The translations under genes were made by a program, and so were the position numbers. A DNA stretch of 64,000 nt from Blastocystis hominis (lineage: Eukaryota; Sar; Bigyra; Opalinata; Blastocystidae), in assembly GCF_000151665.1 (NCBI RefSeq), contig NW_013171860.1, positions 746,138 to 810,137 on the forward strand, read 5' to 3'. The notes under the pieces were generated by a model, which saw only the letters and a program-made list of their open reading frames with translations, was not told the DNA's origin and made no database searches. Of this stretch, positions 1 to 64,000 are shown in pieces (the first letter of the stretch is position 1; each line of letters starts with the position of its first letter).

Positions 1-162
1 CACCGGTCCGTCATGCTCACTAAACGTTTCCAGCAGTGTACCCACACGATAATCCCAGAGTTGAATACAGCCGTCATGCAAAGAGCAAAGAATCCACGGA
101 CGTGTCGGATGGAACGCGATACCCTTTACACGGCTGCTTTTTGTTTCAAATTTCGCTAGCAT
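1..162 (-). CDS. COPA: Coatomer subunit alpha (COPA), 5' end only
   Basis: The minus strand opens with ATG at 162..160 and runs 54 codons off the left edge without a stop. The peptide starts [14 protein letters not shown] and continues with a WD-type segment ([13 protein letters not shown], then IQLWDYR, then SEHDGPV). This is the highly conserved N-terminus of coatomer alpha, the WD-repeat scaffold of the COPI coat that carries cargo from Golgi to ER and binds dilysine motifs. Only the first WD blade is in the window. No intron is seen in this part. It lies on the strand opposite Ran; the spacer between them is about 450 bp. Identity is nearly certain because this N-terminus is almost invariant in eukaryotes. 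Confidence 0.93.
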
Positions 163-240
163 TCGCTCAATTGAGAGATGGAGAGGAATATAGTAGTTTA
201 TAATAATCATAGAATCTGGAGAACCACTGTTTATCCCAGT

Positions 241-438
241 TTACAGCCAAGAAATCAGGCGTTGCAGCAGCAAATTAAGCCGTAGAGACATGCGAGAGAT
301 ACACCAGGCGAAAAAGTGGAGAAATAATGGAACCATCTGCTCAAAATGGTTTGGATCTTCCCAATAGGTTCTATATCTGTTTTCCAAGGCTACAAGTTCA
401 ATAAAACGTTTATGTAGAAAATGGATAAAACCGCGGGA
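241..438 (-). other. Unassigned open exon-like stretch upstream of COPA
   Basis: The minus strand is open for 65 codons, between a TAA at 441..439 and a TAA at 243..241, with an internal ATG but no ATG at its head. The composition looks protein-like (for example YRTYWEDPNHFEQMV). A second minus-strand frame over the same bases also stays open and would end in a hydrophobic, cysteine-rich tail, reached if an intron runs from a CCCGCG^GTTTT donor at about 433 to a TTGTAG acceptor. I cannot choose between them or name a family. It may be the last exon of a small gene in tandem with COPA, or chance. The rest of 163-610 shows nothing else I can support. Confidence 0.25.
429..436. promoter_or_regulatory. 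AACCGCGG element in the COPA/Ran spacer
   Basis: An AACCGCGG octamer sits in the AT-rich spacer between the minus-strand COPA side and the plus-strand Ran gene, 175 bp before the Ran ATG. The same octamer recurs in four other spacers of this window. A promoter role is inference; here it could also be a 5' splice site of a minus-strand exon. Confidence 0.35.
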
Positions 439-610
439 TTAGGCAAGATTTGGCGGAGCTAGTAATTAGTGGTGAACCAGACTATATCATCTTTTCTCAA
501 TTTTTTATATTTTGCTCGAGGTAAGTATGCGGACTTTATTGCTATGGGCGATATATAAATAATGAAAGTTGTGAAGAGGGAAGATTCTCATCCATCCGGT
601 GTAGCTTAAT

Positions 611-1305
611 ATGAACAAGGGAGTAGAATTCAAATGTGTCCTGGTTGGTGACGGAGGTGTGGGTAAGACTACCTATATCAAAAGACACGAGACTGGAAAC
701 TTTGAGAAGACTTATGTGCGTAGGTCTGCAAATCGTTCATTTAATTTGTTAGCTACCCGTGGTGCTGAAGTCCATGTCCTCACATTTAATACTTCCTGTG
801 GACCTATTACTTTCAACTGCTGGGATACCGCCGGTCAGGAGAAGTTCGGAGGACTCCGTGATGGTTACTAGTACGTTGTGTGCGTCTTTGCGTCATGTGT
901 AGCGTGGGTGCGGATTGCGCCATTTTGATGTTCGATGTGACCTCTCGTTCCTCCTACGAGTCGGTCCCCAACTGGCACCGCGATTTGGACCGCGTGTGCG
1001 GCAAGATCCCCATCGTGCTTGTGGGCAACAAGTGCGATATGAAGGAGCGTCGTGTGAAGGCCAAGAACATTACCTATCACCAGCGCAAGAACATGCCTTA
1101 TTTCGATATTTCTGCAAAGAGCAATTATAACTTTGAGAAGCCTTTCCGCTGGCTGGCTCGCACCCTCGCGAAGGATCCCAACCTTCAGTTCATTGAGCAG
1201 ATCGCCATCAAGCCCCCAGAAGTCCACTTCGACCCCGCTGTATACCGCCAGGTTAATGACCTGCCGCCAGATGCTCCTCTGCCCAATGATGATGATGATC
1301 TGTAA
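611..1305 (+). CDS. RAN: Ran GTPase
   Basis: CDS join(611..719,753..870,903..1305), 209 aa. The small GTPase Ran drives nucleocytoplasmic transport and spindle assembly. Exon 1 holds the P-loop GDGGVGKTT; exon 2 the WDTAGQE switch II; exon 3 NKCD (guanine specificity), the SAK motif and the acidic tail DDDDL typical of Ran instead of a prenylation box. Introns of 33 and 32 nt join V-P-T and Y-Y-V as in other Rans. Total coding length is 630 nt, exactly 210 codons with an encoded TAA. The poly(A) motif TGTTTGTT lies at 1325-1332, 20 bp after the stop. Identity is certain; the exon joins are nearly so. Confidence 0.97.
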
Positions 1306-1442
1306 ACGAGGTGTCTGTTTGTCTTGTTTGTTGCAAGAAGAAGAAGTAGAGTTGGCGGGAGCACTGTTTTGTTGGCATGTTGGCGTTGCGAGGAGCGCTG
1401 CGAGTTCTTGCATGGACGAGTCGGTCTCGTTCGTTCTTGCCC

Positions 1443-3262
<1,820 letters not shown>

Positions 3263-3278
3263 TTTATTTGGGAACAAG

Positions 3279-3286
3279 TGTTTGTT
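3279..3286 (+). terminator. Poly(A) motif TGTTTGTT of the LysRS gene
   Basis: Exact octamer 16 bp after the encoded TAG. It is an example of the usual case, where the stop is encoded and the motif follows in the 3' UTR. Confidence 0.6.
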
Positions 3287-3392
3287 TGATACTTTGATTC
3301 GAGCAACGCAAGGCGCCACTCCTGGATTTACGGTAATATCAACCGCCACAAAGCTATAGGCGTGAAACATCCTTGTAAACAATTGATAAACG

Positions 3393-6201
3393 ATGAGTGA
3401 AAATGATTGGTTAACAAGGCGTTTCACGAAGTGTGCCTGTGCTGTATGGAGCATTAACCTCAACACATTTCCAATGTATACGCAATATTATGGAAGTGGA
3501 GTGCCTCAAAATGATCAAGTCCAGGACAATAATATCGAGAGAGGTGAACAAGTCTACAGACCTGATGCAAACCGTGTGCAGACACTCCAAAACCCATTTC
3601 CAGTCATGAACATGAATATGGGAATCCAAGGACAGCAATATGACCCTCGGTTCTTAAATCTGTTTAATCCTGCCATAAATCCAAATGCAAGAATGCCGTA
3701 TACTATGGTTCCAAATACGTGCGGTGATGGAATGAGAACGATCGCCAATCCGTATGATAGAAATTTGTACGCCTATGGAGTTCCGATTCAATTTATGAGT
3801 ATGAATTCTGCTGGGTACCCAAATATGGGCGTGTACCCGCCGTATATGGGGATAAAACAAGGAGTTCCCATCGCTCCCACAGATCGGTCTCAAATGTTGC
3901 CCCCTAATGGGGATTATGCTCACCAGCAAATTGAGAAGCAAATGCAGTCGTTTGTTGGTGCTCCTTCCTCCGTTGCGTCCTCCAATTTGCTTCCATCTCG
4001 CGAAGTGCCTCCCATACTGGAGAAGAAAGAGGCAGCGCCTGCCGTTGCATCGGCTCCCACTCCCTCTACCCCGGGCCTGCCCGTGATGCCCTACCCTGCA
4101 TCAGCCGGTCCTGCCCCAATTCCCGCTTCCATCGCTCCCTCAGCGGCCCAGCCCGCCGTTCCTCAGCCCGCCGTTCCTCAACCCATCTCCCAGCCCGCCG
4201 TTCCTGCCACGACGGCCACTCCCATGTCTACCACGACTTCCACGTCCACTTCGGAATCGCCCACGCAAGTGGCGGCTTCGTCTTCGCTGTCGATGACCTC
4301 ATCCAGCCAGTCACTCGCGACCGCCCACTTGGCGCAGACGGCCACCCCGATCAATCCCGCGGTTCCCCAGCCCATGGCGCAGCCGGTGCAGTCCGCAGCC
4401 CCAGCCGTGCAGCTCGGAGTCCCGCAGCCCCAGCCTACCGAGCTGGCCGCCCCGCAGCCGATGACTCAGACGGTTCCGCAGCCGATGACTCAGACGGTTC
4501 CCCAATCGGTTCCCCAATCGGTTCCACAATCGGTTCCCCAATCGGTTCCACAATCGGTTCCCCAATCGGTTCCACAATCGGTTCCACAATCGGTTCCACA
4601 ATCGGTTCCACAATCGGTTCCCCAGTCCTCCTCCACATCGATCCCCGCTCCCTCGCAGCCCTCTTCACAGACGCCTCTCCCTCCCCCCGCCTCCACCGCC
4701 GTTCCCACTGCTCCCGTTCCTGCTGCTCCTGCTGCCACCCTGGCGCCCGCAGGATCGGAAGACACGGTTGTGAAGTCGGAGAGCGCTCCCGCGGTGAAGA
4801 GCGAGTACAGCGACGAGTCGATGGAGCAGATCGCGATCATGCTTCTCCAGATCGCCAAGCGGAAGGAGCCCTCGCCGTCCCCGGCCCCCACCTCCGCGCC
4901 CGCTCCCGCGCCCGCGCCCGCGCCAAGCGGCGGTCCCGCTGGGTCCTACATGCTTCCTCCGGACTACTCGATGCAGCTGCCCTGTCTGGACATGAAGGAC
5001 AAGCGGCCGCATCTCAACGAGGTGGGCTACTCGCCCTACCCCATGGTCTGTCCCTCCTACTCCTACTCGGCGCCCAAGACCGCCTGCTCCTACCCCGCGC
5101 ATCCGCGCAGCGGCTACGTCCCCTGCCAGGTCCCCGTGCATCCGCCCATCCCCACGCCCGTCCCCGTGCACAAGCCCACCAAGCCCAGCCCCACCAGCGG
5201 CGACTACTTCGTCTTCTGCACGGTCTGCCGCAAGGGCACGCCCATCGACGTCTCCAAGCCCATCCCCGAAGTCTTCAAGTGCTCCGGCTGCGGGTTCTCC
5301 TGCGCGCTCGACACCCATCTCCTCGCCTACTACGTTCCCTCCCCCCTTCTCTCTCACCCTCAGAACCTCCCCGGCGCCATCGCTCCCTCCGTGCCCGTCG
5401 CCGCGCCCCCCGAAGCTCCCGCGCCCGAAGCTCCCGCGCCGCTTCTATCGAACTCGCCGGTCGTCGATCCGCGCCACACGCTCCAGACCGTCCCGGCCGC
5501 CCAGGCCGTGCCCACCGTCCAGGCAATGCCCACGCTCGACTCGGCAGTGCCCACCGCGGACTCGGCAGTGCCCACCGTGGAGCAAGAAGTGCCCGTGCTG
5601 GCCCCGAAGAACTTCGCGGCGGCCTCGGCTCTGCCCGCCTCCGACCTCTCTCTGGTATTTCTTCTTCTTTTTTCCTTCTATCCAGGCGACGTCCCTCGCG
5701 CTGCAGCCGGCTCCGGACCATCCGCTCTCCTCCTCCGAGCTCCAAGCCCTCGCCGCGCGCCCCTCCCTCCCTCCCAGCGAGCCCGGCAATTCTGCAACCT
5801 CTGAGACCCCTGAGAACCCTGAGAACCCTGAGAACCCCGGCAATGCCGACAATACGAGCAGTGCCGAGCCTGCGGGCAGCGGAGAAGGCGGTCTGTCGGT
5901 GGAGCAGGTGGCGCGGCTGCGCGAGCAATGCGCGGCGGCGCCGCACGATTGGTGGCTGGGGAAGTTCGTGAAGGTGGAGGTGCCGCTGTCGAGACTGGCG
6001 GGCGGCGATATGCCGGTGCAGGAGGACGGGGAGGGCGAAGAACGGCGCATTGTGGCCGGCGAAGTGGTCGGGAGAAACGAAAATGGATTTGTGGTGCGTG
6101 TGGGAACCACGACGGTCGCTGTCGATGATTTCATCAGGGGAGCGAATCGCTGCTGGCTCTTGCTGAAGGAGGGTTATCCGAATTTGGCGTTGTACTCATA
6201 G
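3393..6201 (+). CDS. Pro/Gln/Ala-rich protein with a CxxC-CxxC zinc module
   Basis: No family recognised. The start is uncertain: ATG at 3393, or the in-frame ATG at 3474 (MYTQYYGSG), which looks better because the residues before it are unlike the rest. The N-terminal third is rich in Asn, Gln, Tyr, Met and Pro. The centre is a low-complexity Pro-Ala-Ser-Gln region with ten tandem SVPQ units (4501-4620). Near residue 610 comes FCTVCRKG followed about 18 residues later by CSGCGFSC, a likely zinc ribbon. A 31-nt intron near 5656-5686 is needed to continue the frame into a Glu-Asn-Pro repeat and a small folded C-terminus (DWWLGKFVKVEVP, then GEVVGRNENGFVVRVG), which may bind protein or nucleic acid. 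Stop TAG at 6201. The architecture suggests an RNA- or chromatin-associated scaffold; function unknown. Confidence 0.7.
4494..4626 (+). repeat. 12-bp coding minisatellite (SVPQ)n
   Basis: Ten contiguous 12-bp units, each encoding SVPQ, differing only at one synonymous site (ccc or cca). It starts after two longer repeats encoding PMTQTVPQ. Near-identity of the units suggests recent expansion. Confidence 0.9.
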
Positions 6202-6271
6202 AGTCGGAAGGCTTAGATAGTTTGGTTACAGTGTTTGTTTGAAAAGCGAGGAGAAGCCAGGGTTTGGACTC

Positions 6272-7999
6272 ATGGAGGAAAACGAAGCATCGACGTCCGA
6301 CAGCTCGGTCGAGAGCGAGTCGGAGAGTCAGGATTTGTTCGATGGACTGGCTCCGGAAACTATTGTACTTTTTGTTGTGAGGGTGGGGCGCTTATTCCCT
6401 AGGCGCTTATAAAGAGCAAGATGCAAGTTGCTCAAGAACAGTTTAAAGTTTTTAATAAAAACCAAAAGGTCCAGAAAGTAGATCGTTTCATAATGTGGTT
6501 GAAAGATCTAGATTGAAGATGTACGCAGAATGTATCCTCAACTGAACGATATGGGAATCGAGCTTGCTTTGGAGTCTTGCAACAACAACGAGGTAAGATC
6601 GATTTGAATTTCGCAGTATCGCCTAGTTGTTGTTGTTTAGAAGGTTCCGCGACGAAGGGGGCTTTTTGAATCGCATTATCGACATGAGCACAGGGAAAAT
6701 TCCAGTCGATAAAGAAGCGATTCAATACGTGGACCCCAAAAAGATCAAAAAGCCGGTTGTGGAGAGTTCCACGTCGAGCGGGGATGAAAACGAAGACTGG
6801 TGCGATACTCCCAGCAGGGGAAGGAAGCGTAGATACGCCAGTGATGATTCTAGTGAGATCGATGATTTTCCTGAGACTTCTCGAAAGTGAAATTCCAATA
6901 TCTTTGCGATTTGTAGACATCCAAGGCGAAAAGCTCCGCGTGTCGGTTTGGATGACTCATTATCTCATGTTTGTGGTCCTTTCTCTATTTAAAATGCAGC
7001 TTGCGAAGAAAGTTTCAACGCGAGGCCACGCGAAATCGCGCAGAAGCCACAAAAACGATGATGATGAGTTTGTAATCGATACAGTCGCTTCCACTCCCGA
7101 CGGTACTTTGCAGTGCGAATACTTTTTGATTCCACAGATTTCGAGCTGTCAAAACCCACGCATTACTCCTATCGGTCGAACGTGACGACGAAGCAGCTGG
7201 TGGATTTGGGCTGGAGCAACGCCCGAATCAAAGCGTTTTGTTTGTTTGTTTCAATGACACTCAGTTACAAAAACAGATATCAGAAGCCAAACCAGTATTA
7301 TTACCGGTTTAACGATCCTGGAGAGAAGCAAATGACCGGGAAATGGTCGGCGCAGGATCGGTTTTTGTTTTTGAAGCAGTTGATCGATGGCGGAGTGAAT
7401 TATTCGGTGGGATTTGTGTTTGTTTCGTTCCGAGTAGTGGGGATTGTTTTCTCGAAAGATCCCTGGACGCGTGGGATATCAGTGCAGCAATTATTACCGC
7501 CAACTGATCCGCGAAGGCGTGATCATCGATGACAATTATTATGTGGATCAGAACAATCGATTGGCGTTTAAGTTTAAAACGCGATCGAATTCGGTGTCAA
7601 CGAAGAAGCGCAAGACGTCGAAGAAGTCAAAAGAATTCCGTGACTTGGATGATTTGGATGTGGATTCGTTTGATTATTCGCAATTAGAAGAGAAGAATTG
7701 TTTGCCTGTTTTTGTTTGTGGGGTGTTTGATTTTCAGGGATTTATCGATGTCCTGACGATGGAGGAGGTCGTAAAGCCTGCGATTTCTCCGTATGGACAT
7801 GTTTTGGGTTACGATACGTGGATGAAGGTGCTGAATCGAGAGCCGAAGAATACATGTCCGTTTACGAAGAAGGTGGGATAGAGAAAGGGATGTGAAGAGT
7901 AGAAGTTGAATCGAAGACAACTCGAGAAGCTAACGTTTGCCAATATAGATCAGTATCGTGATAAAATCGTGGACATGCAGAGTCATTTGGGAAAGTTTT
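6272..7999 (+). CDS. CUE/UBA-like, SANT/Myb and U-box-like nuclear protein; stop completed by poly(A)
   Basis: Starts MEENEASTSDSS with an acidic Ser-rich tail. After introns of 38 and 34 nt comes RRMYPQLNDMGIELALE, which resembles a CUE/UBA helix pair. A basic, serine-rich middle (GRKRRYASDDSS) follows. Then a SANT/Myb-type fold: GKWSAQDRFLFLKQL and VGYQCSNYYRQLI. The C-terminus PAISPYGHVLGYDTW then KNTCPFTKK resembles a degenerate U-box. The frame ends at codons GGA AAG TTT T (last base 7999); the encoded frame runs on past the poly(A) motif at 8004-8011. With cleavage after 7999 the tail supplies AA and makes TAA. The likely role is chromatin- or ubiquitin-linked; exact function unknown. 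Confidence 0.72.
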
Positions 8000-8003
8000 G
8001 GAT

Positions 8004-8011
8004 TGTTTGTT
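8004..8011 (+). terminator. Poly(A) motif that would complete a TAA stop
   Basis: TGTTTGTT. The in-frame T at 7999 is followed by 4 nt (tggat minus its first t, i.e. ggat) and then this octamer. Cleavage after 7999 plus the poly(A) tail gives TAA. Confidence 0.7.
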
Positions 8012-8048
8012 TGAGTATGAAAGCAACAAACTGAGAAAAGGCTAAAAA

Positions 8049-9082
8049 TCATTGCGAATTGTTTTCAGAAGATAGCTTCTGTTCATCTTGTTGATCGTTT
8101 TGCTGCTCATCTTGTTGATCGTTTTGCTGCTCAACTTGTCGATCGTGTTGCTGCTCAACTTGTCGATCGTTTTGCTGCTCATCTTGCTGCTCATTCATTT
8201 CGGAGTAAAGAATTCGGTGGATTTTCTCTGAGAATTCGGTTTTTTCCTCGCGCTATTTCATCACACCAAACTCCCATTCCTACAAGCAAAAGCTCGTCGA
8301 TTTCCACCAGCTTCTCATTGTAATAGTCTCGCTCCCCCTCCAAATTCTTCATCTACCGTCGCAATCAACGCAATTGAAAATACTTCTAAAATCAATTTGT
8401 GAATCGTCGCGTCTTTTTCTTCGATTTGCTTCTTCAATTCGGCTACACAATCAAACGATAATCCTTCTATCACCGATTTCAGACTCAAAATCAACTGCAC
8501 GCTTTGCAGGCATCACTTTGAGTTTCTTCGCTAATTCTTAAGCATCAAACAAACAAGGAACATGATGGAGAGTTCATCGCCTCGCCCTGAGAAGAAGGGC
8601 TGCTGGACGCAACCGAATGATAGGAGCGATGGGATGAACTCCTCTTTTCCATGCCATTTTGGTGTAAATCGTAGAAACGCTTCAACCATTGCATGAACTC
8701 CAGATTATCCTGAGGACGTCCCTTCATTAGCTTTTCAACATCGATATTCTAGTTTGGATGTAACGAAATACCAATACTTTTTCAATTTTGTTCTTAACGA
8801 AGGCAGCTTGAAGAATCTTATAATTCTTCGAATATTCATAAGGATCCTTTGCTGCAGTATTGACTCGTTGTATAGGAACGGTGTCTATCTTGTCATCTTC
8901 CCTTCTTCCTTACCTGGGAAAATTAAATTGATGATCTGGCAAGCCACAGCGCCTACACTTTGAAAATAACGAAAAGATACTCTACCAGACGCAGTTTCTT
9001 CAATCTTGTGAAGATTAAGATGAAGAGTACTGTTAATCCATTCTAGAAGTTCACTTCGTGATGCTCCCGTAGCAGCTTCCAT
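8049..9082 (-). CDS. EB1-type microtubule plus-end binding protein
   Basis: Reads from ATG at 9082 to TGA at 8051..8049. The N-terminal calponin-homology domain shows LLEWINSTLHLNL, CQIINLIFPGK, YSKNYKILQAAF and LEFMQWLKRFYD, as in EB1/MAPRE. A Ser-rich linker follows. Next is a coiled coil (LKKQIEEKDATIHKLI) and the EB homology end (ERDYYNEKLVEIDELL, then after a 31-nt intron EKIHRILYSEMNE). The tail is a Gln/Asp repeat (units like EQQNDQQD) rather than the usual EEY. The protein should track growing microtubule ends as a dimer. It converges on the SANT/U-box gene with about 50 bp between their ends and is divergent from the DIX-domain gene. Confidence 0.9.
8088..8195 (-). repeat. 24-bp coding repeat in the EB1 tail
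   Basis: Imperfect tandem copies of a 24-bp unit coding for EQQNDQQD or EQQNDRQV at the very C-terminus of EB1. About four copies with a few substitutions. Confidence 0.8.
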
Positions 9083-9184
9083 ACGCTAAACACATTATGA
9101 ACAACTATCCAATTTCGTTTCGTCTCTTCTTGTCATATCCAATCTTGCAATCCGTTCACACTCCCAGATTCATATTTGTTTAAA

Positions 9185-9858
9185 ATGTCGAAGAAGACCA
9201 GTGTTCTTTACTACATTCCTGAGGATGGAGACGAAGCAGATCACCCTAATGTGATGACGCTTGATAAAAATGCGTCTCAAGTCACATTGAAGGATATCAG
9301 AGAAGTTCGTTCCGTTAAGTATTAAAGTAAGGTTTAGGCGTTTCCTATCCCTGGAACGTATTATTTCCGTTTCAAGCGCACATTCAAGAATTCTTGGAGT
9401 ATTCTCCCTCCTTCGCATGTAATTCGTAGTTTGGTTCGATGTAACAGAAGATTCCGAAGTTGTTCCCAAATTTGACGGTTTGATCTTTGTGAAGGCTACT
9501 CGTTTGCCTGCTTCTGCCGCTCCAAAGAAGAGTAAGCCATCCGTAAAGAAGCCCGCAAGTCGTCCGAAGCCAACAAAGCCTGCAAAGCAAGAACCGAAAA
9601 AAGAGCTCGAAGAGGATTTTTTGCATAATATTGTATTCTCCCTAGCTACGGTTGAATGTAGGAGATGCCGTCATCCACGCCCGAGTTCGTTGAGCCACAG
9701 CAGCCCGAGATTGACTTCTTTAGCCCCGCTTCTGTTTGCATTTTTCCATGTTTTTGAGGTAGAATACATCCAATACACCCGTCAATAACGACGTGTTCGG
9801 TGAATACGACTTCCCCACTGCGAAACCAGTCGATCCGTGGGACGCGATCAAGATCTAA
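9185..9858 (+). CDS. DIX-domain protein
   Basis: Starts MSKKTSVLYYIPEDGD, the first strand and ubiquitin-like fold of a DIX domain (as in Dishevelled, Axin and DIXDC1). Removing a 33-nt intron gives LKDIREAFPIPGTYYFRFK, and a 31-nt intron joins the last strands WFDVTEDSEVVPKFDG and LIFVKATRLP. DIX domains polymerise head to tail to build signalling or polarity assemblies; DIX-like domains are also known from plant SOSEKI proteins and, as I recall, from some SAR protists. After the domain come a Lys/Pro-rich linker (KPSVKKPASRPKPTKP) and an acidic end (GEYDFPTAKPVDPWD). Short, about 180 aa, no other domain. Encoded TAA at 9858. The DIX assignment rests on pattern similarity, so a profile search should confirm it. 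Confidence 0.7.
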
Positions 9859-9905
9859 AACTGTTTTCAAACAAACACGTTAGCACACTTTCCACTTTTC
9901 CGTAC

Positions 9906-11775
9906 TCACACCCTACACGTCAGCCAGTCTACCAAAGCAGATTCTACACGAAGCACATCAAACTGCTTGGACATGACTAATGACCACATTAATCCATAGA
10001 TAAAACTCGGCCATGCCAACAAATAAAACCTGCATTCAACACCAATTCAATTTTCTACCCGTCCTGCTTCGTCTCGCACCTTCCTCCCAATCGAGAGCAT
10101 TTCCCGAAGCTCTCCTTCGAAACGCAGCTATCCATCACGACCGCTCCATCTCTATGCGGAATCCACTTCTCTCCTCCCATACAGCACGCATTCCTTCTTC
10201 GATGTCATATCGATCATCGACAAAAAAGGGGACACATACATATTATGCCCCATATTCGAAAGCGTATTAAATAGGGACATATAGGTCCCTCCAAACCGCG
10301 GATCGGATATGTGTACAAAGAACGTCATCTACATGAAACTTCCATCTCACCCAAAACCGCGGAAACATTCATGCACTGCCCCGCCATCCCCGACAACACA
10401 ACCAGAACCGCGGCAATCGGGTAATACTTGGCCTCCATAGCTTCAATGTCGGCATCTACACATCATGCGTCTAAAACCGCGGTGACCGGGTAGAAAGTGG
10501 ATAAAGCAGGTGAGGAGAAGCGCCATGGTGATTCGCGCGAGGTAACAACGCTGCATGAGCGTGAGAGGGTTGTGCGTGGAGAGAACGCGAGTCATCAGAA
10601 TGGTGATCAGCATTTCGATCGGGAAATAAAACAGCCGCAGAGACGTCAGCCACACGCGCTGCATCCCCTTCTCGATCAGTTTCAGCGACGAGGCGGCTTC
10701 CGCGGGGAAGACGCCGATCCGGTTGGTGAGGGTGATCAAAGCCACGCGGAGGAACTGGGAGTGATCGGGTTTTTACATCGAAACGTAGGGGTTTTTGATG
10801 ATTTCGTAGTATAAGCGGTAGATGGAGAGCACCGAGTAGCCTTGATCGGGGTTTGGTGGCTGCGGTTTCGGTGTGTCGACGCGCGGAGAGTGGCGACGCA
10901 CCAAAAGAGGCTTGGAGTCGTCGCTTTCTGTCTCTGATGGCGGCTTGGAAGGCTCGGAAACGGAAGATTGGTCGGGTTTTGGGAGTTCTTCGGGGACAAA
11001 AAAGAACAAAAAGGTGGTGAAGACGATGAAGATGAGGCCCCAAAGGATGGAGAAGCTGTGGAGCGTCATGAGGGGCTCGTTGCTGGCGCCAGCGCTGCGG
11101 AAATGGGAGAGAAAAGAAGGATTGTTCAGTGCTAAAAACACGGAATTGCTGAGTGTGAATGGGGTGAACGAAGAAATCGATACGCAAAGTGGATTCCCAG
11201 TGTCTGACCAATTACATTGCAGGTACTCGCCCATCTCTTGTTCTTTTCGGAGAGGAGACTGAGAGCCCAAGCATCCACAGCGATGTCTTGGGTGGCTGCC
11301 AAAAAATAGAAAACTGTAAAGCAGATGGTCAGGAAAACAATGTTCGGACTTTCAGAATACAACGAAGTCTCGATTACCCCAGAAAAGCAAACTAACATAA
11401 GACCAATTAGCCACTGAAGAGGCACGATCCATGTCTTACGCCTCCCTATCTTTTCTGAATAGCTAGAAATGACTGAAACCCAGAAAACACTCACAAAGCG
11501 TCGACTATGGGAGCCCACAGCATTTTGAGTGAGTACGGCTGACTACACAGCATAAACATGGCTTGGTCTTTATATGAAACATGTTGTTGTTGAAGAAGAA
11601 TCGAAATGGTTGATGCCAAACCAAGTGGAATTCCCTATTGTTAGAAAAGGGAGATGTCGTTACTTGTAATATATATAAAATGAGTAGCAGCAGAATCACT
11701 TTCAAATCGCTCCTCGAAGAGTTCAGTGACTAGTCACTCATGGATCAATAGGAAAAATACATTCGGTTGCGACAT
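9906..11775 (-). CDS. SLC33A1: Acetyl-CoA transporter, SLC33 (AT-1) family
   Basis: Multipass membrane protein that in animals carries acetyl-CoA into the ER/Golgi lumen. From ATG at 11775: MSQPN, a 31-nt intron, then LLLLILYILQGIPLGLA (TM1 with the family motif), KMLWAPIVDAFY, GRRKTWIVPLQWLIG, ATQDIAVDAWALSLLS (the signature of the family), CNVIGQTLG, LKLIEKGMQR, DPRFGGTYMSLFNTLSNMG, and a last TM near WPSFIYGLMWSLV. About nine short introns (29-35 nt) were resolved with consistent phase. A cytosolic Ser/Pro loop (about 40 residues) replaces the usual shorter one. TGA at 9908..9906; poly(A) motif shortly beyond. The gene starts about 120 bp from the divergent bL19m gene. Confidence 0.88.
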
Positions 11776-11895
11776 CTTTTTTGTTCAAAAATGAAAAGAA
11801 AAGAAAATAGGTCAATAGTACAAGAGAAGACATGCGCACAGTGGTTTTATGATTACGAAGTCCGAAATCACCACTTCCTGTTGAGAAAAATCGAA

Positions 11896-12670
11896 ATGCT
11901 GGGGGTGTATTCGAATCAATTAATACGGGGTATTTCGAGAACCATTCCTCGAGCATTTGCAGCGTGTTTTGCAAGTGCACCCGGAGCTCCCGAAACTATT
12001 TCGGAGAAATGGCCTCCATATAACGTTTGCTCTCTCCCTTTCAATATCAAACCAAATCCAAATCACATTAAACTGAAAGAGCCGCACAAGAGGTAGTAGG
12101 CTGGTGTTTTCGCTAAGGAATAGGGCAAATTCGCTGATTCGGCAGCTGTCGATTGAGGCTGCGGAGAGCGCGCGAAAGAATATGGATTTTGATAGTTTTA
12201 AACCGGGTGATGCGATTGAGGTGACTGTTGGTTCAAAGGGAGCGCTGTGATGGGTAGATGAAGAAGCGAAATGGAAGCAAAACGGAAGAGGTATTTAGAG
12301 GAATCTGCGTGGCAAAGCACAACGATTACTACAACTCTACATTCACGATTCGTTGCGTAGATTCTATCTTCGTTTGTTAACCACAGAATATCGCAGGAGA
12401 GGCTGTTACGATTTTGTACTCGACGTACCAGCCCGACATCAAGTCCGTGAAGGTTTCCTCTATTTGCTTGGACTAATGAACTAGCTAATCCAGGAGTCGT
12501 ATTTGAACAAGGCGAAGAAGCGAACGCACAAGGCGAAGCTGTATTATCTGAAGGACAAACCGATTCTTGACATTCGAATTGCCAGTAATTACGTGCCGGA
12601 AAGAAAGTATATCGATAAGAAGAAGAACAACGAGTGGCTGATTAGCAGAGGAAAGAAGCCGGAAGATTAA
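11896..12670 (+). CDS. MRPL19: Organellar ribosomal protein bL19m
   Basis: Bacterial-type large-subunit protein L19, imported into the mitochondrion-related organelle. ATG at 11896 starts an Arg/Ser/Ala-rich presequence (NQLIRGISRTIPRAFAACFA). A 31-nt intron leads to RKNMDFDSFKPGDAIEV, then TEEVFRGICVAKHNDYY, TFTIRC, AGEAVTILYSTYQPDIKSV, and HKAKLYYLKDKP, the conserved L19 end. A basic extension ISRGKKPED closes at TAA 12670. Four introns of 30-32 nt. Poly(A) motif at 12689-12696, only 13 bp before the next gene's ATG. Together with AspRS this implies active organellar translation. Confidence 0.88.
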
Positions 12671-12688
12671 TTGGGTTATTTAGTGGGG

Positions 12689-12696
12689 TGTTTGTT
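12689..12696 (+). terminator. Poly(A) motif of bL19m abutting the next start codon
   Basis: Exact TGTTTGTT, 18 bp after the bL19m TAA and 13 bp before the ATG at 12709. The promoter of the next gene must overlap the bL19m 3' end. Confidence 0.6.
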
Positions 12697-12708
12697 TCAA
12701 AGATTGGA

Positions 12709-15079
12709 ATGCTGTGGGGAATTCTCCTGTTTTGCTCACTTGTCCTTGCGTATGACCCAGAAAAGGATTTGCAAGGAGTCTATTCCCAGCAAGACTATAC
12801 GCATTTCTTTGAAGTGCTACGTTTTGGATTTTGGTGATTGAATAGAGTCGTCTGAAGTTTACATATCCTATTAACATTGCTATTCTTGGTTTTGAGAAAG
12901 TATTTACAGAACGAGATCTACAGACGTTGTTATCAAAGTATGTCTCGTCCGTAATACCCAAGATACGAAATCGAGATCATTACAAGGATTCGCATGTGAT
13001 GTATAGTTTTGATTACAAAGTACGTGTGATCTCCCAATGTTAGGATCATAGATCATACGACTACCCGAGCGCTTTTTAAATCGCTATGTGGAAATAATGA
13101 AAAACATCATGAGTTTTGGTTTGTCTAAAGATTGATGTATAGTATCCCAATACAATAGCCAAAGTGAAAATGTATATATTGTTCCAAAGGCATACTCAAA
13201 CTACTTGATTAATCTATCTCACCCCCAACTGAAGGATATCATTAACCAAATGTACGACTACGGTAATCATCATTCGAACGGAGTCAGTCACAAATAGTGG
13301 TCGAACGTCTCACGTCTACCTACTCCTCCGATCCCAACTTTCCTCCTACTGTATTCAAATCGATTTTTCTCTCGATCTATTTCACGTAGATTATCTTCAT
13401 CAGCCCTCCCAAAACGCTTATGCTTCCTCCCTGCGATCTGAACGCCGAGTCCTATTACTACCGTTACTACTTTTACTTCAACAACGAAAATCTCATCGGA
13501 ACAGTATTTCTTTTCCCTCCCTTCCTACCAGTCCTACCTCAGCGACCGGAGGTTTCTTTTCATCGATGTGAACGCGGGTCCCGTGGTTATTTCGACCGAT
13601 TTAGACGACTCCAACATCCACAATTTGATTCCTTACGAGCTCGCATACGGTTCGAATAACCGCGGGGATCGATTCTAGATCACACAGTAAAGATGGATTC
13701 GGTGGCTCTGCGCGTGTCCCAGGTGTTAGAGAACGTTTTGTTCACAAACATCGTGAATGTGACGCACTTCGACCTGCAAAACCAGCTTTTGATTCCGATT
13801 GTCGTGTTCACGGACGCCGATCCGTACTCCGTGCGCGTCTCGCAGCTGCAGCAGGAGATCGAGGAGACCAAGATGAAGATTCGGCAGATCTTTAAGACGC
13901 ACTTGCGAATGCGGAGAGCGCATTTAGTGACGGAGATCGTGTATCTCCGGAACAATATTTCGCTGCTGAACTCAATCCAGGCGTCGTTCATCGATTCGAT
14001 CACCCTTTTAAACTCAAACAATTCGGTTACGTACAAGCGATATCGACGCATCGTTTTCTCTTTCTGAGCGAGTCGTGTTGTGTAGGACGGCGATCAGCTT
14101 TCTCTCATTCTCCAACTCGCTCTGCGAAGTCGAAGTTGGCTGTTTAAGCGACACACAATCAAAGAAAACACCCGTATTTTTGGAATTCCACACGTCGATT
14201 CTAGCGGCGTCGATGTACCCGTTTTTCGTTCTCGACGCGAATTACCCCGATTTGGTCTTCGAAGGACGCAAATTGTATTATTGCACGCCGGAGAACTCGA
14301 TCGTTCTCCGCTCCGACGCTCCGTTTACGCGGGATTTCGCGATGGATCCGAACTACAAAAACACGCCTTCTTTTGGAAACAACACCGCCAATTATTTGAT
14401 CAGCGCTCTCTTCGAGGGCCTGGTGGGAATGGAGGACTTCTCGCTGGTGTCGTCGACCCAGCAGAACGTGTTTATGCCGGTACTGGGGCATCATCCCTTC
14501 CAGCGAATCAACGCGATTTCGGTGAGCAAAGTGTTTTTGGAGGCGTACGAGCGAAATCGAATGGTTTTGCTGACCGACGAAATCATCAACGAGATTGAGT
14601 TGAGCTATCAGCGAATCAATGAAGACTTGTTTTCGATCATGTGCGAGTGAGGGCGGGGACTGAGGCGTAGCGGGAATCCGGTGATCAACAACCAGACGGT
14701 GATCACGCGGGAATATCTGCTTTGGTACTACAAAACGAATTTCCTGGGGCAATCGGAGCAGTTCCAGAAACTGTTCATCGACATCGTGAATCTCTGCAAT
14801 CAGTTCAGCTACTACATCGATTCCTTCTCGGACATCGACTTCCAGACGCTTCGGCAGGACAGTCTGTCCAGCCAGCTGCAGTTGAAGCGGCAGTTGGAGG
14901 ATGTGAGGGAGTTCCAGCGTTTTTCGAAGGAGCTGATGAACCAGTATCTGTCAATCGCGCAGTGCAGCGAGCTGCGCCACACGGTTCGCTATTCCAGCGA
15001 GGTGTCGATCGAATCCATTCTGATCATCGTGGTTTCGCTGGCGGTTCTGCTCTATATCGGTGTAAACATTCTCTTTTAG
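12709..15079 (+). CDS. Type I membrane protein resembling the plant DUF7906 transmembrane family
   Basis: Begins with a signal peptide (MLWGILLFCSLVLAYD) and ends with one TM helix (ILIIVVSLAVLLYIGV) just before TAG. After removal of about nine introns (29-39 nt) the luminal part contains INIAILGFEKVF, DRRFLFIDVNAGPVVIS, LENVLFTNIVNVTHFDLQNQ, LLIPIVVFTDADPY and FFVLDANYPDLVFEG. The order (a von Willebrand-like start, a V-D-N-A-G-P block, a long helical middle, a C-terminal TM) recalls plant proteins of the AT3G28720 type, whose function is poorly known. That match is from memory and moderate. Secretory-pathway location follows from the signal peptide and TM. Stop TAG at 15079, followed at once by a TGTTTGGTT variant of the poly(A) motif. 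Confidence 0.55.
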
Positions 15080-15157
15080 CGCGTGTTTGGTTCAAACAAG
15101 CGAGACATCAAATTAATTACACAACGCATCACATCACATCGTAAAAGTACAGTTTGC

Positions 15158-17484
15158 TTACGCCTTCTCCCCCTGCAGAATGTCCAGCACCTGCTTGAGC
15201 TGCTGTTTATACAGATCCTATCACTCACAGCGATGCCTCGCACCTACTCGATCGTCCCTCGTGTTTCGCACTTCCTCCACGACCGCATTGTATTCGTCCA
15301 CCATCTCGTTGTATTTCAATTGCAATTCGCGCAGGTCGTTCGCCAAGCGCCTCGTTTGCTCCTCTCTCTTCTCCATTTCGTCCAATTTCATCTTCAAGTC
15401 CATCAGCTCGTTCGCCCCGCTTTCTGCGTCGCGCTTCACGCGTTCCAGCGAGCTCTCCAACGCGGCGATCTTGCCGTCCTTCGCTCGAATCTGCTGCTCC
15501 AATTCGCGGATTCTCGAAAGATCGGCATGGATTGCCGGAATCGGAAACACGATTTCTTCGATGCGATTATCGCTCTCAAAATCGTGCGTGGGCTCCGTCT
15601 CTCCGCCCTGCGTCTCCTCCCAACTCCGCTCCTTTTCGCTCGGATTCTCCGCATTTTGAGCGTTCTGAGCGTTCTGAGCGTTCTGAGCGTTCTGAGCGTT
15701 CTGAGCGTTCTGAGCGTTCGCCGACTCTTCCGAATCGTTCGCTCGACTTTCGGATTGAGATGAATTCAATGATGATTGTGAAGATTTCAAGTCCAAGTTC
15801 AAATTCGATTTCGTTATGGATGATGATGATGATGATGATGATTTCGATTGCATTGACATTGGCATTTGCAATTGTATTTGTTCCTGCAATTGTTTCTTCA
15901 GCAACGAAACCAATCGCAGCGTTTCCTCATATCGATTATTCACCAATTCAAACTGCGCTTGCGCCAGCTGCACCTCGTTTCCCTGCGCCAATTCTCTTCG
16001 CCTCGCCGCCTCCGCCTCCCTTGCCGCCTCTCTCTTCATTCTCTCTCTCTCCTCCTCCGCCATCTTCTCGATTTTCTCCTTTTCCACCTCCGCTTTCGCT
16101 CTCTCCGCCCTCGCCTCCTCCAGCTCTCCCCTCATTTTCTCCAGTTCCCCGCGGAGCTCCGCCCTCTCCGCCTCCCCCGCGGCCATCCTCGCCTCCGCCT
16201 CCTTCAACCGCTGCTCCGTCTGCGACTCGCTCTGCGCCTGCGACGTCGCAATCGACGCGTTCGCCGCCTTCACCGCCTTCAATTCGCCCTTCAATTCGCT
16301 GATTCGCTTCAGCAATTCCGAGCGTTTCCGGCGTTCCCCGTCCAATTCGCGCGCCAGCGCCATCGCGTGCTCGGACGCCGCCTGCTCGGCGCGGTTCTGC
16401 TGCTCGGCGAGGCTGCGGCGCGCTTCTTCGCAGCGCTGCAGCGAAACTTCCAAGGCGCGCTCGCGGGAGTTGGACTCGGCCTGCAGCTGGTTGAAGGCCT
16501 CCGTGCTCTGGGAAACGAGCTCCTCCATCTGCTTAACGTGGTCTGCAGAGGCTTCCTGCTCGGTTTGGAGGCGGGACAGCTCCATCTTCATGGATTCGTG
16601 ATCGGACGTTAAGGTCTCGAAAGACGCGGCGAGCGTTTCGAACTCGGTTTTTTGGGCCGCGTAGAGCTTTTCCCGCTCATCATGCAATTGCAGAAGATTG
16701 GCGTGTTCTTTCTCTAGTTCCTCCAAACGCTTCGAATTGGTGCTCTGGGAAGAGGTAGCGCTTTGGAGCTCCTGCTGAAGACGCATTACGGTCTCGGTCG
16801 TCTTTTCGAGTCGGAAGGAGGTATCTGCTAGCTGGCTTTTTGTGTTGGACAATTCCTCGTTCCGTTCGCGCAGTTTGGCTTTTAAAGCGCGATCTTTTGT
16901 CTCAATCTCTAATTGCTTCTTTGCCAAGGCTTTTCCTTCTTCTAACACTTCTGCTGCGTGTTTCTTCGCCTTTTCCACTTCCTGCTCCAGATCACTAATG
17001 CGCTGGGTATACCGCGCCTGCTGCTTTGCATCGGACGTTTTGAGGGAGGACGAGGATTTGAACGAAGCGAGTTCCTCTGTGCGCGCCTTCAGCTGCTTTG
17101 CGATTTCCTCCTTTTCTTGGTTTGTTTGCTCTAACGACTTCTTCAAATCAGCTACGAGCGCTTCGCTTTCAGCGAGTTGCTCTTGCGTCTCAGCGAGTTT
17201 CGCTCGACTCTCAGTGAGTTGGGTATCCATCTCACGGAGCGCTTCGTGATGCGATTCTTGCGCTGTACTCGATGCACGAACCGATTCCAACTCTGCAAGC
17301 ACATCAGCGTGTGTCTTTTTCAAAGATTCATATTCACTCTACAAAAAATGAAAGTTCTGTTCCCTACTTGAAGCTGTTTATATTTCGCGAGTAGCTTCTG
17401 CGCGGTCGCCTTGCTCACGCCCTTTTCTTTCTTGGCCTCTGCCTCGCTTGTCTGGATCGCCGATGGGCTCGCTACAGGTTCCAT
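15158..17484 (-). CDS. TMF1-like golgin (long coiled-coil protein)
   Basis: From ATG at 17484 (MEPVASPSAIQTSEAE) to TAA at 15160..15158, about 750 aa with two introns (29 and 30 nt). Almost all of it is heptad-repeat coiled coil rich in Glu, Lys, Leu and Arg. The C-terminus (LQLKYNEMVDEYNAVVEEV, then DLYKQQLKQVLDIL) resembles the Rab6-binding TATA-element modulatory factor (TMF1/Sgm1) end, so a Golgi tether is the best guess. A tandem AQN repeat (15657-15722) and a serine run (15818-15845) interrupt the coil. Coiled coils attract false similarity, so the family call is tentative. It lies in tandem behind CPSF73, 83 bp from that gene's last coding base. Confidence 0.55.
15657..15722 (-). repeat. 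9-bp coding repeat (AQN)n in the golgin
   Basis: About seven 9-bp units coding for Ala-Gln-Asn on the minus strand, nearly identical at DNA level. Confidence 0.85.
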
Positions 17485-17554
17485 TCGATCTTCCGTTCCG
17501 CTAAAAGCAATAAATGCGTTAGGTGCAGAAAACGTCTCGACTTTTGGAATTTCA

Positions 17555-17562
17555 AACAAACA
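17555..17562 (-). terminator. Poly(A) motif that would complete the CPSF73 stop
   Basis: On the minus strand the frame ends ATC GTG T (last base 17567), then 4 nt, then TGTTTGTT. Cleavage after 17567 plus poly(A) makes TAA. Confidence 0.72.
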
Positions 17563-17566
17563 GGAA

Positions 17567-20042
17567 ACACGATTTGATTCACCATTTCGATGGTTTCTGC
17601 AACGGCCGCAGCGAGCACCTCGTCCTGGCAGCGAACTTCCCACGTGTTGATATCCACTTCAAATTGCACGTCCGTCGGGAGCACCACTCTCCAGATCGGC
17701 GTGTTTCCATCGCTCTGAACCTTTCCGAACTGCTCCTCGAGCACTTCGCGCATCATCTGCATCTTCTCATTCTGCGTGACGTCGAGGACCGAAACGCAGT
17801 CCGGCAGCTTCAGCGCGTCTCCTTCTTTCTGCGGAGGACACAGTATCTGCGCGTTCTACACTGGATCGCGAGCAACAGGCGTACAAGCGGGGACAAGACG
17901 TTCGAATCTTGCTGCAAAACGAGCATCAGCAGCGCGTTCGCTTTGAGATCCGTCTCGTAGCTGCTTCTCCACTCGATGATGTACTCGAATATGTGGTTTT
18001 GCTGCGCGTGAAGTCGGACGGAAATCGCATCATCAATCTGCACCGTCTTCGCTGCGGCGTCGAATTGCACCTGGTTGGTGATCATCGTCGCCACGGCCAG
18101 AATCGCGTTGAAGTCCAGCCGCGTCTTAAAGTGCTGCCGATAGAGAATTCTGCAGAGTTTTAGCTGCGTGAACTTATCGATGTCGTCTTCCGCGATTATT
18201 TGATACTTCAAATCCTTCTTCACGAGCACTCCGCGCACTCTCCCGCTCTCCCGCCAGTTCTGCTCGGCGGCCTTGCCCAGGACGCTCACGATTTTGGGGG
18301 AATGGTAGCTGAACAGCAGTCTTTTCTGGTTTTCGGGCGTGTAAAACTACCGATTTCGATCAAACCCCGATCACTACGCTGATCAAATCGCGATTCACCA
18401 AATCCTCCAGCTTCTCCTTCAGCCCGCTCACCAGATCGTTCATCCTCGACACCTCTCCGTGCACTACGCCTCACGCTCTCGCCGCTGCTCCACCCAGCAC
18501 CACGCGTTCGGGTTTTGTCGCTTGAATGAACGAACTCGTTCCGGGGAAATCCGAGTGCGCCGAGAAGCTAATCGTCACCACTTTGCACTTCACGTCGATC
18601 GTCTCCATCTGCTTCCCGCTCAGCGGGATGATCCGGTCGTTGTCTTGCAGCCGGCGCGCGATCGTCCGCTACATCGCACAGGAACCGCGGGAATACCGCC
18701 ATGCAGTAGCCGGTGAGAATGACGAGATTGTTCTCGCCGCTGGCCATGCGCTCCAGAACGTCGCGCGAAGTGCCGTTCTCCATCATGGCGGGAGAGCAGA
18801 GGATGACGCAGGGCGGGAGCTTGTTGAAGTCGCGGAGAAACTGCCGGTGAGGGGAAAAAAAAGGGGAAACGGAGTCGATGGGGTCGGGGATGTCGACGTT
18901 GGGGAGATCGAACGGGTTTTCCTGCATGCGGATGGACTCGTTCATCATGTTAATGGACTTCTAGACGTGAGAGGATTGTGTGTTTGTGTGCCTGGAACAA
19001 CATCATGCTCTTCTTCGCCAGCGGGTTCAGATAAACAATGTTCCCGTGCCGGCTGATTTCCGGGTGTTTTTCCCAGTATTCGTTCAGCAGCAGCAGCAGC
19101 TCCTGCGTCCTGCCCAGCGCAAACACCGGGATCAGCACTTTGCCGCGCTTTCGCAGCGTGTCCACCACCTCCTCTGCACATCAGCCGCGCATGAGCATCA
19201 TCACTCGTGAGCCGGTCTTCGCGCTCGCGCCGGCTTTCGTGCGAGATTCGGCCGTAGGTGCTCTCGCAGATGACGACGTTCAGGCGGAGCGGCGGGATTT
19301 CCGCGGCGGGAAGGTGGCGATCTTCTTCGCGCGAGAAGTCCCCGGTATACCTCGGAATCAAGCGGGAACAGCGGCTACAGCACACGGATGCGGTCGATCT
19401 CCACGCAGAACATGGCGGCGCCGAGCACGTGGCCCGCCTGGAAGCATTTCACCTTGATGCCGTTGTGCCAGCGGTCCTCGTGGAAATTGATCGTTTCCAT
19501 CATCTTGATGCACTTCTCCAGCTGGCTCACCGAGTAGATGCTGTCTTCTTCATCTTCCGTGGCGGTGATGGCCAAGTAGTCGCGGAGAATGCTCTCCATG
19601 ATTTCTTTGGTGGGGGGCGTCATGAATATACGCGTTCGGCGCTGGCCCGTCTCGCCTGTATCAAAGAAGCGACGCTCTAACGGAATAACGCAAAATCTTC
19701 ATATTCATACGAGGAAGTACGGGCAGAGCTCCGCAGTGATCGAGGTGAAAGTGGGATATCAAAACTAGGTCGACGTAATCGTCGTTAATGGCATCTAAAT
19801 ACGGCAATGTGCCCTTTCCGACTCCACTATTCCATCAGATATAACCAACCATCCAAACTCTGGAAGCACTCCGCAATCAAATAATATAACCTTTCCTTTG
19901 TAACTCATATAAATGCAAGACCGTCCAACCTCTCTTCCAGCGCCTAGAGGCTGAATAATCAAACGGTCTCCATCAACTTCTGTATTCACTGGTCTAGCGT
20001 CCAGGCAACCCGCTGTTCCTACCCATTGGCATAAAACACCAT
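17567..20042 (-). CDS. CPSF3: CPSF73, pre-mRNA 3'-end endonuclease; own stop completed by poly(A)
   Basis: Metallo-beta-lactamase/beta-CASP nuclease that cuts pre-mRNA before polyadenylation. ATG at 20042; a 29-nt intron leads to [15 protein letters not shown]. Zinc ligands: [11 protein letters not shown] (motif 2), [10 protein letters not shown] (motif 3), [12 protein letters not shown] (motif 4, after a 28-nt intron), the beta-CASP motifs ICESTYG and [16 protein letters not shown], and [13 protein letters not shown]. The C-terminal domain ends [12 protein letters not shown] then [10 protein letters not shown]. About twelve introns of 28-34 nt; one, at 18961-18991, is GC-AG. There is no encoded stop where the protein should end: the frame is ATC GTG T, 4 nt, TGTTTGTT, and reading on gives about 20 extra residues unlike the family. 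So the enzyme that makes mRNA 3' ends appears to need that reaction for its own stop codon. Confidence 0.93.
18961..18991 (-). other. GC-AG intron in CPSF73
   Basis: A 31-nt intron starting GC instead of GT. Removing it joins KKSMMLFQ to [10 protein letters not shown] in phase, as in other CPSF73 proteins. Its length matches the commonest intron size here. Confidence 0.75.
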
Positions 20043-20108
20043 GATCTCGAGCAAGAAAGTTCTAGTCCGCTCTGTGAAAAGAAGTATAAAACAAACACCC
20101 CACGCATC

Positions 20109-21542
20109 TTACAAACGTAATGCATTCACCAGCGTTACATTCTCACTCATCTCCACCACCGTCAGAGTCGCAATCCCGCTATCATCCACCTCCAGCAAGA
20201 TGCTCAATGAAATCTTCCCCTGATACACCGCGACGTTATTCAGCGTGCAGGTCCGAATCAGCCTGTTATTCCGATCTCCGATCCGATTCTGGTACACCAG
20301 CAGCGTGTACGCCATCTCGGGCTTCTCCACATCCACGATCAGCTGACTTCGTTTTTTCACGGGATACGGCGTAAACCGATCCATTATCAGCATCGACTTC
20401 TTGTTCAGACTCACACTGAACGTGCTCTGCAACACCTGAATGCATCGTCCGCGCATCACCACCTTCTTGCACAGATCGCTCTCTCGCATCACCGCGATGC
20501 GCTCCGTGTAGCCCATCTCCTTCAGCAACGGCTCGAACGAGATCGAATCGTTGAACGGCCCCGTGACCACCGCCTCCGAAATCTTCGCCAGCTCCACGCC
20601 CGCCAAAATGCAGCAGTTCGCGATCGTCAGTTTCATCTCCCCGGCCAGCTGGTTGAACGCCTCGACGATCGTTTGGGAGTCTGGATTGATCGAGACCTTG
20701 TCGTCCAGGTCCAGATCCACTTCGATGTTGGTGTCGTACGCGAAGTTTCGCAGCAAACGCCAATAGGCAGCGCGGCCATAAGCCTGCTTCTCGGGAGTGG
20801 GCTCCGCCTGGTACTCCGTCTTTAGCTTCATTTTCAGAGCATCGCGCTCCAAAATGTTTTGAATTTCGGTGATTAGATCGCTTCCTGTCACGTTGTCGTT
20901 CGAGAGAGAGGCTAATGGAACTGCACCGTCTCCAGTCACTTTTAGAATCGAGACCCCGAACGGACCCGAGTCAAAGCGGATGTTCAGGCAGTAGAAATCA
21001 TATTTTGTATCTTCGTAGAGACGCATGCCGACTGCTGTGGAGTAGTTTACCAAGTGGATTTTGGAGTTGCGGAATGAAGACGTCAAACACTCAGAAACAG
21101 CACATCGTTTCCCCTGGTCGTAGTAATCGGGAATGATAAAGAAGGCATTGTAGAGTCTGATGTTTCCAGTGATTGCTTTCGATATTTCTCCAATAATCAC
21201 CCTGAATACTTGCTCTGGAGTGAACTTCGTATCTTTTGCCTTATATACAAACTTTCCATTTCCCTCAGCTACAACATCATAAAAGAGCGTATCACGGAGT
21301 CGCGCAAACATACTCGATTTTCCATCGTTTTCTAACAGGAACATCGATCCGCTTAATACGCTCTTGCGTAATGTGGATGGTGATCTGTGGGGAGAAACTA
21401 AGCTAACCGCATCGCCAACAAAACTGACGGTACAACCTGAGTAGTAACGAGGTCCGACCGAAAAACGAATATCAGTGGTGATATCACTGTTGTACCTCAC
21501 TCCATAAATGAAATCATCTCCCAAAAAGTAACAAACAGACAT
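20109..21542 (-). CDS. Truncated Hsp70-like protein (Ssz1/HSPA14-like size)
   Basis: One uninterrupted frame, 477 aa from ATG at 21542 (MSVCYFLGDDFIYGVRYNSD) to TAA. Traces of the Hsp70 nucleotide-binding domain can be followed: YSTAVGMRLYED, NVTGSDLITEIQ, RLLRNFAYDTNIEV, CCILAGVELAKI. It then ends inside the substrate-binding sandwich (GKISLSILLEVDDSGIATL) without the helical lid. The usual N-terminal GIDLGTT loop is not recognisable, so ATP hydrolysis is doubtful. Length and missing lid resemble Ssz1/HSPA14 of the ribosome-associated complex, but this is inference; another degenerate Hsp70 is possible. No intron, unusual for this window. Poly(A) motif about 10 bp after the stop. Confidence 0.7.
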   Translation of the reverse strand: MSVCYFLGDDFIYGVRYNSDITTDIRFSVGPRYYSGCTVSFVGDAVSLVSPHRSPSTLRKSVLSGSMFLLENDGKSSMFARLRDTLFYDVVAEGNGKFVYKAKDTKFTPEQVFRVIIGEISKAITGNIRLYNAFFIIPDYYDQGKRCAVSECLTSSFRNSKIHLVNYSTAVGMRLYEDTKYDFYCLNIRFDSGPFGVSILKVTGDGAVPLASLSNDNVTGSDLITEIQNILERDALKMKLKTEYQAEPTPEKQAYGRAAYWRLLRNFAYDTNIEVDLDLDDKVSINPDSQTIVEAFNQLAGEMKLTIANCCILAGVELAKISEAVVTGPFNDSISFEPLLKEMGYTERIAVMRESDLCKKVVMRGRCIQVLQSTFSVSLNKKSMLIMDRFTPYPVKKRSQLIVDVEKPEMAYTLLVYQNRIGDRNNRLIRTCTLNNVAVYQGKISLSILLEVDDSGIATLTVVEMSENVTLVNALRL

Positions 21543-21636
21543 TTTATGAGTCACACCTGCTCTCAGTTTAATCCCCTACCATTTCTTTTAACAAACACAA
21601 CAAGAGTAATATACCACCTCAAGAGAGTTCAGACAC

Positions 21637-22224
21637 TTAATCAAGATTAGCAACCTCCTTTTCAGTGTACTTCTCTCCAGCAGCACGGCTCTTGCGATCC
21701 AGAATAGCCTTGCGGTCCTTGCTCAGCTTGAGCTCGATGATCTCCACCTTGGAAGCATCAATGCCCACCTTCGCGCTGGATCCGTTGACCTTGTCGCGGT
21801 TGATTCCCTCGACGTGGATCACCCACTTCTTTCTGTAGACCTCGGTGACCTTTCCCTCCTTACCCTTGTAGGAACCACGGAGGATCTTCACCTTATCTCC
21901 CTTCACAATGGGCATAGCGTTGACCTGCCACATCACCAACATCGAAAAAGGCTACGTTGTACTTGTTCTTGAGGGCTTCAGACAGAGGAGAGGACATCAT
22001 CACACGGCGGATGTGAGAGGGAGCCGTGAAGTGAGCCTTACGGGTCGTGCGACGAGAAGAGGAAACAGAAGGACTATCGAACGGTTAGAAACGGTACACT
22101 CCTTATTTCACACTCAGCTGAATTTATAAATGAGACAGAGCACTTGGCATTCTCCAGAGCCACCATTTTGCAACTTGCCAAATTCTCTCTCCTATCAATG
22201 CACATAAACTTACCTGAACTTCAT
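21637..22224 (-). CDS. RPL26: Ribosomal protein L26 (uL24)
   Basis: Cytosolic 60S protein. Exon 1 is only 11 nt (ATG AAG TTC AG at 22224..22214). A 140-nt intron (22213..22074) follows, then [15 protein letters not shown] and [19 protein letters not shown], a 31-nt intron, and [35 protein letters not shown], and [14 protein letters not shown]. These are all diagnostic for L26. TAA at 21639..21637. The long first intron, more than four times the usual length, contains a possible stem (see findings). Confidence 0.95.
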
Positions 22225-22348
22225 TGCGATATTAATGATTTGGTATATCAACTAATACTCTGAGAAACCAAAACTGCAATAAGCGCCACCGGTTTCTCTG
22301 TATTTCATTCCTATATAATTTCGTCGATCGATTTCACACCATTATTCA

Positions 22349-25300
22349 TCAAACACAACAAATATTTAATTGTTGAATTAGGAATTGCGCTGCAATTTGC
22401 TTTTGGGGATTATCGGAATAGACCTGCACCGCACGCCTCAACGCTTGTCTCAAGTACTCTAGATCGCCTCGTTTTATTAGTAATAACGCGTTTTCATGCT
22501 TTGAAAGGATGCGGACAATGATCTGAATGCAGATATCGCAGCGCTACAATCGACTTGGCGATTTCGTTCCTACCTCTGCTTCTTCTGTAAACCTTTGAAT
22601 GCAGCAATGCAGTAGCACGGGAATAAGGTCTTCTCCACAGTCTGACACGGAGAAAAAGCTTGCAACCGCCTAAGCATAACACAGGAGAGAGAAAGCCGCA
22701 CAGTCAGCGAAAGAGACACGAGCAGATTATCCTTTTCATAAGAGAGGATGAGGATCAAGTGTGGATAGAACGTTTTGAATACATAGGTGGAATACTGAGC
22801 ATCGATGGATTGCAGTACGAGTGTGACACACTGCAACAACGAAGCAATGTAATACCGATTTCGCTCCTTCTTCTCTGTAATAATCTCGCTATAATCACAG
22901 TATTTTCCCAGCACAGAGCAAAGTTCAGGCAAAAAGGAGTCACTTTTGTGTACATTCAGATCTACTACCTTTTCTTTTAATACAGGTTTCACATGCTGGA
23001 TTTCCAAGCAAATGCAAAACGCAGCCACGTGGGCAGCCGACGTAGTCACATGCGCTAATTGGGTCGCTGTGAGTTCTTCCTCTTTTTCGTTGATTTTCTC
23101 GTCGGTTTTCTCGCTAATTAGAGGATTCTGAACCGCCTTCTCCGTTTTTTCTGTATACTCTCGCAAAGCCACAAACGCATGTCGGAATGTGAATCCCAAC
23201 AATTCGCTCGACGCCAATTGCTTCCCGTGCAGAATCAAAATCCGCTGGATGCAATAGAAAACGGTTCGATGCACCACAAAAGTCGCGGGAAACGGCTTCG
23301 CGCTTCGCGTGGGGGCTACAAGCGAGTGCTGAAGGAGCAGCAAGAAATCGAGAACGAGCTGCGCCGAATCGAAGGGAACGCGAGTGAACAAATCTGCGAA
23401 AAGACGCAGCGACGCCTCGCTTTTCTGGCAAATCGCAAGGCGGAAAAGCTTTCGGAGATTGGAAGGAAACGCAGCGAAAAAAGCGTCGACTTGCTGCGAT
23501 GTCTGCTCACTCGAAGCGAAGAAACGCGGCGTTAGAAGAGAAATCGGCTGCGATGAAACGTCCAGCCATTCGACTCGGAAATGCTCGGCGAATTGAAGCG
23601 GGAAAAGCTCCGATTTGTCGAATTCGCGGAGAGGAACGGACTCAACAAATGCGAAAATGGATTGTGAAAGCGGCTTGAAACACACCGCGATCCCTACAAA
23701 ATAGAATTCGAAGAGAAACAAAAACAAGGAACCAGCTTTTCCATATCCAGCGACTTGCTTTCCAGCGATTTCCACACCAATGCCGCCACGATCTCGTTGT
23801 CCCCCGCGGAATCCGACCCCCATTTCTCCAATGCGTGCAGAACCAGCTGATTGGACTGCTTGCACGTGACCAATCCCCATACGGTTTCCATTCGCTGCGG
23901 ATTCGCGGCTGCCGATTGAAACAACGCGACCAAACAATCCGCAAACGCTTGTTGCTGCGAGGGATGGGGCGACGACGCGTCCAGAACCGCGGCAACGACG
24001 TCTTGCACGGGGAGAAAGGGAATGCAGCGGAGCAAATGATCGAGGAGTCGGTTGTTGACTTGATCGTTCCACGCCAGAAAACGAGTCAAATGCTGTCCGA
24101 GCAGATGCGAAACGGATTCATCGGGCGTTTCCTTGTCGAAAAACAGGCGAAACGCGGCGATGATTTCCATCGCGTTGGTCTGCGAGCATCGCTGAAGCAA
24201 AACCTGCGCGATGTTCATTGGCTGCTTCTCTAAACACACCGATAACAGACCGGTCTATAGTCAAGATAACCGCGGTTTCTACGATCACTTCGCGGCTCAT
24301 TCCCGCGTCTTCTTTGCCCAGAAAATCGACGAGTTCCTGCGCGAATTGCGAAACGCGACCCGCTGCTTCGGAGTAAAGAATCGCGGTATGAGCGATCGAA
24401 GAAACGATCGCGGGGAGATCGCCATACAACGAAGCGTTCTGATCGCGGGGATTATGGCTGGCTTTGGCAAAGGCGCGCGTTGCGTTCATGCAGACCGAAA
24501 GAAGCGACTGATCGGCGGACTGGACGTAGCGACGCAGTTGGCTTTGATTCAAGCGAAGCAGACGCAGAACAAGCAGTCGGAGGAGCGAGTAAAACGCGGA
24601 TTTCTCGTTGTCGTCTTTGCAATACGCGGCTGACGCCAATCCGTTGAGAAGAGAATCGATTTCGGAGGTGGGGAGCGGACCTCCGCGCGTTTTCAACTCG
24701 CCGAGCATCATTTCGAAATCAGAACCACACAGTCGAGAAACAGACTGGCATTTTGTAGCCAGCTCGTGGATCGCTCTGCGAATCTCCTCGTCGTTTTGAC
24801 CGTCGCGTTCGAGTCGCTTTCGCTGGACTTCGAGGACGTTTTGCTGCTCAGTGAGGGAGGAGAGAATGGAAAAATAGAAAGAATGCGTGTGGGTTGCGAG
24901 GATGGAGAGCGTTCCCAGCATTTCATTGGACCCGGTCGATGCGATTTGCTGGTAGCAGGAGAACAAAAACTCCATTTCTTCGAGAACAGGACGGGTTACG
25001 GATCGAGAAGAATGAAGATACTGCTGAAAGATGAGAATCTGCGCGTTGTAGCAGGGAAGCAGCCATCGCTGATTACACTCTTGGGAGTCAGATGGAAAAG
25101 TCAAAAGAGAGCAAACCGGAAGAATGTGAAGAGAGGATGGAGTGGAGAAGAGGATGAAGATCACAGAGAGAATCAAGAGAAGGAAGGGACCAGAGAGAAG
25201 AATCCGGTTCCTGTGATGATTCCTCGCTGATGACTTGAATGAGGGAAGATGAAGAATTCGAAGGAACAGAATCTTTCACAATCAGATTTTCGATGAATTT

Positions 25301-25855
25301 GGAGTTTTCAAAGATGAGGCAAAGATCTGTAAAGACTTGAAGCAACCATAATCTAATGAAGACAATACTCGATCCATTACTTGTTTTCTTTATCCATTTC
25401 GATCCAACTTTGAAAAAGCTGCGATGTGTTGTGGCGATATAAACAAACGATCGACCATAATATGAAACGAAGATAGCGCTTGAACGATTTGCACGACTCT
25501 CCCTACTCAATGAATGAACAAGAACAAAAATCCACCTTCCGTTTTTCAATCAAAGGTTCCATAAGAGTGGTGAGCAAATCGCGTTGAACTAATTCCTCTT
25601 TCTGATTTGCACATTGGCGTAAATACCAAAATCTCACACTCTTTAAGGCATTTTCAAGCGTAATCGCTCCTTGAGAACGTTTTTCGCCAGGACCGTATTT
25701 GCAAGCCGCAATAAATGTTTCATCGGAATTATTTCTTTTTATGAATCGGCAACAAATCAAAGATACACTCCTTCCGAACGAATGATCCGAAGACAGTCAG
25801 TAATCCCCAAAATTCCGGTGCTTTTCACTTCTGCAATCTGAACCGTAGATTGCAT
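22349..25855 (-). CDS. Long alpha-helical (HEAT/exportin-like) protein, unassigned
   Basis: From ATG at 25855 (MQSTVQIAEVKSTG) a 32-nt intron leads to YGPGEKRSQGAITLENAL and ENALKSVRFWYLRQC. Further exons are Leu-rich amphipathic helices (for example LLDHLLRCIPFLPVQDVV, LFQSAAANPQRMETVW, FADCLVALFQSA) ending ALLLIKRGDLEYLRQALR and AAQFLIQQLN. Splicing removes at least seven short introns, about 1100 aa in all. The texture is that of a karyopherin or HEAT solenoid but I recognise no family. The encoded TGA is at 22351..22349; alternatively a T at 22369, 4 nt and a TATTTGTT variant would complete TAA after LIQQ. Several exon joins are uncertain (around 24.1-24.3 kb and 25.1-25.2 kb). Confidence 0.6.
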
Positions 25856-25891
25856 GCGTACAGCTCCCTGTTCAAAAAAACTATCTGGAAA

Positions 25892-28925
<3,034 letters not shown>

Positions 28926-29183
28926 TAACCAACCCTTAAAATCCTCCAAAAACTAATGGTGAGATGCCGAATAAACAGAATACAACGTTACCACTGAGTA
29001 TGGACGAATCCTTATTTTCACTTGGCCACATAAGATAGGATGGACACTGCAATATAGGCGCAAACAATAATAATTACAAATTATTAGCTTTCGCACAGGC
29101 TTATAATTGTTTAGTGAATAAAAAGAAATGGCAGGCGCAACGACATGCAAGGAGAAATCCCTATTTTCTCCTCACTGAATCGA

Positions 29184-30819
29184 ATGCAAACATTACTGAT
29201 AAGAGGAACTCGAACATACCGTAGGTTACAAGCGAAAAAAGAGGCTAATTTGTGTAGTGGGCAAGCCTAGCGTATTTAGAGCCATCGCCCGCTCTTTCGC
29301 TGCTGGACCCGCTGCCCCCGCTGCTGGCAATGCCGCTGCTGCTCCCCCACCACCCCCAGAGAGACATCACGGAGGTCTGTCTGTAGTTTGTTATTTCGGA
29401 GCTGAACGCGTAGGATCAAGATCGTATCTTTACAAACCTTTACAGCCAGTATGATTGGCATATTGATAGTGCCATGGAGCGTGGTTTCTGGTACAAGACC
29501 AAGGAGCTTCTGGAAATGGGTCCCGATCAGATCATTGCGGATATCAAAGCGTCGGGTCTGCGTGGACGAGGAGGCGCTGCCTTCCCTTCCGGTTTGAAGT
29601 GGAGTTTCATGCCCAAAGCCTCCAAGGACGGTCGTCCGAACTTTTTAGTGGTAAACTGCGATGAGTCCGAGCCCGGAACCTGCAAAGTAGGCCTTGTAGC
29701 CATGTCCTCACCCTAATCAGGATCGCGAGATCATCCGGAAGGACCCGCACGCCCTGGTGGAAGGCTGTTTGGTAGCAGGTTACGCCATGCACGCGCGTGC
29801 GGCGTACATCTACATCCGCGGAGAGTTCTACAACGAGAGCATCCGTCTGGAGGAGGCGATCCACGAAGCCTATCAAAAAGGCTTCCTCGGGCGAAACGCC
29901 TGCGGCACCGGGTACAACTTCGACGTCTTCGTGCACCGCGGCGCGGGCGCGTACGTCTGCGGAGAGGAGTCTGCGCAGCTGGAGTCGCTGGAGGGCAAGC
30001 AGGGCAAGCCGCGTCTGAAGCCGCCATTCCCCGCGAACGCGGGTCTGTACGGGTGTCCGACGACGGTGACGAACTGCGAGACGGTGTCGGTGTCGCCGAC
30101 GATCCTGCGGCGCGGCCCGGAGTGGTTCGCGGGGTTCGGCCGGAAGAACAACGCGGGCGTGAAGCTGTTCGCGATCAGCGGACACGTGAACAACCCGTGC
30201 GTGGTGGAGGAGGAAATGTCGATCTCGCTGCGCGAGCTGCTCGAGAAGCACGCGGGCGGCGTGCGCGGAGGCTGGGACAATTTGCAGGCGGTGATCCCCG
30301 GAGGCGCGTCGACGCGCGCGCTGAATAAAGTGGGTGCGGAGAGGAAGATGGACGGTAGGACATGTGCGATGTGGCGCTGATGGACTACGACTCGCTGGGA
30401 TCGTTCAAGTCGGGACTGGGCTCCGCGGCCGTGATCGTGATGGACAAATCGACGGATATGGTGAGAGAGAGAGAGGAAGAGGTGATGGGTAGATGGCGGC
30501 GATTCGGAATCTGTCGCACTTCTATATGCACGAATCGTGCGGACAGTGCACGCCGTGCCGCGAGGGACTGCCGTGGGTGTACGATATCATGTGCCGAATG
30601 GAGAGAGGACAGCTCGAGGAGAGAGAGATCGACATGCTCATGGAGATCGGAACGCAGATCGAGCTGCACACCATCTGCGGTCTCGCGGATGCGGCCATCT
30701 GGCCGATCGAGGGATTGATGCGGTCGTGGAAGAAGGAGATCCTGGAGCGATCCCGCCATCCCGAGAACTATCACCCGGAAGACTATTTCCAGAGAGCGTG
30801 GAGCGGAAAGAAGCTGTGA
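29184..30819 (+). CDS. NDUFV1: NADH:ubiquinone oxidoreductase 51 kDa subunit (complex I flavoprotein)
   Basis: Holds FMN and the NADH site of complex I. Presequence [12 protein letters not shown] plus an Ala/Pro-rich leader, then [35 protein letters not shown] (NADH loop), [41 protein letters not shown], and [11 protein letters not shown], three cysteines of the 4Fe-4S cluster, with the fourth in HTICGL. Introns of 29-37 nt, all in phase. TGA at 30819, poly(A) motif about 35 bp later. Fits the partial respiratory chain known in Blastocystis organelles. Confidence 0.95.
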
Positions 30820-31139
30820 GAACGAGAATCGAAACTGAAAACGTACTTTTGGGGTGTTTGTTGGATACGAGGATGAGTGGAGATGCAAATGGACATGGAG
30901 AGAGATTAGAAAAGGAAAGGAAGAATCGCTTTTATAAGGTGGAAGCAACATATATATATATATTTATATTCATAAATGGGGTAGAGATACGAAAGGATTG
31001 GAAAAACAATTTGAATTAAAATGCCTTCTGCAGTGATCATCAACCATGCAATACTCCTTCCAAAAATCCATTCACCCATTTCCTCCTCATTCCATGTATA
31101 ACAACAAACACGCCATACATAGACCACACCTACTACTTA

Positions 31140-32568
31140 TTAAGCGTTCTCCCCGAGCTCCTGTCCGTGCTCCATCTCCATCTCCTGGGGGACTTCCTCG
31201 TCGCCATAGGCCACTTCGTCCTCGACCGACGCCTCCTGGTACTGCTGATACTCGGTGATGAGGTCCGCGAGGTTGCTGGAAGCCTCGGTGAACTCCATCT
31301 CGTCCATTCCCTCGCTGGTGAACCAGTGCAGATAGGCGCGTCGTCGGAACATGGTCTCGAACTGCTCGGAGACGCGCGCGAACACTTCCTGGATGGCCGT
31401 GTTGTTGCCCAGGAACGTCGTCGCCATCGGCGACCCCGCGGGGGCCACGCTGCTCACGCTCGTCGTGATGTTGTTCGGGATCCACTCCACGAAGTACGGC
31501 GCGTAGCGCTGGTGGATCTCGCGCATGCACTCGTCCACGTCGCGCGTCGCCACCTTGCCGCGGAAGATCGCCGCCGCGGTCAGATAGCGGCCGCGGCGCG
31601 GGTCGCAGGCGCACATCATGTTCTTCGAGTCGAACTGCTGCGAGGTCAGCTCCGCCACCGTGTACTGCCGGAACGCGCTGTTCGCGCTGTTCGTCAGCGG
31701 CGCGTAGCCCGTCAGGAAGAAGTGCAGACGCGGGAACGGAATCAGGTTCACCGCCAGCTTCCGCAGATCGCTGTTCAGCTGACCGGGGTACCGCAGACAC
31801 GCCGTGATCCCCGACATCGCGCGCGAGACCAGCTCGTTCATGTCCGCGAACGACGGCATCTTGATGTTCAGCGACTGCGAGCAGATCTGGTACAGCGCCT
31901 CGTTGTCCAGAACCACCACCTCGTCCACGTTCTCCAGCAGCTGGTTCACAGACAGCGTCGTGTTGTACGGCTCCGTCACCGTGTCCGACACGTTCGCAGA
32001 CGGGAACACCGAGTACGACATCACCATGCGGTCAGGGAACTCTTCCTTGATCTTCGACAGCAGCAGCGTGCCCATACCCGAACCCGTGCCTCCTCCAAGA
32101 GAGTGCGTCAGCTGGAAGCCCTGCAGGCATTCGCACGCCTCCGCTTCGCGACGGAGAACATCCATCGCTTGGTCCACCAGCTCGGCTCCTTCCGTGTAGT
32201 GACCCTTCGCCCAGTTGTTGCCAGCGCCGTTCTGGCCGAATACGAAGTTATCCGGCTTGAACAGCTGACCCACTTCAGTGGAGCGAATAGCATCCATCGT
32301 TCCGGGTTCCCTAAAATTAAGAGGGAGGGAGAGACAAATACAAATCGATAAGCAGAGCACGAGGAACAAAGCGACCATTCAAAGCTTGGCTGTAAAACAC
32401 GTTCAAGTCTTCGTTTGGCTCGACCTGGGTCTGACCCATGCTGTCGATATGATGTTCCTTGTTGATAACCTCCCAGAACTTGGTACCAATCTAGAAAGAA
32501 AGCAATAACTCAAAATTCCATACCTGGTTACCACACTGTCCGACCTGCAGATGGATAATTTCTCTCAT
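31140..32568 (-). CDS. TUBB: Beta-tubulin
   Basis: Starts [15 protein letters not shown] at 32568, with the MREI autoregulation tag of beta-tubulin. A 32-nt intron and a 31-nt intron interrupt the first quarter ([29 protein letters not shown]). The rest is one exon: [12 protein letters not shown] nucleotide-binding loop, [34 protein letters not shown] (after LNS), and an acidic tail ending ELGENA. Encoded TAA at 31142..31140, poly(A) motif about 50 bp on. Essential for microtubules; the EB1 gene of the window acts on the same polymer. Confidence 0.97.
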
Positions 32569-32873
32569 GTGTTAGCAGAAATGAATGTAGATTTGCTATT
32601 CAAAAAACCAGAATAAAACGTCCAAGCGGTTTCATTATGGCGCCTTTTCTATTTTCTTCTCTCCCCCGCTGTGAAACCGTTTCCCTCTCATTTCAAAATC
32701 TAAAGGATTTGCAAGAGGTTGGGAGTGTCAACGCTTTGTCACGCAGTAATCTATTCATCGCCAACGTAAAAATTATCCCGGTCATGTGAAAACAAACAAA
32801 GAGGCAAACAAGCAAGTCAAGTCAAGTCATTTAGAAGTTGAAGAAGCTACGCCTAACTAAACACGCCCATTTC

Positions 32874-33664
32874 TTACTCGAAATCAGTCGACGGGGCAGC
32901 CGCGGCAGGGGCAGCATACGCCGGAGCAGCATACGCCGGAGCGGCGGGAGCGGCCTGCTCCTCCTCTTCCTCTTCTTCAGCAGCAGCAGCCTTTCTGCGG
33001 CTACCACGAGCACGACGACGACCTATCCTTGATCTTCATCTCCATCACTACGTCCAGACTCTGGAGGAGGCGCCAGAGCACCGCTCTCATCGACCTCGAT
33101 GGCATCCTCCACCTTTCTTTTGTTGTGCCTCTACCTCTCATTCCAAAAAAACATCGCCCACCTTCTTGTTCTTGATGGACACTTCCACGTGAAGCGTCTC
33201 TCCCTCCTGCAGAGAGTAGTCCTGCTCCTCGCTGTCATCCTCGTACTCGGGCTCATCCAGGTACTTCTTGTACTCCTGCAGAGCGATCTTGAAATCCAGA
33301 GCCTCCGAACGCTCCTGGAAACCAACACCAATGTAGGCCTTCTTGCGGTCCTTCTCGATTCTCATCACGAAGTAACGAGAAGAATCCAGCACAGGCTCAA
33401 TCACCTAAAGAGTCATTTCAAGTGCCCAAATCGAACAGAAGGACCATCGTCACGAATCATGGTGGAGGCAAAGACCTTCTTGTTGTCGTCAATGAGCTCC
33501 ACGAAGCAGCTCTTTCCTCTCAGGACAACAGTCAGAGAACCCATCCAAATCTGGTTCGTCCAGCCAGCAGCACGGTAACCCATACCCGTATTTCGTGGGG
33601 GGATCTTGTAGACATAGCATCTGCGAATACGGCAGAGGACTTGCTCAAATATATCGTCTTGCAT
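32874..33664 (-). CDS. NECAP: NECAP, clathrin-adaptor associated protein
   Basis: ATG at 33664 starts MQDDIFEQVLCRI. The NECAP PH-like domain follows: YVYKIPPRNTGMGYRAAGW, WMGSLTVVLRGKSCFVEL, then after an intron DSSRYFVMRIEKDRKKAYIG, GVGFQERSEALDFKIALQ. The tail is Glu- and Ala/Pro-rich (KAAAAEEEEEEQAAPAAP, repeats of AYAAPAYAAP) and ends APSTDFE. NECAPs bind AP-2 and steer clathrin-coated vesicle formation. Three introns of 29-31 nt. Stop TAA at 32876..32874. Confidence 0.88.
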
Positions 33665-33784
33665 AATCTATACTATCTGTGAGCAAATCTTCTGCCAATG
33701 GATGCGGCCGAGGATCCAAACACCTGCACCACCACTTACTTGACTAATTTAAGGAAATGATGCTAAGATTAATCCAAAGTTGGG

Positions 33785-33792
33785 AACCGCGG
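33785..33792. promoter_or_regulatory. AACCGCGG element in the NECAP/Utp12 spacer
   Basis: Lies in the 300-bp spacer between two divergent genes, 121 bp from the NECAP ATG and 173 bp from the Utp12-gene ATG. A minus-strand 25-nt GT-AG segment also starts at its CCCGCG^GTT, so a spliced leader exon cannot be excluded. I see no other feature in 33665-33964 apart from possible tiny minus-strand ORFs. Confidence 0.35.
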
Positions 33793-33964
33793 GAATGATG
33801 GAAAATGAATACTGGCAATTCTGTTCCTTGGACATAGGAAATAGGAGAAAACCGCTGTTCTGCATGCACATCTTTAATAGCTGTGGGAGGCGATGAGAAA
33901 TAGAGCGTTGGAAGAAAAGGAAACTCCTTTACTTAGGTTTATTTTTGTCTCCCGTGTTCCCACA

Positions 33965-34679
33965 ATGGCCTCAACGGGTTCCAACGATTGTTATCCCCTA
34001 AGAATTAGAGCAAAACTCGACAACCACCAAAGCACAGGAAACGAAATGTCTAGAGGTGACAAATGACTGCTTATTATCATTTCTAAACCGTTCGATCAAG
34101 GAGTCGACGCGTAGCTCAAACTATGGAACTCCTTCGGATTGCTTGACCAAACTGCGCAAAGCGCTTGATAAAAACGATAAAAAGGAAATCAAGAAAATTA
34201 TCCGCATGCCAGCGAGCGTATAAGTGCCATGTTGGAGTAAGTTTGTAGTTTGCCAGGAAAGTGGTTCCAAGTTTGAGTAAAGGTCATGTAACGCAGTTTA
34301 TTGATGTCCTTGATGAAATTGTGGTGGAAAACCCTCGTGTAGTTGTTTTGTTGTTGGTCTAATCGGTTAGAAGGGAATTGAAGGAGCGAATTGGATTCAC
34401 TCACTACTTTATGTTCACGGGAACTATTTAGATTCGCTTCCAGATTTGAAGGTGAAGTTGATGAATTTGCAGCGAGTAGAATTGTGTGCATTGTGTTAGT
34501 TGAAGCTTGTCTCTACACATTCCGTCATTTATATGCAATTACAAAAGATTGCAGGTCGTGTGGAGTTGCTCACCCGACTTTCTAATACAGATTATCATGA
34601 TGAATCAAACGTGGATGTTACAGGAATGGGTGAATCGGATGAAGTTGTGGAGTCGGCGGTTCTGTCAGAAGATGAATAG
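33965..34679 (+). CDS. Utp12-domain protein without WD repeats (small-subunit processome)
   Basis: Starts MASTEQNSTTTKAQE; a 31-nt intron sits at the fifth codon. The spliced protein (about 180 aa) has CLTKLRKALDKNDKKEIKK, FARKVVPSLSKGHVTQFID, EGANWIHSLLYVHGNYLD, and MQLQKIAGRVELLTRLSN, the helix pattern of the Utp12 domain found at the C-terminus of WDR43/Utp5, WDR3/Utp12 and relatives in U3 pre-rRNA processing. The WD propeller that normally precedes it is absent; the gene starts just before the helical part. An acidic tail (ESDEVVESAVLSEDE) ends at TAG. Four introns including one of only 24 nt. Probably a stand-alone subunit binding other Utp12 domains. Confidence 0.65.
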
Positions 34680-34901
34680 GATTTTTTAGAGTAATCAGTT
34701 CTTTTCTGTTGTTTGTTGTAAAGTATTGATTCGTCTAGTACTTTGGAAGAGCTATTGATTTGTAAAAGGTCGAAAGGAAGGACACAAAGAATAGCAAAAA
34801 TAAATGGTATATTTATTAGGAAATCGCCTTTTCTCATATTTTTTTTGCCTTTTGATTTGACCTTGTAGGAAATGTAGAGGCTCGCATAACGTTTGTAGAA
34901 A

Positions 34902-37139
34902 ATGCCCAAAGGAAGCGATAACGCATTGGGAAGAGCAATTTTGAAGGATAAGGCAGCTGCGGCACGATCAAAGAAACAAGAAATGAGAAACAAGTATATT
35001 GCATTTGATAGTGCGTGAAAGTGTAGAAAGAAGATGGAAAAGGCTCAAGCTGGGCTTATTCCCGACGTTGGCCTTAAGTCAATTTTAGATGTAAATAATC
35101 TAGTGGGTTTTTGAGGGAGGGTTGATGGGTAGGATGATTTCTTGGATACGGTCGCCTTATCCCAGCGGAGTTTTGAAACAGAAAAGGGTTCTGCTACGAT
35201 TATCGACCGTGAAGTTCGAGAAGTCGTTGATGATTATGACTACGAATCTACCCGTAAATACCGCACGATGGCCATTCCCCGCCGTCCCAAGTGGGACGAA
35301 GCCCGCTCTCCCGAGGAACAGGACCGTTTAGAGCGTGAAGAGTTCCTGAACTGGCGTCGCAACGTGGCGAAGTAGTTTTGCCGCCTTTTTTTCTAATTTC
35401 CCAGACACGTCGAGCACGAAACAGGCGCAGTGGCTCCGTTTGAGAAGAACTTGGAGGTGTGGCGTCAATTGTGGCGTGTGGTGGAGCGAAGCGATCTGTT
35501 GGTGCAGATCGTGGATAGTCGCAACCCCCTGCTGTTCCACTGCCCCGATGTGGACGTGTACGTGAAGGAAGTGCATCCGTGCAAGCAAACGGTGCTGATC
35601 GTGAACAAGGCGGATCTGATTCCGGAGTACGCGCGTGTGCAGTGGGGCCGGTACTTTGACTCGATCAATCTGCCGTTTGTGTTCTTCTCGGCGAAGGCCT
35701 CGTCGCACGTGATCGATCAGGAGTTGGAGAGGAAGGAGAAGGAGGAGCAGGAGCAGCAAAACCGGGAAACGAACGAGGAGGAAGAGGGAAAAGAAAAGGA
35801 GAAGGAAAAGGAAGAGGAAGAGGAGGAGGACAAAAAGCCGGTTTGGCGAAGCCGAAACGCCTTCGCTGGACTGGATTTCGATGATTCTTCCGAGGATGAA
35901 ACTGAGGAAGAAGAAGAGGTAAAAGAAGAAGAATCCGCAGAGCCGATCGCTCAAGCCCAGTCCCAACCCTCCGCTGAGCCCTCCACACAACCCTCCGCTG
36001 AGCCCTCCATTGCCTCCGATATCCGAAACTACGCCACAGAAGACATCCTCGAGCCCTCCACAGAACCCTCCACAGAACCCTCCACAGAACCCTCCGCTGA
36101 GCCCACAGCGTCGGATCTCTTCTCGCAGGCGGACGCATCGGAGCTGGCCTCTCTGCACTGCACCGCGGACGAGCAGCGTCGCTACCGCATCCACTCGCGC
36201 GCCGAAGTGCTCGCCTACCTGGAGGCGAAGACGCACGAGGCCTTCGAGGCCGTGCAGGCCTACGACCGCGCCCATCCCAGCAGCACCGCGAGCCCCGACT
36301 TCGCCGATCGCCGCGCCGTCGTGGGCATGCTGGGCTTCCCCAACGTCGGCAAGTCCTCCCTCATCAACGTGCTTCTGGGCGTGTCGGCGACCTCGCACGG
36401 CGCGGTGCGCGTGGCGGTGGGCGCGACGCCGGGCAAGACGAAGCACCTGCAGACCGTGGTGCTGTCGGACTCGCTGCTGCTGTGCGACTGCCCGGGTCTG
36501 GTGTTCCCCGTGTTCATGAACACCAAGGCCGATCTGCTCTTCAACGGCGTGCTCCCCGCGAGTAACATGCGCGACTACATCAGTAGGCTCCTTCCGGACT
36601 CCTCGATCGCTAGGCCCCGTCCGGCTCGTCTGCCAGCGCGTGGCGCGCGAGGAATTGGAGCGCGTCTATCACATCAAGCTGATCCGCCATCCGCTCGACC
36701 CGCCCAACGCCGTGCCGCACCCGCGCCAGCTCCTCGCGGAGGTGTGTACGCAGCGAGGATACATGGCGTCGAACCACAGCGGCGTGAACGAGCCGCGCGG
36801 AGCGATCGTGATTCTGAAGGACGTGCTGAACGGAGTGCTGCGATGGTGGATTCCGCCGCCCAGTTTGGGGGTCATTCCGCAGAACCCAATCGCGTCCTTT
36901 ACGGAGCACGCGGAGGCGATGGACCCCAATGAGATGAGCACGGAGATGATCGGTAGGAGAGGAAGGAGGGAGAGCTGAGGGGTAGCCGAATTGCCGATGA
37001 AGGAGGAGAATGGAGGCAGACACAAGCCGAGGGTCCGAAATGTGAAGGAACGCAGCGGGAAGAAGAACCATAAGAATAAGGGAAAGCAACAGATGGGCGC
37101 TGCGCAGTACAACGCGTTGGGAGCGTCTCAGTATATTTG
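34902..37139 (+). CDS. LSG1: LSG1, circularly permuted GTPase of 60S assembly
   Basis: Releases NMD3 from cytoplasmic pre-60S subunits. MPKGSDNALGRAILKDKAA, then PRRPKWDEARSPEEQDRLE, FEKNLEVWRQLWRVVERSD, IVDSRNPLLF. Permutation is visible: the G4 motif NKADL comes before the P-loop GFPNVGKSSLINVLLG and the G3 DCPGL. Between them is a long Glu-rich insert with an EPST repeat (36.05-36.1 kb). A basic end (KKNHKNKGKQQ) is typical. About six introns, 31-42 nt. The end reads CAG TAT ATT TG, then 4 nt, then TGTTTGAT (37144-37151): poly(A) addition would give TGA. An encoded TAA five codons later is the alternative. Confidence 0.9.
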
Positions 37140-37143
37140 GAAC

Positions 37144-37151
37144 TGTTTGAT
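37144..37151 (+). terminator. Variant poly(A) motif TGTTTGAT of LSG1
   Basis: Preceded by in-frame TG (37138-37139) plus 4 nt, so poly(A) addition could create TGA. Weaker than the exact-octamer cases because an in-frame TAA lies at 37153-37155. Confidence 0.45.
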
Positions 37152-37190
37152 ATAAAAACAATTTGTTGGCAACCGTATTGTTTGCTTGGC

Positions 37191-37706
37191 ATGCAACCAG
37201 AGCCCAAGGACCTAAGCCAGGAAGAAGTAGAGAGAGTGTTAGGACCTGTAATCTGCAGATCAATTTTCTGAAGGATATCTTTTTCGTTTTTGATAAGGGA
37301 CGAGATGGCGATATTTCTTGCACTGAAATAAAGAATTTACTCGCCAAGTTCGGCTTCGAGCATTCGTTGAGGGACATTGATGACATGATTCGAGAGAAGG
37401 ACCTGGACCAGGATGGGCGAATCAACTTTAATGAATTTTACAGAATCATTTCCAGAGACACTTCTAGTTTAGGTATCGATTTGCTGTTCAATTGACCCTA
37501 TAGAAAGAATGATGGAAGCAAAGCAGATTTTTGACTTGTGTGACACAAACTCCGATGGAAAGATTGATAGAGGCGAGTTGAAGGCGTATTTCCAGAAAAT
37601 TGGCATTCCACTCTCCGAAAAAGAGATCGATGATATGATCAGCGTGGCTGATGGAAATCGCAACGGTTTTGTCGAATTTGAAGAATTTGTGAAACTATTC
37701 CAGTAA
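37191..37706 (+). CDS. Four-EF-hand protein (calmodulin/centrin-like)
   Basis: About 150 aa after removing introns of 32 and 31 nt. Starts MQPEPKDLSQEE. EF loops: DKGRDGDISCTE, DLDQDGRINFNE, DTNSDGKIDRGE and DGNRNGFVEFEE, all with the Asp/Asn-x-Asp/Asn-x-Asp/Gly pattern and the position-12 Glu. The first loop has a Lys at its second position and the last begins ADGNRNG, so both may bind calcium less well. The helices (IFFVFDKGRDGD, AKQIFDLCDTN) fit the calmodulin superfamily but not calmodulin itself. The ATG lies 40 bp after the LSG1 poly(A) motif. TAA encoded. Confidence 0.85.
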
Positions 37707-37886
37707 TCAACCAGTGTACTATGTGCAACTCTTACTCTGTGTTCCATGTTTGTTTCTTACCATTTCGTTAAAAGAAGGGGTGGGGAGGCACCGACGAAGC
37801 TAGAGAGTGTCCTTCCAGGAGTGGAAAAACCATCATGGAACACAACGTGAATACGCAACAAACAGATAACCCACAGTCGTGATTTC

Positions 37887-38126
37887 ATTTAGGCACCGAT
37901 GAGGATGTTATTGATCGGAATATGGATCAACTTCACGAAGTAACCCACTAAACCCATAACAACGAATCCAACCGCAGAAGCAGTGGCAGTCTGAGTAAAT
38001 TCTAGTGATGAGACCCACGCTGGCAACAATACCCTTTCTATCAGGCTTTGTGCAACGATTCAGCAAAAACTTGCTATCACGAATAAAGTCTTTTACAGGC
38101 TGGATGATATCGGTTTCAACGGTCAT
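37887..38126 (-). CDS. SEC61G: Sec61 gamma, translocon subunit
   Basis: Single-span tail-anchored subunit of the ER protein channel. [20 protein letters not shown], then [11 protein letters not shown], a 31-nt intron, [17 protein letters not shown] and [18 protein letters not shown], which matches SecE/Sec61 gamma almost residue by residue. 69 aa. TAA at 37889..37887; TGTTTGTT follows after about 20 bp. The 38127-38535 spacer before RACK1 holds only AT-rich sequence and presumably both promoters. Confidence 0.96.
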
Positions 38127-38535
38127 AATGAGAAGAGCTTACAAAGAAATATATGATTGTTTTTTTGTGGAAAGAGCAGGTTGCGTTTTTAATAGGATGT
38201 GCTGTGGAGTATAAATATACCACCCCAAAACACATGTGTGTGTATTGGGTAACATTTCTCTCACTGCCTTCGGTGTGGAATCTATGATGGTTGGCAACCT
38301 TCTTTCCTATTTCTCGAGTTGAGTCGAAGAACATTATTCAAGGTAGCGGTTTACTATAGGAATAATTCCAGTAAAATTGAATCCAGGCGATCGAAACCGG
38401 TTTGCTTTTTTATGCGACTAACTCCAGATTGCTTTGATAATTCGAACAGAAAACGTAGGTCGGTGTGAGAAGTGTCATTGATGTATTCTGTCAAATCAGT
38501 TTTGAGTTTTTGTGCTAAACTTCTAGTTTACGAGA

Positions 38536-39510
38536 ATGTCTGCTCAAATCAGTCTTCGTGGATGCCTTCAGGGCCATAACGGATGGGTGACCTCCATCGC
38601 TGCTTCTCCGGCTGATGCCAACACTCTGGTGTCTGCTTCTCGCGATCACACTTGCTTGGTGTGGAATCTCCAGGCGGGTGACATGATCGACGACCCCTCT
38701 CTGGTGATGTCTTGCGGAACCCCTGTGAAGTCGCTGCAGGGCCATTCTCACATTGTTGAGGAGGTGAGTCTGTCCGTGGACGGTCAGTACGCTCTGACGG
38801 CTTCTTGGGATGGAACGGTGCGTCTGTGGAACGTGAAGACGGGCAAGAGCGAGAAGACGCTGTCGGGTCACAAGAAGGACGTTCTGTCTGTGTGCTTCAG
38901 CCCTGACAACCGCCTGATCATGTCTTGCGGCCGCGACCGTACGATCAAGCTGTGGAACACCCTTGGCGAGTGCCAGTTCACTCTGGACAAGGAGAGCCAC
39001 AACGACTGGGTGACGTGCGTGCGCTTCGTTCCGAACATGGAGGAGAAGCCTCGCATCGTGTCGTGCGGGTACGACAAGCTGGTGAAGGTGTGGAACCTGG
39101 AGACGATGAAGGTGGAGTACAACCTGATCGGCCACTCGCAGGTGGTGAACAAGGTGGTGGTCTCTCCGGACGGCGTGCTCTGCGCCTCGGCCGGCAAGGA
39201 CGGCTGCGTGATCGTGTGGGACCTGGCCAACGGCGTGGAGAACTTCCGCCTGACGCTGGAGGACCCGGTGACGGACCTGGTGTTCTCGCCCGCGAACTAC
39301 TGGATCGCGGTGGCCACCACGAATGAGATCGTGCTGTTCGATCTGGAGACCAAGGAGCGCGTCGCCAGCGTCAAGCCCGAGTTCCCGCCTCGCTCGGCCA
39401 AGGCTCTCGTGCCCTACTGCACCTCGCTCTGCTGGTCGCTCGACGGAGCCACGCTCTTTGCCGGATACACCGATAATGTGATCCGTGTCTGGGAGGTCAA
39501 GGCGATGTAA
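38536..39510 (+). CDS. RACK1: RACK1, WD-repeat 40S protein
   Basis: Seven-bladed propeller on the 40S head that docks kinases and takes part in ribosome quality control. Single exon, 324 aa: MSAQISLRGCLQGHNGWVTS, SASRDHTCLVWNL, TASWDGTVRLWNVKTG, LSGHKKDVLSVCFSPDN, SCGRDRTIKLWN, SAGKDGCVIVWDL, ending GYTDNVIRVWEVKAM. Length and repeat order are those of RACK1. No intron, in contrast to most neighbours. Codon use is strongly biased to G/C third positions, as expected of a highly expressed gene. TAA at 39510; poly(A) motif about 55 bp downstream. Confidence 0.97.
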   Translation: MSAQISLRGCLQGHNGWVTSIAASPADANTLVSASRDHTCLVWNLQAGDMIDDPSLVMSCGTPVKSLQGHSHIVEEVSLSVDGQYALTASWDGTVRLWNVKTGKSEKTLSGHKKDVLSVCFSPDNRLIMSCGRDRTIKLWNTLGECQFTLDKESHNDWVTCVRFVPNMEEKPRIVSCGYDKLVKVWNLETMKVEYNLIGHSQVVNKVVVSPDGVLCASAGKDGCVIVWDLANGVENFRLTLEDPVTDLVFSPANYWIAVATTNEIVLFDLETKERVASVKPEFPPRSAKALVPYCTSLCWSLDGATLFAGYTDNVIRVWEVKAM

Positions 39511-39600
39511 GTGCGGAGAAAAAGCGGAACGGCAGAATCGGAGTTATCGAAGCATATATGAAACTTGTTTGTTTGAAACAAAGAGGAAAACGGATTGGAG

Positions 39601-39838
39601 TTAGTCTACAGCGTCTTTCGGTTTGGATGTAATGTAGAAGTAACAGAGAATCAAGGCAAATAATATATAACCCAGAATATTGCAATAGAAGACAAGTTGC
39701 TTATCCAGATCCTGCATTGGGACGAGCTCTGCACATTATGCTTGAAATGCAGTTTTTACCTGATTCAGATGCAACAAGAAAGAAATCTGAGTGTACAAAA
39801 CAGTTCCTCAGAACAACACAAAAACCGCGGCAAGACAT
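39601..39838 (-). CDS. Small single-span membrane protein, hypothetical
   Basis: From ATG at 39838 three short exons (introns of 39 and 31 nt) would give MSCRDFFLVASESELVPMQ followed by DLDKQLVFYCNILGYILFA, then LILCYFYITSKPKDAVD and TAA: about 56 aa with one TM helix. A shorter form would start at the internal ATG (MQDLDKQLV), 38 aa. I recognise no family; the size recalls small accessory subunits of ER or organelle complexes. It is convergent with RACK1 and divergent from SRP68, with the AACCGCGG element at its first exon-intron boundary. Confidence 0.5.
39823..39830. promoter_or_regulatory. AACCGCGG element 72 bp before SRP68
   Basis: Between the divergent small membrane gene and SRP68. 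On the minus strand it may instead be the splice donor CCGCG^GTTTTT. Confidence 0.35.
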
Positions 39839-39901
39839 CGTTCATGTTGATGAAACTGTAGAAATAAGTGATAATTGGCATTTCTCCGTGATTCTGAACC
39901 A

Positions 39902-41748
39902 ATGGAAATCGAAGAAGGTGCTGCCGTCCAGGAAACCGTGAAGCTTTCGCTTCCCAGTAGGGGATGAGTTGCTTTGCTGATTTTATCTAGTCTTTCAAAC
40001 AGTCCAGTCGTGGCAACAACAAAACGGAATGCGACAAAATGATTATGAACGCTATAGACATTTTTGTTCTGTAAAGCTCCAAAGATTCTGCAAGAAAATC
40101 GGATTTATCCAGAGAAACGGAAAGGTGTTCGAGAAGAAGACATTCGAGGAAAAGAACGTCAAAAACGCGAATTCTCTCTTCTATCCTCTATTGAATGCGG
40201 AGCGAGCCTGGGCTTATTCAAACGAGTTAAAAGAGGAACTGAATAGCACACGCGAGTCGCGCATCCAGTATCACTTGCTGAGTCGAATCCGGAAAGCATG
40301 CAAATGGTCTTCTCTGCTTCTGACTCTCTGCCGTTCCCTCGCGGATGAGCGCACAATCCTCGAGAGCGATGCCTACCATTCCTACATGCAGGGCACAGAG
40401 CGCATGGAAAGCGGCGACTGGGTGGATATTAGTTCACTTTCCTAACTCTAGAAAGGCGCGATGGAGCAATTCCTGCGCGTGAAGAAGGTGTTCGAGTCAT
40501 TAAGCCAATTAGGTTCTTCCTCGCATCGCGATCTTTTCAACACGCGTCTCACGCAGCTCTCTCCCATCCTCCGCTACTGCGAGTACAACCTCAAGCGTGC
40601 CGAGGGCGAGAACGCGGCCGCCCTGCTGGACCTCCTCTCTTCCGCGGATAATTCGCAATTATCGCAGCAGCTAGCGGACCTGATTCAAAACGAACTCGTC
40701 GAAAGCAGCGAGGAGCTTCGCGTCGTCTCCTTCCGCGGGCTTTTCCTCCCCGTCGAGACCGAGGAGCTGCGCAAAGCCTTCCAGGAGGTCCGTGCCGCCG
40801 AGCAGGCTCTGCTCCGCCTCCGAGATTCCCGCGGGGAGGACGAAGAACGCGTGCTGGAGAGTTTTGGTCGGGTTTTCGAGGCGTTTGATCGGGTTTTGCG
40901 CGTGCTGAGCACGGAGCGCGATCGGCTGTCGAAGTCGGCGAACGGGCTGCGATTCCGCGACACGGAGCGATTATTCGCGGTGGAGAAACTGGGGAAACAG
41001 AGAAGGATCGTGGAACGAAACGTGCTGATTTTGAACGGGTGCGTCGACGCGCTGCGATCGGGGCAGTCGACGAATTGGGGAAACTTGGTGGCGCTGTAGG
41101 GACGGTGGAAACGTGGAACGTAGTGCGTCGAACATCGTGGAAGCGTTGGAGGAGCTGCACGCGCTGAACGGAGAATTGTCGCAGGGCGCGGAGGGCGAAG
41201 CAAAATTGGCGGGCGAGCGTCTGAGCGCGGCGATCGACGAGCTGCATTTGCTGTACCGCGCGGTGCGCGCGTTTTACGCGGGGAAGGGCGCGTGCGAGAA
41301 CGGGAAGTTCGAGTACGCGAGCACGTTCTGCCTGTTCGCGCAGCAAATCGTGGGAGAATTGAGGGAGGACGCGGCGCCGAGCATCTTCGAGAACGATGCC
41401 GATGCGTTCGTGTCGCTGCGATTCGCGGGGAATCTGCGCGAGGACTTGGAACTGCTGAGCTGCAGCGTGAAGGCGCAGGCGCTGCTGGCGAAGAGCGAGG
41501 CGGAGAAGAAGGGAGAAAGAGGCGCGGAGGGCGAAGAAATGGCGAGGTATTTGAGCGAGGACGCGAAGCAGAGAGTGGAATTCGATGCGCGCGGACGGTA
41601 CCGAGTGACGCCGATCCCGGTAGCGATGAAGACGACGACGTGCAAGCCGCTGTTCTTTGATATGGTCGATGAAAGGGTGACGTACCCGAATTTGGAGGCG
41701 CGGAGCCGCGTGGCGGAGAAGAAGGGATGGTTCAGTGGTTGGTGGTGA
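39902..41748 (+). CDS. SRP68: SRP68, signal recognition particle subunit
   Basis: Binds SRP RNA with SRP72. MEIEEGAAVQETVKLSL, a 34-nt intron, then QNGMRQNDYERYRHFCSVKL, LLNAERAWAYSNELKEEL, YHLLSRIRKACKW (RNA-binding tetratricopeptide-like region), MEQFLRVKKVFESL, RLTQLSPILRYCEYNLK, and the conserved end CKPLFFDMVDERVTYPNLE then KKGWFSGWW. Introns of 28-34 nt. The final codons TGG TGG are followed by TGA whose T (41746) lies exactly 4 nt before TGTTTGTT (41751-41758), so the encoded TGA and a poly(A)-made TAA overlap. Confidence 0.92.
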
Positions 41749-41750
41749 AG

Positions 41751-41758
41751 TGTTTGTT
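41751..41758 (+). terminator. Poly(A) motif overlapping the SRP68 stop context
   Basis: TGTTTGTT placed so that cleavage would fall inside or just after the encoded TGA. The spacer to 42066 holds only simple AT/GA-rich sequence and, on the other strand, a TGTTTGTT (42009-42016) for the surface-protein gene. Confidence 0.6.
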
Positions 41759-42066
41759 GGAATAAAGAAGGGGAGGGAGGAGGGAAGAGAAAGAAAGGGA
41801 GGAGAGTGAATGAATGAATGGTCACAAAAGTGGAATGATGTGATGGTAATGGTGATGAGGATGATTATTACTATTAAAAAGGTAGGGTCAAAGATTTGCC
41901 ATAATCCCCAGATTAAAAAAGCAGATTCGATTGATTCCAACCCCACAGAAAGGCACGCTGCGAATCCAAACAACAACAACACACACACACCGCCAACCCC
42001 TTAAATAAAACAAACAACCCTCTAAAACAACTTTCTCTATCTATTCACGCATTGACACAGCCTTGT

Positions 42067-45000
42067 TTAGACCTTCACATTTCGCGTTTTCTCTCGCTTC
42101 TTCTGCACGGTTTGCTTCTGCTTCTTCACTCCTCCCACCGTCTTTCTCCGTCTCGTCAGTCGCATCGCCACGAACACCACGAACAGCACGACCAGCACGC
42201 CCACGAGCACCAGCACGCCCACCATCAGCATCGACACGCACATTCCCGTCGCGCGCTCCCACTCCCCGTCGCTCTTTCCCAGCTTGCACACCCGTCTCTG
42301 CGTCCCCACGTAGCTCCCCTGCGTGGAGCACTGGTACACCGAGGTCTCGCCCACGGGAGTGATCGGCCACGGGCCGTCCAGCGGGCAGCGCCCCAGCCGC
42401 ACCTGGACGCTCACCTCCGCGCTGGCCACGCCCTTCGGGTTCGACGCGAAGATCAGCACCGTGCGCGGCTCGCCCACCTCCACGGGGGTTCCGTAGATCA
42501 CGCCGGTCTGCGCGTTGAGGCTCAGTCCCGCGGGGAGCGCCTGTCCCTCGGCGACGTACCACTCGGTGACGATGTTGTCGTAGGTGGGCGCGGCGGACTC
42601 CGCGTAGACGTCCTTCACGAACACCAGGTTCCGCGCGGCGTACGCGACGTTGGCGGGGGTTTTGTAGACGCAGCGGTCGGTGAAGACCTCGGAGAAGGTC
42701 CCGTTCTGGCAGAGGCGATAGGAGTAGCCCGAGAAGCCGGGGTCGCACTTCGAGGGCGAGAGCTGGCCCTCCGACACGCTGGGGAAGCCCTCCATGGCGG
42801 GACACACCACGCCGGTGGCCTTGCAGTAGAGGAAGAGCATCTCCGCCATGTTGATCGGCCGGTTCGGCAGCGCGTCGGTCTCCCAGCGGAAGCTCTGGTA
42901 CCCGCCCAGCCCCGCGGGGACCTCGAACAGCGCGCGCGTGCGCGACAGGATCGTCACGTTCGTCGCGCTCTGCAGCGGAGTGAAGTCGTCGTCGTCGGAG
43001 CCCAGCTTGCCCGCGAGGGAGAAGGCCCAGCTCGCGGCGTCGTTGTTGGAGAGGAAGCCGTAGGAGTTGAAGCGCGCGCCCTCGAGGTTGGCGGTCTCCC
43101 AGGCGAAGAAGGGGCGGCCCGCGTTCTCGAAGCGCGCGGAGGTCTGCGGAGAAAGGTCCAGGATGTCGGCGACGGCGCCGGAGTCCATGGTGGAGGTGGA
43201 GGTGGCCACGAAGGAGTCGCGCACCACGGAGCAGTCGTTGACGCCGAACACGCCCGTGGCGTAGAAGACGATGGGCTCGGCCGTGGAGGTGCCCTGCACG
43301 CGGTGCAGCTCCACAGCGAACACGTTGCGCGTCGGCGAGGGCTCCACGGTGGCCAGCACCACGTGGAAGAACACGGGCAGCGTCGCGTCGTGCGCCTCCG
43401 GCGCCTGGGTGTCGCTATTCACGTCCTCGGGGAGATTGAAGCGCGCCACGCGGTGCCCGTTGAAGTACGCCGCCAGTCCGCCCTGGAACTTCACCAGCAC
43501 GTTCAGCACCGGGTAGTCCTCCACCGTCGGCAGCGCAAACGTCGTGCGCAGGTACACCGTCACGCCGCCGCGGTTCCCGATGGCCCCCGCCTTCACGGCC
43601 TCCCACGCGGAGTCGTCGAAGTCCACGGCGGTCCAGGCGTCGGAGCGCGCCTCGCGGAAGATCTTCCACTCCGAGAACTCGTGCTGGAACGGGAGGAACG
43701 ACGAGAAGCTCAGAAGCTTCTTCGATCCGGAGGGCGACTCGCCGAGCATTTCCGCCTCGAAGCGGAACGCGCCCTCGTCGACGCTCAGCATGATTCCAGC
43801 GGGGATCGACCAGCCAAAGCCGCGCTTGTCCGCGATCCGCACGGTGTAGAGCGCGTCTTCAAGGCAGAAATCGAAGTAGAGCAGCGTGGAGGACAGGCCG
43901 AAGCCGTCCTTCGAGGCGATCAGCGTGCCGCCTTCCCCGCGGCCCTCGAAGAGCGCGTAGGACCCGTCGCTGGGGTTGTAGTCCGTCCGCACGGTCAGCG
44001 TGATCAGCGAGCGCCCGTCCGTGCAGAGACTCACCGTGAACTGCAGCGTGCAGGTGGAGTTGGTGCCCTGGATCGACACGGCGGACACCTGGTGGGTTCC
44101 CGAGGTGATTTCGCTGGCGGTGCCGGAGATCATGCCGGTCATCACGTCCATCGAGATGCCCGAGGGCAGCGCGGGACTGACCTGGAAGTTGGTGTAGAAC
44201 TCGCTGTTGGGGTACACTTCGGCCATCTCCACCTTGCGATACACCGTCACGGGGGGATAGCTGAGCGGAGGGATCTCCGCGTCCACGCCCGCAATCACCA
44301 GATCCAGCAGAGGGATGCGCCAGCTGTCATCCTCGGGCAGGATGTCGTAGAAGCGGTACTGGTTGTAGGGCTTCGAGTTCACGATCCAAATCGACTTCAG
44401 CTGGCCGGCAAGCGACCAGGTCATGTCGTTCACGACGGCGAGCGTGACCCAGTTCAGCTCTTCGGGGTTTCGCGCCTGCAGCTTGAAGGACTTGGGGTTA
44501 TAGTAAGATCCGGAGAGATAGTTCACGATCTGCACTTGGTTGATCGTCTCACGACGGTTCTTCGCGAAGGTGATCGTGAGGGAGCTGAGACTGATCCCCG
44601 ACCGCACGTAGGTGCCGCTGTAATGATCGAACGCGTTGCTGGGCGGGTCGTAGATGCCTTCGCCTTGCACGGAGTAGTCCCACACGCGGCTTCGCTCTTC
44701 CTTGTTGATCAGACGAAGCGAGCAGTCGAAAATCGACGCGGTCTGTGACGCTGCGATCGCGACCAGAGCGATGGCGATGCTGTTGCTGCCTTCCACGAGC
44801 AGATTGGCCGCAGGGAGCGACACCAAGCGGAACTCCTCCTCCTGGTAGCTCGTCGTGGCGACGGAGTCGGACGACAGAGCGCCCTCCACGCCGTAGCGGA
44901 ACGCCTCCTTCGCGTTGATGCTCACGATGATTCCGTAGCGATACCGCACGCTCAGCGTGAACGACGACGCGTTCGCCAGCGAGTCGATCGTGAAGGCTCG

Positions 45001-46981
45001 CTTGTACAGCTGCAGCCGATTGGAGGAACTGGGGAAACTTCCCGCGGACGCCTGCTCCCACCCCGCGGTGTCCGCGCTCTCCCAGTTCTGTGGGACTTCG
45101 CCCATCTTGTAGGACCAGGCCTCGCCCGTGCTGATGGGATAGTCCAGGCCGATCGTGTAGGGCTGCGGCAGGCCGAGCAGCGGGTCCAGCCGCGCGCGGA
45201 GGAGCGTTTCTTTGGAAGTGGGGTCCAGCATGGCGTGGACGTAGAGGTAGGACGCGGAGGCCCAGGCCAGCTCGCCTTCCGTGCTCAGCGTGACTTTCGT
45301 GTCCTCGACGCAGAGCAGATTCGTCACTTCGTCGTAGTCCTTGTAGGAGTGGTTCGGCGGCACGCTGAGCAGAACCTGTCCCGCCGAATCGCGGAGCGTG
45401 AAACCCTCCAGAGAGGCGCTGGCGGCGTAGACGCGCTGGAGCTGCACCACGGTCGATGCGCAGCCCTGCAGGACGAGCGAGAACGAGCCCGAGATGCCGC
45501 CGTTGATGGGAGAGGTCATCGTGTAGGTGGTGTTCGGCGCGGCGGCCTGCGCTCTGCCGGTGATCGTGCAGGTCGTGCTGTCCAGAGAAAGGCCCTGCGG
45601 AAGGGACGGCGTGACCTCGCAGTTGGTGATCTCCGTGAGCGAAGGCTTGATCAGGACGGGCTCGTACTTCGCGAGGAACGAGTAGGAGCTCGACGGGAAG
45701 TCAATCACGCTCACCGACTCCACGGCACACACGCAGAGCTGCATTTCGTAGGCGTAGCCGATCCCTCCGGACGCCGCGAGCACGTCGATCTGGTAGTAAC
45801 GCCACGGACTGGGGACGGAGGTCGACGTGCGCGTCTGGTACTCGTTGAACTGGTAGACCACGTCGGTCGCATGCAGCACCACGGTGTACGCAGAGGTCGT
45901 CGAAGACCCGCTCAAGCGGTACTCGCGGGGAGCTTGCGCGTAGTGCGACGCGGGGAAGATCCGAACTCCGTTCACAGCGGGCGCCACGTTTTCGGTGTAG
46001 TGATAATTGACGGTGGTGGGGTAGTTCGGAATGTACATGTAGTCGCCGATGTCCCAGTTGAACGATTTCGCCACGTCGGTGCGCGCACCGGTGATCTCCA
46101 CATCGTAAGGCACCACGTAGCATTGGTCATCGTTCCCGGAAATGTACTCCGCCAGCCAAGCATCGAACTTTCGCGTCGATTCGGAGACCTGCTCGGGGAG
46201 ATGGATCGCTACGCTCAGCACGCTCTCGCTCGCCACCTCCAGGCCGTTTCGAATCACACCACGATATTGATAGGTCTCGTAGGAGCCTGTAGCGGGGGTT
46301 GTCGCGTCGATCACGCCCGAGGGAAGGTTGTCTCGGTAGATCTCAACGCCGTTGATGTAGGCGATGATTCCATGGCCATAATTGAAGCGAACTTCGTAGG
46401 CGGCAGCAACAGCAGCAGAGAGACCAGTAAAAGAGTAACGATAGAACTGAGTCGCGGAGGGAGAAGAAATATCTGCTTCGTAGGCAAGTTGCGTCCATTC
46501 GGTGTCGACGAAATCCTTCTGGTTCCAGTTTTCAGCCACATTTCCTTGGAAGAACTTCCAATCCTGCTCAGTGACAATCGGGTTGTACAGGGAGATAGGG
46601 TGATATTCTTCGCTGATATCCACCATATTCCCCTTGTAGACGGTATTACCATAGGGTCCGCTGATCGAAACCCACGCTTTTGAATCCCAACCGTCATTAT
46701 ACGAATCTACCAAACGAATCCTGTACTGCGAATTTGTGGTCTGTGAAAGACACCCTTCGTAGGTAACATAAGTATTGCTGGCAAAAGGGGGAGAAGTGTA
46801 CAACTTTTCTTCTCCATAAATCTCAACCACCTCTTCTTCGGCATAGTCACCAGACTGTTTAGCGAGTTTAAAGTAAACTTGATTTTCTCCACATTCCAAA
46901 CTCTTCACCGTGGAATGCACGACTATGTATTAGGAAGCAATATTGAAAGGTACGTAGCAATATGAACAGCCAAGTAGCCAT
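42067..46981 (-). CDS. Giant type I surface protein with repeated beta-sandwich and Ig-like modules
   Basis: About 1630 aa, one 31-nt intron inside the signal peptide (MATWLFILLLVHS), otherwise a single exon of almost 5 kb. Three related sandwich modules can be seen: DWKFFQGNVAENWNQKDF, SYKMGEVPQNWESADTAG and EWKIFREARSDAWTAVDF, each followed by an Arg-Tyr/Leu strand and an F-N/I-N-G-x-E/R-x-x-R strand, resembling galactose-binding domains. Putative Ig (He_PIG-like) modules carry ALPSGISMDVMTGMISGT and ALPAGLSLNAQTGVIYGT. Two Cys-rich repeats near the end (CQNGTFSEVFTDRC; DGPWPITPVGETSVYQC) precede the TM (VLVLVGVLVVLFVVFVAM) and a basic tail (RLTRRRKT). A secreted or cell-surface adhesin or lectin is likely; ligand unknown. 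Large antisense ORFs over it are shadows. Confidence 0.75.
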
Positions 46982-47394
46982 TTTGAGGTAAAGTAATTCT
47001 GAGTGGCGGTCTAGCGGAGAGAAAATAGGACCTATTTTGGGAATTTGCAATATATTGGAGAACGAGTGTAAGATAATTGGCTGGAAAATATTTGTGTCTC
47101 TCAGTACATATCTATTACAGGGGCAAGTGAGTGATGTCACAAAGAGTAATAATACTGTATAAAATAGACATGTAAATATTGAAGAGGAAAAGTGTGTATA
47201 AACAAATACTACAAATATGCTCAAATCCTATTGCCGGCTTCAGTGGTAACACTTTCTATCCATGAGAGAACGTCCCCGGAAACAAACCCGACTAACAAAC
47301 ACTCGGCTACACGAAGTTCCCATTTTCAAAAACAGGAAAAGTAGGGCAATAGTGAAAAACGAAAGAAATGCAATATATACAAAGCGAGGATTAG

Positions 47395-49415
47395 CTACAC
47401 TAAATTTGATTTCCCGTTCAAACCTGGTTTAGCAAGATACACAAAAGTGGAGATAATGGTGAGTTCGAACGTTAGAACCACAGCAACAAACATCATGAAC
47501 GTGTTTTTGATCATCCCTTTCATGCGGCGATCCGCATTCGGGCCCATCTGAACATGATTGAATGTCAGGTTAATGCAGTCTTCGAAATAGCCATCTCGGA
47601 AATTGTTGTTCAAATACCGAATCACGCTGTACACCGCATCGTTCACGATTCCCTGCAGCGTGCGATGTCCCGTTCTACCCATCACCGCCATTTCAATCAA
47701 ATAACCGCGTGTAATCGGTCTTCAGCGAGGGCGAACCGCTATAAAACCGCGACAACTCGTCAGCGTTATCGCTCCACAGATTGTTAAACACGTGTTGAAT
47801 GTCATGAGGGTTCGATAGATTCCTACACATCGCCCCCCGCCCAGATTCCGACGCGCAGTTCTTCATAATGGCGTCGCATTTGAGTCCGAAAAGCTGGTAG
47901 AAAAGCATCCACTGCGCGTAGAGCGTCTGCACGACGTTGGTCCCTGCATGGAATTCGATCGAACAGGCGCTACGATCCAGGCAATCGAGGCAATTGGTTC
48001 GAATCACGGAGTGCTGGATCGCGATGACTTCCTTCGTCCGCGAGTCAAAGCGGAAATACCTGCGTTCCACACGGTTCCACGGTTTCGTACCCTCCATTGC
48101 GAACGCATTCCTGCGTCCCGTCGAAGAGCTTCGCCAATCGATCGTACCGGAAATGCTTGCATTCCGCGTGGAAGTCGAACCAGAAGAACTCCAGCGGGCG
48201 TTTCGTCTGGCTGGGGGTTATTTTTGGATAGAAAAGCGGACTAGGCGGCGCAAGCGCGCTCGTACTCGAGTCCGAGCATGAGCTGGTCGCCTTTCTTGTC
48301 GAGGAGATTGACGACGACGACGGCGCCGTAGCGATCGAGAAGATTGTCGAAGTGGAGATTGAGGAAGGAGCGATCCTACGTGCGAGGAAATGGGGAGAAA
48401 TACCCCGAAAACGCGGATCGACGGGGCGTATTTCAGCGTGGGGGTCTGGCTCCACTCGAGAGGAATGCTCCCGCGGATCTGGGAGTGAGGAGGGGGGAGA
48501 GGAGGGACCTGGACGAAGGAGGAAATGATGCCGTTGTTCTGCAGTACGATCTGCTCGGTCTCGACGAAGTTGGCGACGTGGCCGAACAGGTCCACGCCGC
48601 GTGTGTTGTAGCGACGACCGTTGCGGTAGATGCTGCGGCGCGAGATGAGGAGCAGAGAAAAGGAGGTTTGTTCGACGGTGATGGAGGGAATGATCGAGAC
48701 AAAGCCGAAGATGGTGGTGGGAATGAGGTCACGTAGGAGAATCGATCGAAAGGGGTAAAAAGGTTGGATGATTGGGCAATTGAACTAGAGAGAAGATGTC
48801 AGGACAGAGATACGAGGAAGTGATGATCGGCAGTTGTTGGAAAGTAATGATCCTCCTCGGAGAGAGGTCTGCAGAGAGTGTCTGAGTGTAAGAAGAAAAT
48901 TGAAAATAGAGGAGAGAACCTTGTAATCGACGCGTTAGATCTTCGTGATGCGAGTAATAAATCTTGATTTTGTAGAGTACCTGATCTATCATCGAAATAT
49001 ACTTTTCATTGATCGAATTTTGCTCTAATGAGGGAAGTTTCACAAACTCCACCATTTCGACCTATGCATCGATTCGCAATCGTAATTTAAAATACTTGAT
49101 AGATTGGTTTCCCCGTTATCCCAACTCCAATCACCTTCACGTCCGTAATAAATGCAATGAATATTTCTACACTTGGTGCAACCTCTTCGTCTCTACCTCT
49201 AGAAAGTTTATACGCACCGAGAATACCAGCACAATAGAAATTCACACTTGGAGTAGCTTCATTATTACTGACACTTTTTACGGAAAGTTCGTATCCACTG
49301 TCAGTAAGTACTAGCAAATGAGTAGGATCTAGACTCGAAGGCAACGACCTCGATTACCATCCTCCGAAAATACGGTGATACAATCACTGTAGACAGAAAC
49401 TCCAAAGCGGATCAT
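47395..49415 (-). CDS. SAC1: Sac1-type phosphoinositide phosphatase
   Basis: ER/Golgi phosphatase that removes phosphate from PI4P. ATG at 49415 ([16 protein letters not shown]). SAC domain: [18 protein letters not shown], then [47 protein letters not shown], and the catalytic CX5R motif [10 protein letters not shown], where a 30-nt intron splits the last Arg before TNVVQ. Then [11 protein letters not shown] and SLKTDYTR. The C-terminus has a hydrophobic helix ([20 protein letters not shown]) for membrane anchoring. Ten or more introns, two of only 25 nt. Encoded TAG at 47397..47395; TGTTTGTT about 90 bp later. The 46982-47394 spacer holds this 3' end and the promoter of the surface gene; nothing else seen. 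Confidence 0.92.
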
Positions 49416-49538
49416 TAATTAAAAGAATCCTTGATTGAGAGAGAGAGAGAGAGAATGAAATGAGCCATTTTCGGAATTGAAAAATAACACCGATTTTTTC
49501 AAATTGTAAAGATAGATTATTTTGGATTCAAATAGACA

Positions 49539-51624
49539 ATGACCGAAATCGAAGGTAAGGGTGATCTCAAAACGAGTACTTTAAAGATACACAAGAGATG
49601 AATTACATCGACGAACTAATAGAGGAGCTGCACAGTGACCAGCCAGCAGTCTGTGTCGCGGCTATGAAGAATTTGAAAATAATTGGTATTTTTTCGGCGA
49701 GTTTGTGATTCTAGCTACTTCTTTGGGCGAACAGAGGACACTTGATGAATTATTGCCTTATCTTCATGGTATCCATAGTTTGGTAAAGATAACGAGTCAG
49801 AACTTATTGACAGTGATGACGAAGTGCTTGTGGCGATGGCAGACCAACTTGGTAAGCTTGCAAATCATTTGTATCTTACAATGATAGGCGATTTTCTTCC
49901 CTTAGTGGGTGGTTCCAAGAATACGGAATACATCCTGGATATTCTGGAGAAGCTCTGCACCATGCAGGAAGTCTCCGTGCGTGAAGCAGTACCCTTCTTT
50001 TCTCAACTCTTCACGCTAGGCAACGAAAGCCATCCTCAAGATCTGCGAGTCGCTGAGTCCCGAAGAAATCAACGAATACATCCAAGCCACCGCGATCCAC
50101 ATGTACAACAGCGAATGGTTCACATCGAAGTCGTGTTTGGCTTTTCTTTTCAGTAGAATCTGCGTCTGCTCGCTGCTCCCCATCCTCTACAAGACGAAGC
50201 AAGCCACCGGGGACTTCGACACCATCATCGAAATGTACGACGAGCTCTGCAAGGACAGCACGCCCATGATCCGAAAAGCCGCGATTTCCGTCATTCCCGA
50301 ATTCATCAAGGTCATGGACGTACACACCCGCCCTTTTTTCGATGTAGCCGGAGAGCTGCAAGCTCATTCTCGTCCGCGATTTGTACTTGCTGGTCCGCGA
50401 CGATCAAGAAAACATCCGGATTTTTGGAAACGCGAGCTGCGTCGCGCTGGCGCGCGTGCTCTCCGAAGAAGACCGCGGGACTTTGATCCTCCCGCTCTTT
50501 TTGGAGCTCGCCGAGGACAGTAGTTGGAGGGTCCGCTACACGACGGTGACGCAGATCGGCGAGATTTGCGCGTTGTTCCCGCGGGAATTGGTGGAGAGCA
50601 AGCTGTTGCCGGAGTTCCTGAAACTGCTCCAGGACAACGAGTTGGAGGTGCGTACGATCGCAGCGAGCTCGATCAGCGCGATTTGCAAGTATTTGCGCGT
50701 GGAGAAGGTGGAGGAGATGATCAGCGTAATGACGATTCTCAGTTCGGATGCGAGCGAGCATGTGCGTGTTGGGCTCGCGAGCGACTTCCTAAGTAGTCAT
50801 TTGCGGCGTGTTTGAGCTAGATGTGTGCGCGATCGTGGGTTCCGAAACCACGGAGAAACTGATTCTGCCGGTGTACTCGCGGTTATTGGCGGATCCCAGC
50901 ACGAAAGTGCGATTAACCGTGGTAGGGAACTTCGACAAAATCAAATCGGTTCGTTTTTGTGTTTCTGTGTTCCTCAGGTGTTGTCACCGCAGATCCTCGC
51001 GACGAGTCTGCTGCCCACGCTGCTTTCTCTCAAAAACGACCGCGATTGGCGCATTCGTCAATATCTGCTCACTCTCATCCCGCTTCTCAGCGAGCAGCTC
51101 GGCATCGACATCATGACGCGCGAGCTCCGACCCATCACCTGCGAGTGGCGCTATCGCATCCTCTCGATGAGTAGTTACACGACGGACACGGTGGCGGCGG
51201 TGCGCGAAACGGCCGCGGAGATTTTGAAGCGACTGTACGTGATGTACGGGGAGGAGTTTGCGGAGAACACGCTGCTGCCGACGCTCAGTGATTTGGTGCA
51301 TAACGAGAAGTACATGCTGCGGATCACCGGGCTGAATATTATCGCGGTTGGGGTGGGAGGAGGGGATGATGATTAGACGGTGGGGGTGGAGATGCCGATG
51401 GTGACGGTGTGCGATCGCGTGGTGGCGATGATTCGGGATGTGAGGGACGATCCGGTGGCGAATGTGCGGCTGACGGTGGCGAAAACGCTGGCATCGCTGA
51501 AGGGGAAGTTCTCGGAGGAAGTCTTGGAGGAGTTCGTTTTCCCGACGCTGGAGAAGTATTGCGCCGACTGTGATCGTGATGTACAATATTTCGGAACAAT
51601 GGCGATGGAACACTTGCGATCATA
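49539..51624 (+). CDS. PPP2R1A: PP2A scaffold subunit A (HEAT repeats); stop completed by poly(A)
   Basis: Scaffold joining PP2A catalytic and regulatory subunits. MTEIEDTQEMNYIDELIEEL, then DSDDEVLVAMADQLG, IHMYNSEWFTSK, DSTPMIRKAAISVIPEF, EDSSWRVRYTTVTQIGEI, ELVESKLLPEFLKLL, NDRDWRIRQYLLTLIPLL, EEVLEEFVFPTLEKY, QYFGTMAMEHLRS: consecutive HEAT units in the PR65 order. Ten or so introns, two of them unusually short (about 20 and 24 nt). The end reads CGA TCA TA (last base 51624), then cttt, then TGTTTGTT: poly(A) addition makes TAA. The encoded frame would otherwise run on for about ten codons past the motif. DIM1 begins 43 bp later. Confidence 0.92.
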
Positions 51625-51628
51625 CTTT

Positions 51629-51636
51629 TGTTTGTT
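51629..51636 (+). terminator. Poly(A) motif that would complete the PP2A-A stop
   Basis: TGTTTGTT, preceded by in-frame TA (51623-51624) and 4 nt. A single A from the tail completes TAA. Confidence 0.72.
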
Positions 51637-51666
51637 ACAGACCGGTGCTTCTGATATTCGGTAGAA

Positions 51667-52132
51667 ATGGCGTATTTCCTCCCGCACTTGCACACTGCGT
51701 ATGCCGTCGATCGTGCTATTCAGGATGAGACTGAAAAGCTGGTGGTCATTCGTTTTGGTCATGATAACGACAGACAGTGCATGCTTGTAGGTGTCTTTGT
51801 GAAATCGTGAGATTACGCTCTAGCAAGATGAAACACTGTGGAAGATTGCCGATCTTGTGAAGAACTTTGTTGTTATCTATCTCGTGGACATCACGGAGGT
51901 TCCGGAGTTCAATGCCATGTACGAGTTATACGACGCGTGCACGATCATGTTCTTCTTCCGAAACAAGCATATGATGATCGATCTTGGAACGGGAAACAAC
52001 AACAAGATCAACTGGGCACTCACCGACAAGGACGAGTTGATTGCCATTATGGAAACCATCTACCGTGGTGCTATTAAAGGTCGTGGAATTGTTGTTTCCC
52101 CGTTCGACTATTCCACGAAGAACAAGTTCTAG
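51667..52132 (+). CDS. TXNL4A: DIM1/TXNL4A, U5 snRNP 15 kDa protein
   Basis: Thioredoxin-fold spliceosome component of U5, needed for B-complex activation. MAYFLPHLHTAYAVDRAI, EKLVVIRFGHDNDRQCML, a 37-nt intron, QDETLWKIADLVKNFVVIY, LVDITEVPEFNAMYELYD, MFFFRNKHMMIDLGTGNNNK, and ending STKNKF. About 142 aa, the family length. TAG at 52132, TGTTTGTT near 52225. With its dozens of tiny introns this genome depends heavily on the spliceosome. Confidence 0.96.
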
Positions 52133-52299
52133 AGTGGCTTGGCTTTAGGGTGGTCCTTTCTTATCATCTATATATTCATTTATTCCTATTGCTATCGTAT
52201 TATTCATCCTTTATCTCTAACCTTGTTTGTTTGAAAGAGGGTATGGGAAACGCTTTTGAGGAGCTGCAACCAGAGTCGATTCAATCGTCAATAACCAAT

Positions 52300-52307
52300 A
52301 ACCGCGG
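52300..52307. promoter_or_regulatory. AACCGCGG element 45 bp before eIF2 gamma
   Basis: Here part of a perfect 10-bp palindrome AACCGCGGTT (52300-52309). An alternative reading takes it as the donor CCGCG^GTTTTC of an intron in a longer eIF2 gamma N-terminus starting at 52243. Confidence 0.35.
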
Positions 52308-52351
52308 TTTTCTTCTACTACGAATTTTCTCTTAATAAACGATTAGTAGGT

Positions 52352-53850
52352 ATGTGTGAGCAATTAACCGACATTGACTGGGAAAAATTGTCCCCCGACA
52401 ACCCAGATATTATGCAGTACCAAGCTACGATCAACATCGGTAAGCGGAGCATGAGCGCGCTTTCTAATGTGTAGGAACGATTGGTCATGTCGCTCACGGT
52501 AAGTCTACGGTAGTGCGAGCTATTTCCGGAGTTCAGGTGAGAAACGACTCTTCTCAGTGATTCTCTAGACGATTCGTTTTAAGAACGAGATGGTGCGAAA
52601 TATTACAATCAAGCTAGGTTATGCAAATGCAAAGATTTACAAGTGCGACAATCCCGACTGTCCTGCGTATGGCATGTCCCGGCTGGGTCTGATTTCTAGT
52701 CCTGACTGCTACGCTTCTTACAGTTCCGATAAAGAGCTTCATCCCAAATGTCAGCGTCCTGGCTGTGGCGGCACGATGAACCTGCTTCGTCACATCTCGT
52801 TCGTGGACTGCCCTGGCCACGACGTGTTAATGGCCACCATGCTGAGCGGCGCTGCGGTCATGGACGCCGCCCTCCTGCTCATCGCCGGCAACGAGCCCTG
52901 CCCGCAGCCGCAGACGAGCGAGCACTTAGCAGCCGTGGAGATCATGAAGCTGCAGAACCTGATCATCCTCCAGAACAAGATTGGTCGGTTTCTTGCTGTC
53001 TGTTGAATGGTAGATCTGATCAAACGCGAGCAAGCGCTGGTCCAATTCGACAGCATCCGCAAGTTCGTGTCGGGCACGGTGGCCGAGAAGGCGCCGATCA
53101 TCCCCATCTCCGCGCAGCTGAAGTACAACATCGACGTGGTGTGCGAGTACATCGTGAACACGATCCCTCTGCCCGTCCGCGACTACGCCTCCGCGCCCCA
53201 GATGATCGTCATCCGCTCCTTCGACGTCAACAAGCCCGGCCAGCGCGCCGAGGAGCTCAAGGGCGGCGTGGCTGGAGGCTCCATCCTCAAGGGCGTGCTG
53301 CAGCTCGGCGACGAGATCGAGATCCTGCCGGGGCTGGTGAGCAAGGACGCGCAGGGCGTGGTCAAGTGGGCGAGTGATCGGGGTTTGACGTAGGTGTGTG
53401 CCCATCTTGGCGCGCGTGGAGTCGCTGCACGCGGAGAAGAACACGCTGCGGTACGCCGTGCCGGGAGGACTGATCGGTGTGGGGACGAAGATTGACCCGA
53501 CTTTGACAAGAGGTGACCGGCTGGTGGGACAGGTGCTGGGACACAAGGGGAAGCTGCCGAGCGTGTTCACGGAGATCAACGTGACGTTCTATCTGCTGCG
53601 TCGACTGCTGGGCGTGAACGAGCAGGAGGCGGACGGGAAGGCGAAGGTGACGAAGCTGGTCCGCGGCGAGGTGCTGATGGTGAATATTGGGTCGACCAGC
53701 ACGGGAGGACGCGTGGTGAGCGTGAAGAACGAGACGGCGCAGATCGCGCTGACGAAGCCGGTGTGCACGCAGGAGGGAGAGAAGATCGCGCTGAGTCGGC
53801 GAATCTCGAACCATTGGAGATTGATCGGATGGGGACAGATCGTGCATTGA
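52352..53850 (+). CDS. EIF2S3: Translation initiation factor eIF2 gamma
   Basis: GTPase subunit that brings initiator tRNA to the 40[34 protein letters not shown] (P-loop, joined across an intron), [10 protein letters not shown], then the zinc knuckle [11 protein letters not shown] to [21 protein letters not shown] (G3), [28 protein letters not shown] (G4), [17 protein letters not shown], and the beta-barrels ending [18 protein letters not shown]. Introns of about 27-35 nt. An upstream ATG at 52243 could add 22 residues if a 40-43 nt intron is used; I prefer 52352 because the family starts near here. TGA at 53850. The convergent spacer to 54150 contains two TGTTTGTT and a CATTCACT repeat. Confidence 0.95.
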
Positions 53851-54079
53851 GGAACCAGGGGCGAGTGTTTGTTGGATGAATTCGCGTGGGTCAACGAGAA
53901 GGGGAGGAAAGTGGAATGGATTGGGAGTGTTTGTTGAAGACAGAAGGGAGGTGGTGGCGGTGAATTCTTGGAAAAGGAGAAGGTGGTTTTGATTGTGTTG
54001 GAGGAGGAAATCGTGATTGTTGGAGAGAAGGATTGATTGTGTGTGGTATGATCCATCGGATTAATCAACCAATTCAATC

Positions 54080-54122
54080 TTTCATTCACTCATTCACTCA
54101 TTCACTCATTCCTTCACTCATT
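54080..54122. repeat. Octanucleotide repeat (CATTCACT)n
   Basis: Four to five tandem, slightly imperfect copies between the convergent eIF2 gamma and E2-like genes, just beyond the E2-like poly(A) motif. Confidence 0.75.
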
Positions 54123-54150
54123 GCTGCAACAAACAACTCAAACCTCGCAC

Positions 54151-55257
54151 TCACTCCAGCAGGAACTCCGGCGTCTCCATCATCTTCTTGAACGTTCCCA
54201 GCACCTCGTACCCCTCCACTTCGCTCATCTTCACCGCGTTCACCGTGAAGTCCACCTCGCTCTTCACGCACGCACTCATCTTCTCCTCCTCGTCCACCGC
54301 CACCGATCGCACCGGGCTTCCGATCGTCACCGTTCCCAGCTCCTGCGCGCACGACAAGATTCCTCCCGCGCTCACCACGTTCTCCAGCACGTTTACCGTC
54401 ACGATGCCGCTCACCGGGGCCGCAGGCGCGTCCGCAGGCGCGTCGCGCATCTTCTGGATGGCGTTGTGGATGTCCAAAATGTTGAGTTTCTGCACTTCTG
54501 CGGGTCAGAATCGAACCGAAGCGCTACGAGGCAGCGTGAACATGCGCGGCGTGCTGTCAGGAAGAGTGAGGGACACGTTCACATCCACGCTCTGCGAGTG
54601 TGAGGAAGAGAAAAATGGAAAAAAATACGGGAAGCGAGCGTTCTCGCACCAACGCTGTGGAAATCGCCTTCACAGCGAAATCCGTGAGAGTGAGAGGCGT
54701 GGCCGCGGTGGTGGAAAGCGTTTTAATCAGCTGGAGCGTATTTGTTATCTAGAGAGAGCAAAAATAAAGAATGGATACAGACAGCGTGCTCTTCAGGTAG
54801 CAATGGGGAATAGTCTTCTTCATCTGCTGATCCAGATCCATTTTCGATTTCGTTTCGCCCGGAATAGGGGAATCTTCGTAAGTCACCTTTGCACCATTTC
54901 CGGCAGGAATAACGGGTTTCGCAGCTTTCTTTCCCTTCGGAGACGCAGCAGCAGGAGCAGCAGGCTGCTTCTTCACTCCTCCCTGATTTGATTCCATGAA
55001 TTTCACGACATCATAGCGCATAATGCGACCACCGAGACCCGTTCCAACAATAGAACTCGCGTCTAGGTTGTTCAGAGCAACCAATCGGGCAGCGGCTGGC
55101 ATAAGGAAGTCTATGGGTTAGAGTTCGCATTTCGACCGCAACGCTTGGTGTATTCCGAGTTAAAGAGACGAACTAGCTTGATGTTGCTGAAATTGACTAA
55201 CTAACCAAAGATTTACCTCGACCGGATAACAGAATTAACTAGTCTGGTTGCGAACAT
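54151..55257 (-). CDS. Dihydrolipoamide acyltransferase (E2)-like protein without lipoyl domain or catalytic His
   Basis: MFATRLVNSVIRS at 55257 is an organellar presequence. Two introns later comes a peripheral-subunit (E1/E3)-binding domain: MPAAARLVALNNLDASSIV, then GTGLGGRIMRYDVVKFM. After a Lys/Ala/Pro linker the acyltransferase fold starts (SKMDLDQQMKKTIPHCYLKS, LTLTDFAVKAISTALV, SVDVNVSLTL) and ends VDFTVNAVKMSEVEGYEV then FKKMMETPEFLLE. In active E2s that last part reads D-H-R-x-x-D-G; here the His and Asp are missing. No lipoyl domain precedes the binding domain. It resembles the non-catalytic E3-binding protein X of pyruvate dehydrogenase, reduced further. About six introns, one of about 37 nt. 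TGA at 54153..54151. Confidence 0.75.
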
Positions 55258-55293
55258 GGGGAAACTGAATAGATGTGAAGCAACAAAGTTGTG

Positions 55294-55301
55294 AACCGCG
55301 G
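55294..55301. promoter_or_regulatory. AACCGCGG element between E2-like and LRR-SAPS genes
   Basis: 37 bp upstream of the E2-like ATG, in the divergent spacer. A 32-nt GT-AG segment starts at its minus-strand CCGCG^GTTCAC, so a 5' UTR intron is an alternative. Confidence 0.35.
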
Positions 55302-55516
55302 GGATCTTGAAAGTTGATGGGATTGGTCATTGCTTCAGAACACAGCTGGACTATACTTTTTCCCCTTCTAATTACCTTGTGGTAACTGTGTATTTGCGCC
55401 AAAGAACAGCAGCAGCATGCTTGAAACAGTGGATGACCGATTTGCGCATTTGGATGCCGATACGCGCATTTTGGATTTTTCGAGTGGTCAATTGGATGCT
55501 CTAGTTATAAATAGAA

Positions 55517-57202
55517 ATGGACCTAGATAATTTAGCAGTCATGTCTGTAGCTAGTCGTGTAAAGAATTATCCTTTAATAGAGGAGGTTAATTTATCGGAC
55601 AACAAAGTAGCGATTGGTAAGCTCGCTCACTCCTAGTTCTCGATGCAAGGTTTGTTGTCAGTCTTATCTGAATTAAAGAATCTGCAGCACATCACTGAGG
55701 TCAACTCATCGTAGTTATATTTTTTCTCGTTTTAGATTTAGTAATAACTGGTTACTTGAAAAGAGTTTTCCTGTAATTTGGGAAACCATCGTTTTAAATA
55801 GTTTGCGCACTTTCCGTTTGTGCAACGCACAGTAGGAATTGAGAGGAGCGTCCATTGCAGGCTGACGGAATCCTCTTTATGTAGATTGTCTTACTTGCGA
55901 GCTTGTAGTCTTCGCAAGCTCTACTTGGACCACAATAATCTCGGCAATCGCGGTTTTGTCCTTCTCATGACGTTCCTCCGATCCAACCCATCTATCGAAT
56001 TCCTCTCTCTCCGTAACAATAACATCAGCGATACCGCCATCCAATGCCTCCACACCTTCTGGAGCTTTTCCTTTTCCTTCCCGCAACTCGACCTTCGCCA
56101 CAACCCCATCATGCAATCATCATCCTTCGCTCTGCTCCGCTGCATCCGCCCTCCCGTCCTTTTCTCTCCCCAGGAGCCTCTCCCCATTCCGCGCTACCCG
56201 CTCGACGTCATTGCCGACAAAGCCTTCCGCGATTGCTGCATCGTCCTCCAGCTTCTCGACTGTTTGCTCGCCGTTTCCCGCCAACCCACCGTTCCCGCCA
56301 AAATCCCCCGCAAGCTCCTCTTTTCCCGCGCGCTCCCCACGCACCGTACCCCGTTTCTACTTTTCTCTTCTCCAGGAAAAATCGCGGGAAAACTCATCGA
56401 ACAGCCATCGCTTTTGGCCCGCAGAATTGACGGAATTCGGGACTATTTCCGCACTTCCGAGGGCGTTTTGCCGCTTCTTTGCGCCAATTTTCGCCTTCTT
56501 CTTCGCTTTCTCCTCAGCGGCGTTTCCCTCTACCGCCAGGTTTCCCCGTTTCTCTCTTCTTCGCCGCCCGCCTCCCTCTCCCCGTCCCCCACTCTCAAGG
56601 CCGCCGAAACGCCCGGGATCCCCGCGGGACAGGCGGTTTCGCTGAGCGACGGCGAGTTCGACAGCGCGGCGTTCCTCGCGGACGGGGCCTGCCGCGTGGA
56701 GGCGATTCCCGCGGAAATCGCGAGCACGGTGGGGCCGGTGCGGCGCGTGGGCGCGGTGAAAATCGCGGTTATTCGGCTGTTGGGGGAGGCGATCGGTAGC
56801 GGTTTTTTCCCGGTGATTGGGTGCGTGGTGGGGTCGAATTTGAACCGAATCGCGATGGTTTGGCGTGAAGAAGAGGGATTTGATGTGTAGAATTTATTCG
56901 TGGAGCATCCGTGGAGTAGCGCATTGCATGATGCATTGACCTTCTACTTCGTGCATGCGTTGGTGGCGAGGGAGCCTGCGCTCTGGATCGATTTAATCGT
57001 CGATAATCGACTGCATGTTTTCCTGATGGAGCAATTGCAGGCGAAGCGGAGGCGAGCGCACGGCTATGCCGAGTTCTTGCTGGAAATTGCCCGGCTGGTG
57101 GAGAAACGGAGAAACGAGTGGGGGTCGTTGTGTGGACAGGCGTTTGAAGAAGAGGTCGATGGGATGGATTGGAAGAAGTTTTGTCAACATTCTCTTTGTT
57201 AG
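55517..57202 (+). CDS. Leucine-rich repeat plus SAPS (PP6 regulatory subunit)-like fusion
   Basis: MDLDNLAVMSVASRVKNY, then LRR strands: IEEVNLSDNKVAIG, FSNNWLLEKSF, LRTFRLCNA, SLRKLYLDHNNLGNRGF, IEFLSLRNNNISDTA, PQLDLRHNPIM. After residue ~210 the same open frame turns helical: VIADKAFRDCCIVLQLLD, LIEQPSLLARRIDGI, then VGPVRRVGAVKIAVIRLLGE, GSNLNRIAM joined by a 33-nt intron to NLFVEHPWSSALHDAL, and AHGYAEFLLEIARLVEKR. This order matches the SAPS domain of PP6 regulatory subunits (growth-line, W-N-N-x-L-H and G-Y-M-G-H-like steps). The match is from memory. Six or so introns. TAG at 57202. If right, LRRs have been fused to a phosphatase regulator; two adjacent genes is the alternative, but the frame is continuous. 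Confidence 0.6.
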
Positions 57203-57370
57203 GGAATGGATTGATAGATAATGAACGCGGAGTGTTTGTCACAAACAAACAATTATGTTGAATTTGGAAGAGGTCACTGATGCACCCTTGCCAAGCCACG
57301 ACGGAGGACAGTTCGGACTGGCTCCCCTATTTCCATAGTTTATGAGACAATCGTCATATTTGTCAAGCGC

Positions 57371-57581
57371 ATGACTTCAGGTACAGCAGTTCGCTCTTAC
57401 TTTGCACCTCATCCTCCGGAACTGCATCCTGGAAGATTGTTGTTCGCTCGGAACTGGTCCATTCCACCGATTCGTCGTCTTACACCTGAACCTTGGTAAG
57501 GAGAGCTATTTATCTTCCAGCGGTTTGTATTCACCTTGTACACACCGCCCGTCGTTTGAGAAGGGCCAGTCTACGAGTTAG
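57371..57581 (+). CDS. Short hypothetical ORF overlapping an rRNA-like 20-mer
   Basis: join(57371..57495,57521..57581), 61 aa: MTSGTAVRSYFAPHPPEL, RLLFARNWSIPPIRRLTP, then after a 25-nt intron CGLYSPCTHRPSFEKG. No family recognised. The second exon contains a 20-mer identical to the conserved core of SSU rRNA (57534-57553). No TGTTTGTT follows closely. It may be a small organellar or membrane protein or not a gene. Another tiny ORF (MLNLEEVTDAPLPSHDG) lies at about 57254. The AT-rich stretch 57582-58011 shows nothing I can support. Confidence 0.3.
57534..57553 (+). other. 20-mer identical to SSU rRNA 3' core
   Basis: The sequence CCTTGTACACACCGCCCGTC is the near-universal segment at the base of helix 44 of bacterial and organellar small-subunit rRNA. 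Flanking bases do not continue as rRNA, so this is not an rRNA gene. Confidence 0.5.
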
Positions 57582-58011
57582 CTCTCAATGAAGCAAGAAA
57601 CAGTGAATATCGTAGAGAAACTATAGTTAAAAATAAACTATACAATCGCATACAAATCAGAAATCAATGAAAAGAGACTCAAAAAGAAAGCGACAATTGA
57701 AGCAAAGAAGCCTTTCTTTTCTTCAACCACCTGCCCTATACTTAAGGATCACTTTGTATCAATACCATTCATGATTTGAGCCATTGGTTTAAATCAATAT
57801 TACCAAAAAATGAGGAGGAGAAAGAGGATAATGGGTGCAAACTTTTGTTTATGACTGGTTTTCAATTTTAAGATAATGTTTTTAGGATTAGACTCTATTC
57901 ACCCTATGCTTTTAACTGTATCTTTTTACTAAATGAATGCTTGCTTTATTGCCATCACCATATTCGCTCTCTCTCATCGTTATTTTCCAACAAACAAATC
58001 CACCTTCTACG

Positions 58012-59638
58012 CTATTTCCAAAACAACCCGGTCGCCGAGCGTCCCGGGACATTCGCCCAAATCAGACTCGGCGGCCTGGCGGGCGCCGCATAAGCCTTCA
58101 TCTGCGCACTCGAAAACACCATCGTGGGTCCCTCCTGCCTCGTCCTGCATTGCCCTCCCTTGAAATACGCCCTCATCTTGTACGCGTGCTCATAGTTGGG
58201 TCCATTGACGATCGCACACTCCGCTTGCTTTCCATGAATCCATCGCACAGGCCCCGTAATCACGATCGAACTCCGATAGCAGCGGCCTATGCCCTGGAAC
58301 ACGCCGTCCTTCGTGATTCCGTGCGACGCGTAGAAGAAATTGCTGCTCAATCGGCGGTACTTGAGATAGGGATGGCGTCGACGCAGCACATTTCCGAGTC
58401 CCCATTGGTCATCGTATGTGCTTTTTCGATGCATCGCCTTCGCGATGCTCTTCCAAAACCGGAAAGACGCGGGACCTTTGCGCGACAGCACGGCGCCGCC
58501 AGAATAGGAATGCGTGTTCATGCGGTTCGAGACGGAGACGTCGACGGAGGAGTTGCGGAAGAGCGCGAAAACGTCGCGATAAGCGTTGGAATCGCAAGGG
58601 AAAACGTGGGTGTCGAGGATGAAAGAGAGCTGGAAGGGGAGATAGGCGTTGTAGACCATGCGCGTGTACCACTGATGACTCATGGGAATGATGTCGCGGC
58701 GATGCACAGGGATGATGACGGAGAGCAACGCAGCGGTTTCGAGGGGGACGTCGCAATTGGTGATCAATGCAATGTGGGCGGTAGGGTCCATCTCCAAAAT
58801 GCTCCGCGCGTTCACATACACTTGAGGCATGTAACGATTGCTTTTGCAATTGGTGGAATAGGAGTAAAAGACAATGCCTTCCTCGTAGAGGGCGGGAGAA
58901 GGATCAGGGAACCTGCCTAAACGATTACAGGGGAAAATTCTGAGGAAATCAGGGAAAAAGAAGATAAAATACGTGACAGACAGATTGCAACTTGGGGGAA
59001 TAGCGTAGCGGGGATATTTCAAAATGAGGGGACATCTATTGAGTTCTGACCGGTTCATTGGACGGAAGGGAACACTGGGAGGTGTCAAGTAGTGGGAAAG
59101 AGGCACAAAATCGTTCGACACGGTATAATTATAAACAGTAGGAGATTTATCAGAAAGTATTGAATTCTGTTGTTGAATAGTTGTTGAAACACGATTTGAT
59201 ATGCTGGAGGACACGGAAGGAACCTCATTAACACTAGTAACAACGGTTGCGGGGTTGCGCGACGTAGAAGAATCTTCCGACTTAAGAGATTCGACTTCAG
59301 AATATCTTAAGTCGAGAGAACCACCCCTTTTATAGGTCTGGTACGCATCCCTTATCAACTCGTGAAGGAGTGCTTCTTTAAACGTCAGCCTATGTTGGTC
59401 TAGAGAAGCAGTCCCAAAATTACTATCCCATTTGACATTTTCCACAACATGATCACTAACATAAAAGAAGTCTAACGTTCAAAGAGAGCAGCGTATCTAC
59501 TTTGTACGCACGACTTTACACGGTTATGGGTATTCTCGTTTTCTCTACAATCAGAAAAAGCAAGAGTTCGTACAAAGCAACGTTCACATACGTATAGAGA
59601 ACCCCTAGAAAATACAAATAAAGCAACCAGACGTTCAT
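58012..59638 (-). CDS. Type II membrane glycosyltransferase-like protein
   Basis: ATG at 59638 gives a signal anchor (MNVWLLYLYFLGVLYTYV, then ALYELLLFLI). Exons after it join to a Ser/Thr-rich stem (SSSISNRVSTTIQQQ) and a catalytic-looking domain: VYVNARSILEMDPTAHIALI, FQLSFILDTHVFPCDSNAYR (a D-x-x-x-x-x-x-D pattern where GT-A enzymes have DxD), SSVDVSVSNRMNTHSY, GAVLSRKGPASFRFWKSI, DDQWGLGNVLRR, HGKQAECAIVNG. This looks like a Golgi nucleotide-sugar transferase with the order anchor, stem, GT-A domain; family not assigned. The exon joins at 59.45-59.55 kb are unresolved. TAG at 58014..58012, TGTTTGTT about 15 bp on. Confidence 0.6.
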
Positions 59639-59890
59639 GAAAAGGGAAAAGTAGTGTTTTAAAAAACGTATTTGAGCACTGTAACGTGCAATTAATCATT
59701 ATGGGTTGCTACGATTGTATCGATCATTTGGTATGTGTGTGCCCTATCCACAAAATAATGGGTTCAGCAAAGAAAACAACTTGGAATGAACACAAAATAG
59801 CGAGATTATTTGAATTCCAGATTTCTGGACTTTGTCTTAGATATGCATTTTGGACATCTCTAGAGATTATTATCTATTTCGATTGTCAGT

Positions 59891-61950
59891 ATGCAAGGTG
59901 CAACCGAAACGGCTACCGAGAAATATTCTGCTGTCCTAAATAACTTGCGTATGCTGTCTGAGAAGAAGAAGGCCTCTGCCCTTCTTCCGGTTATGCGTAA
60001 AATGACTAAATATCTTCACAAGGCTGATTATCAACTTATTGACACTGTATTGCAACATATCCTTGTTCTTGTTTATTTGAAATGTGGAATTCTTAACGTC
60101 ACTGCTACCGAGGATCCGCACAGGAAAGGACGATAACAAAGTGGTAAATCTTATCCATCTGTTTTGTGTTCATTGTGCGAATTCTGTTTCTCAGGAGCAG
60201 TGTGCTGTATCGTCTCCTTGTTGCTCCATGAGTCCTAGGCTTACGCAAACCAACTCCTGGCAGAAACCGAGCAAACCTACTCTGCTCGTGCTCTCTCCGC
60301 GTTAAAGGCAAGTTGCGTTCTTCTAAAAGTTTCGGGAAGTATCCCTTTATTTCTTATTGAACCTAGATAACAACGCATTAAAAGATCTCCTTCTGCGTAG
60401 CGTAAACGACGCCAAGACTGGTTCTGTACTGCATTTTCCTCCTTTTCAATCGCAGAGCTATCTCAGCTCCTGCCTCCCCGAGTTGTTCTGCATCCTGCAT
60501 TACAGCAATCTGGACTGTGCGGAGCTGGACGACATCATCACCTGGGGCTTCTCCTCCCAGGACGTGGGCGTGCTCCGCCACTGCCTCGGCATGCTGCTCT
60601 CGCTCTTCGAGGTGGACCCCACGCGCGCGCAGAGGCTTTTAGGCTCGGTGTTGAACGACCAGGCTCTCGCAAAACTGATCAGCGAGGACGGAATCGCTTC
60701 GGTGTGCTCGATCCGCTGCTGCTGGGCGCTTTACAAGGCCACGAAGAGCGCCAACGTGCTGACGTACCTCGCCTCGATGGCGTGTCAAGGCGTGGTGGCG
60801 TCGCGCATGCTGGCCATGGAGCTGCTCTCGCTGCTTCCGTACGAAGTGCTGTCGACGCTTCCCTCGACCACCTCGACGAATAAGGACAGTAGGGCTGCGG
60901 ATTGGCGCCGAGCGGTAGGCTTGACGCAGTCCATCGCGGAGACGGTGCGCGACTGGCTCCTCGCCTACAAGAACCAGAACGATAACGTGGGTCTGATGGC
61001 GGTGGCGCGCGTCCTGATCAATCTGGCGCAGTGTCTCACCACGCACTTCGGCTCTCGCAATCGCATCGACGGCTCCGCGGAGCTGCAGGCCACGCAGCAG
61101 GCTCTGAACACGATCTACACCACGCTGGTCGCCTTCAAGACTTCGAACAGCGTCTATCTGCAGTCCACGCTGCTCAAAGCGTCGATCTGGCTGGTCGATC
61201 CGCCCACTGCCGAAACGCAGAGCGTCTACGTCGATCTGGTGCGTCGCACGCGCGAGCTGCGCCTCCCCGTCGAGGTGGCCGACGAAGTGCTGCAGCAGCT
61301 GGCGGGCCGCGCGCTGAAGACACCGACGCTGGCGTACTTCGCGATGGAAGTGATGTGGGCGTGGTTCCTGCAGAACCCGATGAAGGTGAGCGTGAACGCG
61401 CTGCTGTCGACCTGGAAGGCCTGCTTCGCGCTGCGCGACATGGTCAACTGCAGCGCCGTGGTGGACGTAGAAACGGAGAAACCTTGGCATGTAGTCGGTG
61501 TTCCGGTTCCTGGACTTCTCGACGCCGAACGAGGAGTTCCATAAGCATCTCGCGCTGCTGAAGTGCGCCGCGTACTGGTTCCTCGGCGAGTGCTGCGAGT
61601 TCTTCGCGATGGCGGACGGCCTGCTGGAGTGCCGCCAGATCATCCAGTCCATTCTGCTGCGTCTGCAGAAGGCGGCGGTGCTGGGCGACTGGGAAGTGCG
61701 CCGCGAAGCGATCCGCTCGCTGGGGAAAATCGCGCTGGTGAGCGAGGACCCGATCCGAATCTGCGTCTATGAAATGCTGCAGAATCTAACGAAGATGGTG
61801 AGTAGCGAGGACGCGGAGGTGTACAACGATCTCGTCGAGCCGATTCTGGATGTGCTGGACGATGTGTACGAAGCCATCGAGAACGATGAAGACCCCACGC
61901 CGATCCTGAAGAGCGAAGCCGCACTTTTCCATCAGAGCGTTATCAATTGA
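59891..61950 (+). CDS. HEAT/ARM-like helical protein, unassigned
   Basis: MQGATETATEKYSAVLNNLR, then LPVMRKMTKYLHKADYQLID; unresolved short introns near 60.05-60.35 kb; then one long exon: CILHYSNLDCAELDDII, GVLRHCLGMLLSLFEVD, SIRCCWALYKATKSANVL, RMLAMELLSLLPYEVL, YLQSTLLKASIWLVDPP, ALKTPTLAYFAMEVMWAW. After an intron near 61.49 kb comes a clearer HEAT segment: GDWEVRREAIRSLGKIALVS, then an acidic tail (DDVYEAIENDEDPTP). About 600 aa of paired helices without a family I can name. Encoded TGA at 61950, one base and 4 nt before TGTTTGTT. The short ORF at 59701 (MGCYDCIDHL) upstream may be an unrelated leader. Confidence 0.55.
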
Positions 61951-61995
61951 TCGTGTGTTTGTTGAAACAAACAATGGAAACTCACAACACTTTTC

Positions 61996-62045
61996 TATAT
62001 ATATATATCTATTGAGATATATATGTAAATATATATATATATATG
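61996..62045. repeat. AT dinucleotide tract
   Basis: Interrupted (TA)n runs between the convergent 3' ends of the HEAT-like gene and the GT61 gene. Confidence 0.9.
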
Positions 62046-62047
62046 TA

Positions 62048-63388
62048 TCAACCCAGGGACTGGACGACGTGCAGTAGCGTCGTGGCGTCCATTTCCACGT
62101 CGCAGTGAGCATACGGGTGGAACCACCAGCTTCGGTCCTTTTCGCTCGGTAGATTCACGATCGTCGCATTCGCGATCGCCACGTAGCGAATCTCCGCCTG
62201 TTTGGCCATTTCGCGGTACATATCCAGAATGAAAAACGGGTTAAACAGCTCGATGACAGCGCTCCCAGGCTGCAGAAACAGCAGATTCACAAGCTGCGCG
62301 CCATGGTTTGAAATGATCACTTTGGACGATTGCATGATTCGAACTTGCTCGCAGAAGCTTTTCTCCGCGAAGTTGTGAATCTGCACGTCGTAATCCGCTT
62401 CGCGGAGCACAGAAGCGATTTCTTCTTCGTTCACGAGGTGTCTGCGCGCTCCTTTCCGCGACAGCAGCGTTACAAATCGAGCTGGCTGGAGGGGCGACGC
62501 ATCGCAAAATTTGTAAGCCTGCTTTCGAATCCATCGCGTTTCCTCCACACTGGAAAACGTTTCGGTCATCGAAGTCACCAAGGGGAAAAGCAGAACGTTC
62601 TCAAAGCGGAGCCACGTTGCATCGCCGCTCCATCGTTCTCGTTCGAGAATGGTGGGCTGTTGATCGCTGGGAAGAGCTGAGAGAATCGTGAGAAGGTACG
62701 ATCGACCCCATCCATCGAAAGACCCTTTGTTTTTGTCGTGAGAAAAGTATATGAAATGAAGCTAGATTGAAAAAAGAGAGATGGAAACTACTGGAGGATA
62801 GTAGGATACGTTCATGGCGTAGCGAAGAAGGGAATTCAAACTTTCCAAGACGTGATAAATGTTGTTGTAGTTGCGAAATAGCAACACACCCACACCGTGA
62901 TAGGTGGAATTCACGTTCGGAGGGTGGACAATGGAGTGAATTCGGTACGTTGGATCTCCAGGAATGCTGGGAGCTTTGGACGGATAGATGTGCTCCAACT
63001 TGGAGAGGAAACTGAAAGAATTCAGAGATGGATTACAGTAGAGGGTAGGTGTATAGTAGGCGTACGAAGACAATGGAAAAAACTCATCTTCAAACGTTTT
63101 GAATAGAACCCCTTTCTCCACCTTGTCCATAAGAAAATTTCTATAAAGAGAGTAGCTACTGCAAAAATCATACGATTCCAGGTGCGCAAGCTTCTCCCAC
63201 TCGCCCTTCTTCCTCGCTTCTGTGCTAAAAGTCTCTGACTCCGCTTGCGAATTCGAACTAATAATATAGAAATGCGAGTTTCTATGTATCGGAGGAAAAT
63301 AGCTCTGGGCACGTTTGAAGAGAAGGAAATTCTTCCAAAGGGAAATTAGCAGTACGTACAGTACCAGCAGCACATAGAACCAGTTCAT
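62048..63388 (-). CDS. GT61 (DUF563) family glycosyltransferase
   Basis: Signal anchor MNWFYVLLVLYVLLISLW at the N-terminus (ATG 63388) places it as a type II Golgi/ER enzyme. Luminal part: STYHGVGVLLFRNYNNIYH, ESLNSLLRYAMNVSYYPP, a 29-nt intron, LHFIYFSHDKNKGSFDGWG, then the family core RFVTLLSRKGARRHLVN, DVQIHNFAEKSFCEQVRIM, SSKVIISNHGAQLVNLLFL and PGSAVIELFNP. The N-H-G-A-Q-L-x-N signature is that of GT61 (xylosyl-/EOGT-type) enzymes; the acceptor cannot be predicted. TGA at 62050..62048. The ATG is only 46 bp beyond the last coding base of the upstream FGAM synthase gene. Confidence 0.82.
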
Positions 63389-63421
63389 GCACCGGCACCC
63401 AAACAAAAATGACTTATCATC

Positions 63422-63429
63422 AACAAACA
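63422..63429 (-). terminator. Poly(A) motif that would complete the FGAM synthase stop
   Basis: On the minus strand: AGC AAT T (last base 63434), then gccg, then TGTTTGTT. Poly(A) addition makes TAA. An in-frame TGA overlaps the end of the motif. Confidence 0.7.
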
Positions 63430-63433
63430 CGGC

Positions 63434-64000
63434 AATTGCTCTCTTTGTACATTTCTTCGCACCACAACCGAGCATTCTGGAACATCTTCAGCCAGGGCGA
63501 TTCGGTGAACTCCCACTCCTCCGGCCAGTACGGCCACGCCCAGCGCGTCAGCAGTCGTTCCCTACATTTCACTCGCGCTCCTTTCCCTTACGGATGAGGC
63601 ATCATGCTGAGATGATGTCCGTTCTCCGAGCAGAGCGCCGCGATTCCATTCTCCGACCCGTTCGGATTATAGGGATAGTCCTCGCAGTAGTTTCCCTCAT
63701 TATCGACATATCGCATGGCGATGCATCCCTTGTCGAAGGCTTGCTGCTTGACCGCCTCGTCGGGCCAATAGCACTGTCCTTCTCCGTGCGCAATCCACAC
63801 TCCCAGCGTGCTGCCCTCCATGCCCCGCGTGAAAATCGAGTTCGACTGCTCGATCTTCACGTTCACGAAGCGGCATTCCAGTTTTCCCGCCTTGTTTTGA
63901 ATGAAGCGCGGCTGTTTGGCGCGGTCCGCGATCCGGAAGGGCACATAGTTGATCTGGCTCATGAGCTGGCACCCGTTGCAGACGCCCAGACTGAACCTGT
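63434..64000 (-). CDS. PFAS: Phosphoribosylformylglycinamidine synthase (FGAM synthase), 3' end
   Basis: C-terminal glutaminase domain of the large purine-synthesis enzyme, entering from the right edge. Visible: GVCNGCQLMS (nucleophile Cys, the LMS reading onward from the edge), QPRFIQNKAGKLECRFVNVK, SIFTRGMEGSTLGVWIAHGE with the catalytic His, RYVDNEGNYCEDYPYNPNGS, GIAALCSENGHHLSMMPHPE with the second catalytic His-x-Glu, where a 30-nt intron splits the Pro codon. It ends TESPWLKMFQNARLWCEE then MYKESN. The stop is completed by poly(A) (last base 63434). Confidence 0.93.

What the first reader, a model, noticed from the sequence alone, without database searches (positions are those of the whole stretch)
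7999..63434. At least five genes lack an encoded stop; T or TA sits exactly 4 nt before TGTTTGTT
In the SANT/U-box gene (T 7999), CPSF73 (T 17567), AspRS (T 28035), PP2A-A (TA 51623-51624) and FGAM synthase (T 63434) the family-like C-terminus ends in phase on T or TA, followed by exactly 4 nt and the octamer. Poly(A) addition would create TAA each time. Spacing is identical on both strands and across unrelated families. I recall such poly(A)-dependent stops being reported for Blastocystis with this motif. A genome annotator that demands encoded stops would mis-call these ends.
Basis: partly seen in the sequence, partly recalled or inferred. Interest (0 to 1): 0.85.

Follow-up and report, generated by a model that had tools for sequence, protein, structure and literature searches.

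The report
Stop codons completed by poly(A) tails
Several genes in this stretch of a Blastocystis (gut protist) genome lack a complete stop codon in their DNA and appear to get it when the poly(A) tail is added, a phenomenon first published in 2014; one of these genes makes the enzyme expected to do the cutting.

Summary
At all five sites an open frame with homologue support runs into a lone T (7999, 17567, 28035, 63434) or TA (51623-51624), then exactly 4 nt and TGTTTGTT. The octamer occurs 37 times in the window against 1.8 expected. In 314 kb, 9 of 11 octamers reached by an open coding frame yield a stop at 4-nt spacing (7 newly made, 2 TGA turned into TAA); decoys give 4 of 54, coding positions in general 1,118 of 14,950. 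The Blastocystis Nand II CPSF73 ends on exactly the aligned codon.

The mechanism is the published one: cleavage 4 nt upstream of UGUUUGUU, then poly(A) addition completing UAA (PMC4159000, 2014; 372 of 2,419 ST7 genes by ESTs). Genome size and protein identities point to Blastocystis, most likely ST7. Novelty: already known; these are further instances. RNA ends could not be examined.

Possibly new details: the CPSF73 gene itself lacks an encoded stop, and three octamers of the U-box gene lie in 30-31-nt introns, so the octamer alone does not mark a gene end.

The parts
7903..7999 (+). Terminal exon of MYB/SANT-U-box gene ending on lone T (7999)
   Evidence: 32 open codons then T, GGAT, octamer; with introns 7235-7264, 7407-7437, 7708-7737 and 7873-7902 removed the frame runs unbroken into ...LGKF|T; 10 of 11 aligned homologues continue through this segment
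8004..8011 (+). TGTTTGTT signal of the U-box gene
   Evidence: spacing 4 nt
17567..17855 (-). Terminal coding stretch of CPSF73 (CPSF3) ending on lone T (17567); the true exon start may lie inside this open stretch
   Evidence: PF11718 142-213/215; ends on the codon aligned with the last residue of Blastocystis Nand II CPSF3 P0006
17555..17562 (-). TGTTTGTT signal of CPSF73
   Evidence: spacing 4 nt
27831..28035 (+). Terminal exon of bacterial/mitochondrial-type AspRS ending on lone T (28035)
   Evidence: PF00152 to 307/308; last residue aligned to residue 575 of 580 of solved AspRS 1efw
28040..28047 (+). TGTTTGTT signal of AspRS
   Evidence: spacing 4 nt
51377..51624 (+). Terminal exon of PP2A scaffold subunit A ending on TA (51623-51624)
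   Evidence: matches PP2A subunit A 1b3u to its residue 582 of 588
51629..51636 (+). TGTTTGTT signal of PP2A-A
   Evidence: spacing 4 nt
63434..63587 (-). Last open stretch of FGAM synthase ending on lone T (63434); a predicted 30-nt intron 63591-63562 overlaps its start
   Evidence: PF13507 to 260/260, 8 residues before the T; joined C-terminus matches solved FGAM synthases up to 11 residues before the T; intron
63422..63429 (-). TGTTTGTT signal of FGAM synthase
   Evidence: spacing 4 nt
41035..41748 (+). Open stretch holding the end of SRP68: encoded TGA at 41746-41748, predicted cut after its T so the mRNA stop becomes TAA
   Evidence: PF16969 392-560/565; GAAG then octamer 41751-41758
41751..41758 (+). 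TGTTTGTT signal of SRP68

Best explanation
These are genuine gene ends whose stop codon is incomplete in the DNA. The nuclear cleavage and polyadenylation complex reads UGUUUGUU in the pre-mRNA and cuts exactly 4 nt upstream of it. Poly(A) polymerase then adds A, so ...U becomes ...UAA and ...UA becomes ...UAA, and the mRNA has no 3' UTR. Shown here: sequence anatomy, spacing, phase excess over chance, and homologue-supported C-termini. Taken from print: that cleavage and tail addition happen at this spacing in this organism, and that changing the motif together with upstream Ts cripples a reporter. Inferred: that these five individual mRNAs are cut at these bases.
For: Coordinates and phases exact. 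Octamer 37 against 1.83 expected. At spacing 4, 9 of 11 open coding sites make or rewrite a stop; at the other spacings from 0 to 12 at most 5 do (5 of 10 at spacing 3, 5 of 14 at 6 and at 7); 15 decoy octamers give 4 of 54 and all 27 other T6G2 octamers, under stricter settings, 3 of 35. Fisher P 1e-6, phase test P 6e-5. C-termini: with the distances given in the observation check. P0006, the CPSF3 of Blastocystis Nand II, is gap-free over its last 62 residues and ends on the codon before the T. AATAAA in 0 and ATTAAA in 1 of 108 upstream regions, though only about 2 each were expected. Published: 372 of 2,419 EST-mapped ST7 genes have such stops, and 2,333 of 2,419 have the motif, with up to two substitutions, at exactly 4 nt (PMC4159000). 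Changing the motif and two upstream Ts cut reporter output 324-fold (PMC6395660).
Against: No RNA ends could be examined. 2 of 11 open sites give no stop: 7234 is now explained as an intron border, 47497 is not explained. Three octamers lie inside introns of the U-box gene, so the octamer alone does not define a gene end. The codon model gives the U-box terminal exon no support. 13 of the 37 octamers could not be assigned to a gene end (my tally). T is generally favoured at -1, which inflates the plain T count. An early run with a poorly trained codon model gave only 2 of 4 at spacing 4.
Confidence: 0.95

Rival explanations
1. The genes do have encoded stops, reached by reading through the octamer or by one more small intron, as stop-demanding annotation would have it.
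For: Every one of the five frames does reach an encoded stop, ending 15 to 198 nt from the cut codon, and tiny introns of about 30 nt are common here.
Against: CPSF73 of Nand II ends on the codon before the T, and AspRS, PP2A-A and FGAM homologues end within a few residues (one solved FGAM synthase, 9n9w, is 35 residues longer than its aligned part). An mRNA reaching those stops would have to retain the octamer, which print places downstream of the cut (PMC4159000). The phase excess at spacing 4 would be unexplained.
Confidence: 0.03
2. The pattern is a by-product of a T preference at the cut site plus selective reading by the first stage.
For: T at -1 in 62 of 108 sites against 26% background; U at this position is also published (PMC4360255, passages).
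Confidence: 0.01
3. Assembly errors or pseudogenes destroyed the stops.
For: None specific; a draft assembly can hold errors.
Against: Five unrelated genes with the same 4-nt geometry; three more such open ends (L015, L027, L031) elsewhere in the genome.
Confidence: 0.01

Closest known systems
[quoted passage not shown]
   Same: Same motif, same 4-nt spacing, T/TA partial codons, unrelated families; also the class in which an encoded UGA is rewritten to UAA (SRP68 here).
   Different: Nothing essential. Here it is inferred from DNA alone; the five genes, including CPSF73, are not named in the parts of that paper that I read (parts 1 and 2 of 3).
Poly(A)-completed stops of mitochondrial mRNAs (as described in PMC4159000)
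   Same: UAA completed by tailing, no 3' UTR.
   Different: Organellar; here nuclear, in spliced genes, directed by a downstream octamer.
PAY* conversion in mammalian nuclear genes (as described in PMC4159000)
   Same: Nuclear cleavage inside a codon creates UAA.
   Different: Alternative, truncating isoform; here the predicted normal gene end.
CELF1-bound GU-rich element UGUUUGUUUGU (PMC3737555; search listing and start of abstract only; the 11-mer as the element's consensus is recalled)
   Same: Contains the same octamer letters.
   Different: By the abstract start, CELF proteins act in splicing, deadenylation and mRNA stability; here the element lies downstream of the cut. A lead for the unknown binding protein only.

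Membership tests
Blastocystis poly(A)-created stop genes | Host is Blastocystis | tested here: met
   CPSF73 54% to Blastocystis Nand II over 98% of the query, next hit (Labeo rohita) 36%, then Blastocystis 'Blastoise' 34% (120 of 6,119 hits listed); U-box 50% to Blastocystis ST4; genome 18.7 Mb. Subtype 7 is likely, not proven.
Blastocystis poly(A)-created stop genes | No encoded in-frame stop before the cut site | tested here: met
   Five of five
Blastocystis poly(A)-created stop genes | T, TA or TG of the last codon at the cut site, completed by A | tested here: met
   T in four, TA in one
Blastocystis poly(A)-created stop genes | TGTTTGTT exactly 4 nt downstream | tested here: met
   Five of five exact
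Blastocystis poly(A)-created stop genes | No conserved AAUAAA-like upstream element | tested here: met
   AATAAA 0 of 108, ATTAAA 1 of 108 octamer sites in 40 nt upstream; about 2 each expected, so the test is mild
Blastocystis poly(A)-created stop genes | Poly(A) tail attached at the predicted base in RNA | not testable with these tools
   No tool used here gives RNA reads or ESTs

The most novel reading that the evidence does not exclude
The CPSF73 gene, whose product is expected to be the pre-mRNA 3' endonuclease, depends on its own cut for its stop codon, and this acts as a homeostatic loop. When cleavage activity or precision falls, CPSF73 mRNA runs on and adds a 31-residue tail, or becomes nonstop if cut elsewhere, changing the C-terminal domain or the output of active enzyme.
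Probability: 0.07. Interest if true: 0.6.

Novelty: already known. Interest (0 to 1): 0.22.

Why it matters
As a phenomenon it matters because nuclear genes without encoded stops break a textbook rule and spoil gene models; that was recognised in 2014. What this window adds is modest: a DNA-only statistical test that works without ESTs, a visible case of a public ST4 gene model that seems cut short, octamers inside tiny introns that must somehow be ignored, and the finding that the CPSF73 gene is itself among the dependent genes, which makes a self-dependence question directly testable.

Tried and rejected
A first codon model trained on 113 long ORFs, probably contaminated by shadow ORFs, gave 2 of 4 at spacing 4. 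It was replaced by one seeded with peptides of window genes, 13 of 14 found, and refined on the sample. Strict settings left few sites (at spacing 4, 1 of 1, 3 of 4 and 6 of 7 open sites with spans 12, 20, 30; decoys 3 of 35 with span 20). One search used two thresholds: 9 of 11 and 8 of 10. The seeds come from four of the five named genes and SRP68, so the model is not independent of them; the outside-window sites are the cleaner test. Octamers closer than 20 nt to the previous one and those near stretch ends were dropped before counting (107 left and 108, of the 114 counted).

One-mismatch octamers were too sparse: 24 variants gave 5 stop-yielding sites of 38 open sites. Upstream AATAAA, ATTAAA, TGTAA and TGTA showed no clear excess.

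A feedback pattern across the 3'-processing machinery could not be judged. Matches to PAP, CPSF_A, Suf, Fip1, CSTF2-hinge and beta-CASP families were located, as were eRF1_1 matches, but their gene ends were not read; of the CSTF2 locus I looked at one strand only and found no usable end. No six-frame match for CFIm25 (NUDIX_2) or CPSF100_C; short introns may hide them.

The PP2A-A homologue search gave 5 hits, none named as Blastocystis, so its end rests on the PDB match. The CPSF73 exon had no PDB match of value. The Monocercomonoides paper raised is unrelated (passages).

Full report
What was checked. The octamer TGTTTGTT occurs 37 times on both strands of the window; 100 dinucleotide shuffles give 1.83 on average and 6 at most. 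At the five places named, the geometry is exactly as written: open frame, T or TA, four bases, octamer.

Are the frames real? Of seven terminal stretches scanned (five named, SRP68, and 8560), four pass a Pfam cut-off: CPSF73-100_C to 213/215, tRNA-synt_2 to 307/308, GATase_5 to 260/260 and SRP68 to 560/565; the profile ends lie 0, 24 and 8 residues before the T in the first three. PP2A-A has only a sub-threshold HEAT match; the U-box and 8560 stretches have none. PP2A-A matches a solved PP2A subunit A (1b3u) to its residue 582 of 588. AspRS matches 1efw through its last residue, 575 of 580. FGAM synthase with its predicted 30-nt intron removed matches solved enzymes to residue 1297 of 1301, 11 residues before the T; another solved enzyme, 9n9w, is 35 residues longer than its aligned part. 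The spliced U-box model has a weak U-box match below the cut-off, but 10 of 11 homologues aligned (chosen from 120 listed of 522) continue through the terminal segment, ending 1 to 12 residues after a shared KI or MI; this gene ends 10 after it. The exception is the public Blastocystis ST4 model P0127. With four introns of 30-31 nt removed, the U-box frame follows the family without the extra residues of my first model and ends ...LGKF|T. The best single test is CPSF73: the Blastocystis sp. ATCC 50177/Nand II protein (P0006, 717 aa) aligns without gaps over its last 62 residues, and its last residue pairs with the codon just before the T. The 'Blastoise' Blastocystis protein P0008 runs 2 columns further.

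Is the phase more than chance? On 314 kb (window plus 25 stretches of 10 kb, L009-L033) a codon model found 11 octamers reached by an open coding frame among 107 examined at spacing 4. Nine give a stop: six T, one TA, two encoded TGA rewritten to TAA. Two give none: 7234, which is the border of an intron, and 47497, unexplained. The U-box site 7999 is not among the 11, because the model does not recognise that exon. Fifteen decoy octamers of the same T6G2 make-up differing at more than two positions give 4 of 54. Over all positions called coding, sampled every 7 nt, 1,118 of 14,950 unencoded sites would yield a stop. T at -1 is favoured at 62 of 108 sites, so I also tested phase given T: 8 of 8 on codon position 1 against 29% (P 6e-5), 5 of 5 without the named sites (P 0.002), and 3 of 3 made stops outside the window (P 4e-4). 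The numbers are small, and the codon model was seeded partly with named genes.

Control against plain counts. Genome-wide the octamer occurs 7,304 times, counted with overlaps, and the reversed octamer 5,456 times, so abundance alone proves little. In the window the reversed octamer occurs 19 times, 18 of them overlapping an octamer.

The rest of the window. By my tally, 18 octamers mark about 16 other gene ends with an encoded stop 1 to 87 nt upstream of the predicted cut, median 25.5 nt; some rest on weak codon-model scores. Five are the named ends, one is SRP68, and 13 are unassigned. So five of about 22 assigned ends lack a stop, in line with the published 15% in ST7 (ESTs) and 26% in ST1. 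SRP68 (41746) shows the in-between class: an encoded TGA cut after its T.

What is known. PMC4159000 (2014; parts 1 and 2 of 3 of the text read) reports this from ESTs: 372 of 2,419 genes, the motif at exactly 4 nt, and 90 further genes with UAG or UGA rewritten. PMC4360255 (2014; passages) reports the motif and U at the attachment position. PMC5608401 (2017; passages) reports 1,693 ST1 genes (26%). PMC6395660 (2019; passages) shows that altering the motif and upstream Ts lowers a reporter 324-fold. Paper searches. In their listings (titles and abstract starts; 20 of 260, 20 of 691) I saw no report of CPSF73 among the dependent genes; the one listed paper with all three words does not address it in its Blastocystis passages. 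One search (Proteromonas) found no paper. Unheld papers may differ.

Which organism. G000 has 18,707,701 bases in 40 contigs, close to the 18.8 Mb published for ST7, and 7,304 octamers against 6,732 published for ST7. The counts do not match, perhaps because overlaps are counted here, so ST7 is likely, not proven; Blastocystis is well supported. That Nand II is an ST1 strain is recalled.

Open points. First, CPSF73, expected to be the cutting enzyme, lacks an encoded stop. This may be mere membership in a 15-26% class; a regulatory loop is speculation. Second, octamers sit in introns of the U-box gene, 7235-7264 (two overlapping) and 7407-7437. There the predicted cut at 7234 falls exactly on the exon-intron border, on a partial codon GC that A would not turn into a stop, so splicing must win or further context is needed. 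Third, the site at 8560 is ambiguous: an EB1-like frame (my recognition from the peptide; no search was run on that frame) would lose its stop on cutting unless a 53-nt intron is removed (intron by my reading).

Noticed in passing
window 7235-7264, 7407-7437, 7708-7737 (+): Introns of 30-31 nt in the U-box gene contain octamers (two overlapping at 7239/7243, one at 7417) or a near-octamer; with them removed the protein follows its family. The predicted cut of the 7239 octamer is exactly the exon-intron border.
   Followed up: partly
window 8530-8760 (-): EB1-like (recalled resemblance) frame whose encoded TGA overlaps the octamer at 8548-8555; cutting at 8560 would leave no stop unless a 53-nt intron is spliced. 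Possible sixth case or counter-example.
   Followed up: partly
window 61956-61973: Octamers on opposite strands lie 2 nt apart, so two convergent genes seem to end within 26 nt of each other; a looser pair is at 37747/37857.
   Followed up: no
108 octamer sites in window and L009-L033: The signal may extend beyond the octamer: T/G then G follows in 38 of 108 sites, and A is 39-54% at the next six positions.
   Followed up: partly
protein P0127 against P0126: The public Blastocystis ST4 MYB protein model leaves the family alignment just before the terminal exon, as expected if the annotator needed an encoded stop.
   Followed up: partly
genome G000: No six-frame match for CFIm25 (PF13869) or CPSF100_C (PF13299); beta-CASP matches at three places, one of them CPSF73. 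Introns may hide matches.
   Followed up: no
window 42067-46929 (-): An open frame of 1,620 aa with three stretches matching a putative Ig domain (He_PIG), opposite a 937-aa open frame without a Pfam match.
   Followed up: no
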